Source: Hericium rajendrae (taxonomy: Eukaryota; Basidiomycota; Agaricomycetes; Russulales; Hericiaceae). From it: a stretch of DNA of 64,000 nucleotides. Under the pieces are notes generated by a model. It had not been told where the DNA came from, did not search any database, and saw only the letters and a list, made by a program, of their open reading frames with translations. A program made the translations under genes and the position numbers. Positions 1-64,000 of this stretch are shown here, one piece after another (positions within the stretch are counted from its first letter, which is position 1; the number at the start of each line of letters is the position of its first letter). Where the stretch lies: the NCBI GenBank assembly GCA_033439255.1, contig CM065885.1, positions 310,001-374,000 on the forward strand, written 5' to 3'.

Positions 1-246
1 CAGAAGTGTCAGGAGAAGGTCGAAATTGCGGCGGGCCTTGACTGGGGCACATGGAACTCTTAATTTACTTTAGCTATATGTCATTTACTGTCATTTACTG
101 TCTTTTACTGTCTTTCTGCAGTAAATTTATGCTAATTACAGTCTGGGTCAATTTACGGGAAATTACAAGAGTAAATCTGAGGCTTGATCCTGTTCACGGA
201 AATTTCCCGGTAAACTCTGACTCGATTCGAAACTTCGGCCACCCTA
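1..246 (+). mobile_element. Terminal fragment of a second hAT copy (copy A)
   Basis: This stretch is, base for base as far as I can read, the reverse complement of 3226-3471, the 3' end of the full hAT element described below. It holds the end of the transposase coding region (to about position 63), a subterminal zone of repeated ACAGTAAA/TCATTTACTG motifs, and the terminal inverted repeat CTTCGGCCACCCTA ending at 246. The rest of this copy lies left of the window. The perfect identity points to a recent duplication or gene conversion; an assembly artefact cannot be excluded. Confidence 0.85.
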
Positions 247-254
247 GTCTAACC
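247..254. repeat. Displaced half of the hAT 8-bp target duplication
   Basis: The eight bases GTCTAACC directly after the hAT terminus at 246 are the exact reverse complement of GGTTAGAC, which directly follows the other hAT terminus at 7224-7231. hAT elements make 8-bp direct duplications. The inverted relation over 7 kb is explained if the segment 247-3225 was inverted by recombination between two hAT copies. Confidence 0.75.
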
Positions 255-255
255 A

Positions 256-1511
256 TTGGGTTCATATATCTGTATTTGGACGAATGAGACAATGTGAGAG
301 ATGTCATGAAAGAGAGTATTTAGCTAGAGCTCATCAAAATCAAAGAACTTTGAATGCACAAGTAAAAATTTAGCTTAATCAGCAGAATAATCTATCTACT
401 GCACCTGAGGCTTTTGTTATACATGATAATTTCAACAATACTGCTCAGCTTGATGCAAATAATCCTTTTTCAGATCTGGTTATATCTGCTGAAGATTAAA
501 CCTTGCTATAAAAGTGTCATAAAAATTTAATGAAGATTGAAATGAAAACATATCTTCACTGTTAAAAAAGATAGTTTGATCTTAATGTTATGTGCTAAAT
601 GTTGTGCAAAAAATAATTCTACCAAATATCAGAATAGCAATAAGATGTATCCAGGGCCAGGTGCACCAAATAATTTGCCTGAATTGACACAAATGAAGAA
701 AATGCTTATTTTTCCTATACATTCAATGATTCAATTATAGCAAGTATATAGAGGACAAACCAAATATTGAGATCATACTTGCAATTTTCCATGTGATAAT
801 ACAATGTTTCATAACAGATTGCCATTATTGCCTAAAATGATATTATTGTTATGTGAAGAACTGGCACTAATGCTGACTCTGAGCAAATATTTCAAGACTT
901 TCAAATCTGCAGACATTCAGTTCAACAATGGCTTGAATATCTGAAAGACAATCATCTAACATTTAGAAATAATTGCATAATCATTAATTATAATTGTCTT
1001 AATCATGCAGTAGTATGAGTAAAATTTGATGAATATTCAGGTTTGCTTCATGGTATTATTTATACATAAAATAACTGATACATGTTCTAATAGGACCTGA
1101 TCATAACATATCTGGATTCATCCTAGATGTGTTTTTATTATTTTTATAACATCAAAGTGGAAAAAAGGTGGTAGAACTCTTTCTGGAAGTTAGATGCCTC
1201 TTACATTAGCATGAGCTATCACCATTCACAAAAGTCAAGGATTGACTTTGGATAAGGCAGTCATTGATCTTGGAGATAAGGATTTTTCTTCTGGTCTTTC
1301 ATTTGTTGCTATCTCTCGTGTTCGAACTTTAAAAGGTTTAGCATTTAGGTCTAGATTTGATCATACTTGACTTCAAAAACCTCAAAGTTCAGCTACCTTA
1401 GATGCTCTTACTGAGGATACTTTATGCAAAAATAACCTTCCTTTAGACAATGACTGGTATGGTATTGACATGAATGAGTACTTTGAACAGTTTTATGATT
1501 ATGATCACTAG
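256..1511 (+). pseudogene. Decayed Helitron protein: DUF6570-like part joined to helicase C-terminus
   Basis: Translating with stops and frame changes allowed, 260-1020 shows a Helitron N-terminal pattern of the DUF6570 type: a CxRC cysteine motif near 290, then an ELTQM..ML segment and a QVYRGQ..FP segment, ending in an IINYNCLN-like stretch. From about 1020 the frame reads VKFDEYSG, then AITIHKSQGLTLDKA and FVAISRVRTLKGLAF. These are the last motifs of a Pif1-family Helitron helicase, whose job is unwinding during rolling-circle transposition. The whole Rep/HUH region and most helicase motifs that should lie between are missing, so this is an internally deleted fusion. Several stops sit where Trp is expected (TGG to TGA), and the sequence is AT-rich, unlike the host genes. 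The reading frame ends at TAG, about 1509-1511. Confidence 0.7.
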
Positions 1512-1604
1512 CTACAAATGATGTACTTATCAAATATTCTTCAAGTCAAATATTGTAATAAACATTGTATTTTTAAATTCAAATTTAGCAAGCTCTCCAT
1601 TCTC

Positions 1605-1637
1605 AGGTGGACATTTCCACCTGTCATTGAACCTAGT
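1605..1637 (+). mobile_element. Helitron 3' terminus: hairpin plus CTAG-T
   Basis: AGGTGGA (1605-1611) and TCCACCT (1616-1622) form a perfect 7-bp stem with a CATT loop. Ten bases later comes CTAG (1633-1636) followed by T (1637). A short hairpin 10-12 nt before a CTRR end that abuts T is the classic Helitron 3' end. Its place about 95 bp after the helicase stop and its orientation agree with the preceding protein remnant. Confidence 0.65.
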
Positions 1638-1900
1638 ACTATAGATGGACCTCGGGATGACCACACGCTGTGCGGACCTCCAGGAGCAGCACCCCTCTGA
1701 AAGTTTGCTCTACCAAGCTCAATTCTGCTCGGTGAATCGGGTCGTTGGTGCATAATGGTGCATAACTTATAGGCTTATAGGGTATGACAGGCATACAATG
1801 TAGGTCAGATATTTTTCATGTAGTCATGAATGTGCAAAATTCATATTTAATATAGTTAAAAATTCTTTTTAACGCTTGAGCTCTAAGTCTCCACTTTTTA

Positions 1901-3127
1901 CTACTCCTCCTCCTCTTCGCTCTGCCCCCCTTGTTTCTCCTTCTCTTTGACATCGTGTACTTTTTTCTTCAACAAATCTCCATCTGTTTCCTTCTCGCTC
2001 TTATCCTCTTCATCTGGCCTCTCCCGGTCATCATTACGTTCTGCTCGCAATCTTGCACGGAGTTCATTCGTCTCAGGAAAGCCATCTAGATCAAAATATT
2101 CACAAAAAGGATTTCCTGCGCATTCATGCTCTTCTTTGAAGCGATCAAACACAGGTGTGAGATTCCCTGCATCGAAAAATGTAGCATATTCCCTGGCAGG
2201 AACGGTTCAAATGGCATCAAAGGTCAAAAACGTGGAAACTCACTGGTCTGTGATGATCTGACAGTCAGTAAGTAAATCGCCACCTCCTGTATCCAAATCA
2301 TTAGAAAATTATTTTGAAAGCGAAGACTGGATCATACCCTGAAAGTCTGAGACAAAGGCCTTCCGACCTGTAAGCTCATATTGTACATGCTGTGCAAAGC
2401 AGAGGAACAGTGCACGTCGGAGCAATTTTGAGGAGCCTTGAATAGCGGTAGCGGGCTTTGCGCTGCTATTGAGCACATACTTGACGAAAGTTTTGTTGAT
2501 CTTCTCTTCCAGGAAGTAAACAGGATCATGAGTCCCTTGACCGATGGCCACAGCGCTTTTGACGAATCTGAATTTTGGTATAGCAACCGAGATAGGCAAA
2601 GCACCTGTAGATTTCTTCTGCTTTTGGGTGTGATCAACGAAGCTGTAAACAAGGTCCATCAATGACGTTCCCTAGTAGATGCATTGGCCCTCGATCATCA
2701 ACAGAGATAATTCGACAGGACGCTTGTGATGGCGACGACGTGGCTCAGTAATCTCTGCATTCTGAGGAGCCAACTGTGGAGCTGTGTGTGCCATTGCCAC
2801 AGGGCGACCTTGAACAAAGCTGGACGCTGGAGCCAATGTCTTGAAAGGGCGCTTTGCAACGATGGATTGTACACCAGCAATAGTGCTCTCAGGAGCTCCC
2901 GACGATGTCGAAATCTCAGAAGTAATATCGAAGAGAAAAGCAGGATGTGTGGTCTTGAATGCTCCAGGGCTTCCAATGAACTCCTTGTGCTGTATCACAA
3001 GCGTCTTGATAGGTCGCTTGATAGTTTTGTCATCAAAGTGAAATACGTGACGGAGCTGAGCATGGGTTACTAGGTTGTGGAAAGCAACCACAGGAATGTC
3101 CCAAATTGCGACTATAAGCGTCTGCTG
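1901..3127 (-). pseudogene. Fungal alpha-type kinase gene, 5' truncated and with an in-frame stop
   Basis: Three exons can be traced: 3127-2338, 2286-2244 and 2192-1901, with introns of about 51 bp (2287-2337 and 2193-2243) that have good splice sites. The protein reads LVIQHKEFIGSPGAFKTTH, then VAKRPF (the ATP-binding lysine region), a FLEE hinge, FLCFAQHVQYELTG, and the alpha-kinase metal-binding/loop motif SDFQG followed by DCQIITD. It ends with a PVFDRFKEEHEC..CEYF segment and an acidic tail. These are hallmarks of the alpha-kinase (MHCK/EF2K-like) family expanded in mushrooms, which phosphorylates Ser/Thr. A TAG at 2672-2674 interrupts the frame where relatives have Trp. The 5' exons are missing: 100 bp upstream the hAT end at 3226 begins. 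I call it a pseudogene; the family call is firm. Confidence 0.75.
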
Positions 3128-3225
3128 ATTAACTAACCAGAAAGAAAGTCAGTCAGAAATGCAAAGCATTCGAAAGAGAAGCATTGTGAGACGCACCAAT
3201 CTCATTTGCCTTTGAGCTAATGATC

Positions 3226-6200
3226 TAGGGTGGCCGAAGTTTCGAATCGAGTCAGAGTTTACCGGGAAATTTCCGTGAACAGGATCAAGCCTCAGATTTA
3301 CTCTTGTAATTTCCCGTAAATTGACCCAGACTGTAATTAGCATAAATTTACTGCAGAAAGACAGTAAAAGACAGTAAATGACAGTAAATGACATATAGCT
3401 AAAGTAAATTAAGAGTTCCATGTGCCCCAGTCAAGGCCCGCCGCAATTTCGACCTTCTCCTGACACTTCTGTGGTCCCGAGACACTCGAAGATGCCTGCG
3501 AGAAAGTGTCGGTAAGGAATGTCTGAAGGTAAGGTGAACCAATATCAATGATGCCGCGGATTGACGACAGTAGAGCCGTGCGTTGCTCTTCACTGCCGTT
3601 ATCATGGTCTGCGAGATACAAGGGATCCTGGGGATTGAGCCAGCGTTGATCCACTTGGCCCACCTCCGCGGATTCAACTGCATCGCTATCGGGTTCATCA
3701 ATCCAGGCTGAATTATCGTCCTCGGCGTCGATAGTTATCGGGCTTTGCGAGTCGCCTGCGCCTTTCGTCGGGCGCGCAGCCACGGTACTAGTAAGCTCGA
3801 ACCACTTTAAGACGGGCTTGTACTGCGGCGCCATGTCCTGTATGCATGCTTGAGATGAGTACACAGATAAGCAAAAATGACAAGACATACAAGGGAGTCC
3901 GTCTCATGAAATTGACGAATAGAAATCTGGTCCTTGAGTGTCGAGACTTGTGTCTGATTCTTCTGAGGACTGTTCAACCAAGTGACCGTAGACATTGTCC
4001 GCTCCTCCGCCATGGAGTTAGGCACAATGGAGTAGATCTTGACAGCGAGTGCCTGTCGGAATGGAACCTGTCAAACGCCGTCCCAAATCGCACGATTGAT
4101 CAGGGAACTCACCGACAGAACATCCACATCGCCGCCATATCTTCTCGCCATCTTCTTCCACAACGCTCGCATGCTCGTCTTCCCATTTCCTCTCATAGCC
4201 TCAGCAGTAAAAGGACCTTGGCCTTTCATATACAGCATCAGCTGTGCTCGCAACTTCGTGAGAGCTTCGAGTGGTGATAAATGAGCAAGAGACGGGTTGC
4301 GCTCGTTCATCACGGCGGTGAGCTCAGCGCGCTCCTTTCCAACCGGCTGTGCAGGACATTTATCCACGAGATCGCCGTACTCATTCTTTAGCAGAGTCTG
4401 CAGCGCTAGGCCCACGCGCTTTGCTATTTCCCCCCGAAGCGCGTCGGTCAAGCCGGCAGGACCACTGTCGTCTGCATGGTCCCCGCCTCCAAATACCTGG
4501 GTCGCAGGCCGTTCCTTGACATAGATCGGGGCATCACGATAGCCTAGAGGATATACTGTAAGGGTCTGATCTCTCGATGTTACCGGATATTCACTCACGA
4601 GGGTCCAGGATAAATGCGAAAAATAAATGTCTCCGCATGATGAGCCATTCACGATCTCATCGAAGCGTCGATTGGTGATAGTCCTGATCTTTTCGATCGT
4701 CTCGGCAGACAAACCAACTGAGTTACTCTGAAACAGGTCTTCTAGATGTGACGCAATTGCCAGCCAGTATACAAAAATGTCTGCTGGTGTCGAATGTGCA
4801 GACTCGAGGCACTGGATTGCTTTGGCAAACGGCGCAGTTACAGCCATGAACTTGACAAGCTGTCCTTGAAAGATGAAGGTGCGATAGTTGCCCTCAGTGA
4901 ATAATTCGTTTCGACCCTATTGTATAAACAAGATAAGTGTCTCGCTCTTTCAACCTGACTTGTCTATGGACTGACCTTGATGTCAATACCCAGGGCTTTA
5001 TCACTAATGAGTGCCCGCAATGCAGGTAGGTTTCGCTCCAATGACTGCACGGCCCAGTACAGGGAGCTGAAACGAGTCTTCCCGATTGCTTCAAGCCCAC
5101 GTTTGATACCAAGCATAGCTCGCTTTTAATCGAGCTGCTCCATTGTGTATGTGGACTCGTGCATGAAAGCAATGATCTCACGCACAATGGAGATGAGCTA
5201 GAGCAGATTTAAGGTAAGCATTAACCAGAAGATATATTAGTAGCAAAGACTGACCTCCGAAAATTCAGGTAAGACACAGATTGCGCCAATGCCATGATTT
5301 ATCGTATGACACGGGTCTTGCAGGTTTATTATGTTCGGGAATTCATCGCATATCAACTTTCGGCTTTTTTTCGTATTCCCCGTGTTATCGGAGACAACAG
5401 CTGAAAATCGCCATGGATTTATTAGCTCGATAACCTGGAAATATAATCAGTATGTCATTCTGTGCTTATTTACCATGTACGGTACTCACCGGTTTCACGA
5501 TCTCAACCAAGTATTCAGCCGTATGACTGACGCGAGACACGTCGACCAGATCCATCAAGTAGGTACGCCGTTCTCCGGTGGAAACATTGATGGAATATAT
5601 GCCAGTTGGTCGCCGAATTTTGCCTCCGTCATACGAAATGGTGAGATTCCAACGATTACGAAGATACTTTGATGTTGCGACGGTGACACGCGCTGCTTCA
5701 TCAGGGATGAGACGTTCAAGAATTGTCGATTTCGAAGGCAGCATATAGGTAGAACACAGAGTCTGGGCGAAGGCAAGGAGATGCTTGGACTTCACCGTAC
5801 GGATGGCAATTCCACTGCAGACAAGGTAAAGCATGAGATAGTGGTCCGCCTTTTGCTTCAGCTGCTTTTTGCCCTCATTGACAAATTTCTGCATTCCGTC
5901 AGATGTCTTGAGCCCTTTCGGTGCTGCAACGCCAGCCTTGAGCCGCTTCGGTGCATGCTCGACCGAGCTGGACTCCTCAAGATCGCTACTAGCTTCAACG
6001 GCAGCTGCACCGCGTTTAGCGATGGCATTCCCATCAGACTTCTTTGCCATCTCCTCGACAGCCTTACGCCGCACATCTGCTGGTAGGTACCCGCATTTGG
6101 CTGCATGTGCGAAGATGCGCTGACGGTTCGAATTTGACCACGTAGTGTTGCATTCCTTGCTGGCGATACAGCGGCGACGTTCCTTTGTTAGGTCGTCCTC

Positions 6201-7223
6201 TTTGCCGATGGGTACAATGAGTGTGCAGGGACGTGACGCCTCTGCAATCAGAGGATGCTGTCGTGCACCACTGTTTCGGTCGGGCACCACTTCTTCCAGA
6301 TCCTGGCACCTAGCGTCATCGAAGGCATCTAGCCGTTTAGTGGCTGGCCGTTTCATCTTCTTCTCCGGCTTCTTTCGCTTTCCTCCATTGCTGAACACAG
6401 CAAGAGAAATTGTCTCTGCAGATGGCTATAAACAGATGGTGAGCATTTAGAACCGATAAAGCTGTTTAATTACACACTAAGGGAGAACCAGCAGCTGCAT
6501 AGACAGCCTCCGCGGCGGTAATCGCATCCCAGACCCATTTTTCTATTATCGCAGAGCCTGGCACTTCATCGAGTAGGGTCTTCAGAACGTCAGCGAGGGC
6601 TTCAATGCCTGGTCCACGCTCAGTAATCTTGAAGACATCATTCGCTTTCCAGGTTTTAAGTCGGAGTTCAAGCTCCCTATTAGCTGCACCTTCAATACCC
6701 TCTTCCTGCGCAAACTCGGCATCGTAGCTAAAACCGCGCAAATCAACTTGTGGTATGACCGGCTTTGGAAGTATCTCGGGTAGATTCTCCAAGTACATCT
6801 GTAGTCGGTGAATAGCAGTCAAGTTGGCTGCCATGATATGAAAGAGTGTGCGAGATAAAGAGTGATGTTGAGCTGGTAGTGTATGAGCGAGAAGCTGGTA
6901 GATGTGCAGGGAGCAACCCTGCCGCGACAGCCCGACGTCACCGGGCACCTGTGCCACATACTGTCCATATAAATTCTGTCCGCCAGACGAGACACTTTGT
7001 TTCTTCGTTATACTTACTTGGCCATCAGCGAACAAGGAAGCATCATCCGGGTTCTATTGGCTTCTCAGACATCTGTACATATATCTATAGTACCAATAGC
7101 CCGACATTTACCTAATTTGACCGTCCAAAATCACACCCGTCTAGGAATGACCGTAAATTACGGGGAATTTACCGGGTAAATTTACAGTGGGTAAAGTTAC
7201 CCCACCACTCTTCGGCCACCCTA
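3226..7223 (-). mobile_element. Near-complete hAT DNA transposon (copy B, 3998 bp)
   Basis: The element is bounded by 14-bp terminal inverted repeats, TAGGGTGGCCGAAG at 3226-3239 and its complement ending at 7223. Subterminal zones are rich in GTAAATTTAC and ACAGTAAA motifs, as expected for transposase binding sites. It encodes one seven-exon transposase on the minus strand. The right flank carries GGTTAGAC (7224-7231). The left flank TAATGATC does not match, but the flank of copy A at 247-254 does when inverted, which implies a later rearrangement. Confidence 0.85.
3409..6834 (-). pseudogene. hAT transposase (BED finger, DUF659, C-terminal dimerisation) with one in-frame stop
   Basis: Seven exons fit splice consensus and all join in phase 0: 6834-6478, 6425-5490, 5434-5255, 5197-4976, 4916-4113, 4067-3891 and 3837-3409, for 1034 codons. 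Exon 2 has a basic stretch, then a BED-type zinc finger (CIASKECNTTW..RIFAHAAKCGY), then the start of DUF659 (LLAFAQTLC..TISYDGG). Exons 3-5 carry the RNase H-like catalytic core, including VVSDNT and CHTINH. Exon 6 has the hAT dimerisation motif (YSIVPNSMAEERTMS..TWLNS). It would cut and paste elements with the TAGGGTGGCC ends in the nucleus. The only visible lesion is TAA at 5126-5128, in the segment before KRAMLGI. I chose the start Met at 6834 because it opens a clean helical N-terminus. The region upstream to 7223 is the likely promoter. Confidence 0.8.
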
Positions 7224-7231
7224 GGTTAGAC
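7224..7231. repeat. hAT target-site duplication half, GGTTAGAC
   Basis: Eight bases directly after the hAT right terminus. The partner copy is found, inverted, at 247-254 instead of at the left terminus of this element. Confidence 0.7.
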
Positions 7232-7436
7232 TTTGTGCACCATAGTCTACAGGATGTGGCTGATGAGTATGTATACCTCAAATTCTATGATGAGCAGGTG
7301 AAAATGTTCAGCATCACCTACATAATGTGAAGGACTATGATTGTGAAGCTCATTATTATGACCAGATGATATAGTGATATTAGAAGATCTTTGCATAGCA
7401 GCATTATTGTTATGCATTTTCTGAGCATTATTTTAT

Positions 7437-9022
7437 TTAACTGTGGCTGATCCCTAGTAAAAAAAAAAACACATCATCTGTAATATCTCTAGCAGCATTG
7501 AAATTCTGTGTTTGAGCACCAGCAGCATTTAAACTCTGTATCTGAGCACCAGCAACATTTAAATTCTGTGTCTGAGCACCAGCTGCATTTGCATCATCAA
7601 AAAGTCTCATTGATGCAAGATCATCATAGTCATCATTATCATTATCATTATCAATCATCATAGCATCCAAGTTGCCAAGATCAGAAGCATCCAGAGCATG
7701 ATCAATGTTGCTAAGATTAGAACAATTTAGAGCATCCTCAGGAGATGAAAAAAGACCATGATATTTGTGAACTCATTTTTCAGATGCTTCACAAGTTGCT
7801 GGCACATCAGGCATTCTCTGAGAATGAAGACATCTGCTTCCAAGAGCAGATGTAGTGGACTCTATTTTAAAAAGTATATATCATCATAACTCAGATTTAT
7901 TTTACTCACCATCATTTTCATTTAGCAATGGAGGAGTAATTGGATTACCAGCCAAACAATTTGCCACTGTCTATAATCTAATTTTATAGCATGATCATCT
8001 TCAATATAAATAGAATGTGATATAATTACATACGAAAAGCGATGGGAAAGCACACACCATTCAGAGGTCCTTTGATAGAGGCAGCTGCAGGGCAGAGATC
8101 TAGATGACAGGATGGTACAAGCATGAGTTAACGAGGTAAAGACAGGGGCCAGGTAACATACATACTCAATGTAATGGAGGCAGCAGCATAATGTATTGAG
8201 ATGATACATCTGAGAAAGAATGTGTCAGCATCATGAGCCTAATGGTCATAAAATCTAGTATCTTTCACTTCACAGAGACATTGTTGAGAGAAGCCACAGC
8301 AGTAAACTTGTTCGAGCATAGTTTCAGAGCTTTTTGCTGGTATTCCTATAACCCTATAATGTGAATAGTTAATAATGTACAACAGACTTAATCATAAACA
8401 GAAATAGTCTTGTACCTTCTTTGTAGCTATGTGGAGATTCTCCCAAACTTTGTCAAATTGTTGTGTCACAGCATTATGATGCTTGGGACTGTAGTCAAGT
8501 CTGAACAAGTTCCTACACCAAGTATAAGTGTAGGTTTTAGACAGAAGAGACATGTATTCACCTCGCACTAATTGAGATCTTCGAAGGGTGGTACTTTAAA
8601 ACCTTTGTGATGTCTTGCATGTGTGCTGTAGCTGCATGAGGACTGGTGGATCTGGAAGCTTCAGTGACTTGTGCTTGAGTGCTGCATTGTAGTGACATCA
8701 ATGAGCTGGCAATTGTGGTTTCATGGGCATCAGCATTGCCCTGAGAGACTTCTGCTGGATGCACACACTTGGTCAACTTTGTGCTATGTACAAATTCTCG
8801 TTAGACAATTAAAGTAAGAGATGTTTAGTGGATTAGTCTGTCCAAGTTAAGGATATGGTAAGTGTGGATGCATGGATACTGTGATATGTCAAAACTGACC
8901 TTCAGTGGCAAAATTCTGTGAGGCTGTTCTTTGGCAGCCTTGATCTTACCTTTACTAGCAGACATGTCAACATCACTGTCTTTGTTCTGATTGTCCTGTG
9001 CCTTATGCAAGTCTTGACTCAT
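7437..9022 (-). pseudogene. Degenerate multi-exon gene remnant of unknown kind
   Basis: Several minus-strand pieces look like decayed exons of one transcript. About 9022-8899 encodes a KGKIKAAKEQPHRILPLK segment ending at a GTCAGT donor. 8776-8582 is a Ser/Thr-rich exon ending ATAHMQDITK. 8520-8418 contains NAVTQQFDKVWENLHIATK followed by a GTACAA donor. About 7860-7437 is acidic and repetitive. Stops and AT-rich drift break the frames. I recognise no domain. A stretch near 9111-9137 recurs with small changes at 13004-13035, so this and the sequence beyond element I may belong to one old repeat. Apart from these pieces I see nothing in 7232-9210. Confidence 0.25.
7495..7600 (-). repeat. 33-bp tandem repeat, about three units
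   Basis: On the minus strand three successive 33-bp units encode the 11-residue pattern NAAGAQTQNLN with one or two changes per unit. They lie inside the degenerate remnant, after an aspartate/asparagine-rich run (IDNDNDNDDYDD). In-frame units suggest the repeat arose while the sequence was still coding. Confidence 0.6.
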
Positions 9023-9579
9023 ATCATTAATCTGAGTTTGGCTTTACAAGAGAGATACATTGGGCAAGAGACATGCAACAGGAGAGACAGAAGCACAATG
9101 TCACAGATCGCTCCATTTCTCTCCGCCTTCTTCTCTGCCATCAAGGCATCGTGTCGGTCATGTGCTCTAGCAGCCCCATCACATGTTCACTTCCTCACAT
9201 AACCTGGCATCAGAAAAATCAGTTTTCTACATAGCTTCCAGCCAATGATATGGCTCCTATGATAGTTCTATGCACTCTATGTATTTTGGCAGCACAGCTT
9301 TATAGCTCTATAAGACCTATCATAGGTTCTATAGCTGTTGGTGGTGGGTATATAGAGCTATGTAGTTTTGAGTGACAGTTATGCTAGCTATATAACATCA
9401 TAGGGTTGCTATCAATGCTATGATTCCTATCATACCATACCTAGAACCCCAAAATATACTAAGGCAAGAGCATCTTAAGCCAATTGTCTAGGTTGAGAAT
9501 ATATTTAAATTATGGGCTCAGGAGTAATAAACAACAGCTAATTCTACTATATTTAAAGTAAATAAGTAATTAGGGCCAA

Positions 9580-10520
9580 TGCGGGCATGTATCCACGGCG
9601 CGGGAGGCCATCACGGGCCCGGGGCCCGTACACGAGAGTGCGCGCACTGGCCGACCCGCGCGCGACACGAGGCGCACACATACGAGGCGCGGCAGGCCTG
9701 CGCGCGCGAGACGGGAGGGCCGTGCGCGAGGCACAGCGGGGCGTGCACGGGGCGCTGGGTGGCAGCGGGCCCGTGCGCGATGCGGCAGATGTGCGCGCAG
9801 GAGGTGCGGGGCCCGTACGCGAGGCGGCGGGCCTGTATGCGAGGCGCGGGGCCCGTGCGCGAGATCCTGGGCACCGCGGGCTCGTGTGCGATGCGTCATG
9901 CCTGCGTGCGGGAGACGCAAGGCGCGCAGGGCACGTGGGCGAAGCGTCGGGGGCGGCAGGCCCGTGCGCGAAGCACTGGGTTGCCACGGGCTCGTGCGTG
10001 AGGCAGCAGCCTGCACGCGAGGCGCAGGGTCTGTGCGCGAGACGCCGAGGGCGTGCGTGAGGCGTCGAGGGCGGCAGGTCCGTGCGTGAGGCGTCGGGCG
10101 GCCACGGGCCCGTGCGCAAGGCACTAGACTGCCGCGGGTTCGTGCGTGACGCGGTAACCTGCACGCAGAAAGCGCGAGGCGCGTGGAGGGGCGTGGGCGA
10201 GGGTCGAGGGCGGCGGGGCCGTGCACGAGGCGCAGGGCCGGGCATGAAACGTCGGGCTACCGCGAGCCCGTGCGCAACGCGGCAGGCGTGCACGCGAGGC
10301 GCGATGGCGTAGACGTCGCGAGGACGGACAGGCGCCGCGTGACGTGCGTGCGCTGGCGTGCCCGTCCCGGGTCGCGGACGACCGTGCGCACTCCGCTGAT
10401 CGTGGTCGTTGGAGGCGACGCGCTGGGCGCTAGCGACGTGGCGGCGAGGCGGCGTGGCGGCGAGGTCGGCGGAGGGCAGGGTGTTGCGGGATAGGCGGCA
10501 GTCGGAGGCGAAAGGGGATG
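9580..10520. repeat. GC-rich degenerate tandem core of element I
   Basis: About 0.9 kb of very GC-rich sequence built on a recurring CGTGCGCGAGGCG-like box every roughly 30-40 bases (for example near 9722, 9768, 9808, 9856, 9970 and 10080). Repeat units are too diverged to count exactly. Open frames exist in several registers on both strands, as expected from the lack of stop codons in such DNA. I do not annotate them as genes. Confidence 0.6.
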
Positions 10521-10545
10521 AGGGCGCGGGAGGACGAAAGAAGAC

Positions 10546-10578
10546 GAGAGTATCGCTCGTCGAACGAGCGATACTCTC
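10546..10578 (-). other. Conserved hairpin of element I
   Basis: Arms GAGAGTATCGCTCGT (10546-10560) and ACGAGCGATACTCTC (10564-10578) pair perfectly over 15 bp around a 3-nt loop. It lies 43 nt downstream of the leftward splice donor at 10621. The same hairpin at the same distance, with compensating stem changes, occurs in copies II, III and IV. Confidence 0.8.
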
Positions 10579-10985
10579 TAGATTAGTACGAATAGATGAG
10601 TTGAGACCTTTTTTTACTTACCACCTTTGAGGCCCTCGGCATCCGACTATCCTCCTCCAGTGTTCGATCCGATGGGAGCAAGAAGAGGGATGGCGAACGG
10701 GGGAGACAGGGGAGTGATGGTGGTAGGGACAAGACGAACTTCGACGCGCGTTCGGTGCTTCAGCCACCGAACGAGCGAAGCTACGTTGTTCGAGCTTTAA
10801 CAAACCAAGTAAAATCGTAAAAATTCAGAGAAAAAGAACACTATGATAGATCATACAGTAAACCAGAATCAATGAGAATTCTATGTAGATATCTACTGCA
10901 CCGTGAATTGCTGAGCAGCAGCATCAACATAATAAAGTCTAGCGCCCAGTCTCTGACGCGACGCTCGGCAAGCGCCCGGCAACCA

Positions 10986-11183
10986 CGAATCCCGGCTCCA
11001 CCCGGGATTCGTATATAAGGCTCGCGCGACGCGCGTTGCCTCTTGCTATTTAACTCCCACTGTCTCTTGCCACGTCGACGCCTTCATCGACGCCCTTTGC
11101 TTGCTCGTCATCATTCTTTACTTGCTCGTCATCATTCTTTACTTGCTCGTCGTCAATTCTTTACTGGCTCGTTGTCTTTAAGG
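10986..11183 (+). promoter_or_regulatory. Rightward promoter and first exon of element I
   Basis: A perfect 10-bp palindrome (CGAATCCCGG, 6-nt loop, CCGGGATTCG at 10986-11011) abuts TATATAAG (11012-11019). The following GCTCGCGCGACGCGCG block is shared by all four copies. A presumed first exon runs to the splice donor AAG|GTAACC at 11183. The layout reads as a Pol II promoter. Confidence 0.55.
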
Positions 11184-11248
11184 TAACCTTTCATTGTTTT
11201 TTTCTTATTGCTCATACTAATACTAATATCTTTTAAGTTGTCTTTTAG

Positions 11249-11269
11249 ATTTCGCATTTTGTTACTTTG
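11249..11269 (+). other. Tiny exon-like box (21 nt) in element I
   Basis: A branch-point-like TACTAAT and the acceptor TCTTTTAG precede a 21-nt segment with TTTCGCATTTT, which ends directly at the donor GTAAGT. Equivalent boxes with the same core and flanking splice sites are present in copies II and IV. Copy III keeps the core motif. Confidence 0.45.
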
Positions 11270-11877
11270 GTAAGTTTTCATGTGTTATCTTTGTCTTTAA
11301 AGACTAATGTTTTCTTATCTTTTACTACTTATCTTATCTTATCTTGTACTTATCTTATCTTGTACTTATCTTATCTCTTACTTATCTTATCTCTTACTTT
11401 CTTACTTATGTTTTTGCTTTTTAATTAGTAGTAATGTTTATGATATCAATATAATCTTGATGCATTGAAATAGCTTATACTTGTGTGATCATATCTTACT
11501 AATTCTGATGTGATTGTAGAAAATATTTATAGTTTCAATAGATTTTATTGCTTTAATATATATTGAATATAGAATATGTGAGACACATATTAAATGTAGG
11601 ATATATAAGACACATACTGAATATAGAATATGTAAGACACATAAGTCTTATAGCTTTAATAGACACTTATAGCTTTCATAGCTAGTTAGACTATCATAGC
11701 TACATAGTTAGCTATCATAGATATCATAGTACTTCATAGCATCACTCTTCAGCTTCATAGCACTACATAGCATTCCCCTTTAGCTATGCTGGCTATAGAG
11801 AAAAGGGCAGTGCTATGGAACTATGAAATCTATATAGACTTTATAGAGCTATGTACCACTTACACATTTATCTGATG

Positions 11878-13370
11878 GGGGCTATCCTTCACCCATGCCC
11901 TTGTTCCCCTTTGGGACATCCTATTGTTCTCCCTCTCATTGTTCTCCTTTTGGCCACCATTGTTCTCACTCTATTGTTCGACCCATTATGGTGTCCATTG
12001 TTCTTTTCCCATTGTTGTCCCAGTACTTATAGGCTCTCTGTCACTCACCTATTTCCCTAGATTATCCATTTCATCTGTACTGTACTGTACCTCCAATACA
12101 GGTCACTGTGCTGCTAGTCGCTCTCTGCTCTCTCGCTCTCATCATCACTAGTGACTTGGGTGGTTCTCTACTGTCTACAACCAAGTCTTGACACACAAGT
12201 CAAGTCATGAAAAGTGCACAGGAAAGAGGCAGTGTGCTAGCACCAGAAAGCAAACCAGACCCAGAATCAGATGCAGCAGAGAGTGAAACAGAGGGAACAG
12301 AGGGATCAGAGCTGACAGGAGAAGTAGGACTAGATCCAGCAAGAGTGGAGTCAATGAGAGATGTAGGACTGACAGAAGTAACAAGAGATGCAGAATCAGA
12401 CAGAGAGCATAGTTACAGGCATAGTTACAGAGCCAGACTGTTCTTTACAGCCAGAGAGCATACCTGCAAGTGCACCAGACCCAGAGTTGGGAGCACCAGA
12501 ATCAGAAAGCATACTTGAACCAGAGAGTGAGGCAGTAGAGCCTACTATGCCAGAGACAATCCATGGTCGAGGGGAAGATTGTTTAGGAATGGGAGTGGCT
12601 CCTCATGAGATGTCTGTGACCTCAGATGCGTGACTAGTGGCACAAGGAGCTGGTGTTTCTTCTGCTTGGGGCCAGCATTCTCCTCGGTGTTCTGACGATG
12701 CTTGATGGGAGCATTGGATGGCTGAGATGTTGAAGGGATTCCATCTTATTCCTGCTCAGATCCAGATTCTGCTTGCTCTTGCTTGAATCAGGCAGTCCAC
12801 CTTTCAAGACATTTCACATGTGCCACTGAGAATAGTCACTAAACATGACCTCATCAGCTTTTCAGAAGTCTGCACCAAGAGCGAGCAAAGAGAATGCAAC
12901 ACACATCTCATTGATGTAATACTGGTAAACTTCGAGTGTCACTTGAGTCCAGGATGATGGTGCACAACTGTACATTTTGAATATCAGCCAGATCACACAT
13001 GTGTCACAGATCACTCCATTTCTCTCCGTCTTCTTCTAGCTGTCTTATACTATAATAGCTATGGCAGCTATAATATCTTATACCCTATGCTATATCAGCT
13101 ATATAGCTTATGCTCTATGCTATGGTAACTATGTATTAAGCTCCTGTATCTGAACAGCTATGTTCTCATTAGTTTCAGATGTGGCATCCTCTGCAAGAAC
13201 ATTGTCCAGTGAAAAGAGCAGTGCTTGTGGCCTAGGAAAGGTGATGTTGTCCAGCTCTGCTGCTGCCTGCACCTCTATGCTTCCTGGATCATACTATGGT
13301 GATACACGTATATTAATTATGTGTGAGGATCTTTGCTACAATAGCTTACACACCTGTATTCCTAGATTTG
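11878..13370. other. Low-information region between element I and a transposase remnant
   Basis: 12207-12633 has two overlapping plus-strand frames rich in Glu, Ser and Pro (for example ESKPDPESDAAESETEG). They switch frame near 12410 and could be a decayed acidic linker. 13030-13150 has another patch of CTATAG/ATAGCT motifs like the element termini. I see no gene I can support. Confidence 0.3.
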
Positions 13371-13379
13371 GCTGAGTTT

Positions 13380-13700
13380 TGAGAAATGCACTAGACAAGT
13401 CTTCTATTTCGGGCTTGGGAACAAACTCAGAACCTGACAGTGAAGGCAGTGAGAGACTCGGGTGGTGGTCAGTGTCATATCCCAGGGGTTGAGAAGATGA
13501 TGGTCCTGGAGTTGCCTGCCTTTGACTGACAGCATGATCAATTGGACGAGGTAGCTGTGAATTATCTCAGTACTCCTTGTGAGCATAGTAAGTAGAACAT
13601 GAAACCTTCTTCTGGCATTTGCAGAAGGCAGCACAATCACAGTAACAAACTCCAGTATTGGATGTTGTAGCTTTGAGCATAGTGATGTAGTATGGCAGTG
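13380..13700 (-). pseudogene. Fragment with a CxC...C zinc-like motif, possibly CACTA/Tnp2 transposase N-terminus
   Basis: In one minus-strand frame the sequence reads YCDCAAFCKCQKKVSCSTYY followed by AHKEY, a stop, then a Pro/Ser-rich acidic segment ending SEFVPKPEIEDLSSAFLK. A CxC..C motif followed by S-x-STYxxH is common at the N-terminus of basidiomycete Tnp2/CACTA-like and related transposase proteins. I recall the style of motif but cannot run a search. The frame is broken by at least one stop and no catalytic domain follows. Confidence 0.35.
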
Positions 13701-13907
13701 CAGTAGTATTGCAAGTCAAGGGTGCGCTGCATATACATCACACACAATGAGTTGCCTCAAGCAGGTAACTCACTTCTTATACAAGAGAAAAAAATGATGA
13801 CTTCCATCTGTACAATACAGAGTGCAAAAACAACCTACTTAGAGAGTACAGAATCAAGAGACTAATTGCATTGTACATAGCAAACTGTCCCTTGATTCTA
13901 CCAGTAG

Positions 13908-14065
13908 TGAATGGTATGGGTAACCCTTGGGTACTTTTGAGCTAACCCATACCCATACCCATTAAAACTCACACCCATGCTGTGGGTATGGGTTTTTTGT
14001 GGGTTGGGTATGGGTAGGATATGGGTTCATGGGTAGCTGTGGGTTTATGGGTTACCCAAGGGTTG
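13908..14065. repeat. ACCCATACCC satellite patch with inverted ends
   Basis: The stretch is made of ACCCAT/ATGGGT hexamer-like units. It starts with GGGTAACCCTTGGGTAC and ends with GGGTTACCCAAGGGTT, which are inverted copies, so the block can fold back on itself. A short related piece lies at 14365-14390. 14070-14690 otherwise shows nothing I can identify. Confidence 0.5.
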
Positions 14066-14693
14066 TAACATGTATTGAGAGACTATAGTCTTGTTATGTC
14101 ATAAATATCTCAATATAAGCAGATACACATCAATAACATTGTAGCAGTTAACACTGATCAGTCAAAAAAGTCAAGAAAGTTCCATTATATTGTCTCTCTT
14201 TTTCATCTCAGACTCTTTATTATCTATTTTATTATCTTTTGGAGCATCTGCCATGTTAGCCACCCTTAATACATTAGTCTGATTGTTGCTTGATTTAGTA
14301 TATAGTATGGTTTGCATCTTGATAATATACTTTGAACTAATCATTCTCAATATAGAAAAACCCATGACCCATGGTATGGGTATGGGTTTTTCACACGCTG
14401 TCGTGAACAAAACCCGTTTTGATCATCGACCTGAGTGATTCAGTGATTAAAATTGTACGATAGATCGGTATCGGTGTGCGATAGATCAGTATGGGCCGAT
14501 AAATGGGTTGCTGAACACTATGGGACCTGATCAGCAAAAACCAAGCGACCAGACCAAGTCGAGACCCAGATTCAAGATCCCGATCACCCTCAACCTGCAG
14601 TCTGGCGCCCGATCTTAAGATTCAGTAATATTCATGTGGAAGCAAGAATGATATTAAAGGGTTCGCGTTGACACACAGTGCCACCTGGCAACC

Positions 14694-15518
14694 ATGCTCG
14701 GTATTTTCTGCCCTCATCGCTCATCTCTTGATGCACAGCTTTATCCGCTGCTCGTCAATCCAATCTTCAAGGACAATCCCATCGAAGTCCGAGTAACCCG
14801 CGAATACACCCGCCACGTGCTACCTAATTCGGTCATCTCAGGTGTACAGCCCACGTCAGGATTCCCCAGGATGTCTATCTCGAGCAGAGCATCGATAAGT
14901 GCCGTGCGCCCTGCCTCGTGTCAACGGCCAGGTGGCATAGCCCCACCGGACCAGCATGCCCTACCACCTCGCCCCTCCTCTCCTCTCCAGATCGTCAATG
15001 ACCTCGACGATGATGACCACCTCACGTATCCCTCCTCCTATCGTCATCTCTCGGTAGAGGCACGGTATCCTGCCTACTCGCTCAGCTGGTTCGTCACGCA
15101 GCGCCCATCCCTTCACATCCGCAAAGGCCTGCTCGTCGAGCTGGTGCTGACTTACAAGGAGACCACCCTCACCACCCGAGCTCGCTTGGCCAAGATCTCG
15201 CATGTCGGCCCAACCTGGGTGCACTTCTGAGCAGAGCGTGAAGACACTCGGGGGTACGAACCGACAAGTGTCCAGCTCGTGGTCCCTCGCATCTGGACCG
15301 AGCTCCCTCGCTACTATCCCATCCTCGCTCTCCTTAGCTGCCGCCATCCGATCGACATCCACGAACCATTCGACCCGGCAGGTGACAGGCAGATCCACAA
15401 CCGGCCATTCGTCCTCCCCGACAATGTCGACCCTGAGGATGTGGAGAGGGTGGAGCAGTTGCGGCAGTGGTCATGCAAGATGGATATCTTGACAGGGAAG
15501 GAACGGTACTACATCTGA
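14694..15518 (+). pseudogene. Unknown 274-codon ORF interrupted by one TGA
   Basis: A plus-strand frame opens at ATG 14694 and runs to a stop at 15516-15518, with a single in-frame TGA at 15228-15230 after PTWVHF. Both halves have ordinary, non-repetitive protein composition. The N-terminal half has a Pro/Ser-rich middle and DLDDDDHLTYPSS. The C-terminal half includes VQLVVPRIWTELPRYYPIL, RPFVLPDNVDPEDVE and ends GKERYYI. A CGA-to-TGA transition would explain the stop. I do not recognise the family. It stands alone between repeats, with no obvious introns. 15519-16085 after it shows nothing I can support. Confidence 0.5.
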
Positions 15519-16089
15519 GGAGAGGGAATGCAGCCATGGACTGCTCGTATGTTTTGTTTTGTCTCATGCTTTGCTTGCGATCGCATCGTCATCACTCATT
15601 TTTGCATCTACGCTATCTGTCATCATATTCCGCATGTCGATCTTTGCGCGCGAGCTATTTGGACCTTCTGCGTTAATCACACGACCATCTGTCCCATCGC
15701 ACCCTCCTTCGTCGACTTCATCATTTTTCCTCATCCGTCACAAGTTAGGAAGTGCTACGTGGACTTTACTACTATTGTTTACTCGGCTATGATGAGCGCG
15801 CATACTATACGTCACATGCAGCAGTTGTCCGTAGTTTGTTCGTCATGATGGAATACATTCGTTCGGTGACATGTTCAGAAAGCTTGAAGGTTTACAGTAA
15901 AGCTAGATAAATCTTAAAGATATTTGAAAGTAAACTTGAGCTATTCTATGTCTAGTAATAGAATGAGAACAAGTGCCAGGACTCAGAACTAAGTCTGAAT
16001 AACTGTAACAATTGAGTAAAAATAAATACTCAAATTTGTAAATAGTCTAAGAATAAAGAATAGCTCTAGTTCATGGTTCAACAAGTTTA

Positions 16090-17170
16090 CAAATGATGAG
16101 TCTGCCTAGCCCACAGGCCGACGGAGCAGTGGATTTGTAAGCACATTTGCTTACAGAGCATTGATAAAGTGTCAAATGGTAATAAACAAAGCTTATAAAG
16201 CAGAATCTCTGACTACAAAGCAAGATTTGGGATTACAGAGCAGGAAAGATGTATTATAAAGCATGCAGAGTGCTAAGAAAGTGGATTTATAAGCAGGAAA
16301 TGTGATTATGAATCAGATCAGTAAGCAAGAACGTGATTACAAATGCACTTAATAAGCAAGGAATGCAGCATTACAAAGCCAAGTTTGCTTATAAAGCTCA
16401 TTATAAATCACTAACAAATGCAGGAAATACCCTAAGGTTACATACATAGTAGATAGTTCTCACAGTAGTGTAGCATCATGTACATATATGGAAGTTCATT
16501 CTCGGGGCCCCAAAAGGTATATAAGGAGCTCCAGATTGACCTAACCCCCCCAATCAACCACTTGACTTTAAACCACCATCTCCAGAGTGAGAATAAGTGT
16601 GAAGCATTTGAGTTAAGGTAAGTTTAGCTACTAGACCGATTGGAAGGCTAGTTAGTTAGTTGGTTCACTTAAGTCCTATCTTTGCTTTTACGTCCGTAAT
16701 ACGTAAGCAACTCATCGATTCAAGTCTAGTGCCATTCAACGTCCGTAGTACGTATTGAATATCGCCATCCAGTTTCAGTTCACGCAAGACCAAGTTACGA
16801 CCTTTACGACCTTTACGACCTTTACGACCTTTACGACCTTTACAACTTTTACGACCTTTACGACCTTTACGACCTTTACGACCTTTACGATCTCAAGTCT
16901 CGACACTTCAAGCTCAAGCCTTCTCGGAGTTTCGGCACTCTTCCGACTTTTACGACCCAGTTATTCCGAAGTTTTGTTTGGTTCTATTTGTAGGAGCATA
17001 CACAAGGCCAAGCAATTCTGCTATAAAACCCACAAAATAAGCACTAGCAAAGAGAAGCATACAAAGAGCTGCTCAACCATACGACAAAGAGAAAAACCTG
17101 ACAAACTCCTCGAACGACTAGGTACATCTGGGAAAGTGGAAAACCTGATAGTATCTAGGGTAGTGTGATT
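16090..17170 (+). other. LTR-like or promoter-like repeat sequence
   Basis: 16140-16440 consists of loosely repeated TATAAAGCA/GATTACAGAGCA units. It is followed by a TATA box (GTATATAAGG, about 16519-16528) and a good splice donor, GGTAAGT, at about 16618. The arrangement resembles the U3-R-U5 of a fungal LTR or an orphan promoter. I see no second copy, no matching TG..CA ends and no target duplication, so the call is weak. Confidence 0.3.
16801..16890 (+). repeat. Ten copies of a 9-bp repeat
   Basis: CCTTTACGA is repeated ten times without spacer. The fifth and sixth units each carry one substitution (CCTTTACAA, CTTTTACGA). In one frame it encodes a Thr-Phe-Thr run, but the surrounding frame does not look like a gene. 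Confidence 0.9.
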
Positions 17171-18085
17171 TGATTTATATTTTGGGTTGTTCATAAGCCT
17201 GGAATATATACTCATATCCTTAAAACCACGCCACCGTCACGACAACGCATTGTCAGTCCTGTACATACCACCCCCCTCTTATCCAAAAACATCACCACCA
17301 TGCTCGTGCTCTCACTGTCACCATCGTCTCTCACTGTCTCATCTTTCACGTCCACTCAAACGGGCTTAGACTGGTGACTGAGTCTCTAAAATACAACAAG
17401 GTGAGGAGGGTTGTGTATAAAGACTGGTAGACTGATAGAACTCGGAGTGACATCATAGGAAGGGGCCTTATGATTGAGTGCTGCACGTGAAATTTCATGT
17501 GACTGCAGCATGCCTGAGGTTGAGCACTTTGAGCACAGAGGTCACATCACATTTTAATTATCCTCATGACTACTTTGCACGTACGCTGATGCGCCCTTTA
17601 GCGCGCCTTGTAACGGCATTGCCCACTCCCCGCTTCCTTGCCCGTCCCGCTTCACTTCACCTCAGCCACACCAAGTCCGCCCACCGCGACGTTGCTCCCC
17701 GCACAGGACAAGCGCCCCCACGGGTTCGGGACCGACCAGGTCGGACTAAAGCTGGTGTCCCGTGGTCCGATGCACCGAACGGGCCGGAGATCAACCGGCC
17801 GGACGAGTCAGCGGCACAGGAACAGAAGCACGCCCAGAGAACCAGCCGGCTCAATCAACGCGCCCTCGAACGCCCACACGCCCCCGGATCACGAGCGGCG
17901 CCCGCGACAGTGCGCTACTGACGTCATCCCAGCCATTCCAGCTCGACGCGCCCGCCGTTCCCGACGCACGCCCCGGGCGACATTGTAAGGCGGCGCCTTT
18001 GATTCGTTCATACCACGCGCACGCCCTCTGCCCTGCACGGGCCGAGCCGCAACAACTCCACTCGCCAAGGGACCCGGAGCAGCAT
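17171..18085. other. No recognisable gene
   Basis: 17171-17560 is ordinary intergenic sequence. 17600-18080 is GC-rich, with open frames in several registers of low-complexity Arg/Pro/Ala composition that I do not believe. Element II is inserted at its right end. Confidence 0.4.
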
Positions 18086-18634
18086 CTGAGAAAATCCACA
18101 TAGCTATAGAGCTCTATATAGATTATATAAATGTCATAGGGCCATAGCTATGCCACCTATTCTATAGATGGCCATAGAAGGGGGTCATCTATAGAGTGCT
18201 ATAGAGCTACTTAGGATAGCTATAAAGTGCTATGATAGCTATAGAGCTACAAGACATAGCTATAAAGCTATGAAGGTAGCTATGTAGAATATATTCACTA
18301 TACACATTATACAAAATATATTTGCTATAGATGTCATATATGCTCTAATGATTACAATTAGCTGAGTACTCTACATATTTTTAATAGACTATAATGTTTT
18401 AATTGAGATTTATAGTCAGACTAGACTTAACATGATTCTACAGATATCTACATATTGATAAAGTAAACCATTCACAAAGATCACACAAAGATAAAGAATA
18501 GCAAGATATTTTATTGACTAATTACAACATGATAATACACTACAACATTATATAACACTACAAATTAAATATTTAAAAAATCTAAGACAACATAAACATT
18601 AGTCAAGATTAATGTGAAACACTACAAGACTTAC

Positions 18635-18753
18635 CATCACTACAAAAAAGCGAAATATTCTGGGAAAAAAGAAGACATTAGTATTAGAAGATAACAACAA
18701 TAATATATAGAAGCTTACCAAACTAACAAAAATGCGAAAACTTATAAGACAAT
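18635..18753 (-). other. Two tiny exon-like boxes in element II
   Basis: Reading leftward, box one (18753-18719, 35 nt) lies between acceptor TTTTCAG and donor GTAAGC. Box two (18659-18635, 25 nt) lies between acceptor CCCAG and donor GTAAGT. Both contain a TTCGC-plus-T-run core (TTTTCGCATTTTTG and TTTCGCTTTTTTG). Branch-point-like CTAAT motifs precede both. Confidence 0.45.
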
Positions 18754-18865
18754 CTGAAAACATTAGCATAAGACATAAGAAAGCTTATCTAGCAAGCATA
18801 CAAAGGCACTATAACAAGTATAAAGGCAGTAGCACAAGATATAAGAGACGAAGAATAAAAGCTTA

Positions 18866-19062
18866 CCTTAATTAAGTTAGCAACAACGAGCAACACACGA
18901 CGACGACGGAGAAAGCAACGATGACGAAAGAAGCAACGACGACGAGCAAGCAAACGACGACGATGAAAGCGTCGACGTGGCACGAAATGATGGGGGTTCA
19001 AGAGCAAGAGACAACGCGCGTCGCGCGAGCCCTTATATACGAATCCCGGACGAAGCCGGGAA
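18866..19062 (-). promoter_or_regulatory. Leftward promoter and first exon of element II
   Basis: Reading leftward: an imperfect version of the palindrome (CCGGG..CCCGG, about 19036-19062), TATATAAG (within 19032-19039), the shared GGCTCGCGCGACGCGCG block, then a donor TTAAG|GTAAGC at 18866. It corresponds to 10986-11183 of copy I. Confidence 0.5.
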
Positions 19063-19473
19063 TTGTGGCTGCCGGGCGTGGCCGAGCGTCGCGCCAGAGG
19101 CTAGGTATTAGACTTAAGTATCTTAACCTTGCTGTCCAGTACAATACTGTATCCTTGCTACAAACTTGGCTCATGTATTGTATTGAAACTCATAAAATAC
19201 AATTGATCGCTTTGTTTCGTATTTTTAGCTATTTTACTTGATTTGTTATGTCTCTTCGCGAATTCGGTGGCTGAAGCACCGAACGCGCGTTGAGACTTCT
19301 CAACTCTTACTCTCTCCGTCTCTCATCCCTCCTCCTTCTCCTCCAGGTCTTCTTCCTCCTCCCGCTTGTCTCCCTCTCTCGCCGACTCGAACGTATTAGC
19401 GGGCCTGGAAGCAATGTAGAGGGGCTGAAGGTGAGTAATAAAGCCTCTAATGTAGGTTTTTTCGTACTGATCA

Positions 19474-19499
19474 AGTGTCGCTCATTTCCGAGCGACACT
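19474..19499 (+). other. Conserved hairpin of element II
   Basis: Arms AGTGTCGCTC (19474-19483) and GAGCGACACT (19490-19499) with a 6-nt loop. It begins 43 nt after the splice donor GAAG|GTGAGT at 19431, the same distance as in copy I. Relative to copy I an A-T stem pair is a G-C pair. Confidence 0.75.
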
Positions 19500-21061
19500 C
19501 GCCTTTTCGACACCCCCAAGCCCTCCATCGACACATTCGCGCCGCCCATCGCCCGTCCTACGTCCCCGTCGCCACCTTCGCCGTCCTCGCCGTCAACTCC
19601 CCCTTCCGCCTTTCCAACAACGCCGCCAACCCCCACCTGCTGCCCCCCGCGCGCATCCCCAACGCCCCACGCCCAAACCACCCCGTCACCGGCACCCCGG
19701 CACCCACCTTCGCGCGCACGGCGACGGACTACGCACCCGCGGCGTTCCACGCCGTCTGCGCGTTGTCAACAACGTGTCGCACCGGCCACGTCGTTGCCAG
19801 TGCCCTCCACGTCCCCGCAAGCGCGCGCCGTCGAGTCCCGTTGCCCTGGCAACGGGACTCAGGCGTCGTCCGTGCCCATGGCCCATGGCCCGGCAGGCTC
19901 ACCCCACGCCCGGCATGTGCCCGTTTAGCCCGCGCTCTCGCCCAATACCCGCACGCTCGCAACGCCCCGCCTCCGAGCACGACAACTCACGCTCGCGCCC
20001 AACAAGCAGCACGCGTGCCCCGTGGCCCTGCATGCACGCCCCACACGTGCGCGAAACGCCTCGCGCTCGCCCCCCCCGTCTCGGACACGGCATAGCAGCC
20101 CGCGCTCGCGCACCACGGCCAGCCTGCACGCGGAATGCCTCGGACGCGCGCTAAGGCCAGCCCGCACATGCAGCACCAGGGACGCGCCCTCCACGCCTTG
20201 CCCGCCTGCTCAACGCCTTGCGCGCGTGCAAGACCCCTCGCGCGCACACCACAATGTCCCGCGCGCTCGCTCAACCACCCTCGCACCCGCACAACCATCC
20301 CTGCCCCGCACAACACGCGCAGCGACGCCCCGGACGTTTGCGTATCCGCTCCCAATACCCCGTGCTCGCGTGCAGTCGCACGCCACGCCCGACACGCGCG
20401 TACGCCCGTTCAACACCCCGCGCGCCCATTTAACGCCCCCGCGCGCACGCGCACAACACTCGCCATGCATGCAGAACGCCCTCCACGCTCGCCCGACACC
20501 CCGCATCCGCGTGCAACACACCGTGCCTACCCCCCACATGTGCGCATGACGCTTGGCCCTCCGCGTCCTCTGCGCCTGCGCGCTCAACAGGCGCTTGATG
20601 GTGCTTCACGGTATCAGTGCCCGCGCCGGCACTCAATGTAACTTAATTAGATCTTTTTTTTTTTTAATTTACCTCTGTGATTAGTTAGGACCGAAAATAA
20701 AATAATTTGATTTGACATGTCTGACTTATGTTATCTCTATATTCTGGATAATGAGTATAGTCCCTGTATATCTCACAGATGCCATAGCATATAGCTTACA
20801 TTTACCAGGTGATATAGGTTATATAGACTACATAGGCTCTATAGCAAGTAGGAACATCTCCATAGCTTCTATAGCTGCAATAACTATCTATATAGGCCTA
20901 CATAGATGGCATATAAGGCTATGTAGCCTATATAGGCCTACATAGATAACATATAGGGCTATGTAGCCTATATAGCTACTATAGATCTATATATCTGTAT
21001 AAGTTATCTATATAGCTTAGATAATTGTGACTGGTAGCTATATAAATTTGGGATTTTTCAG

Positions 21062-22121
21062 ATGAGGCAGGATCAGGAAGGAATTGGAGATTGGGTCGGT
21101 CAGCGGGAGGTTGTCGTAGAAAGTCGCGCCGGACCGCCTGAGGCGGCCTTGCCCATTTGTACCGTAGCTACTGACTTGGAGAATCGGAACGGAATCTGCC
21201 TTTTTCCCTCAGAGCTCAGATCTCACAAAGCCCGCCGTTTGATGTTCTCACCGCCAGTTTTCTAAGCACGTCTCAGACGTAGCCTTTCTCACTTACTCGT
21301 TTCGTTCATCGTATTCGTCGTACTCGTCGCCGCGCCGTTATCAGTCAAGCCGTATCACCCGAGACCCGTGAGTCTTGTCGTACCGTCATCGTCCCTAGTA
21401 GAACTGCGTCGGAAGTCGCCCGCGCGCAGCAAGCTCGCCCTCTGCGGTCTTGCTCCCCTGCCCGTAGTACGGTCACCCGTCAGCTACACTTCCCGGTGCT
21501 CCCCTCTTGAGACACTTGGTCCCCTCGCACCCCCCAGTACTCTGTTGGTTTTGGTTTTGGCTGCCGCCTCCATTCCCAGGGTCCACACATCAACGCATTG
21601 TATAAAGCCATTTTACTACACAGTAGCTATCTTTGACATGTTATGGCTAAGATGGAGTCATCCCCAATGCTACAGGGCCTTTGCCACAAAGCTCTTAAGA
21701 GGGGACCATGCATACCATATGCTACAGGACTTCAAGTTTGAATCCTCGAAAAAAGAAAGGCACCACGAGCCCTGTTTGAATCAAATCTTGGATATTCATA
21801 TCACAAACCATAATCGAATTATGACCTACATGTCTCTCATGGCTCGATGAAATGTGAAGAGTCCAATGGGCAAAGCCTGACTCTAGGCTATGCATCGCAT
21901 GCAGACTGCATCGGCAAAGCATTGTTGCTAGCAGCAAATCACCACTATACGGAGCAGATTCTGCTCATCTCGAGGCACTATAGCTCAGACACATAGGCTT
22001 CAAATGATCTTATGCAGTTCATATAAAGTATCAATATCACAGCGAAGAACAATGGTGCATGCATGCCTTCAATGTCGATTGAGGCCCCTCAATATGGACT
22101 ACGATTTTCTGTCCTATGCAT
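21062..22121. other. No recognisable gene
   Basis: The first 500 bases are GC-richer and the rest is mixed. Short open frames (for example 21368-21850) have unremarkable composition and no motif I can name. The region ends at the 5-bp target duplication of the TRIM element. Confidence 0.4.
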
Positions 22122-22126
22122 GCCTG

Positions 22127-22257
22127 TGTCATGAATTAGTCCTTCATGACTTAGAAGTGTATATATACCGTGTGCCAGATGTCAAGCCAAGCTTGACATT
22201 GCCCCCTTTTGGTGTAGGCGTTACATTGTGGCACACCAATCTGAGTCAGTCCTTACA
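22127..22257 (+). repeat. 5' LTR of the TRIM
   Basis: 131 bp, TG..CA type ends, containing the inverted AAGCCAAGCTTGACATT motif. Very similar to 25517-25659. Confidence 0.75.
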
Positions 22258-23183
22258 TAATGTCAAGCTTTGAGTGGTTGAGGGTTTGAATCCCGGTTGA
22301 GACCAGTAATTGTTGATAGACTGAGAAACACACTTGGGTATGAGGTCACTGCTTGGCTTACCTAAGACTTCTCAGGAGGTGACAACTTGCTTGAGACCGG
22401 GTTCTCTGAAATTTCTCCAAAGCCATCAAGGTCTAAGCTCATCGGGTAACCCTTGGGGCCACATCAGAGAAATATGACATTGGTATATAACACTATGTAA
22501 GTTATATAGCTTTCCTAGGTCCATAGCTGTCCTCTTTTATACATAGCAGTCTCATAGCAGTCAAGTAATCTATGCAAAGCTATCATAGCTTGCCATAGCT
22601 GCCATAGCATAGAGCACAAGCTACATAGCTAATATAGCATAGAGTATAAGATATCATAGCTGTCATAGCTATTATAGCATAAGATAGCTATAGAAGCTAT
22701 GCTAGCTATATACTATATCTCTGTTGTTATATTATATCTAGCTAGTAAGATTCCTATCCACTCTATCTTACTTCTGGCAAATATAATGTTCTAGCATGTA
22801 AAATAAAATATTATTAACTTAATAATGTTATACATCTTAATCACAAATATTAAAAGTTTTAATTACATTGTATTATTCATACAACTTTATTACAAAATAT
22901 AACTAAAACTACAAAGACTACTACTTTACATAACTGCAAAAGATAATAAACTTACAATGATAATAAAAAGCGAATATATATATATAAAGAAAGAGACATT
23001 AGTATTAAAATATAACAAAGATAATATATAAAAACTTATCAAATCAACAAAAAGCGAAACTTACAAGACAATATGAAGATATTAGTGTAAGACAACAAAG
23101 CCTACCTAAAAGAACTACAACAGTACTGTAACATGTGTGAAGACATTAGTATAAGATATAAGATATCTAAGAATAAAAGCTTA

Positions 23184-23410
23184 CCTTAAACAACAGACAG
23201 AACAACAACGGAAAAAGAGCAACGACGAGTAAATAAATAATGACGAAGAGCGATTAAACGATGATGACGAACGATTAAAAGATGACGATGAGCGAGCAAA
23301 CGACGACGACAAAGCGTCGACGTGGCAAGGGATGGTGGGGGTTGAAGAGCAAGAGGTAAGGCGCGTCGCGCCAGCCTTATATACGAATCCCGGACGGAAC
23401 CGGGATTTGT
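23184..23410 (-). promoter_or_regulatory. Leftward promoter and first exon of element III
   Basis: Reading leftward: palindrome-like CCGG..CCGGGATTCG (about 23384-23409), TATATAAG (23376-23383), the shared GGCTGGCGCGACGCGC block, then donor TTTAAG|GTAAGC at 23184. Matches copy I 10986-11183. Confidence 0.5.
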
Positions 23411-23825
23411 GGTTGCCGGGCGCTTGCCGAGCGCCGCGTCAGAGACTGGACGCCAGACTCTACTAAACTGACCTGGCTCCCCATAAGCTTCATGTATCGT
23501 AGATACCTGTAATGCTCATTCATTCGACTTATATGTATAGTACATAGCTGTAGTGTTTTTATCTGAATTTATTCGATTTGATTTGATTTGTGGTGGCTCG
23601 AATAATGTGGCTTCGCTCGTTCGGTGGCTGAAGCCATCGAATCGCGCGTCGAGACTTCCCACTTGCTCATTCTTCCACACCTCCCTGTCTCCGGTTCCCT
23701 GCCTCGCCTCACGTCGTTCTTCTCCCCCATCAACAGTGAAGACGGATCGGATAATGGGTTAGTAAGTTGAGGGACCCTAGGTAAGTAAAAAAAAAATCAT
23801 CTTTCGTGTTTATTCGTGCTAACTC

Positions 23826-23855
23826 CGAGTGTCGCTCGACAACGAGCGACACTCG
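23826..23855 (+). other. Conserved hairpin of element III
   Basis: Arms CGAGTGTCGCTCG (23826-23838) and CGAGCGACACTCG (23843-23855) pair perfectly around ACAA. It begins 45 nt after the donor CTAG|GTAAGT at 23781. Confidence 0.8.
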
Positions 23856-25516
23856 TTTACATGTCCTCGCCCTCTCCCCATCGCCCGTCCGACGTCCCCA
23901 GCACCCTTCCCACATTCTCTTCGCTCCCTTCATCGTCGCGCGATATCGCCAGCGCGTCCAGTGCCTGCGTGCAGCAAGCCCAACGCATCACGATGCCCGC
24001 GCACGGCCCCAACGGCGCGCATCCCCGACTCTCCGTTCGTGCGCACGCCACGCACCATGCACGCCTGTCGTGCTGCGTCATTCCGCACCGTCTATGCGCC
24101 GTCAACGACTACGGGCATGGGCCACGTCACCGCCTGTGCCCTCGACGTCCGGTGCCCTCGACGTCCGCATCCCGTTGCCGTGGCAACGGGACTCGACGTC
24201 GTCCCTTCGCGCTCGCCGCGCTTCGAGCTGCCTCATCGGACCCCCGTCACGTCATCAGCACGGCCAGCGACTCTAGCGTGTCCCGCCCGCTCGGTCGGGT
24301 CACCTCTCGCGCACGCAATCCCGCCCACGCGCGCAACGCCTGGCACGCTCGCGCCCTATGCCCTCCTACGCACCGGACACATCCGCAACACCCCGCATAC
24401 GCGTGCCATGCCAAGCACGCGTGCGCAACATCCCGCGAGCGTGCAGAACACCCCGTGCACGTTCGACAACGCCCCGCAGCTGCACCCAACGCCCCGACCT
24501 CGCGCGCCACCGCCGCACGCGTGCCACACCCCTCGCACGAGCGCGCGCAACGCCCCGTGTCCCGGATACACGCAGAGCAGCCCGCCCTCACGCGCAACGC
24601 CTTGCACCCATGCGCAGTTCACGCACGGCCGCGGCACATCCGCCATGCCCGCACGCGGGCCTGCCAGCTCACGCAAGCGACTGCGGGCATACGGCCGCGC
24701 ATCGTCTCGCCGACCCGCTGCTGTGTAGACCCCGTCAATGCCGGGTGCCCGCGCCCACGCGCCCTGCGCGCCCCGCCTCCGTCTCTTCGCCTCACGCACG
24801 GGCCCGCCGTCCGCTGCTCCTTGTCTACACCCTCACGCCTCGCGCATGGCCCTCGCGCCTTGCTCACCCGCTTCATCCTTCGCGCGCGGGTCCGCCGCGG
24901 TCCATCACCCTGCGCATGGGCCCGCCAGCACGTGCACTTCCGCGCACGGGCCTGGGCTTCGCGCGCGACCATCGCGCCTCGCATGCAGAACTGCCATGTC
25001 GCACACATCAGCCGCGGTCTAGTGCGCGTGCGCACCTTGTCGCGCCCCGCGAGTGCGCGTGCCAGCCCTGCCTGTGCACGCCGCACGTAACGTAGTATAA
25101 TTGATTGTACTTGTAATAACAATGAATATAATCAAATATATTCTGGAATCTTATGCACCTACCTGACTCGACATAATACTAATAGTGATCATAGCTCACC
25201 TGACTAAGTAAATGATATCATCAATATGATAATGCTATATATTTCAAACTGCTAACTATGGAAGCTATGATAGCATCACATAGCTGACACTACCAGCTAT
25301 GAAAGCTATAATAGCATCACATAGCAGACACTACCAGCTATGGAAGCTATGAAAGCTCTCATAGCTCTACATAGCTGGATAAGCAAACTTTATAGCTCTG
25401 ATAGCTCAATGATAGCATCTATAATGTAACCTGCAGCTATATGGAATTTACTTTTCTCAGATGCAGGGTATACTATACCTTCCACTCTGGGGCGAGTGTC
25501 CTAAAAGAGGGGATGA

Positions 25517-25659
25517 TGTCATGAATTGGTTCTTCATGACTTAGAAGTGTATATATATACCATACCATACCGTGTGCCAGATGTCAAGCCAAGCTTGACA
25601 TTGCGCCCTTTTGGCGTAGGTGTTACATTGTGGCACACCAATCTGAGTCAGTCCTTACA
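25517..25659 (+). repeat. 3' LTR of the TRIM
   Basis: Direct repeat of 22127-22257. It is preceded by the purine tract and followed by the target duplication GCCTG. Confidence 0.75.
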
Positions 25660-25664
25660 GCCTG

Positions 25665-28440
25665 CAGGTGCCTGCATTGGGTGCTACTTGGGGTCAAACA
25701 AGGGGTCAACCTTCGAGAGAATGTGACCTCGACCTAGATTTTTCATGTCCCCTAGTCAACGTTGATTGACATGAGCAAATCATAGAGCTCAAAAAAAAGA
25801 GACCACACAACTCACAATACAATTGAGCTAAATACGCCCATGCTTGTATCAGGCCTCACATTTGAATGAAATCCTGAGGAAAAAAGGGCAACTTACGATG
25901 CATTAACGGGGCCATGGGACCATTCAAACTAGTTGCTGGATTCCAGAAATATGCCAAATTGGCTGAATTATAGCCTCAGAGCATCTAAAAGAGCTGAATC
26001 CATATTAAGATGAGTGTATGAGACGTGTGTGCATAGGTAAGTGACAAAAATGATGAAGGAGCAACGCGGCCTCTGCGCTCAACATCAGGCGCATCACGAT
26101 CACATGAGTTTTCACGTGTGGCATTTGAGCGGCATTCATCCCAATTTGTCTGTAAGGCCACTCCCTATTGTGCCACTCTGAGTCCTACCAACCTAAGATG
26201 GGCTCTGACTCTTACCATCAGGATGCAGAATGCAGTGACTGTGGGCTGCACCAGTGCATGTTCTGTTTAGTCGAACAGCACACATATCATGACAAGGCAG
26301 AGTTTGCTTCAACACGATCCAACTTTTCACCACAAAAATTTGAAACATTGACTTTTTGCTCAACTCATTTGCCACCATCCGAAAACCATTCCATCTCATT
26401 AGCTGAACTTGCTTCGAATTGCTATCAATCCATCTGATTTAGTATCATCTGTCAGAAGGAAGGAAGGAAGTGTATTCTGCAGTGGTCCCATGACAGAACA
26501 AAGTGGTGGTACATACTACATAGACAGGCACAGGACTACGTTACACACATCTATATCATGTAACTACTCTGATCACTACCCAGTATGATGTGTCCCAGTC
26601 CCGAGAGACCGGGACGGACAGTATGTATGCTATGGAAGGGAAAGCCACAACTGTTAGAGAGCAGACCTGATGAAAAACTTATACAGGGAAAACCTAGTCA
26701 GTAAAACCTGCAGACATGGGAAAACCAGGTGCAGGCATCATTACTGAGGAATGTCCTGTAGAGACATGAAGTGAGTACGAAGGATCAGTGGGCAAGCAAA
26801 GGTGGCAGCACACACCGAGGAAGATGTCTCAGCAGAGGGGGGAATATAGAGAGGGCACCCGAGGAAGACATTGGTCATGTCAAAGGCAAACTTCCCAAAG
26901 CAGTCGAGGATATGACATTTGCAAAGCAGGCAGCGCACAATGGCAGTACAGTCATGTGAGTCGATGATAGAGCAATAGAGCAGGGTGCCCAAGGCTTAGC
27001 AGGGTGCCCAAGGCTTGAGACAGATCAAGCATGAACTGGTGACAAAGGTGACTGAGAACGGGGTGGCAGCTGCATTCCAGCAAGGCATGCTCCGATGTCT
27101 CGATCACTCGATTGCTCGCCAACAGAAGCAGCAGAGATGCCAGCAACGTGAGAGATGCAGCTGCGGGGGGAGTCGTGGTCAGACAAAATCAAATGGGTGA
27201 GTGCGATGCGATGCTTAGGATCTTGATCTGAAGGTACAGATGGAAGTGGAGGACTGGGCCCCCTTTTGGGCCCAAGGCAAGAGCACAGGTGACATGGACC
27301 CCCCATCAATGCATAGGCCAGGCAAAAATGGTGTGAAAAGAAACATTTGCAAGTGCTTCGCCTTTTGTGCCTTGACGAAGTAATGAAGAACAAATGTGGA
27401 GCTTGGTGAAGCAGAAAGCGATGCCGACGAGTGTAGTTGGTCCTTCAGGGAGGAGTACGAAAGGGCAGAACAGACCCATCTAATAAGGCCCCTGCCAACG
27501 AGGGGACTCGGCAGGTAAAATGGGGGCACGGAGACAGAATGTGGGCGACATGAACCTCCGATCAAGGCAAAAGCAAAGAGGAGGGTAGGAACCCCCGATT
27601 GAGGCAAAGCGAAGAGGATGGTTAGTGACGAGGATAACAGCGAGTAGCCCAGCGACAAGGGCCCATAAAATAGGGCGATGCAGGGCTTGGGGAGCGCAAT
27701 ACGGGAATCGAGCAGCAGAGCGATGGGTGTCATGCATAGCGGACGAAGCACCTGGATTACATAAGCAGTTTCAGCACGCAACGGGTCATGACCAAAACAG
27801 TGGAAGTGAAGTGGGACCGGCCGGCTCGGCAAGTGCCGGGCCGACCAGAATAGTGGAACTGGAGGCTGACTTCCACTGGCGCGTCGCGCCACCCCGCCCG
27901 TAGGGCGGGATTCCCATGACTCCTTCATTGTACTGGCCAGCCCGCAGGGCATGCGGCCAAGCTCTGGCGCATGGGCATCATCAGCGAAGGGCGCCAGCAT
28001 GCGAATGGTGCACATTGATGCTGACTGATGCTGAGCGCTGAGCGGCAGCGCCGAGAACTACCTCACCGTGTGTGGCGCAGGCCGGCACGTCTCTCACCGC
28101 CTCAGAGTCAGAGGCCGCTGCCCATACTCAGGACGGTGCTGTAGCTCGTGTTTGCTGCTGCAGCATTCTTGTGCCCCTCGAGTGGCACGTCATGACGCAC
28201 GGCCCCATTGTCCTGAACCCGCATTGCTGCCGTGGGCAGAGCCCGCCCGAAGGGGCGCGCATGTCGTTCGAGCACGGCGCGGACATTTCTCCTATCCATG
28301 CTTGTGCCGCTATTATAATATACTTAAATCTACAATACTATTCATACAATTGTGTGAAGAACTATGTTGGTGAGGCATCATATAGAGCGGCGGAGGGAGG
28401 CGCGAAGGCGGGACAGTGTAATGCCACCCCGACGCAGCGC
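25665..28440. other. Gene-poor region, nothing firmly identified
   Basis: No protein family is visible. Small structured pieces include CCCGAGAGACCGGG near 26600 and GC-rich palindromic stretches near 27820-27845 and 27893-27911. The latter lie in a block with GTGGAAGTG motifs that recur at 28446. The longest open frame (minus strand, 27215-28015) has a Ser/Leu/Pro-rich composition with no domain and I do not accept it as a gene. Confidence 0.35.
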
Positions 28441-28445
28441 CGTCA

Positions 28446-28535
28446 AAATAGTGGAAGTGGACGACACGTCTCAGTGGAAGTCGGAGCTTCAACCGACTTC
28501 CACTGGCTCAGACTCACTTCACTTCCACTCTTTTA
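28446..28535. repeat. Nested foldback sequence
   Basis: The inner arms AGTGGAAGTCGG and CCGACTTCCACT (about 28471-28502) pair perfectly. Outside them AGTGGAAGTG and CACTTCCACT are also inverted, giving a two-level palindrome. Similar GTGGAAGTG and ACTTCCACTGG motifs lie at 27800-27880, so it may be a small dispersed foldback element. Confidence 0.55.
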
Positions 28536-29190
28536 GTATATACTCGCGCACAGGTGAGGAGAGGGGGAATAGCAACGGGTGGAAGAGGTAAGGACAACGC
28601 AGCAATGCAGCACACGGAGAGAGAGGACAAAACGTGGGCACCGGGCCACACGGCAGCTGGCATGCATGCCATGAAAGACGAGGCTGGTGCACCGAGCCAC
28701 ACGGCATACGGCGTGCACACAGCGAGAGGTGAGCGACGGACAGACCAGTTGACCAATGCACCAAGCCACACGGCATCCGATGTGCAGCGTCAGGGCGTCG
28801 TCGAGCTGGACTGCGATGCGAACAGACGACATAGTGACGACGCACCAGTAGACCCCTCCTCGACAACAACGACAATGACAATGCCCACCACGATGACGAG
28901 CTTGACGTTGCGCAGAGAAGATAGCTCTTCGGAGACTACGAACTACGAACGCGTCAATACCAGTCAACTCGGCATCGGTCGCCCGAGGAGAGGACGCGTT
29001 GATTGCATTCTCACTGGGGGTCAGCAATAATGGATGCGTACAAATGGACATACACAAGAGAAATACTGCTAACGAAATACTGTGTAACTTACTGTACCTC
29101 AATTTGGGGTGGCAGAGGGGCTCTGATGCGGGCCGTGAAAAGTTTGATCTGTCGGACTTGAAAATGAACCGTAACCAGACAGCCACCATA

Positions 29191-29232
29191 TCAAGAGACT
29201 TCAAGCGCTTGCGGCCGCTTGAAGTCTCTTGA
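29191..29232. repeat. Perfect 16-bp palindrome CAAGAGACTTCAAGCG
   Basis: CAAGAGACTTCAAGCG and its exact complement CGCTTGAAGTCTCTTG are separated by about 10 bases. Further CTTGAAG, CTCTTGA and GCTCTTGAC motifs cluster at 29220-29370 and again at 30600-30760, on either side of a GC-rich block. Confidence 0.7.
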
Positions 29233-29649
29233 AGTCTCTTGAAAACCTGCTGCAAGTTGGAGCCCTTCCCAATTCGGTACGACCTCCCCCGATTTTGGAA
29301 CAGTATCAATTTAGGTATGATTGATGTCTTCTCAAGCTCTTGACAAGAGTCGTCAAGATGTCACCGTACGCTGCAATACCGTGAGAGAAAGACTCGGGAT
29401 GCTGATGCGCGACTTCACGCATTTTTTTGTTTCTCTCTCCTACATACACCTACGACAGCACCTCGCTCCGTCCCTTCCGTCACTTTCTTGTCGCCCTAAT
29501 TTACATATCATGCAATGCTATAGCACTGATGTAACCTCCATACTTGACATGCCTCCTGGGCTGGGCTATGGACACGGCAGCCTGGAGATGTTGACGTGGC
29601 AGGCAGCCGAGGTGAGTTATATGTATTCATGACTTTTGTGAATGCGCTG

Positions 29650-30490
29650 ATGATGGCGAGCTGGAGCGCAGCCCATCAGCAGTGCGAGTGGGGTGGCGAT
29701 GGGAGCACGCGCAGGAGAGCGTAGCCTGTACCTGCTGTCAGCACCCCAGTGCTCGCCGTCCTGCCCCATTATCCGTGGCCTCTCTCCCTCCAGTACGTCT
29801 TCGCTGCATTGCGCACTCCCGGCTGCCAGCGCGCCTGCCCGCAGCAAGTACCTATGCTGACAAGGCCAGCAGCATGCACCCATGCCGTATGGCCCCCGCT
29901 GCATGCGCGCGGCCACACGCGCCTGCACATCCTCCCGCAACATGTACGCACACACGTACATGCTCACAACATGCCCGCGCATCTGCCTGTTGCATACCCA
30001 CCTGCCGTCGCATTCCCGTCCACCCACTTCTGCTCCTGTGCGTCCACCCGCTCGTCCTCTCGTGCACCTTCATCACATTGTGTCCCCCGGCGTCCGCCTG
30101 CAGTCCGCGCCCACACCGCCAGCGCTGGCAACATGCATCCATGCTGTATGCCCTCTGGCTGCCGCATGCGGGGGGCCGCACGTGCCTGCGCGTCCTCCCG
30201 CAACACTTACACATGCACGCACACCCACGCGTCTGTCAGCACGCCTGCTCGTCCGCCAGCAATACGCCTGCTCATCCGCCTGCCCGTCACATGCCCGCCT
30301 GCCCGTTGCCTGCCTGCCCGTCTGTCGCTTTTCCGTCCGCCCACCCCGTTCCTACGCGTCCTCCCGGAGCTCGCTGCACGTCTGCCCGTAGCATGCTCGC
30401 CCGCCCGCACGCTCCGCTCCTGTGCGTCCTGCTGGAGCATGTGCGCGCGCGTTTGCACGCCGCCTGCAGCACACATGTACGAACAAACCA
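29650..30490. repeat. GC-rich degenerate repeat block
   Basis: A pattern of about 260 bp appears twice: ATGCACCCATGCCGTATG..CGTGCGCG..CCTGCACATCCTCCCGCAACA near 29870-29945, and a similar series near 30132-30212, with further CGTCCTCCCG/CGTCCTGCTGG pieces near 30357 and 30425. Together with the CTTGA-rich flanks it resembles the terminus-plus-GC-core plan of elements I-IV, but the sequences are unrelated. Confidence 0.4.
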
Positions 30491-31003
30491 CCTAGATGTA
30501 GTGATCATAGTGTACAGATCTCATCATGTACTACGACAGTAATACAATATAATGAGCTTTTGATGATTTCCAAGCCCCGTATCATCTGCGTGAAGCCTCG
30601 TTGAACAGTCTTCCCAATTTGGAAGAGCATCTTGATGCGCCTTGCAAGCTCTTGAACAGCTCTTGAAAATCTTGGTCTCAGCTTGAACGCGTCTTGCCAG
30701 ACCCCGGGGTCCTAGGCGACGCTTGAGCTCTTGACGGTCTTGCAAGACGTGTCAAGCACCGGACCGTTTTGCTGATGGAGATTCTTTGTGGCCATGCCAT
30801 CTTATACTTCACATGGCGCAGCATAGACATCTAGACTTTGTCTGAACCTCAGCCTGCTGTTGGTATCGAAAGCATTGCGTATTTTGGACGTAATGCATAA
30901 TAACGTAATTTTTGTTTGCAAAAGTGTGCGACGCGTCGAAAGTGTTTTCCAAGACGCGTCTCAGTCGCGTCTGATATCGATCAGGTCCGATCTCCCTCAG
31001 GCT

Positions 31004-31016
31004 GTTACGCGCCACG
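31004..31016 (+). promoter_or_regulatory. Upstream motif shared by the tandem gene array
   Basis: GTTACGCGCCACG lies 124 bp before the ATG of copy A. GTTACGCGCCGCG lies 132 bp before copy B (33107-33119). The related ACTACGCGCCGCG lies about 101 bp before copy D (37376-37388). A and B also share CCGATCTCCCT just upstream. Conservation in otherwise diverged flanks suggests a promoter element. A basal TATA box is not clear. Confidence 0.4.
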
Positions 31017-31127
31017 AGGTCATCGACTCACTGACCATTCCTCTTCATCTCACCCCTCACAAATACGGGGAGATCAAGTTTGGTTCACTAATCTTTTACC
31101 GAAGATAGATAATATATCCTAGACAGG

Positions 31128-32905
31128 ATGTCTGTCACGACGCCGTCGTTCGAGAGCCTTCGCCTTTCACAAGCTGATTACGACCGTCATGCGTCACGGT
31201 TGGCAGTCATCGAAAAAGAGATGAGAAGACCGCAATATTCCGAGGACACATTGAAGTACAACGAGAACTCTCCCAAATTGAAGATTATCGGTGAGAAGGA
31301 GGAAGTCAAGAACGTCCTGCGCGAGTCGAGCGGCGTCGCGGGCCAGGACTGGATTCTAGTGCCGTATGATGGCCAAGCAGATACAATGAAGACGGTCACG
31401 CAACAGGTTGAGAAGATAATCAGGATCCCGACTAAACACTGGGTGTGTCGGGAGCACGATGATAACTGATCGACACTGATGTATGTATAATATCTTGCAG
31501 GTGTTGGCTGGTGATGGAATGGTCTTCCGGTCGCACAAGAGCTTCGCTGACTTTGATCACTTCAAGCAGCCTCAAACCTCCCCTATCGGTATGTTAACAT
31601 ACCTTCGGCTTTATTTAGGTTCTCACAATGAACGATCTGTCTGCAGAAGTAATTCTTCTACCTACATCCGATGAGGAGGACTGGATCGCTGCAAACCGCA
31701 AGCCGGGAAGATGGAAGCACTTTATTCACGAGTCGCTGCCCTCGTCCGAGCTCCCTGCCAGTCCGCGCGCTCGTGCAGAGGCGCTCTATCCTCTTTTCGA
31801 TACTACAGACTCGCCTCACTGGGCTGAGTATATCATACATCGCCAAGCTGCGGAGGCGAGCGTCGACGAAACATTTGAAGAGTTGGACTATCTTGAGGAT
31901 GCGGCGTACTGGAACATGATGAGAGAGGTCACATTGGAATCGCTGAACGGCGAGGACGACTTGACGGATGAAGAGCGCAAGAAGATCGCCGATGCAGTCA
32001 CGAACCTGAGTCTCAATGCCGTGAGCGAAGACGAGGTATGTTCGCCGTGCCACGAACTTCGCATGGTGCTGACAATCTGTACATCCGAGAGGCAGACGTG
32101 AGCACACGTATACACTCCCTTGTCGCGCCGAAGTCCGTCGACATGGACTTTACCTTCTTTCACCGCACGCGGATGTACAGCGTCGAATGCACTTATGCCA
32201 TTGGCTTCCGCATCAACAACGAACCTGTGCCACCACTTGAGGACTATCCGGACGAAAGCCGCAAGGTTAAGCGCATGCATACCCGAAAGGGCTGGAAGTC
32301 CTTCGGATGGTTCTGCTTCGACGAGCGGCGCTCCGAGCATAGCGCCTGCCCTGTGTCCGCGCGCGACCTGGTGCAGGTGCACGACGCGTTGTTCGGGCCC
32401 GCGGAACAGGGCAAGCTCGGGGAACGGGTAAGCCTGCGCGGCACTGCAAAGCTCATGCTTGCGAGCGTAGGCATTCCGTTCGACATTGCGCTCGATGAAG
32501 AGGACAAGAATGAGAACGGCGACGGCTTCAAACGCAACCACGATGCGTATATGGAGCTGGATGCCGTAAAGCCAGGAATTAATGCCGCGCACCTAAGAAA
32601 GATATGCGGCATTCCGCCGTTGGAGGGTGATGGTGAGTGTAATGCAACTGGAGCTTCGTTGTACCCCTCTTACTCGTCATGTCTCAGATACGGCAGATCT
32701 GTCGATGGAACAGCTAGTGCCCCTCGATCCCTCAAGACGCGCATACGGTTCCGATGGCGCGTACGGTTCCGATGGCGAGTCCGGTTCGGAGGACGAAGAG
32801 GACTATTCGGATGAAGATGCGCTTGGGCATACTAACAATGACAATGGTTCAGAGGGGCGAGAGTTTGTCCGCGTATCAGAGTATATCAGCATATCATACC
32901 GGTGA
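31128..32905 (+). CDS. Tandem-array gene copy A, unknown family, intact, 516 aa
   Basis: Five exons (31128-31442, 31501-31588, 31647-32035, 32092-32632, 32688-32905) join into 517 codons with standard splice sites. I do not recognise the family. Features seen: an N-terminal FESLRLSQADYDRH motif; SSGVAGQDWILVPYD near residue 80; LAGDGMVFRSHK; AANRKPGRWK and DSPHWAEYIIHRQAAE in exon 3; a conserved C-terminal domain with TRIHSLVAPKSVDMDF, GFRIN, MHTRKGWKSFGWF, CPVSARDLVQVHDALFGP and LRGTAKLMLASVGI, then AAHLRKICGIPPL. The last exon is an acidic tail with the repeated AYGSDGAYGSDG. No signal peptide or membrane helix is evident, so it is probably soluble. Three paralogues follow head to tail, which points to recent tandem duplication. 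Confidence 0.7.
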
Positions 32906-33238
32906 CCGGGCTCGTACAAAACGAAGGGGAGGATTGTGATTGTGTAGTACTTAAATCTTACAAGAAGGCTACAATCACTGCACAAAAATCGTCACTGAGT
33001 TGCTACTAATAATTCTAGATACAGGACACCTTGATGAGCTGCAGAGGTATCTTCTCACCAATCCCGAGTCATCGCTTCTGGGTCGCGTAGCGAATCCGAT
33101 CTCCCTGTTACGCGCCGCGGAATCTTCTGAACTCATCCACCATAGATGAGTTACCTATTCTTCTTGTATCAGAAAACTAGTAACCTTCCTACTAACTTTC
33201 AATATCTTGCTTACAATGGCAGATATCTTAACCCAGAT

Positions 33239-34876
33239 ATGTCTTCCAGGACGCCGTCATTCAAGAGCCTTCGCCTCTCGCAAGCTGACTACGACCGCCA
33301 CGTGTCACGGTCTAAATCCCCAAAGACATGTCGAAATCATCGGTGAGAACGAGGAGGTCAAGAAGGTCCTGCGCAAGTGCAGCGGCGTCGCGGACCAGGA
33401 CTGGATTCAAGTGCCGTATGACGACAAATCAGACACAATGAAGAGGGTCATGCAGAGAGTTGAGAAAATAATCAGGATCCCGATGAAGCACTGGGTGTGT
33501 CGGGAGCCCTGCAATACCTTGAGCTACACTGATATAATCTTTCGAAGGTATTGGCTGGTGATGGCATGATCTTCCGATCACACAAGGTCATCACTAGCCT
33601 TGAGCATTTCAAGCAGCCCCAAATCCCACCTATTGGTGTATATACACACCATTGAATTTATTTAGTTATAGGCAATAGATAATTCACCTGCGCAGAAGTA
33701 ATTCTTCTCCCTGCATCCGACGAGAGCGGGTGGATCGCTGCGAACCGCAAGCTCGGAAGATGGAAACGCTTTCCTCACGAGCCCCCGCCTACGTCCCAGC
33801 TCCCTGCTAATCCACGAGCTCGTGCACAGGCGCTGTTCCCACTTCTTGATATTACGGAGTCGCCTCATTGGGCTGAATATATTGTACACCGCCAAGCTGC
33901 GGAGGTGTTTGGGGCGACGATGGTCGAGCTTTGGCTGAAAGACAGGACCGGCGAAGCCCTTGATGTCATTCCGCTCGTCGACGAGGCATTTGAAGCACTG
34001 GACAATCTTGAGGACGCGGCATATTGGAAAATGATCAGAGACGCCACGTTGGAGTCGCTTTATGGTGAGGACGATTTGACGGAAGAATAAATGTAAGAAG
34101 GTTGCTGATGCAGTTACGAACTTAGATCTTGATGCCATGGGCGATGGAGGCGAGGTAAGTTCGCCGTGCGATGTGTTTTCATCGGTGTTGACCGTCTGGG
34201 CTCTAGGATATCCGAGATGCAGATGTGAGGACACGTATACACTCGCTCGTTGCGCCGAAGTCCGTCGACATGCATCTGAGCTTTCACCAGCGTGCGCGGA
34301 TGTACAGCGTCGAAGCTTCCTACTCCCTCGGCTTCCGCATCAACAAGGTGCCCGTGCCACCGCTCGAGGACTCCCCAGATGATGATCGGAAGGTGAACCG
34401 CATGCACACCGGGAACGGCTGGAAGACCTTCGGTTGGTTCTACCTCGACAAGGGGCGCTCAGAGCATAGCGCCTGTCCGGTGTCGGCGCGCGACCTGAAG
34501 CAGGTGCACGATGCGCTATTCGGGCCCGCGAAGAAGGGCAGGCTTGGAGAGCGGAGAAGCTTGTGCGGCACCGCGAAGCTCATGCTCGCAAGCGTAGGCA
34601 TTGCGTTCGAAGTGGCGCTCGACGAGGAGGGCGAGAACGAGAACGGCGACGGCCACAAATGCAACGATGATGCGCGTCTGGAACTAGCTGCTCAAAAGCC
34701 GGGGATCAGCGCGGCACATCTAAGGAAGATCTGCGGTATTCCGCCGTTGGACGATGACGGTAAGTACACTATGCGACCGGACCTAGCTTTTGTCATCTCA
34801 AATTTCATGTTCAGAGACGGCAGATCTGTCGAGGGAACAGATGACAGGACCCACGGAGCCGTCAGAGGACGAGTAG
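33239..34876 (+). pseudogene. Tandem-array gene copy B, broken
   Basis: It starts FKSLRLSQADYDRHVSR like copy A. About 50 bases are missing near 33325 and the frame shifts. The rest follows the shared exon plan: QDWIQVPYD, the second small exon ending at about 33632, the exon with AANRKLGRWKRFPHE and SPHWAEYIVHRQAAE, and the C-terminal domain with RIHSLVAPKSVDMHL through RKICGIPPL. Within exon 3, 24 codons not present in the other copies lie at 33905-33976, replacing two codons; they begin VFGATMVELW. A one-base insertion creates TAA at 34088-34090. In the last exon the frame ends early at TAG 34874, while a tail like that of copy C continues in another frame. Several independent lesions make this a pseudogene. 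Confidence 0.7.
33905..33976 (+). other. Copy-specific 72-bp insertion in gene B
   Basis: This in-frame segment sits between the HRQAAE and VDEAFEALD sequences that are adjacent, apart from two codons, in copies A, C and D. It has ordinary codon composition and no inverted or direct terminal repeats that I can see. It could be an old exon piece lost from the others or an insertion. Confidence 0.5.
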
Positions 34877-35284
34877 GGTCGGATGATGGTGGGTACGGTC
34901 GTGGCCGCAGAGATGGGGAGCACATCATCGCTTGATTTCTACGAAAAAATCATATTCACTCTACAGGTAAAGATTGTCAGTAATTCGGCTCACCAGATGC
35001 GTCTCCCTACATTATATCAGTTTATTATTAGTATTAAATAGCTCGAGGCTCATAGCCAGTTGCTGATCCACTTAATATTGCAGACAGATATACCGTTCAT
35101 TGCCCTCAGCTTCATCGAAGTCTGTTCTTCGCCTGACCGCGCGTTATGTAATGCTGAGAAGGAGGCGCTCGAGACGCGTCGCGTCCACCGTTATTATATG
35201 GTATACGCAGCGCCTTTTTGAACTCACGCATCAACCCTCTCACACAAGGACCGACGAAAACCAACAAGCTTGATTCTGAACACG

Positions 35285-36947
35285 ATGTCAGGGCCACCGT
35301 CCTTCAAGAATCTTCGCCTCTCACAAGCTGATTACGATCGCCATGTGCAGTCGCAGTCTTCATACGCCCAAGATGCCTTGAAGTATGACGAAAACGCGCC
35401 CAGGTTGAAGATCACCGCTGAGAGCGAGGAGGTCAAGGAGGCCCTTCGCGAGTCGAGTGGCGTTGGGGGCCAGGACTGGATTCTAGTGCCGCACGACCCA
35501 AGAGATTCGACAGAATTGATCATGCAAAGAGTGGAGGGAGTTATCAGAATTCCGCAGAAACACTGGGTGCGTTATAGATTGTTCTGAAGCACAGTCAAAT
35601 GCTGATATCACTGTAGAAATTGGCCGGAGACGGGAGGGTCTTCAGGTCGCATAAGGACCTTGCCTTCCTCGGGTACTTTGGGCGGTCCCAGACCGAATCT
35701 ATCAGTATGGAATCGCGCACTCAGCTGTGTCATGATACTCACGATCGCTGGCATCTGTAGACGCGATACTCCTCCCGAAATCTGACGTGAACGGCTACAT
35801 CGCTGCGAGCCGCGTGACCAAAGATTAGAGACGCTTCCCTCACAAAGCACCGGCCGCGTCTGAGCTCCCTGCCAATCCGCACGCCCGTACGCAGGCTCTA
35901 TTCCCACTCTTGGACATCACAGACTCACCGCATTGGGCTGAGTACATCGCATATCGCCAAGCTGCGGAGGCATATGTCAATGAGGCATTTGGAAAACTTG
36001 AACGCGACGAGAACGACGAGAACACCAAGAACGCAGCCTATTGGAAGATGATCAGAGCCGTGACAATGAAATCACTCTCCGGTGAAAACAACTTAGAAGA
36101 AGAAGAACGTAAGAAAATCGCCGACGCTGTCGCAAACGTGAGCCTTTGGACTAACCAAGGCGGATTCGAGGTACGCGCACCACACACTAGATCTTCCAAA
36201 ATCTCACCCGTCCGCGCTCCAGATGCGGGATGCATATGTGATCACGCGCATACACTCCCTTGTCGCACCCAAGTCCGTCGACATGCACCTCACCTACCAC
36301 TATCGCACACGGCTATCCAGCGTTGGATATTACTACACCCTCGGCTTCCGCATCAACACAACGCCCGTGCCACCGCTCCAAGACGTCCCAAAGCGCAGCA
36401 ACGAGGTCGTATTCGTGCATACCGGACAGGGCTGGAGGACCTTCGGATGGTTCTGCCTCGGCCACCGGCGCACAGAGCACAGCGCCTGCCTCGTGTCAAG
36501 GTTCGACCTGCAGGAAGTGCACGATGCGCTGTTTGGGCCCAGGGAAAAGGGCAAGCTCGGGGAACGCGTGAGCCTGCGCGGAACTGCAAAGCTCATGCTC
36601 GCGAGTGTGGGCTTTACGTTCGACATCGCGCTGGACGAGGAGGATAAGGCCAAGAATGGCGATGGCCATGCCGTCAATGACGGTGCGCGTCTGTGCCTGT
36701 CTGCCAGAAAGCCAGGGATCAGTGCCGCACACCTCAGGAGGATCTGTGGCATCCGGCCATTAGAGGCCGATGGTGAGTACGCACAGCGTGACTGGACCTT
36801 CGTTCCCGTTGTCTCATGTGTTGTGTATCAGATTCGGAGTGGCGCTCGCAGGTGGCGACGCGCACGTCAGACGATGAATATGGGTATGGATCGGATGACG
36901 ATGGATATGAGCACGGCTCCCAGGATGGAGAGTGCATCGTCGCTTGA
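35285..36947 (+). pseudogene. Tandem-array gene copy C, one nonsense codon
   Basis: The five-exon plan of copy A is retained: N-terminal FKNLRLSQADYDRH, GGQDWILVPHD, KLAGDGRVFRSHK, exon 3 with SPHWAEYIAYRQAAE, and exon 4 beginning MRDAYVITRIHSL through AAHLRRICGIRPL. A short last exon has a Tyr/Gly/Asp-rich acidic tail ending at TGA 36945-36947. A TAG at 35826-35828 stands exactly where copies A, B and D have the Trp of GRWK, a G-to-A change. Everything else appears functional, so either this is a recent pseudogene or the codon is bypassed; I favour pseudogene. Confidence 0.65.
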
Positions 36948-37476
36948 GCCGTGCGAGAGTCATATTCACTGTTTGAAGATCGACAGTGATGATTCGCCCT
37001 TCCAAGACTCATTTTTGCAGCAGAGACCAAACCCGAGTTGCGGCTTTTCATTACCTTCATTCTTCCGATGCCGTGTCATGTAATGTACGCACATGCGGAG
37101 CTTTCAGCTTGGGGCACGTAATTTGTAACTTGAAATTTGTTGAGGGGCCATGCACCTGAAATCCTCCGCCTCGACCTATCCCTCTCACTGACGAATATAA
37201 CCATGTCCATGTCAGACGAACGTACTGTACCACATGCAAGACTCACCATATTGCTTCATGCCATGGTGGTGCTCTCCAGCCAATCTCCAGCTGTTCTCAC
37301 CCAGACGCGTGTTATGTAATGCCATCGGTGCCGAAAGCAAAAGCGCCCAGGCCGTCGCGTCGCGTCTCAGAATCACTACGCGCCGCGTCGTCAACTCACT
37401 CAGCAACTTCACAGGAGAAGTAATCATCTCTTTTTCCTACTCTACGGTGCTCCGGTAATCCATATATTACAACAAG

Positions 37477-38954
37477 ATGTCCGCACAACCTCCGTTCAAA
37501 ACTCGTCGCCTTTCGCAAGCTGCATACGATCGCTACGTGACACGGTCTAAACGTCCTCAGGATGTGTTGATTTGCGACGCCAATTCGCCCAAGCTCAAGA
37601 TTGTCGCAGAGACGGAGGACATAAAAGAGGTTTTACGCGAGTCTAGTGGTGTTCCCGGCCAGGACTGGATTCTAGTGCCGTACGACCCGCAAGACTCGAT
37701 TGCTTGGGTCATGCAAAGAGTCGAGGAGATGATCAAGGTCCCGACGCAGTACTGGGTGCGTCTTCATGGGCCAAGATAACAATACGATAACTGATGTGGC
37801 TTGCAGAATCTGGCTGGCGATGGCACTGTTTTCTGGGAGCACAAGTCTATTTCCGAACTCGACTACTTCCAGCAACCTCAGACCCAACCCATCGGTACGA
37901 TATCCCACTTATGTCTAGCTGTATCTGCAGGCGTTGACGATAGTACATTTCTGCAGAATTGATCCTTATCTCCGCATACGAGGTAGATAACTGGCTTGCC
38001 GCAAATCGCAAGCCTGGAAGATGGAAGCGTTTTCCTCACCAGTCGCCGGACGTGTCTGCGCTCCCCGCAAACCCGCATTCTCGCGCACAGGCACTGTTCC
38101 CGCTCCTGGACACCAGCGATTCTCCCCACTGGGCCGAATACGTCACCCACCGCCAAGCCGCGGAGGCTCACGTCGACGAGAAGTTCGAAGGCCTGGAGTA
38201 CGACGACAGCGCTGCCTATTGGCATATGATCAACAACGCGACTCTCGAGTCTCTCAACGGCGAAGACAATCTGGCCGAAGAAGAATGCAAGAAGATCGCT
38301 GATGCAGTTACGAACATGAGTCTCCAGCTCGAGGACGACGAAATGAGGGTATGTGTGCTGTCAACCCATCCCGTGAGCCTTTCTGAACTCGCGTGTCTCC
38401 TACCTGCGCTCTAGATTCTGGATTTGAGCGTCATCACGCGCATACACTCTCTAGTCTCGCCCAAGTCCGTCGACGTGCATTTATACTATTACCATTACCG
38501 CGCGTGGCGCTACTCTCTCGGCTTCCGCATCAACGAAGAGCCCGTAGCCCCGCTCACGACCTTCCCCAAAGAAACGGCCAGTGTGAACCGCATGCACAGC
38601 GGGCAGGGGTGGAAGACTTTCGGATGGTTCTACCTCGACAACAAGGACGAAGAGCGCTGCGCCTGCCCCGTGTCAGCGCGCGACCTGAAGCAGGTGCACG
38701 ACACTCTGTTCGGGCCCGTGAAGAAGGGCAAGCTTGGGGAGCGCGTGAGCCTGCGCGGCACTGCTAAGCTCATGCTCGCGAGCGTAGGCATCGGCTTCGA
38801 CGTGGCGCTCGACAAGGAGGACGAGAAGCAGAACGGCGACGGCCACAAAGTCAACTACGAGGCGCGCCTGGACCTGTCTGCTGGGCGAAAGTCAGGTATC
38901 AACGTCGCACACATCAGGAAAATCTGCGGTATCCCGCCGTTGGCTGAAGAATGA
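37477..38954 (+). CDS. Tandem-array gene copy D, intact, 432 aa, no acidic tail
   Basis: Four exons (37477-37755, 37807-37894, 37957-38348, 38415-38954) join into 433 codons. The protein aligns with copy A along its length: FKTRRLSQAAYDRY, PGQDWILVPYD, NLAGDGTVFWEHK, AANRKPGRWKRFPH, DSPHWAEYVTHRQAAE, TRIHSLVSPKSVDVHL, GQGWKTFGWFYLD, CPVSARDLKQVHDTLFGP, LRGTAKLMLASVGI and RKICGIPPL. It stops just after that last motif, so the extra acidic exon of A, B and C is absent. Its 5' exon is diverged more than the others. It lies 529 bp after copy C. Function unknown; the conserved Trp-, Lys- and Arg-rich blocks suggest a compact globular domain. Confidence 0.7.
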
Positions 38955-40060
38955 TGGTTGAATGCTGGCTACTGGTGTGTGCTTCCTTGTACATACATGA
39001 GATACGGTTATCATGCAGATGACAGCGCCTGCCGCGCGAGACAATTACGAAGTGGAAGAGGCATGATACCGCTATGAGTCAGATAAGAGCAGGACCAAGG
39101 CTTAACACAGAACGACTATCTTCTGTGTGAGGTCTGCTCGGAGACTAGAATTAAAGGACCTGCCGAATTTTAGTCTGGACAGAATGTGAGCCACGTGCAC
39201 AACGCGGTCACGACATTTAAATTGGCTGGCACGTGGCCGTGTCAGACGGGTCCAGGAGGCCGTCGTCTTCCTCCTGAGCGGTCTTCACGGTCTAACGCAA
39301 AGTATGATGGACTCGAAAAATACTGTCGCATCTTATCCCTCCCTGTCATCCACCACCCAACCTTCATCCCCCCCGAGACTGAAGGCGCATCTGTCCTACC
39401 TCAGCCTCAGACAGGGATCGCTGCCAATTCTCTCGAAGGCGTCGGTGGCATGGGAGCTACAGCAAATATTTTACAAGCCCTTCATCAACTGGAGCAAAAC
39501 ACGAAACGGAAATTTGACCAGGCGAACTCTAGCTCTATTTGAATGACTGGACAAGTTGCTGATAAGCATACCACCAGCTCAAAGACCACTTGGATTCTAT
39601 CGCCAACCCAGGCCTCCGTTCCATTCCTGGAGAGTTATCCCCCGCGAGCCATCAGTGCTTCAAGTTTCCACCGGTCTAGCCGATCTACGCATTGCAGAGG
39701 AGTAAAATGCAGCAATTTCTCCGAGGTAAGCGAGCCATGCGTTTTCATAAATTGTCCTAATATCTTTGCGGTACGACAACCATCATCAATTTGTAATATG
39801 GACGATATGCATCCCAGTCAAGAGGGTACGGGACTTCGGGCACAAGCCAGTCCCTGGGTCTGCCCTCGAGTTATGGCTTACTGTATACACGAAGATTTGA
39901 CTCTCTGCACGTAGCAGCATCATAAATAACACTGTGAACAACAGGATCCCCGCAGAATTACAAAAAACGTAAGTATAAGATGCATACCAAACTATAAGCA
40001 CAACATAACACGATATCAAACCCAATTGAAAATATTCATTGTACAACAGATCGGTGACAA
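38955..40060. other. Intergenic, with one doubtful ORF
   Basis: 39186-39542 on the plus strand is open for 118 codons (segment NILQALHQLEQNTKRKFDQ looks helical). No introns, homologues or promoter are evident and the frame differs from neighbouring open frames. I do not count it as a gene. The rest shows nothing. Confidence 0.3.
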
Positions 40061-42268
40061 TTAGATCATGGAGCGCGCCTCGATGTCGACAGTGTCCGTA
40101 ACAGCGCGATTCGTCAACACCGTCTCTGTTGGCTCGTAGGCGGACTGGTCGTAGCTGATAGTGACGTGGTCCATGTCCATCTTAATCTTGAGCGGCTCGA
40201 ACGAGCCTTTCGAGCTCTTGTGCGGCTATATAGCGCGTGAGCACCACGCGCCATATGGGAATGGAAGTGACGCACCGTGAGTCGCGCGCTGTTTGGCGGC
40301 GTCAGCACGAACTCGGAATCGGCGGCCGAGTCGGGCGTCATGAGCGTGCTCTGCGGACATGGAGATGGTCTGTGGTCTGTAGGTGGAGATACGATAGGGA
40401 CGTACGAATTCATAGTTGTGGGGGGCTTCGGTGCGCGAACCCGTAGGCCAGTGGAGAGCGTCTTAGAATATCGCTCGCGCAAGAAGCGCCGCATGAGAAG
40501 CCTGTAGAGAAGTTAAGAAAACGGGATAAAGGAGTATCGAAGGTCGACGCGTACGTTGTCAACACGGCACAGGTGTAGACTGCGGGAGTGCACTTCATCA
40601 GCTCAGTCCCTTCACAGCTCTGGACGTGACGTACGTTTGCCAATGAGGAAGTGCGTGCCCAGAAACACGAGCGTTCCTCGGAACGCGAACCACTTGCGAA
40701 GCAGGACGTGCTATCTGTCAGTACGACATGATCGTCAACTGTCATCAGGCCACGCACGCTGATCAACGACATGAGCGCGAACAGACTGATCGCTTCGATC
40801 AGCACGATGTCATTAGCCATGTTCCCGGATAGCTCACCATGTCAGAGCTCCGCTGTTGATAGTGTAAGTTGTGATCGTATCCAGGAGCTGGCTAGCACTG
40901 TACATGCATATTCAGTTTTTTTTTTCCCAGTATAAGACGGAAGTCCGATTACGCTGCGATGTCGGTCCTTCGCTTCTGCTTGCGGAGAAAGTAGCTCAGA
41001 GACGTGCTGATGAGGATGTCGATAGTTGCGGAAATACAGTAAGCAGTGGTTATAGACCACTGGGAGGCCGGTCAAATGCGCAGTGCCCGATGCAGGGACG
41101 CGAGACGCACCTCGAACCGGCGAATGAATGTCTCCCAGCTTTTGAGGATTATGCTGTACAACCGTTCGGTTTCTACATCACTGAAAAGGGTAGGCTCTGC
41201 TTACCAGCGGGTTGTCGAGTCTACGAGGTGTATGCCATCAGCATTCATTCTGGATACAGTGAAATGAACATTGAATCGGACGTACTGATGCCGAGACCTA
41301 TTATCCATGTCAGTCACGGCGCCTCTGGATACGAACGGACAAGCTCACCGAGACGAAAAGTTGCCAGGAAGATCTGGATATCGAACGCGTCTTGCACAAT
41401 TCATATCCAAGGAGGGGAACGTTACTCACGAGTGGTGCCGATAGATACCACCGCTGCCCGCTGACTGTTATGCTTCATAAATGAAGGAATTCTGGCTAAT
41501 GAATCGAGATGCACGCACATCTATACAGCATCCTGGTATAGTAGCTAGAAACATATCCGAATGTTGGTCACGATCGAGTGGCGAGGGTGATGAACGCACC
41601 AATGTACCGTGTAGCTTGACAAACACTGCCGGCGGCGGCTCAGTTATGTGAACCTGAATCGGAGACTCGACCCGCGTACCGTAAACAAAATTCCCAACTG
41701 AATACGACAACATCAGAGCACTTCCGTAATCAAAGATGTACCCCAGTGACTCACAGCGGTTGTACTTCGAGCCCCGTCGTCTGTCAGTATACGATCATGC
41801 CAGCCAATGTAAAGGACTCACGTCGGAATGAAATCCAGCGCTCGTCTCTCGCCATAGTGGACTATAAGGCTCCGCCAATTTGACGCGCAGAGCAAGCAGG
41901 TATGAATCGTATCCAGTAACCTGTTGAAAGGCCATGAGGACTCCACACTGTGTTCGATCGACGAAGAACAGTAGACGTACCAAAGCCATGCTACCTGTAG
42001 AGCAATGGCAATCAGTCAATTATCACCATTCGATCTGATGATGACTTCTTTGACATACTAACAACTTGATCTTCAGTGGGTCGTGAGGGTAAAGGCGAAA
42101 GAAGAGGTAAGTGAGTGCCCCGACGATCCCAGATAAGCTATATCACTCGCATAAATCTCCAATCTCGAAGCCTCGAAGAAGGCTCGAAGAAGGGACTCAC
42201 GCTGCGGCGGCCGTACCTCCCAGAAGAATGGTTCCCAGCGAGCCCTCTACATCGTTGTCGATGGCCAT
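40061..42268 (-). CDS. DUF6534-type seven-helix membrane protein
   Basis: The minus strand reads as a gene with many short introns. Exon 1 starts at ATG 42268 with DNDVEGSLGTILLGGTAAAA. The next exons give LSGIVGALTYLFFRLYPHDP (helix 1 and the family YPxD motif), then VAWLW, LLDTIHTCLLCASNW, and later DILISTSLSYFLRKQKRRTD, TINSGALT and FAFRGTLVFLGTHFLIG. It ends with a cytoplasmic Ser/Pro-rich tail (SPPTDHRPSPCPQSTLMTP) and IKMDMDHVTISYD, with the stop at 40061-40063. These match the DUF6533/6534 family of basidiomycete seven-transmembrane proteins of unknown ligand, about 300-350 aa, in the plasma membrane or endomembranes. Some inner exon borders (41070-41800) remain unclear, so integrity is not proven. 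Confidence 0.65.
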
Positions 42269-43226
42269 GCAGAGTTCAAATCACTTGAGCTTGTGCTGCG
42301 GTCGTCTTGAGCGTCGTAACGGACGGGAAGAGCTCGCCCGCACGCTTGACCCGAGCAGGCACACATATAAGACCTACAGATTACGCACCATCCAATGCAC
42401 CGGAACCAGTGGCAAAGAAGCAGCGCGGCCTACCCTTGATGCTGTCCGGTGCCTTCATTCAGTTTCACCGGCGCATTGACCTATTAAGACGCATGGTCAG
42501 CGCTCACGGGGTCGGTATCGAGCCCGATTGGAGTGCATCCCCTTTCGTCGGTGGGGAAAGGCGACTTGTTAGATCTGCGGTAAGGTACCGTCTACCATAG
42601 AAGGTATGGCCAGTCTTCAGGGCGCTGCGATCGACAATGGGCGAGCATTTGTCAACAACACGCAGAGCCCAACAGGATACCGTATGATTTGAATTATAGT
42701 GCTGTACATTTTGAGTCCACTGTGGCACTGCAGTCGTAGATGCCATCTGTCACGGTGTTTGTACAGTTGGAGGTCGACGTGGCAAAGAGGAAGCTATTGA
42801 AAACAAGAAACCGCCAAATGGGCGCGTTGGTTCATATTTTGGGAACTGGTCATTGGATCATTCCATCAATAATTCGATCGCGCCCGCGCCGAAGCGGACC
42901 GTCACTTCACTGTGTCATCCACTGAAGAGAATTCGAATATCGCAAAAGCAAATAGTCCACGTCGGCGTCGAGAGCACCGATTCGTAGGTACCAGTCTGTT
43001 CTAGCCGAGTTCGAGGCAAAACAAAGGCTGCAGTTAGACAGGATTAGAATGTCAGTCTAATAGACACGATACGAGTATACTTGTCAAGTGTATAGACTGT
43101 GGCCTACTTCCGGCCCCAGTAAAGACATACAACTTTATCTGTACGACGAATACAGGTAAAGTTGTCATCTATACGGATCTAACCGTACTATGACCCTTCG
43201 GGCCGCGTAAAATAAAGACTTTGCGC
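42269..43226. other. Intergenic, nothing identified
   Basis: The sequence upstream of the DUF6534 gene should hold its promoter. Short open frames have no recognisable content. 43030-43200 contains small GTACAGATAAAG/CTTTATCTGTAC-type inverted motifs that belong to the tRNA-like repeat unit beside it. Confidence 0.35.
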
Positions 43227-43292
43227 GGAGTCGAACCAAAGACCAAAGGGATCAAGAGTACTGGTGTCCAAGGAGCGTGAACCACTCAGCCA
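43227..43292 (-). repeat. tRNA-like Pol III promoter, probable SINE head
   Basis: On the minus strand TGGCTGAGTGG (43292-43282) is a textbook A box and GGTTCGACTCC (43237-43227) a textbook B box, spaced as in a tRNA with a long variable arm. The flanks that should form the acceptor stem do not pair, so it is not a working tRNA gene. A tRNA-derived SINE, with body extending to about 43060, or a degenerate tRNA fits best. Confidence 0.5.
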
Positions 43293-43429
43293 TACTGACT
43301 GATATTAGTGAGTCAGTTGTATATCTGATAAATAGCAGCAAGGTCTTCCAGGAGCACTGATCTATTGGTGGATCTGTATGGATCTTTGTGTCCTTTGCTG
43401 CATACGAGTAGGTACTGTCGTGCATCGTC

Positions 43430-43620
43430 TATCCATACAGATACATCGGTACATACGAATGTATCGGTATATACGACTACATAAATATACACAAATATAT
43501 CAGTTCTACATTAGTACATACGAATATAGCGGTATACGACTACATCGGTATACACAAATACATCAGTACTACATACAGATTTACTTGTAGATACAGCTTT
43601 ACCTGTACAGACCGCTTCAT
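43430..43620 (+). repeat. Degenerate ~22-bp tandem repeat
   Basis: Units of the form ATACATCGGTATACACAAAT and CGACTACATCGGTATAC follow one another with drift, giving a Tyr/Ile/Arg/His pattern in translation. Simple-sequence expansion, no gene. Confidence 0.6.
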
Positions 43621-43930
43621 CTGTACGATGCTCAGAGTACGGCTTTATCGGTATTGCATGTGTTACCGATCCTCCCGTACCAGCGCCGTGCTGTGGTTGC
43701 CTTGTGGATCTCATTGATCGCTTGTTGAGAAGCACTCAGTATCCGAACATGCGAACGAGATGCCTGTATACAATGCACTACAAGAAAGCGGGATAGCATT
43801 GCAAAGCACTGACGAAAGCCTGACGAAAACAAAACAAGAACCGTCATTTATATGTAATGCCCATTCTTCTCCTCATCCGCGAGTTGTCCTAGCCCACCTG
43901 CTGGGTGTCCTGATTGTCATCGTGGCCCCC

Positions 43931-44578
43931 TTACCCTTCAACCTCCTCCACTTCCTCGATAACCTGGAGGCCCCACGGCGTCGTCAAAATCAGCGCACTG
44001 GGGTTCTCAGCCCTGATGTTGTCAACATGCAATCCGGTCCTTAATCTATGGCACTCACCGTTCATCGACGCCGTCGTCGACGCCGTCCTCGCTGCTGTCC
44101 TCACCGTCGTCCTCGCTGCCATCCTCGCCCTCACTGTCATCCTCGCCGTCGTCCATACCGCTGTCACCGTCGTCCTCATCGCCCTCGCCGCCTTCACCGC
44201 CGTCCTCGCCACCTTCACCGCCGTCCTCGCCGCCGTCACCGTCACCGTCACTGCCCTCGCTGCCGTCCTCCTCATTGCCCTCGTGGACTTCCTCGACGAC
44301 CTCCAGACCCCATGGTGTCATCGTGATCGGGACCCTATGAACATTAGCGTGCGCCTGCGCCAAACGTCAATGGGAACTCACATAGGTCCCAAATTGAACG
44401 GGGCATTGGAGCTGCTGCCCGTTTCTCCGTACTTACGGTCTCGGTGAGAAAACATCGAAAAAAGACGACGGATGAGGGCGAGGATGGGAAAAGGTACTTG
44501 TAAGCACATTGCTGGGAGTGGTTGTGGTTGCTGGTGGAAGTGAATGGTCGTCGCAGGCGCCGGAAACGGGCTTTTCAA
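43931..44578 (-). CDS. Acidic protein with a duplicated TPWGL-V-EEV box
   Basis: Three exons can be joined: up to 44578-44382, then 44334-44059, then 44012-43931 (stop at 43931-43933). Introns are 47 and 46 bp with GTGAGT donors. The protein has a Pro/Gln-rich N-terminus, then VPITMTPWGLEVVEEVHEG, about 70 residues of almost pure Glu/Asp/Gly/Ser, then NPSALILTTPWGLQVIEEV and a short end. So a short motif occurs on both sides of an acidic linker. I do not recognise the family. The true start may lie further upstream, since exon-like sequence and a GTGAGC donor occur near 44629. The acidic part is a GA-rich minisatellite at DNA level. No membrane segment is clear. Confidence 0.4.
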
Positions 44579-44856
44579 TATGACTCAGCAAACGAATACA
44601 AACAAAGTCCTAGAAGGACGCTCACCAATTTGCTTGCTCCCGCGGCCCACTGAGAACAACTTGTCTTCCTACTACATATTCATTGTGGTCTTCATCTTGT
44701 CTTTATCGACTGTTATAGTTTATGGGCGTGCTCGGAGCAATCGACCTCGATCTTCCCGTTTCTTTCATGTCGTGCGGGACTTTCAAGCTGCTTTCCGCCC
44801 TGGGCATTCGTAGTCCTCACCCTCGTTCTAGCCTTTTCGCATTGTAGCCTTTCCGC

Positions 44857-45021
44857 TGGAGCAGGCCAAAGGGACACGAAACCCAGCAGCGCTGGTGATG
44901 GGATGATGATGATGTGCTACTACATGCTGCCTCTGATCTGCCTCTATGCTGACTAAGCTGCTGCCTCTAGCGGTGCAACCATGTGATCTCTCCCTCTCAG
45001 ACCCCCTGATCTCCTACTCCA
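44857..45021 (-). repeat. 3' LTR of the Gypsy element
   Basis: 165 bp, starting TGGAGCAGGCC and ending CTCCTACTCCA (inverted TGGAG/CTCCA ends). It differs from the other LTR at one base (CATG here, CACG there), a CpG transition. Confidence 0.9.
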
Positions 45022-45034
45022 TCGTCCCCCCCTC
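45022..45034 (-). other. Polypurine tract
   Basis: On the minus strand GAGGGGGGGACGA directly precedes the 3' LTR. A purine run here primes plus-strand DNA synthesis in LTR elements. Confidence 0.65.
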
Positions 45035-45060
45035 AAACATGGCGCCGCCCTCGGCGCCCC

Positions 45061-47067
45061 TCAATGCCCGACCAGCTCCTCCTCGACCTGCTCCACCTCC
45101 TGCTCCACAGTGTCATGGTCCTCCGCCACCTCTTGCTCCTCCTCAGCACGCTCATGTGCAGCCACCTGCTCCTCCGCCACCCGCAGGGCCTCCTCGAATG
45201 CCTGCTGCTCGATCTCCAACGCCGAGCCCGAACGTGGCGTAAAGGCACGCAAACGGCGCGCGCTAATGGGCGAGCCTTTCACCGGTTGACCGGTTCTAGT
45301 CACGACCTCGTACGAGTTCCGATTGCGCGATGCAATGCGGTAGGGTTCGGACCACCTAGTAAGAAGCTTGCGCTCGCTCCGAAAGGTGAAGTCGAGTTTG
45401 TTGTCGTACACCTGTACAAGCTGTCCGACCTGAAATAAGACCTCACCCGGCAAGCGCTGCTTGAGTTCCTGGTCGAATGCAGCTTTGCGACGGATCGCGT
45501 GCTTGACCATGGCCTCATATCCATCAAGACGTTGCTGGGCCACGTACGCAATATGTGTTGATGCATCGCCTGGTCGTAGGACAGATGCGGCCTCTGCGAT
45601 AGATGAAGGGGGCGTGTTGACCACCCGGCCGAAGAGCAACTCCTTCGGCGAGAACTTTAATGCAGGCAGCAGGCGATTATTGAGTATGCGAACGGCCTCG
45701 TCCAGGTGGTTCGGCCAGTGCGTGGGGAGGTCTTTCGGTGTCATGGTCACATAGTCGTCCTCGCCGAGGCCCGGCGCTGCCAAGCGTGCAAGGACATGGA
45801 GGAGGAGTTTGTTAGTACCCTCGACCAAGCCGTTGACCCACGGTGAGTATGAAGACACCACGTGGTGTTTGACAGCCCATTTCTCGCAGAATGCCCGTAC
45901 TTCCGCATTCCTGAAGTGGGAACCGCCATCTGTCATGAAAGCTTCTGGCGGAACGAACCCTTGGAAAATATGTTGCAAGCAACCTATCGTGGTCTTCGCC
46001 GAGCCTTTCACCGTGAATTTGAATGCCCAGACGTGCTGCGAGAAGGTATCAAGGAATAAGCCGACGGTGATGTGCTTACCCGTGGCCTTGGGCATTGCCA
46101 GGTAGTCGCCGACGAGCAACTCGAACGGGTGACGTCGAGTGATGGGTTCGAGCAGCGCATGTATGTGTGGCGCACCGTATCCTTTGCACTTGGGGCAGTC
46201 CTTGATGGCCTCGATGATGGACGTGTTGAGGCCCGGGCTACACACACGATCCATGAGTGCCATTTTGATGCTGTCGCGGCCCCAATGGCCGCCTTCGATG
46301 TGCTGCGTGTATGCGAGCACCTTCGCCTCCACTCGCGTGATGCACTCCATGCGATGACGGCCACGTGCCACGGCGCCGCCACGCAGGCGCCATAACTTGC
46401 CATCCTCGAGGAAGTACTCCGAGGACCTGTGCTGTGCGCGACGTTTGTCCCGTAAGCGTGTGGTGCCTGTGTATTGTCCCGTGAGTGCATCTAAAACGTC
46501 CAGGTATAGTGGTTCAGTGGCGAACCGCTCGAAGAGGGCTTGATGGGCGGGATCGCGTTCGACAACTAGTGTCATGACATCGTTAACGAGGCCGCGCGAC
46601 ACTTCCCAGTCCTCGTTGACCGTCCAGTCGCTACCGTCGCCCACCGTGTGCGGAAGCCCTTCGCCCTTCCGACTGAGTCCATCCGCAACCACATTCAGCT
46701 TGCCCGGGAGGTGCTTGACATCTATTATTTGGTACGCGAGGATGCCATCGCACCATCGTGCATGCATAGCGTTGAGTCCATCACTGAGCAGGACGTCACG
46801 GAGGGCCTGGCAGTCGGTTTCGACAATCACCGGGAAGCCCCAGATGATGTCCGCGAATTTGTCCAAGGCGAATTTCAGCGCCGCGAACTCGAGAAGGAAT
46901 GGCTTGTACTTCTCTTCCGACGCGGAAGTGCGCTTGGACGCGAATGCGATGGGGTGCGATTTGCAGACGGTCTTCCCGTTGTCTAGCTGGTACGTGGACT
47001 TCTGCGTGAGGACGGCCGTGAACCCGTCTTTGCAACCATCCGAGGTGACCATGAACGGCGTTCCATC
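45061..47067 (-). pseudogene. Gypsy RNase H and integrase region
   Basis: This continues the RT frame after the TGA at 47068-47070. It begins DGTPFMVTSDG (RNase H first Asp region), with ASKRTSASEEKY and VIVETDCQALRD, then LPGKLNVVADGLSR. Integrase follows: the zinc-binding H..HIEGGHWG with CPKC; catalytic Asp in LLVGDYLAMP; Asp in FMTDGGSHF; and Glu in NGLVEGTNK, the D,D-35-E arrangement. The end is a Glu/Ala-rich coiled-coil-like tail (RVAEEQVAAHERAEEEQEVA). Integrase joins the cDNA to host DNA in the nucleus. No stop interrupts these 660 residues, so decay here is slight. Confidence 0.9.
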
Positions 47068-48216
47068 TCATCGCGGTCCGCGTAACACTGGCTCAGCTGT
47101 GAGCACCGCTTTCAGCCGTATAAAGGCCTCGGTGTGGACCGCCGTCCATTGCTCCTTTAGCTTGTAGCCCTCCATAACACAGCGGTAGGCACTTTTTGAG
47201 GACTGGGCTGGCATATCGACTTCACGGAGCAAGTTGCACAGTGGGGCTTCCATTTTTGCGTAGTCCTTCACCAAATCGCGAAAGTGGCCTGTGAGCCCCA
47301 AGAATGACACTAGATTCAGTGCGTCGTGAGGTTGGCTCCAGTCGACAACTGCCGTCAGTTTTGAGAGATCCGGCAAGACACCTTGTGGCCCAACGCGCGC
47401 TCCGGCAAAGACAGCTTCGGACATGAAAAACGATGATTTGTCCGCGGATAACGAGAGATTCCAGTCCCGCACACATGTGAAGATAGCACGCAATTTGTCC
47501 ATCATCTCGCCGAAGGTATCCGAGGCAGCCCCACCATCATCGACGAAAAGTTCCATGATCTGCGCCGTGAGCAAATCATGCATATGCAGGCCAGTGACGT
47601 GCGCGAACGAGGCGGGGGCTCCGGTCATGCCAAAAGGCATGCGAAGGTACCAGAAGTAACCCCTTCCTTCAACATAGAAGGCGGTGTACGGGCGCGAGTC
47701 GATGTGCATGGTTAACGCATAAAATCTGGACGCGAAGTCGAACACCGAGATGTAGCGGTGCCCACTCAGATTCTGCTGCTTCATACGAATGTCTCCTTGG
47801 GGCATTGGGGCCACCGTCGTGACCTTGTTGACTTCATTGAAGTTCTGGCAAATACGCCACTTCTGCGGGGGCTCTACCGGAGTGGGACGAACGGTTTGCG
47901 GTGGCCTGGGTGGCAAGTCAAACATCGGCGGGAGTCCCGCGCCAACGCATTCGTCGTTGATTCGTAATTGGAGCTCATCGAGGGTGAGACCGCCGCCTTC
48001 GTGTGCTTTCTGCGCCAGCGTCATTGGCGACACCGCGCGGACTCGCGACGGATGTACGGCTTCGATTATGCCCGCCTCGAGCATTTCATCCACTTTTTTA
48101 TTGAGGTATTGGTGCTGAGGTGGTGTAAGAGGGCGTTGGCGCAGTTTGACCGAGAACGTCGCGCCTTCCGGTATGTTGAGTTTGTGGACTGCATCGTCGG
48201 CAGGCTTGACCTCCAT
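47068..48216 (-). pseudogene. Gypsy reverse transcriptase region
   Basis: The frame begins MEVKPADDAVHKLNIPEG directly at the border of element IV and continues through QRPLTPPQHQYLNKKVDEM, WRICQNFNEVNKVT, PMPQGDIRMKQQNLSGH, FDFASRFYALTMH, MPFGMTGAPASFAHV and the active-site LFVDDG (the family's form of YxDD). It then enters the connection part and ends at TGA 47068-47070, in the same frame as the RNase H region that follows. The N-terminal part lies beyond the insertion, at 50943-51187. RT copies the element RNA in virus-like particles in the cytoplasm. Confidence 0.9.
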
Positions 48217-48639
48217 CAGAAAAATGTGAAATCTACATAGCTTCCAGCCAATGCTATGCCTGCTTTCATAGTGCTATAGCTGCTATGTATTTGAGCCATG
48301 TAGCTATACAGAACTATGAGAGCTATCATAGCTGCCATAGCCATGGGTGATATCTATGTAGCACTATATACTGGTAGTACATTACTATGTCTGCTATGTA
48401 ATCTATGTGATTTTAGGTTCTCTCTATATATGCTACAGATACTATGTTCAATACAGAGCTTCATAAGGCTGCTATGAAATCTCAGGCTGCTATACAATCT
48501 ATAGTTGCTATAGAGTCTATATTTCTAGCATTATGATGCATACAACAATAAGGTAATACATTAGATTCAACTACTATAAAATGTAGCATGCAAAGTGGTC
48601 TGCTGGCATACATGAGATTATCATCGTAGCGGACTCGCA

Positions 48640-49700
48640 CAAGTTGTTGCACATGCACGCGAGTTGTGCATGGGACTCAGAGCCCCGCATGCGCAAGCCA
48701 AAACGACGGCGGACACGTTACATGGTGTCCGTCCTGTACGTGCTGGCGTGGAGCCGCGGAAGAGGTGACGCGGCGACGGACGTCGCAGGGGCAAGGGCGT
48801 TGGGGTCATGGACGGGTAGGTGCTCGTGGCCGAATGGACCATGCGCGCGTCGCTTAAGGCGTGCGCACGCCATCTGGCGCATGCGAAGGCGTGCACGGGC
48901 AGGCACACATGGACGACGACAGGCGCAGACGTGTGCGCGCTGTCCGTGACATGTATCGCCGTGCGTGCACAGTCCCTGGCGAACACGGGCGTGCGGGTGG
49001 GCGGCAGTCGCGACCATGCACTGACAGGCGTGCACGCGCTGCAGGGACCGTGCGCGAGGCGTGCGGGTCACGCGGGGGTTGTTTGGCTCGTGCGCGGGCT
49101 GCGGCCGTGTATGGGTCGTTGGATCTGCGCGGGGCCGACTGAGGCACTGCGCAACGCGCGCGTGTACGCAGGCACTCGCGGCCGTATGCTGGCGCTGGCG
49201 TGCGGGAACGTGTGTGCGGGGGGCTTGCGTGCGCAAGCGGGCGGCCCGTGTTGATAGGCCCGTGCGCGTGGGTCCATGTGTCGGCGCAGCGCGGTCGTGT
49301 GCTGGCGCTGTCGTGCGCAGCCGTGCGTGCATGTGCGTGGACATGCGGGCGCAGACGGCGTTGCACACCGGCGTGGGCACGCTGTGTGCTGGCGAGCGTA
49401 TGCTGGCGAGGGTGTCGTGCCGTGACCTGGCGCAGGCTGCATGGCCGTGACCTGGCGCTATCGTAGGGCCGTGTGCGCAGGCAGGCGGGGGCAGATGGAG
49501 CCGTACGCGGGCGTTGGCGAGGCTATGGGTTGGTCGGCGCGCGAGGGGGCGAGGGCTGCGGGAGGCCGGTGATGCGTTGGCCGATGGAGTGCCGTGGGCG
49601 GCAGCGGGGTTTGTCGAAGGGGCGGGGATGCGGAGAGGCGCGGACGTGCGCGAGGGGGAGGGGCGGGGTGTCGAAGACGGTGGGATGACGCCGGGAGTAG
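48640..49700. repeat. GC-rich degenerate core of element IV
   Basis: Very GC-rich sequence with recurring GTGCGCG, GCGTGTGC and CACGGGC boxes. It corresponds in position to 9580-10520 of copy I but differs strongly in sequence. Long open frames on both strands reflect base composition. Confidence 0.55.
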
Positions 49701-49708
49701 AGAATCAA

Positions 49709-49742
49709 CGAGAGTACCGCTCGATAACGAGCGGTACCCTCG
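49709..49742 (-). other. Conserved hairpin of element IV
   Basis: Arms CGAGAGTACCGCTCG (49709-49723) and CGAGCGGTACCCTCG (49728-49742) pair with one mismatch around ATAA. It lies 43 nt after the leftward donor at 49785. A T-A stem pair of copies I-III is C-G here. Confidence 0.78.
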
Positions 49743-50109
49743 AGATTAGTACAATACAAGAATAAAGAAGACTTCTTTTACTTACCTTGTAGCCTTCCAA
49801 CTCCTACTGAACCCTTCCGGCCGTCGACTTGAGGAGGAAAAGGAGAGGAGAGGGAATGAGAAGAGAAGGCGAAGGGATGTAACGAGCCAACACACAAGTC
49901 GAAGTCGAACGACGCGACTTCCATGCTTCAGCCACCGAACGCGCGAGTTCGAATGCTTTCGAACTTAGAAAAGCGTATAAAATCATAACAAATCTAGGAA
50001 AAAGATGGCAGACAGCGTTTACTAGTATAATCCGTTTGAATGAGCTACATATCTAACTAAACTACTGCGAGCTACTGGGCAGCAAAGCAAACTTACGGAA
50101 ATCTGGCAC

Positions 50110-50282
50110 TTAGCCTCTGACGTGGTGTCCGGGCCGAGCCCCGGCAGCCACATTTGGAGCTCCGCCGGGCAAACCCGCGCTCACTATATAACCCTCGCAC
50201 GACGCGCATTCTCTCTCTCTCTCCAACCACTACATTCCCCCGACTTTCCTCGGCAATTCATCTCTCTTTCCTTAGCCTTCGG
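50110..50282 (+). promoter_or_regulatory. Rightward promoter and first exon of element IV
   Basis: TATATAA (50185-50191) is followed by the shared CCCTCGCACGACGCGC block, a CT-rich leader and donor TTCG|GTAAGT at 50282. The palindrome of copy I is only partly kept (GCCGGGC/GCCCGG pieces around 50130-50170). Confidence 0.5.
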
Positions 50283-50417
50283 TAAGTCATTCGTCTTCAT
50301 GTCTGCTATTCTATACTAATGTTGTTCATGTCATAGGTTATATATTTACTTTTTAATATCTTTGGTATGTCTTATGTCTTGATCACTATTGTCTTAATTA
50401 CTAACTTATCTTTATAG

Positions 50418-50444
50418 ATTATATTTTCGCTTTTTGTAATCTTT
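50418..50444 (+). other. Tiny exon-like box (27 nt) in element IV
   Basis: The seg­ment between acceptor CTTTATAG and donor GTAAGT contains TTTTCGCTTTTTG, the same core as in the other copies. Confidence 0.45.
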
Positions 50445-50942
50445 GTAAGTTTAGTATGCTTACTTTGTCTTTATCTTTTAGTAATAAGTATAATGTTTCT
50501 ATTTGTTGCAACTAGTAGTAGTATCTTTGTTTGTAATAATATAATAAAATGAATATAATCTTGATGCTTTAAACAAAGTTTATATTTGTGTGATTATTTT
50601 CTTTGGATCATATTATATAACTTTGATCAAGATTTATAGTTTCAATAGGCTTTACTGCTTTGATAGACATGTTAGGCCTACATATTGAATATAGAATATG
50701 TAAGTAACATAAGTCTCATAGCTTTGATAGACACTTATAGCTCTCATAGCTAAGCATACTATCATAGCTGCATAGTCAGCTATCATAGCTACTATAGCAC
50801 TTCATAGCATTGCTCTTCAGCTTCATAGTACTACATAGCATCTCCCTATAGCTATGTGGGCTACAGAGAAAAGGGCAGTGCTATGGAACTATGAAATCTA
50901 TGTAGGCTTCATAGAGCTATGTACCACTTGCAGATTTTTCAG

Positions 50943-51187
50943 ATGTCGCCAACCGAGAGCGCGAAACAATCCGCAAATTCGGTGAGTAGCGCCACGACCT
51001 GCTCGTGCTCCCCTGTCGTGAGGTCCGTTCCGATTTTGATGCGCCTCAGCATCTCCTCCACCCGCGCAGGGTTGTGGGGGTCGGTAAGGCGCGTGTACAA
51101 GTGGGCCTGCGGATCGACGGAGTTCACCGCCCAGACTTCTATGCCAGGGTTGGTGTCAATAACGAAAGGGACTGCACAGGGGGACAT
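50943..51187 (-). pseudogene. Gypsy pol N-terminal part before the insertion
   Basis: The frame opens at ATG 51187 (FVIDTNPGIEVWAVNSVDP) and runs through a helical segment to LLTEFADCFALSVGD, where element IV interrupts it. Family members continue directly into the RT sequence found at 48216. It overlaps the protease frame by about 50 bases in the -1 register; a run of five C (51180-51184, on the complementary strand) lies in the overlap. Confidence 0.8.
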
Positions 51188-52566
51188 ATGCGGGGGACTT
51201 CCCTCGAGGGGAGTGAAAGACCACTCCCCAGTGCGTATGCACGCTTGCGTTGGAAACGCACATCCTCCTCGTCCTCGGCCTCCTCTACGTATGCGCGGCG
51301 CGACTGTGGTGGGATCACTTTGTCCTGCAGTTCGCTGGTCGGCGTTCTCGTGACATCTGCAACTGGCATGCGGCTCGAGAACGTGTCAGCATACGGAAGC
51401 TCGACGACGGGTGTGGTCGAGACTCCCCTGGAGGGGGATTCACTATCCCCCCGTAACGATCGTCGCATGGCTCCTGCGCTTGCGACTGTCTCCTCGCACC
51501 GTGCGTCGATATGCGCGCTTCGTGACGAACAGTCCGTCTCGTCGTCTTTGGTCCCTTGCGGGTTCTTCGGCGTCTCTTCGTCTTCGTCGGCTCTGCCTTG
51601 CTGGGTCTCGTCCTCCTTGTCACCGTGTTGCGTCTGTGTCTGGCTGTTGCCGTCTGCTACTCGTCGCCCTTCGACATCGTCCCCCGCGCTACTCTGCACC
51701 TCCTCTTCGTCCCGGTCCGCCTTTGATCCTTCGTTCGCGGCTTCGTCTTCGTCTTCGTCTCCCTCGTCGTCGGTGATTTCCTCGATACGCGCAATTCCGG
51801 GGATGGGTGGATGACCACGTCCCAGTGACTCGTTGAGGTGGGCGTGTGTCAGGGCGGAGAAGGTGTCAGTACTAGCGCTACTAGACGTGCCAATAAGATC
51901 CGAGACTTGCCTCGAGGGGGGACCTGACACTCCCCCCACTAAGTTTGTCCACTGCTTCCAATCGAGAACGACGTTCGCGTCCGTTGCCGTGCCCCGGGTA
52001 CTGAATGGCGCCAGTCGCAGTTGGTTGTGTAGAATGCCGATGCCATTGTCGCCCGTGATTTGCACGACGTTGGTTTCGTAGTTGTGTTGCGCGCGAAAGG
52101 CGACCAGCAGCGGCTTCCCGAAAAGGAATGACCAGCCGCCGCCGCTATCGAACACCTCGAATTCCCCGTGCGTGCGGATCCCGCCAAGTTCAATCGTGCC
52201 GGTCCACGTTGCCTGCGATGATACGCGCACGCCGTTCGCCATGCGTAGGACTCGGCGAGATGGGACCCAGTTCCCCAATCGGTGCCAAACTTTCCGGAAC
52301 ACCGAGACGCACATGGCCCCGACCATGGCGCCGTCATCGAACAGGCCCCGTATGCGGACCTTCTCCCCGCACAATCCGAGGACCACTACTTCGTGCACAA
52401 AGGGGTTTATGGACTCACGCTCCGCGCCCACCGCGTAAAGATCAAGAACCTCTATATCGTTCGTTTGAACCTCAGAACGTACGAAAGTACAGTTGACACG
52501 ATTTGCGGGGCTGTCCGTTTCGTCCTCGCTCTTCGCCGCCTCAAGCGCGAGGACCCTTCCACTCAC
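51139..52566 (-). CDS. Gypsy aspartic protease and acidic linker
   Basis: 475 codons. The protease-like part has VRIRGLFDDGAMVGAMC, where the usual D-S/T-G is replaced by D-D-G. It continues with VLRMANGVRV, GTIELGGIRTHGEFEVFDSG and FLFGKPLLVAF. These match the retropepsin-like domain of mushroom Gypsy elements. A long Glu/Asp-rich linker follows (TDDEGDEDEDEAANEGSKAD and more), ending in frame at TAG near 51139. The enzyme would process Gag-Pol inside particles. The D-D-G variant is worth noting; related elements may share it, so I do not treat it as a lesion. Start chosen at the first Met of the open frame; the real protein may be part of a polyprotein. Confidence 0.75.
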   Translation of the reverse strand: MSGRVLALEAAKSEDETDSPANRVNCTFVRSEVQTNDIEVLDLYAVGAERESINPFVHEVVVLGLCGEKVRIRGLFDDGAMVGAMCVSVFRKVWHRLGNWVPSRRVLRMANGVRVSSQATWTGTIELGGIRTHGEFEVFDSGGGWSFLFGKPLLVAFRAQHNYETNVVQITGDNGIGILHNQLRLAPFSTRGTATDANVVLDWKQWTNLVGGVSGPPSRQVSDLIGTSSSASTDTFSALTHAHLNESLGRGHPPIPGIARIEEITDDEGDEDEDEAANEGSKADRDEEEVQSSAGDDVEGRRVADGNSQTQTQHGDKEDETQQGRADEDEETPKNPQGTKDDETDCSSRSAHIDARCEETVASAGAMRRSLRGDSESPSRGVSTTPVVELPYADTFSSRMPVADVTRTPTSELQDKVIPPQSRRAYVEEAEDEEDVRFQRKRAYALGSGLSLPSREVPRICPPVQSLSLLTPTLA

Positions 52567-52601
52567 AAGGTAAAATGAATCTGGGGCTGTCTGATTACCC
52601 T

Positions 52602-54779
52602 CTACGCAGACAGCCCGGCCCCATTTCCCTGATCATCCAAGAGCACCATCTGTTCGTCCCAGGAGAGACGCGGCTGCTGGTCTTCGAGCACGAGTTGAAC
52701 GGGTGCTCCGCCCGCACCGTCTATCCCAAGGTGCCGCGTGCAAAACGTCCTCCATACCATCTTGTTGCGCGTCAACTGCTGCTTGAACGGCGCTACGCAC
52801 ATCAATGCCCGATGACTGACCATCCCGCAGCGGTAACACTCGCCGCTACGCAGCGGTGCCGTGCCTGGCCGCAAGGGAACCGGCAGCCTCTCATCGATAA
52901 ACGGCCGTGGCCCATATGTGGTCTCGAAAGTCGCGAGCTGCATGCGATAAGCCGCGCGCCCGGCGTCCGTGTCGGGGTGCTGGGGAAGTGCATTGGCGGC
53001 GGCGCGTAGCATGGTGCGTTGTTCTGGCGTGAGGTTCACATTCGCTGCCGTGCCCCGCCCTGTCGTCGCTCGTGTGTAGCCCGCTGGTGGCTGGTTCATT
53101 CGTGGTGCCTGTGGCTGAACGGGGGCTTGAGGTGGCTGGCTAGCGCGGGCTTGAAGTGCGGCGGCCGGTGCTGGGTTGGTGTAGGGCATGCGACCGAGCG
53201 GCTGGGGCAGATTCTGGACGGTCCGCGCGCTGACCTGCACCTCCAATCACGCGACCTGTGCCCTCAGCAAGGCGATCTCCTCCGACCGCCCGCGTTTCGC
53301 CTCGAGACGATCCCGCAAGCTACCAATATCGACGTTGCGCACCGCTGTACAGAACGAGGCCCAATCTGTCTGTGTCGCGGGGACAAACTCCTTGATGATG
53401 GAGGGAAGTTGGTCGCGTGCCAGGAATACCAACTGGTTAGAGCCTGCGATACCCGCACGGCTCGCGAGTTGGAGCATGTGCACGGCCCAACGCACATGCG
53501 TGTAGATCTCGCTTCCTCCCGACTTCTCCTGCTTCCCCAACTCCTCCTCCCTCAGCCTATATTCCAGCAGTTCCCTCTGCCAGTCCTCCGCTGTCCTCGC
53601 AACTGCCCGCATGGTCTGCCACTCTCTGAGGAACTCCGCCTCGAAGGCCGTCCAATCCCCCTTGAACTGCCGATCCAGGTGGTGGAACCACGCTTCGGCT
53701 GGCGACTCCGAGTCAATCCAATCGCGGAACGCCAGGACCCATGCGTCGCCGACGTTCGCCGTGCCCGAAAAAATCATCTTGTGGCTATAGAAGCGGAGGA
53801 AGTTGGTCGGGTTCATGGTGTCGCGATGGTCACCGCAGAAAAAGAAAAGCTCGTTGTTGGCCATCTCAGCGGCTCGCGGTCTCGGAATGGGAGCCGGCGG
53901 AGGTGCGTGGGCGGGCGGCTGCTGCTGCGGCGAAGGACGGGGTTGGCACGGTGGAGCTGGGGTACTGAACGACGGAAAGGGATGTTTCGAGCCGATGGGC
54001 GTGGATGTAAGTGCGGCAGCGACAGGTAGTACCGTGCAGGGCTTCGTATCCAGCGCGACAGGTTTCGTATCTGGCACGACAGGTTTCGTATCCGGCGCGA
54101 CAGGCTGGTTTTCCGGCGCGGTCGTCGAGTTGACGGGCTCGGTCTTCGCGGTGGCTGGCTCAGGCTTTGTGGTATCTGGCTCGACTTTAAAGTGAAACGG
54201 CGCCGGCAAAATGAGTTGCGAGGTGTTGGCTTGCTCTTCGAGGCTGCGCGTGGACGAAGCAGGGGAGTTGCCTGGTGCTTTGTCGAGATCGATGAATCCG
54301 TACGGGTGTCCACCGTGAAACGAATTGCGGCGCGGTCGAGGTCGGGTGCTGAGGATCTGGGAGAAGGCCGCTGCGCTGAGAGACTCGGCGCCAGAGCTGA
54401 ATCCTGATAGGATGGCGGAACTGAAAGCTGGCGAGTCGGCCGCGGTGCTGAGGCCTGAATCGGACAACACGGGTGATGGTGATGACTCCGGAGTGCTCAC
54501 AGCTGTGGTCTTTGTGGAGATGAACTTGCCACCCAGTCCTCGGGGTAGCGACAGAGCGGTTTTCTTCTTCGGATGCACCAGAACGAACGACTCTGAGGTA
54601 GAAAACAAGAGGTGAGAGGAGAACCTTCGATCTGATATAGTCGGAGACACGCAGCGCAGAGAATGAGGATGACACGAGGACCTTGCAACGTGGACACAAT
54701 GCTGCAAGGGCAAGACACGAGGACGCGAAAAAGGGAACAACGACACACGAAACACAAACGCAACGCAGTGCAATCGCAA
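52602..54779 (-). pseudogene. Gypsy gag with one in-frame TGA
   Basis: A single frame runs from 54779 to 52602, interrupted only by TGA at 53247-53249 (between QVA and LEVQV). Order: a Ser/Pro-rich N-terminus, the tandem TKPVVPDTKPVALDTKP repeats, a Pro/Gln-rich stretch, then a capsid-like helical domain (NPTNFLRFYSHKMIFSG, AEAWFHHLDRQFKGDW, LREWQTMRAVARTAEDW). A second Pro/Ala/Gln-rich region follows, and finally the CCHC zinc knuckle CYRCGMVSHRALMC (C-x2-C-x4-H-x4-C), which binds RNA. Gag builds the particle. The start codon is uncertain: the first 60 codons may be leader, since an acceptor-like CTCAG lies near 54597. Confidence 0.85.
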
Positions 54780-54791
54780 CGCTACGCTAGT

Positions 54792-54818
54792 GGGTCGAAT
54801 CCGCTCTCATCACCACGA
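54792..54818 (-). other. Primer binding site of the Gypsy element
   Basis: On the minus strand, three bases after the 5' LTR comes TGGTGATGAGAGCGGATTCG. TGG followed by sequence complementary to a tRNA 3' end that includes the T-loop (TCGAATCC) fits a tRNA primer. I cannot say which tRNA. Confidence 0.6.
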
Positions 54819-54983
54819 TGGAGCAGGCCAAAGGGACACGAAACCCAGCAGCGCTGGTGATGGGATGATGATGATGTGCTACTACATGCTGCCTCTGATC
54901 TGCCTCTATGCTGACTAAGCTGCTGCCTCTAGCGGTGCAACCACGTGATCTCTCCCTCTCAGACCCCCTGATCTCCTACTCCA
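54819..54983 (-). repeat. 5' LTR of the Gypsy element
   Basis: 165 bp, one base different from 44857-45021. CCGC follows at 54984-54987. Confidence 0.9.
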
Positions 54984-55370
54984 CCGCTGCCATTGCACAT
55001 ACCACTCCTCATACTCTGCCTCCGGCGTAGCTCCCCAGTTACGCCCACATTCAGCTTGACCCGGCCCTGCATCCGCGCCGCACCATCCCTCCCCCCGGCA
55101 CCACCAAATTCATCCGGTCCATATCCTCGTCGCGCATGATCGTGCGATGTCCATGGCTGATGCGCCGCACATAGGCCAACACGGGCTCGGTCCAGCAGCG
55201 CGCGACCTGGACAGTCTTGCGGTACTCGGTCGCGTAGTCATCGGTGGGGTTTTGCGTGAGATGGGTGTCATGAGCGACGCCCAGGGCAGCATCATCGGCT
55301 ATAGCTATCGGTGGTGCCTTTACTATATGTTGTCCCTTTCACACGAGACGCGGATGCATCGCTGAGTGTG
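54984..55370 (-). other. Coding-like remnant next to the Gypsy insertion
   Basis: One minus-strand frame (about 55290-55060) reads DAALGVAHDTHLTQNPTDDY then ATEYRKTVQVARCW and VLAYVRRISHGHRTIMRDED before stops appear. It has normal protein composition and could be the end of a gene hit by the Gypsy element. I recognise no family. Confidence 0.25.
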
Positions 55371-55499
55371 TTGGTAAGTCATATCTTTTATCCAACATGT
55401 TTTTGTGCTTACACCCTCTCCCATGATACTGCTACCTCGCGAAGAGTTGCGTTCGTGCAGCTAACTTACATCTTCGGCCAAATTTTCAGAATCCAGAGG

Positions 55500-56099
55500 T
55501 TGCACCGACGGCCTTCCGGTTTCTAGCACAACGCCTCCAAAATGAGTGTCGGTCTGACACTCACGTCCCACTTGGCGGAAGGCGGGCGAAGCCCGCCGGA
55601 CACCTTCGCGTGTGCATGGTGCGTGTTCTAACGGCACCAGCAGTGGATTGTGCCTGCTGGTAAGTCAATTTGAGTTGTACTTATGCGACAAAACTTAAAA
55701 CTTACTTGACCTTCCGGAACACCGCTGTTTGCGCCCGAAATTTCCAGATTCATTGGCCTGTGCCGACCGGCCTACTGGCCCTTAGGACAAGTCCTACGGA
55801 GAGCACGTCAGCAGGGCTCCGCACTCGGCACCTTGTCATTTCTCGAGATAGGCGACGTCGAGCTTGGGGAGCTTGCTTGGCATGCTGGCCTTCTGGAGTC
55901 GCACAAGGCTGCGATACGCTCCTTGACGGCCAATACACCTTCGCTTCACGATTTGTGCAAGTTCCTTGGCCACAGAAATGAGTCGTCGGGTGCTGTTCCC
56001 CTGCCGAATCTATCTTCCCTGAAAGTAAGGAGACTTTCAAGAGAGACTTTAAAGTTCAGGCGGACAGAGCTCACAGAGGTTCTCCAGCTGCGCAAGTAG
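55500..56099 (+). other. Possible spliced gene remnant
   Basis: Exon-like pieces lie between good splice sites: acceptor TTTTCAG at about 55490, donor CTG|GTAAGT at about 55660, acceptor TTTCCAG at about 55748. The last piece is open to TAG at 56097 with ordinary composition (FLEIGDVELGELAWHAGLLE, LHDLCKFLGHRN). The pieces do not join cleanly in one frame, so I give only a weak call. Confidence 0.25.
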
Positions 56100-56437
56100 C
56101 ATGGAGTGATGCTGCAAAAGCTGATATTTGACAGCTGTGTTTCGTCTGCTGTTCCCAGCAATTGGGTTGACACTCTCAGAACCATCATTCCGGAAGTCGT
56201 CGTGCCGAATGAACAGTGCCACCTGTGTATATTAATGATTGGTCTCGGCTTGATTGAAGTCAGGATTATGATAGCATTTCGTTTTCTAAAGTGGCTCCTC
56301 TCTACCGTCTTCGTATACGAAGACAGAACCTGTAATTCAACTCAATACCAGAATATGCTGTGATGCCCGTTCCTGAAACCCATTACAACTGAGCAACTAT
56401 ACAAAATTTACAGTGTCATCCGAAGCCTCACATTTCT

Positions 56438-57684
56438 CTAAGGAAGTGCCGCATTTTGAGCCACCGCGTCATCGTCGCGACCATAAAGTTCAACCTGGCC
56501 GCTAATATCAGACACGACTCCAGCCTCGATGTCCTCAGAACCATCGATCTGACGTCCGTGAGAAAGCATCATTGTTTGCTGCTCGGCGAACCTCATCGCG
56601 TTGGAGTTGGCTAAAACAAACGACGGTCTTTGCCGTCTATCTGTCGAGTCTTGCACGGTCTCCAAGCCGTGGCCGAGACGAACACGGACGATGAGTAGCG
56701 TCGGCGCGATCACCTGGGGGTGAATGAACATGCTATCCTCGAGACGCAGCAAAGCTCTCACCATCATGAGGTTGGCTGCTTGAGAGGCGATTGCCTGTTG
56801 TGAAGCGTTGTTATAAGCGTACCTCACAGTTATAGCGGGTACGCACCGATTCGGTGTTGAAGTGTGTTGTGATAACCTGTAAAAGCAGCGCCACGAAAAC
56901 AGCGCACCAGATTCTGTGCTTCAAGCCCAATTGGAGTCAGCATATACCCTCTTTATTGTTAACTAGTTTAAAGCCTGAATATCACTTACATTATGGCTAT
57001 GATTCAACGGTACTTACTTACGACTGGCTGTCTTCCGCTCGAGACTGCCCTTTAAGTGTTGCCCTACACTCCAGATCCTGAGAACTGTTTTGCGTCGTAG
57101 ATCAGCGTGAGATTACTAGCACCAGTCAATCTACTGCGACGCACCGATAAGAAAGGTCCTGATAACGTTGGTCGAGAAGGATAGTGATGTCCCAGCTTCG
57201 CTAAAGTGGGAGGCTAGCTCTGCTCCGGCATCCTGTAGCTCGAGCCAAAGTGAATCACGGCCTTTGAGTGCCCCATACTACTGGCCATTGTAGTAGAGGC
57301 CTGCGATATTGCATGCTTTCCAAGTCCAAGTTATCAAGGGCTTCGATCAAGAAATTGGGAGTGTTCAGCATACCTAATGTGGCCACGAGAAGTACGGATG
57401 ATATAATTGATATCCATTTTCGAGTGCCCCATAGAATGCAGCGATATATCTGAGGAGTCTTGGTTAGATTTGACATGCGAAACATTTCGTACAACCCACT
57501 AATAATGCGTTGGCTATGGCACTGTATTAAAATAAGTCAAACCTTGATCAAATATTGTGAGGCCACTAGAGACGTACTACGTCACCACACCCACAGCGTT
57601 TTCTAATATGACAAACAAGTCTGCTGAGAGGGCTTCGTCGTTCCAGGCTTGGATATCTTCTGCCGTTGTTATCGTACAAGGCAT
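56438..57684 (-). CDS. Basidiomycete integral membrane protein, several exons, ends uncertain
   Basis: Traceable pieces on the minus strand: from Met 57684 TTAEDIQAWNDEALSADLFV and VVT, then YAIANALL joined across a GTGGGT intron to IYRCILWGTRKWISIISSVL (a transmembrane helix after the family motif YRC-x-x-x-WG). Then SLWLELQDAGAELASH with SFSTNVIRTFLI, and finally QQAIASQAANLMMVRALL with FIHPQVIAPTLLIVRVRLG and a polar tail to the stop at 56438. The YRC..WG motif, the S-N-x-I-x-T-x-L-I helix and the PxLIxVRVxLG end are typical of a large mushroom family of unknown-function multi-helix proteins. Middle exons (56830-57120) are not resolved. Confidence 0.45.
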
Positions 57685-58079
57685 GCCAACGTCTGCGCGT
57701 GCGGGGTGCACCGCCGCGCAATGCCTGCGCTGAAGGTCAGTATCTTATCTACTGCAAGATTCGCTGTATCGAATTCATACTTACCGGGCCTCTTAAGTGC
57801 AGACATTTTGAACCAAATTCTCAAACCTTTCGAGGCCCGCGCCAAGCGGCATGCGTGCTCGAACGTCAATTTATCGAAGTATGTATCTGCGAGCTTCCGT
57901 TGATGTGGCCAGGGCGGGAATGAGTCGCTGGGTGCAGTACAACGCGTGCTCTTTCCTTTTAGAAGGGGAAATGGGTGAATCGCTACTCATTTAGCCGAGT
58001 CAAATTGATCCTCACTTGGGCTTTCGAAATCCAGCTTTTGTCCACTAACATTCTGAGCCAGAGGCCCCCGCGGCGAGCG

Positions 58080-58900
58080 GAATACTCAAATCTTCGTGGT
58101 CGACATCAGCGCGCTTCCGCTGACGTCAACGGGCGAGCGCCCGCTGAGGTCGTCATCGTCAAGTTACGCGGGGTGGACGAGAACGCGGTATATGCCCGGC
58201 ATGGTCATTGCATCGGACACCGCACCTGAAGCCGTCGCAGCCTAGGTATCGGGCTTGCGCGACTGCCGAGAGGAACATCATCAACTTATCTCACGCGGGA
58301 CGGCACCATCGGGTCTTGGTCTGGCCCGCTGACTCTGCACTCTCCTGAGATGCTTGCATGATGGGCCAAGGGCGTCATCGTCAAGTTATATGGCGCAGGG
58401 AAAGGACGCCGGTGTTTCGCGCCATACTCGTTCAGACTGGCTGCTCGTGGACATCGCGCTTGCGTGGTCATTTACAGGCGTCATCGTCAAGTTACGGCGC
58501 ACGGGGAGCACGGAGTCCGCGTGGTCTTTGGTGGTCGTTTCTGCCATCTCCAGTTCTCCTGGGTAGATCCTCGAGGTTAGTAATTACCGTTCGAACACAG
58601 ACAGCTACTGACATGATCATAGTAGCGAGCCGTGTCCAACATCGAACTGGCGAACTTCGTTTTTCTCTCCGCCGCTACCGTCCTCGCCAACTTCTTGCCA
58701 TCCCGACAAGACGACAAGGGTATCATCGTCAAGTACGTGGCGTAGGCGCATCTGCGAATGAGATATCGCATGCGCACGGCTCGACATTGCGGTCATGCGA
58801 TAGCTCCGGAAGTCATTGTCAAGTTCGACGAGGTGGCGATCTTGCGTCGTCGGACACCGGGGCGTCGCTCGAGGGTGCGACACGGCATTCTTTTGGGTTG
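58080..58900 (+). repeat. Dispersed repeat with a conserved GTCATCGTCAAGTTACG core
   Basis: The core occurs five times: about 58152, 58372, 58478, 58720 and 58811, with one to four changes each. Spacings are close to one or two times 110 bp. Between cores there is partial similarity (ACGGAG, GTGGTC, GCGCAT pieces). In one plus frame the core reads VIVKL. I cannot tell whether it is a decayed protein repeat or a minisatellite. Confidence 0.45.
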
Positions 58901-59355
58901 GGCTGGATGCACTGTGAATAGTGAGTTTTGCGAGCTTCGTCTGGCGTGGGGTGACATAACTTACGTGTGTCCATACCGCAGCTACCTTCCTCGCCGTAAT
59001 GATCCTGGAGACGGTTTCGACATCGATCTTCAGGCGCAAACTCGCCTTCCTGATCATCTCGCGCGGCTCCCTTGTGCCGTTCGCCGGCGCTGTCCTTGCT
59101 CACGAACTTTGCACTCTCTGTCTTCGGCAACTTAGGGCTGACTCCAACTGTAGAGGTTACTTAAGTTACTATACCACCACTAATAGTGGTAAAGCATAGT
59201 GTCTTTATCCAGTGGGTAGTATCTTGCCCATTAAAAGTGTACAATAGTAACTTTAACAATAGTAGTATCAAAGTAACTATAGTAACTTTGTTCTATTATA
59301 AAGTAACTAAAGTAACTTTATCAATAAATAAATAAAAATAATACTGGCCATAGCA

Positions 59356-59423
59356 GGAATTGAACCTATGACCTAATGAAAATATTTTCGAATTTCATGT
59401 CATCAACCACTACACCACAAAGG
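59356..59423 (-). repeat. tRNA-like module 1 inside the MITE
   Basis: On the minus strand GTGGTGTAGTGGTTGATGAC resembles a tRNA D-arm/A box and GGTTCAATTCC (59366-59356) is a B box. An inverted ATGAAA..TTTTCAT lies where the anticodon arm would be. Acceptor pairing is absent. Confidence 0.45.
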
Positions 59424-59457
59424 AATTAACATTGTTTCAACAAAACCTTATTTGATG

Positions 59458-59560
59458 TCATTTGGTTGAGGTTGGGATGGGTTGAGTTAGAGTTGAGGTT
59501 GGGCTGGGTTGGGTTGATTGAGGTTGGTGGTTGGGTTGGGGTTGGTAGGTTGGCAGGGAA
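59458..59560 (+). repeat. GGTTGGGTTGAGGTTG simple repeat
   Basis: About 100 bases of GGTTG/GGGTTGA units in the middle of the MITE, between the two tRNA-like modules. Confidence 0.7.
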
Positions 59561-59643
59561 CGTGTTTTTCTGTCTTGAAACTAATAAAAAGTTATATTAG
59601 ATTAGATATAAAGGTAACTAAATTTATAAAAACAACATGGCCA

Positions 59644-59693
59644 TTTAGTGTAATGGCTAAAGTTACCTTAACATAAGGTTCAAGGTTCAATCC
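59644..59693 (+). repeat. tRNA-like module 2 inside the MITE
   Basis: On the plus strand TTTAGTGTAATGGCTAAAG resembles a D-arm/A box. ACCTT..AAGGT can form a short anticodon-like stem. CAAGGTTCAATCCTTG gives a T-arm with a 5-bp stem and B-box core GGTTCAATCC. It points away from module 1. Confidence 0.45.
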
Positions 59694-59831
59694 TTGTTAC
59701 ACCCAATTTCCGAAATTTTTAATTTTAGGCTTACTAAGAAAGTTACTTTCAACCTACTTTTCTAATAAAGTTACTACCCACTGGATAAAGACACTATCTC
59801 TCTACCACTATAGTGGCAAGATAGTAACTTA

Positions 59832-61536
59832 TGGGACCACTGCGGCTCCCTGACTCCGCTTTTCCCGTATTTTGCTGTTCTCGCCGTAGCTGGGTCTCAC
59901 GGATCGCTCGTTGGCTAGAAGTCTGTCTTGTCGATGCAGTCTTGACATTGTCGCTGGGTTGCATGGCCCATCTCCCGCGACATCGCCTTGCGCCGTTCAC
60001 CGCGGTGACGTTTTCAACGCGTTTTCGCCGACTTTGCATTGAATCCGCATTTTCGGCATTTCCAGCGACTCGCTCGACACCTTCCATATCGCCTCGATGC
60101 TGCAGATAACAGCTATCTTGTGTCTGCACCATACGGGTTCTGCGCAGTCAATGGCGCTGAGCTTGAGGATTTCGATTTGGGTGGAAAAGAGCCGGAAGAC
60201 CTTAAAAAAAAACAGCCGATCTGGCTATGCGAGAACTGAACGGCTCACAAGCGACTTACGCGGACATATTACAGCCTCGCGCAGACCCGCAAGACCCACA
60301 CCATTCAAAGTCACGCATCCCAACCCCTGATGGATCACGCTCGAAGCATTCATGGAGATGTCCGTGATGCTGTGGCCTATGCCAAGTTTAGCAGCGCAGG
60401 TTTCCCACCGTATGCGCTATGACCATCACCGTTGAGGGGAGAATTCTACCATAAATGTTTGATGTCGTGGTCGCTGGACGCGTGAAGACAATCACTTCAT
60501 TCTTGCAGTTGGCCTCGTACTTGACCCTTCACCGTCATAGAGTACTGGTCTTCATGATTTTGACTAGCACAAGGCTGTTCTCGGTCACCTTGGGGCCGAC
60601 CTCGCCTCATTCACTTGGGGCGTTTTGATCGCGGCGTTCATCATCTGATCTGTATTAGTCCTCTTCGTGGAATAAACAAGCAAGGTATTCACGCGACATA
60701 CAGGCCCTCGCATGATGCTCATCTCGACCTCAATGGGCATCGGGCTATCCCTTGAACCCCACGGCTTCAACATTTCGAAACTTCTTTATTTTAAGGTATG
60801 CTGGCGTCCAGGCAGGCTTCACGTTGTGATAACATCTGCTGGTCAGCCCTGTTCTCCCCATTACAGACCAATAAGCCATCAAGACACCCGCCAATAAGCA
60901 AACGACGTTCACCTTGCTGCATACTGTGCACGGTCTTCAGCATGCAGGACCTTGTCTCTCCTATCTCCCAGGTAGGTCTAAACCCCACCCCCCTTTCCTC
61001 TCACAAGACGGCTTTATTCATCCGCGCGCCGACTTCAAGACGGCGTATGGCAAGTGCAGCACCTCGAGCACACGTCACGACGTCCCTGCCACCCAACGGG
61101 CAGCAGGTAATGCGTGCGTCGACCTGCCAAAAGGCAGGTCATAGCCGCTCCAGCGAGGCTCGCCAGAGGGGAAGGGCATGGGGGGAGACGGGGTCCTCTA
61201 AGGGCAGCGAGCGGGAGCGACACCTTCTGTGAAAATAAGTGCCGCCTATCTTTTCGTGGTCCTTCAATCCTGATAACCCGTATGTGTACCTTTATGCCTA
61301 CTACTACTCTGTGCTTGTCGCGATTCTTGTTCGGTTCGATGCATGCTATCGCACCGACTACCACCTTGCGTTGACGGACGGTCACGGTGACAGGCGTTGA
61401 GGATCGCCATTTCCCACGGGGCCCATAGGCCCAGCCACTCCTTCCCCGGCGCCCCCGAGCTGACCGCGATCGATTGTATGTTCTCGTAGTGTTCTCGTAG
61501 GTCCCTTGTCTTCGCAAATCTCTTGTGGAATATCCT
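59832..61536. other. Mostly unassigned region
   Basis: Short open frames have no motif I can name. Splice-like sites occur (for example GGTATGC at about 60794), but no consistent gene emerges. Confidence 0.35.
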
Positions 61537-61758
61537 TAATATTACAATCCAATGTAACGTTCATTAATTTCATACAAAAAAAAATGCAGTGTCCCTTGCA
61601 ATCCATCCCACAATGCCCCAATGTAGACTACCACCCATAGATCATGTAAAAAATTCTTTCGTCCACCCTGATATGCCAATCACACTGCTCAGACTAGCTG
61701 TTTATGAAGGGATAGGCATGGTCACTCACAGATGTCCCTCGAAGATCAAAAGCCTCAC

Positions 61759-62220
61759 CTGCAATGCATGCTCGTAAGCATCTCCACCCCGTTGCAGTAG
61801 CTCGAGCTCTTGATGGAGCCCAGCGATGAGCTGTTTCTGCCTGTGCAGAAAAGCGCTCTCGTTCGCCATGATGCCCAGTGCTCGCATATCCCGCAAGAAG
61901 ATGTGGGTGTTGTGGAGAGTAGTCATCACCAGTAGCGTGAGCTCACGACGATACGCAAGATACCATTCATTCGGACACTTGGACTGCAGCCATGACATTC
62001 TGGCTCGCAGCGCTGTCCGACGACTACATTCGAGCTCCTGCATGACCGCCGAAACCAGTGGATCTGGGCCCATCCATGAAGGTTCCGCTATGGAAACTTT
62101 GGCCAAGCTGGACAAATCGGCCCCATTAGTAACTGCTAACTCGTGTCGCCTCCTGGGAAGTCTGACTTACTAGTCGATAAGAAAGGCGTCCGCACTGTCC
62201 TGACTCGACAAATTTTCCAT
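61759..62220 (-). CDS. Unknown helical protein, two exons visible
   Basis: Exon 1 runs from ATG 62220 to 62171 (ENLSSQDSADAFLIDY). A 63-bp intron with donor GTAAGT, branch TACTAAT and acceptor TCCAG leads to exon 2, 62107-61759 (LAKVSIAEPSWMGPDPLVSA, then VMQELECSRRTALRARMSWL, then ALGIMANESAFLHRQKQLIA and LHQELELLQRGGDAYEHALQ), which ends at donor GTGAGG. A third exon after an acceptor near 61664, ending at a stop near 61542, is possible. The sequence is alpha-helical, with a heptad-like run near the end suggesting a coiled coil. I do not recognise the family. It is flanked by repeats. Confidence 0.45.
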
Positions 62221-62552
62221 GTTTAGTTCTTACGAGGGTCAGCTGGGTATTGCTATTGAAGAATGGATGTCTTACTTACCTTGTCCCTAGCCTGTAGCCC
62301 GACACGTGGTTGTGCAGTACGCGCTGGAGGAATATGGTATCGAAGAAAATGACGCGCGATGTGGTGACATAAGCAAATCATTGTCAGCACCTTGGAACCA
62401 ATCTTGCACATCCGCACCGAGGCGTTTCTCGCGCTAGCATCAGTCCCATGTGGAATTCAGGTCAAGCTCAGAATAAGTAACACATAAGTGTGTTTTTTGG
62501 CGTGATACATGCAAGATCAACGGTATTTTAAAGTGACATCCTTATGTTGTCT

Positions 62553-62903
62553 TTACGGGTCAATATCAGTCACGATCCACCCCTCATCGTCAACCATGGC
62601 CATAGGCAAGCCATCATGTTCTAGCCAAGAACCCTCTCTCTCTCGAAATCCATCGCGCAACCTGTCGAGCCGGTCAATTTCTATCCCCAGATTCTTGCAA
62701 TGCAAAGTGCCTTCAAGATAATTGCCCCTGAGGCTGACAATGTGGACGCGCTGGACTAGGGAGCCGGAGGCTCCCTGCATGCAGAGGTTTGGAGGATGCC
62801 GAGGCTTAGTCAGCATGTCCATAGCTAGTCTCACCTCATGTAGAGTAGCCTTGTCTGCACTATCATCACCTTGGGCATAGCTCTCGCCCTTAGGCCACTC
62901 CAT
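62553..62903 (-). CDS. Unknown ORF or first exon, 116 aa
   Basis: The open frame from ATG 62903 has normal composition (EVRLAMDMLTKPRHPPNLCM, GSLVQRVHIVSLRGNYLEGT, LGIEIDRLDRLRDGFRERE) and ends with a GTAAAG donor-like site near 62550, so it may be a first exon. It overlaps the end of the presumed LTR of the retroelement at the right edge: the ATG lies exactly at that border, which makes the start suspicious. Function unknown. Confidence 0.35.
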   Translation of the reverse strand: MEWPKGESYAQGDDSADKATLHEVRLAMDMLTKPRHPPNLCMQGASGSLVQRVHIVSLRGNYLEGTLHCKNLGIEIDRLDRLRDGFREREGSWLEHDGLPMAMVDDEGWIVTDIDP

Positions 62904-62932
62904 CTTGGTGATGAGAGTGTGATTCGACCCAC
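62897..62932 (+). mobile_element. LTR end and primer site of a second Gypsy-like element
   Basis: CTCCA (62898-62902), then TCT, then TGGTGATGAGAG and ATTCGACCCAC. The order and most bases match the 5' LTR/primer-site junction of the Gypsy element above (CTCCA, TCG, TGGTGATGAGAG, ATTCGACCCAC), but on the plus strand. It indicates a related retrotransposon that continues beyond 64000. The left end of its LTR is not identified. Confidence 0.5.
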
Positions 62933-63200
62933 ATCAGCTTTGGGTTGAGTCACTTCGGTCTTTTCTGGCTTTTTTTCTGCTTTTTCGCGTCATTTTCGCT
63001 GTCTCTCTCGCGCGCCTCGTGTTCCGTTCTCGCGCCCCGTGTTGCGCACGTTTTTCGTCTCCTCACGCGCTCAAGTCTCCCCCGTGTCTCGCGTCTTCTC
63101 GTGTTAACCTCAAGTGCTCCCCGCGCTCGTATTTCGACGCTCGCGTATCGTTTTCGTGCACTCGAACCCGCGTTCAACAACGTCTGCGTGATTACCCGAT

Positions 63201-63962
63201 ATGGGCAAGAGACGCTCAGCCGCGCGCCGAGCTGCAGCAACAGCAGCAATAGCACCAGCACCAGCTGCTACCACGAGCCCAGTACGTCCGCTCGACACAC
63301 GCACCACCCCAGTCGACACGACACCCGCATCCGACGCTGAGGAACTCCTCGCGAACCGCCCACCGCAACCGCGCGTTAGCCACGAGGCAGACGCGATTCG
63401 CGCGCCTCGTGCAGCATCCCCCGCGCAGCCCACCCACGACACCTCGCTCGGTCTCGAGCCAGCAACCAGCCACGCACACCCAGCCACGCCCGTTGCCATA
63501 GCAACGCCACAAACGCACGCAGCCCATGCGTGTTCCGAGCCCCGCGAGCCCGCACCCACGGTGAACACCCGCACCGTACCACGCACCCCCAACCCCGCGT
63601 TCTCCGCCCCAGGTATCACAGCAGGAGCAGCCGCGGGTCTCGCGACCGTTATCGCGTGCATCGGTCCGCCGGACTTGTACATTACCAGTCCCTCGCAGAA
63701 TTTCGGGCTCACGAGCACCTGCGACGACCGCGACCGTTCGGCGCCCGCGCGATGGGCCACGTCGCTCGACGAAATCGACGACGAGCTCCTCGCGCAGATC
63801 GTGGAGCATGCCCGGAAGCTCGAGCGATGCAAGAGCCACCACGCAGCGTCGCACGACGTTCAGTCGACGAGCACGCCCCCGCACCTGGCCAATTCGATCC
63901 ACGAGATCGATGAGGCTCTAGTCGAAGAAATCCGCGAGGAAGGCCGGAAGGAAGCGAGGTGA
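63201..63962 (+). CDS. Gag-like or unknown protein at the start of the second Gypsy-like element, 253 aa
   Basis: The ATG at 63201 follows a 300-bp CT-rich leader after the primer site, the normal place for gag. The N-terminus is basic (GKRRSAARRAAATAA), then Ala/Pro/Thr-rich and disordered. The C-terminal part has an internal duplication, ATSLDEIDDELLAQIVE and ANSIHEIDEALVEEIRE, each followed by a basic helix. The frame stops at 63960-63962 with repetitive GAGG/GAAG sequence after it. No capsid or zinc-knuckle motif is seen inside the window, so this is either a truncated gag N-terminus or a different leader protein. Gag is an inference from context. Confidence 0.45.
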   Translation: MGKRRSAARRAAATAAIAPAPAATTSPVRPLDTRTTPVDTTPASDAEELLANRPPQPRVSHEADAIRAPRAASPAQPTHDTSLGLEPATSHAHPATPVAIATPQTHAAHACSEPREPAPTVNTRTVPRTPNPAFSAPGITAGAAAGLATVIACIGPPDLYITSPSQNFGLTSTCDDRDRSAPARWATSLDEIDDELLAQIVEHARKLERCKSHHAASHDVQSTSTPPHLANSIHEIDEALVEEIREEGRKEAR

Positions 63963-64000
63963 GAAGCGAGGAAGGAAGAGAGGGTGGAAGTGCAGCAGCG

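Follow-up and report, generated by a model that had tools for sequence, protein, structure and literature searches.

MITEs and other non-autonomous DNA transposons rely on a borrowed transposase, have short inverted repeats and reach high copy numbers. Tc1/mariner elements duplicate TA at the target and ISL2EU elements AT; Spy inserts without duplication, and Helitrons have neither a terminal inverted repeat nor a duplication. In the PHIS group, the duplications given in published descriptions are ANT (Pangu), CWG or TNA (Nuwa) and TA (PHISTA). PlavakaB is described as having CATCA..TGATG termini and a target duplication of 2-3 bp, and Plavaka is placed in the CMCT / CACTA-like clade (Kojima 2025, PMC12730594). 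In the main text of that article the word "hairpin" is absent and "non-autonomous" appears once, about TET genes.

The window analysed here, a stretch of 64,000 nucleotides from Hericium rajendrae, contains four related elements of 2.7-3.0 kb, designated A to D. The original prediction had located them at 9211-11874, 18086-21061, 22465-25460 and 48217-50942; the elements are there, each border lying 3 bp further out. Element A (9208..11877, + strand, 2670 bp) has the ends CATCAGAAAAAT and CATCAGATAAAT and is flanked by GG at 9206-9207 and 11878-11879. Element B (18083..21064, - strand, 2982 bp; ends CATCTGAGAAAA and CATCTGAAAAAT) lies between two copies of AG, at 18081-18082 and 21065-21066. 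Element C (22462..25463, - strand, 3002 bp; ends CATCAGAGAAAT and CATCTGAGAAAA) is bordered by CA at 22460-22461 and 25464-25465, and element D (48214..50945, + strand, 2732 bp; ends CATCAGAAAAAT and CATCTGAAAAAT) by TC at 48212-48213 and 50946-50947. The termini CATC..GATG are present at both ends of all four elements. Element A has A as its fifth terminal base at either end, C and D have it at one end only, and B has it at neither; CATCT is found at both ends of B and at one end each of C and D. The motif C(A/T)GA-R-AAAT, formerly taken as the outer border, does not mark the true start, which is CATC(A/T)GA(A/G)AAA.

The shift in borders changes the target duplication. The AT formerly read as the duplication is part of the inverted repeat CAT..ATG, and in the empty target copies only one GG is left for A (four loci) and only one AG for B (one locus, L009). 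A third element, in L013, has empty sites in four loci; none was found for C and D among the loci examined. Identical 2 bp stand outside CAT..ATG in 30 of 32 distinct adjacent end pairs, the exceptions being L016 and L017, as compared to 93/1056 mispaired ends. These duplications vary (TG, TT, AA, TA, TC, GG, AT, AG, GA, CA). Two lines of evidence refute the AT duplication, namely the empty sites (A and B) and the varied 2 bp of the 30 pairs: the true duplication is any 2 bp, with no fixed sequence, as the empty sites prove for A and B. Membership of Tc1/mariner was rejected, TA occurring in only 4/31 matching pairs, and the lack of a fixed sequence does not fit the ISL2EU / PHIS group. No 2-bp duplication was seen at the end pairs of L065 and L066 (L066 has 3 bp) or at an end pair around a Plavaka gene on C1. 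An insertion in a Plavaka intron (L037) was discarded as an empty-site case; it is not base-exact, its relatives differing by 3 bases.

The four elements belong to one old, diverged family with many copies in the genome. The pattern CATCWGARAAA is found 1229 times genome-wide, compared with 77 times for its backward reading, and element A (1-2664 in its earlier borders) has at least 13 further full-length matches, at least 11 of them at 89-97% identity and at least 2 at 81-83%. The predicted ATAGCT-rich ends are borne out by counts (46 ends of 300 bp hold 363 ATAGCT/AGCTAT, compared with 7 after one base shuffle and 5 in flanks), and the GC-rich core, the hairpin and the divergent promoter-like and splice-like signals were all found in the sequence. 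Throughout the A-D family a CpG-rich core contrasts with ends nearly devoid of CpG. In element A the GC- and CpG-rich core (9577..10542, no strand assigned) is non-coding and varies mainly by transitions at CpG. Among eight A copies it lacks codon phase (55, 69 and 60 variable columns of 322 each), and frameshifting indels separate the copies. Coding capacity was thus rejected; the longest frames, mainly in the GC-rich core, are compositional.

A genome search for PF18759, in which 123/166 candidates were scored, gave no match inside the window (C8:310001-374000), which makes A-D at best non-autonomous and not full Plavaka members. Longer elements were considered as autonomous copies and dismissed, as none of ten frames from longer loci or flanks contained a transposase domain, and the two matches that they gave were weak and unrelated. 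The 613-aa frame in L010 has four relatives, which are confined to Hericium alpestre, and the names of three mention Yae1; a frame in L019 has nine protein matches, three of which, from Mycena and Tricholoma, are named as hypothetical proteins. The insertions nested within copies of A and B (L045-L053) proved to be other elements. With no transposase of their own, A-D would be driven from elsewhere. What had been proposed, a DNA transposon family lacking its own transposase, holds as far as tested; the suggestion of an undescribed type is not supported, since termini and duplication resemble those of PlavakaB.

Plavaka elements are present in the same genome. PF18759 matches number 132, counted exon by exon, and 0/14 control genomes were positive; Plavaka copies are 99.7% identical over the 5779 bp compared. 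A 12.4-kb Plavaka was found in three copies (C2:3857472-3869885, C4:1119862-1132277 and C2:25000-37414) with CATCTGGAAAAA ends and duplications TC, TG and CA. This PF18759-bearing element has T as its fifth terminal base (CATCT), and codes for a Plavaka transposase, a Ulp1-like protease and a Tet/JBP-like oxygenase. One of its ends holds 9 CpG, against 10.1 expected, and the other 3, against 7.8. Seven Plavaka loci (L037-L043) were searched for end pairs of the CAT or TGT type, with a scan blind above about 9.5 kb. No clear CATC-type pair appeared around the gene; the scan picked up a short element inserted in L037 and otherwise weak pairs, and it missed the 12.4-kb Plavaka because the other end of that element lay outside. 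A-D have little in common with the 12.4-kb Plavaka beyond the terminal motif, the only matches being weak ones, of C. Two short elements that carry the hairpin described below (L065 and L066) have one end in common with it, over 221-276 aligned bases at 80-96%. Neither an autonomous element bearing exactly the A-D ends (CATCWGARAAAT plus ATAGCT array) nor the exact driver was found.

Every short element tested carries a hairpin of ~14 bp, HP1. It lies at 10545..10579 in A (+ strand; 15 bp stem, supported by covariance model R1 and by covariation) and, by pattern and the same model, at 19472..19501 in B (- strand), 23825..23856 in C (- strand) and 49709..49742 in D (+ strand). Over 30 sequences, both partners have changed at 8 of 14 pairs (4.3 in shuffles), 95.0% of cells were paired (87.9 shuffled) and the covariation score was 0.288 (0.154 shuffled, at most 0.093 when slid); the 16 further standard pair types show no excess over shuffles (15.6). 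Among 50 listed perfect HP1 sites, 17 have an CATCTGGAAAAA end facing inward at 1.3-2.3 kb outside them, where 0.35 would be expected. One of the 17 (C1:115556) is within an A-type copy, a coincidence. Rfam 15 gave 0 matches at gathering score in the window.

Signals resembling a small intron abut HP1. In A they span 10579..10622 on the - strand, opposite to the element, with a GTAAGT donor, a TACTAAT branch-like site and an AG at the foot of HP1; the same order, again opposite to the element, is seen at about 19430-19472 in B, 23780-23825 in C and 49742-49786 in D. In A, a promoter-like TATATAA box (11012..11018, + strand) follows HP1 on the right at a distance of about 430 bp, and others are read in the sequence of B (19033..19039, -), C (23377..23383, -) and D (50185..50191, +). 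The part of A that includes the box (element positions 1451-2100) is matched, under lenient scoring, in 21/21 other elements, as against about 7-11/21 for the core. Judging from these signals, this strongly conserved module may be a non-coding transcription unit of non-autonomous Plavaka-type elements, perhaps a non-coding RNA gene.

Palindrome-correcting mutation, in which template switching in imperfect palindromes rewrites one arm from the other, could be another source of covariation. The elements could be Plavaka-like and their hairpins covary by mutation, with no selection or RNA needed. Such a process could give several palindromes, and several exist: a second hairpin, HP2 (GAGTCCCGTTGCC..GGCAACGGGACTC), occupies 19831..19862 in the core of B (- strand), with a counterpart at 24165-24196 in C, and is found by pattern in 11/24 elements, A and D lacking it; HP3 and one palindrome beside the TATA box complete the set. 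However, correction alone would keep neither the position of HP1 nor its splice-like signals, and by pattern HP1 sits beside branch- and donor-like signals in 24/31 elements. In addition, the covariance model recovers HP1 in 20/20 fetched C1 loci (L009-L028), against the far lower match of the core. We consider the mutational origin rather unlikely.

We give the same rather low credence to the module being a passively carried remnant, namely the promoter region of an autonomous element that had divergent genes and has since been lost. A two-gene transposon would be expected to show divergent promoter-like signals together with splice donors, and a TATA-type box, by our reading, is present in 27/31 elements. 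Passive decay, however, predicts otherwise than the 21/21 match of the stretch that outlasts the core, and hairpin pairs have changed on both sides. Moreover, HP1 is absent from the 12.4-kb Plavaka (best hit 10.8 bits, E 0.4, filters off); consequently the module is no remnant of that element's present interior.

A new AT-duplicating type of DNA transposon, or an ISL2EU-like element with AT duplications, is very improbable: all four elements are flanked by AT if the border is set at C(A/T)GA, but the empty sites lack the whole CAT..ATG and keep one GG or AG, and the 2 bp outside vary among pairs. Rolling-circle, Helitron-like insertion between A and T is more improbable still, for although AT flanks and a hairpin would fit, A-D have terminal inverted repeats and a 2-bp duplication at empty sites, and their hairpin is central, not near one end.

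The reading that we favor, with a probability of roughly 0.8, is that A-D are non-autonomous cut-and-paste transposons of the Plavaka kind, with a conserved, putatively transcribed module that may aid their persistence or movement. A transposase of the Plavaka type, produced from another place in the genome, would bind the ATAGCT-rich, nearly CpG-free ends, cut at CATC(A/T)GA.. and insert the element so that 2 bp of no fixed sequence are duplicated. Between its ends the element carries no recognisable protein gene and instead the conserved module, made of outward-facing promoter-like signals and the left-going mini-intron-like signature, its 3' end abutting the covarying HP1. The module would be transcribed, and its RNA or its transcription would favor the persistence or movement of the element, one way being to hold the CpG-rich centre open in the face of methylation. 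A wider proposal, to which we give somewhat less than even odds, is that non-autonomous Plavaka-type elements form a large superfamily in fungi, which carries a selected non-coding gene where protein genes would otherwise stand, making a short spliced RNA with a hairpin at the 3' splice site. The CpG-rich centre and the ends built free of CpG would then be an adaptation to DNA methylation, in a genome that holds a Plavaka with a Tet/JBP-like oxygenase.

These results remove the wrong claim of an AT-duplicating new class and give the family a likely home in Plavaka. In a literature search, at the level of listings, on non-autonomous Plavaka, Hericium transposons and such hairpins, we met no account of non-autonomous elements whose highly diverged subfamilies have all retained a covarying hairpin next to intron signals, and a text search for the end sequence returned unrelated titles among the matches listed. 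If transcribed, the module would make A-D and their relatives DNA transposons with a non-coding RNA gene on board. Nearly CpG-free ends against a core varying at CpG, in a genome with oxygenase-bearing Plavaka, make the question of fungal transposons and methylation directly testable.

Among known systems, MITEs share with A-D the borrowed transposase (inferred here), short inverted repeats and high copy number; A-D differ in their size, about 3 kb, and in having, instead of arbitrary filler, an internal module that highly diverged subfamilies have retained. The 12.4-kb Plavaka resembles the A-D group in its CATCTG terminal repeat followed by purines and in its 2-bp duplication, and differs in having three protein genes, no HP1 and CpG in its ends. 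With PlavakaB, as far as its published description goes (PMC12730594), A-D share CATC..GATG termini, unfixed 2-bp duplications and a mushroom-type host, and Plavaka copies with similar ends reside in the same genome. Unlike PlavakaB, A-D lack a transposase, have A as the fifth base at some ends only, and carry ATAGCT arrays together with the hairpin/mini-intron module.

The AT target duplications of the original prediction belong to the inverted repeat itself: in all four window elements, A (9208-11877, plus strand), B (18083-21064, minus), C (22462-25463, minus) and D (48214-50945, plus), the borders first drawn have CAT on their left and ATG on their right. The bases flanking CAT..ATG are identical on the two sides, GG (A), AG (B), CA (C) and TC (D). 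The window and a set of loci fetched from the same genome (L numbers) yield 33 adjacent plus/minus end pairs with spacings of 1.5-9.6 kb. The dinucleotides just beyond CAT..ATG agree in 31 of them (30 of 32 distinct pairs once L001, which is element A again, is removed), as against 93 of 1056 in a mispaired control. The two failing pairs are L016 and L017; L007, flanked by CA on both sides, was left out of the count, its right end being off pattern. Empty sites settled the matter against AT, as paralogous sites keep a single GG (A) and a single AG (B). The flanks of A are uninterrupted, with a single GG and a gap-free junction, in four loci (L033, L006, L027 and L009), and L009 also provides the empty site of B. 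Four loci carry the empty site of the L013 element with a single GA, and the flanks of an L021 element are uninterrupted in L020 at lower identity. Among the fetched loci compared, no empty sites were found for C and D. The L037 insertion, which interrupts a Plavaka gene in an intron, agrees with a 2-bp duplication, but its relatives differ by 3 bases at the site.

The proposed kinship of the four elements was borne out by mutual sequence comparison. A search of the genome (46.8 Mb on 19 contigs, in which the window is C8:310001-374000) with element A, borders as first drawn, identified at least 13 further whole-length matches (11 at 89-97%, 2 at 81-83%) besides many partial ones. Element B has at least one whole-length match at 94% and one at 72%, and D has whole-length matches at 71-76%; all of these are minimum counts. 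CATCWGARAAA, the end motif, is present at 1229 places in the genome, as against 77 for its letters in reverse order; the excess suggests an estimated several hundred elements. The places listed for contig C1, which extend to 4.25 Mb, are concentrated within its initial 0.75 Mb and again beyond about 4.0 Mb, and the interval 1.06-2.49 Mb has none of them. Within the window, a 104-bp piece (13030-13133) resembling the subterminal zone of C and lone end motifs at 7786 (minus) and 8207 (plus) are probably remnants of further copies.

The elements differ in CpG content along their length. Composition predicts 373 CpG for forty-six ends of 250 bp; the ends contain 14, and 40 of them lack CpG altogether. 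These ends show no rise in TpG+CpA (1.02), which argues for built-in composition over decay; values in the flanks are 0.62 for CpG and 1.36 for TpG+CpA. The non-coding core of the four elements has 20-40 CpG per 200 bp versus 12.6 elsewhere in the window, and positions 501-1300 of 23 pooled elements reach 1.05 of CpG expectation. In the core of eight A copies, transitions at CpG account for 147 of 182 two-letter variable columns. Such transitions are the usual mark of methylated CpG.

With lenient scoring, A positions 1451-2100 are matched by all 21 other elements compared, whereas for the core the figure is about 7-11. The four elements have a central hairpin of about 14 bp (HP1), preceded on the left-going strand by a GTAAGT donor, a CTAAT-like site and an AG (GTGAGT and CTGAT in B, CTAAC in C), which delimit a putative intron of about 40-50 bases. 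Of 31 elements inspected by pattern, 24 show HP1 adjoining splice-like signals. A right-facing TATA-type box lies some 430 bp from HP1 in the four and, by reading, is present in 27 of 31; a further palindrome beside it is common to some elements. Two more palindromes, HP2 and HP3, occur by pattern in 11 and 13 of 24. A covariance model derived from 19 of the hairpins matches only the four elements within the window, as well as all 20 fetched C1 loci (L009-L028) and L037; many of these hairpins had gone into the model, though not those of L011, L012, L015, L016, L017, L022, L025 and L028, and the lowest scores (29 and 31 bits) are those of L012 and L015. L029-L036 and L038-L044 gave no match to the model, nor did the window to Rfam. 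Across 30 hairpins, 95.0% of cells are paired (87.9% when shuffled). Changes affect both partners in 8 of 14 pairs, compared with 4.3 in shuffles, of which 4 in 500 attain 8, and doubly changed cells number 30, compared with 7.2. Covariation scores 0.288, as opposed to 0.154 after shuffling and no more than 0.093 after sliding; relatedness may inflate the comparison with shuffles and is retained in the slid control. Pair types show no excess (16 versus 15.6 shuffled). We read hairpin, mini-intron-like signature and TATA-type box as a module, a putative transcribed non-coding unit that would help the element, either in cis or through its RNA. Two alternatives are real rivals: that palindrome-correcting mutation, instead of such a unit, maintains the pairing, and that the module is a passive promoter relic.

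Element D adjoins a Ty3-type pol region (45061-48216), with domain matches for reverse transcriptase (47068-48216) and RNase H plus integrase (45061-47052); the best named protein match of a Ty3-type pol frame in the window is from Hericium alpestre (75%). A 5.3-kb family element, L010, contains a 613-aa frame (2045-3883) with four protein relatives, all from H. alpestre, possibly a gene capture; parts of this stretch resemble the window end (62791-63967). Named protein matches of this kind suggest a host related to Hericium. Other elements are nested inside A copies (L046, L052/L053, L048/L049). By reading, L046 and L052/L053 have GCGC flanks, and two of the nested insertions start TGATGTGTGGACCC.

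PF18759, the domain of the Plavaka transposase, has 132 matches in the genome, counted exon by exon, and was positive in none of 14 control genomes. Two Plavaka copies are 99.7% identical over 5779 bases compared, the identity ending at CATCTGGAAAAA. Pattern search placed ends of this type 12.4 kb apart around the Plavaka gene in three copies, whose duplications are TC, TG and CA; the pair around a C1 Plavaka gene, the fourth, lacks one. By reading of L064 and L039, a further insertion bearing Plavaka, on C4, has CATCAG at its start, CTGATG at its end and AAG as the flank on either side. Two different short elements (L037 2494-5873; L026 501-3433) come within 18 and 139 bp of the border of a match to the Plavaka domain, which may reflect chance or a target preference.

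Perfect HP1 hairpins number 75 in the genome and 0 in the control. For 17 of the 50 listed, an inward-facing CATCTGGAAAAA end stands 1.3-2.3 kb outside the hairpin, compared with an expectation of 0.35; in an A-type copy, one of the 17, this is a coincidence. Two of these elements, L065 and L066, were compared with the 12.4-kb Plavaka. One end of L065 (3.5 kb) matches the 12.4-kb Plavaka over 221 bp at 96% (275 bp at 88%), the other over 225 bp at 64%, with no duplication at the flanks. L066 (4.1 kb) matches at 80-85% at one end and at 80-86% at the other, there over the outermost 36-45 bp; CTA on both sides reads as a 3-bp duplication. Both contain HP1 twice in opposite orientation (L065 1498-2098; L066 1398-2614), which suggests that the module also has a symmetric, two-way form. 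Together, ends and hairpins indicate that short HP1-bearing elements with genuine Plavaka ends exist. The 12.4-kb Plavaka itself has no HP1 (best 10.8 bits, E 0.4, filters off), and its ends contain CpG, unlike the nearly CpG-free ends described above.

We consider the four window elements to be non-autonomous and Plavaka-type, with fairly high confidence (about 0.8). The terminal motif is all that they have in common with a sequenced Plavaka, and no search turned up their exact driver. The available part of Kojima 2025 (PMC12730594) gives PlavakaB termini CATCA..TGATG and duplications of 2 or 3 bp. The window elements end CATC(A/T)GA. The A that PlavakaB has in fifth place recurs at the two ends of element A and at a single end each of C and D, but at neither end of B. 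As this base fits only in part, we assign the four to the Plavaka type without naming a sublineage. The 12.4-kb Plavaka combines an Ulp1-like protease with a Tet/JBP-like oxygenase frame in L043 (2473-9901) and L067 (C2:3857472-3869885), frames of the latter matching PF18759 (E 7.5e-86), Peptidase_C48 (6.1e-6; a second piece, 0.0044, is below cut-off) and Tet_JBP (1.3e-7; 31.5 bits, under the curated cut-off of 34.9). That same part of Kojima 2025 (PMC12730594) reports TET genes in Russulales from Kyakuja only, so that a Tet/JBP-like frame in Plavaka of a Hericium relative, its match just below the Pfam cut-off, would represent a new lineage for TET-bearing Plavaka.
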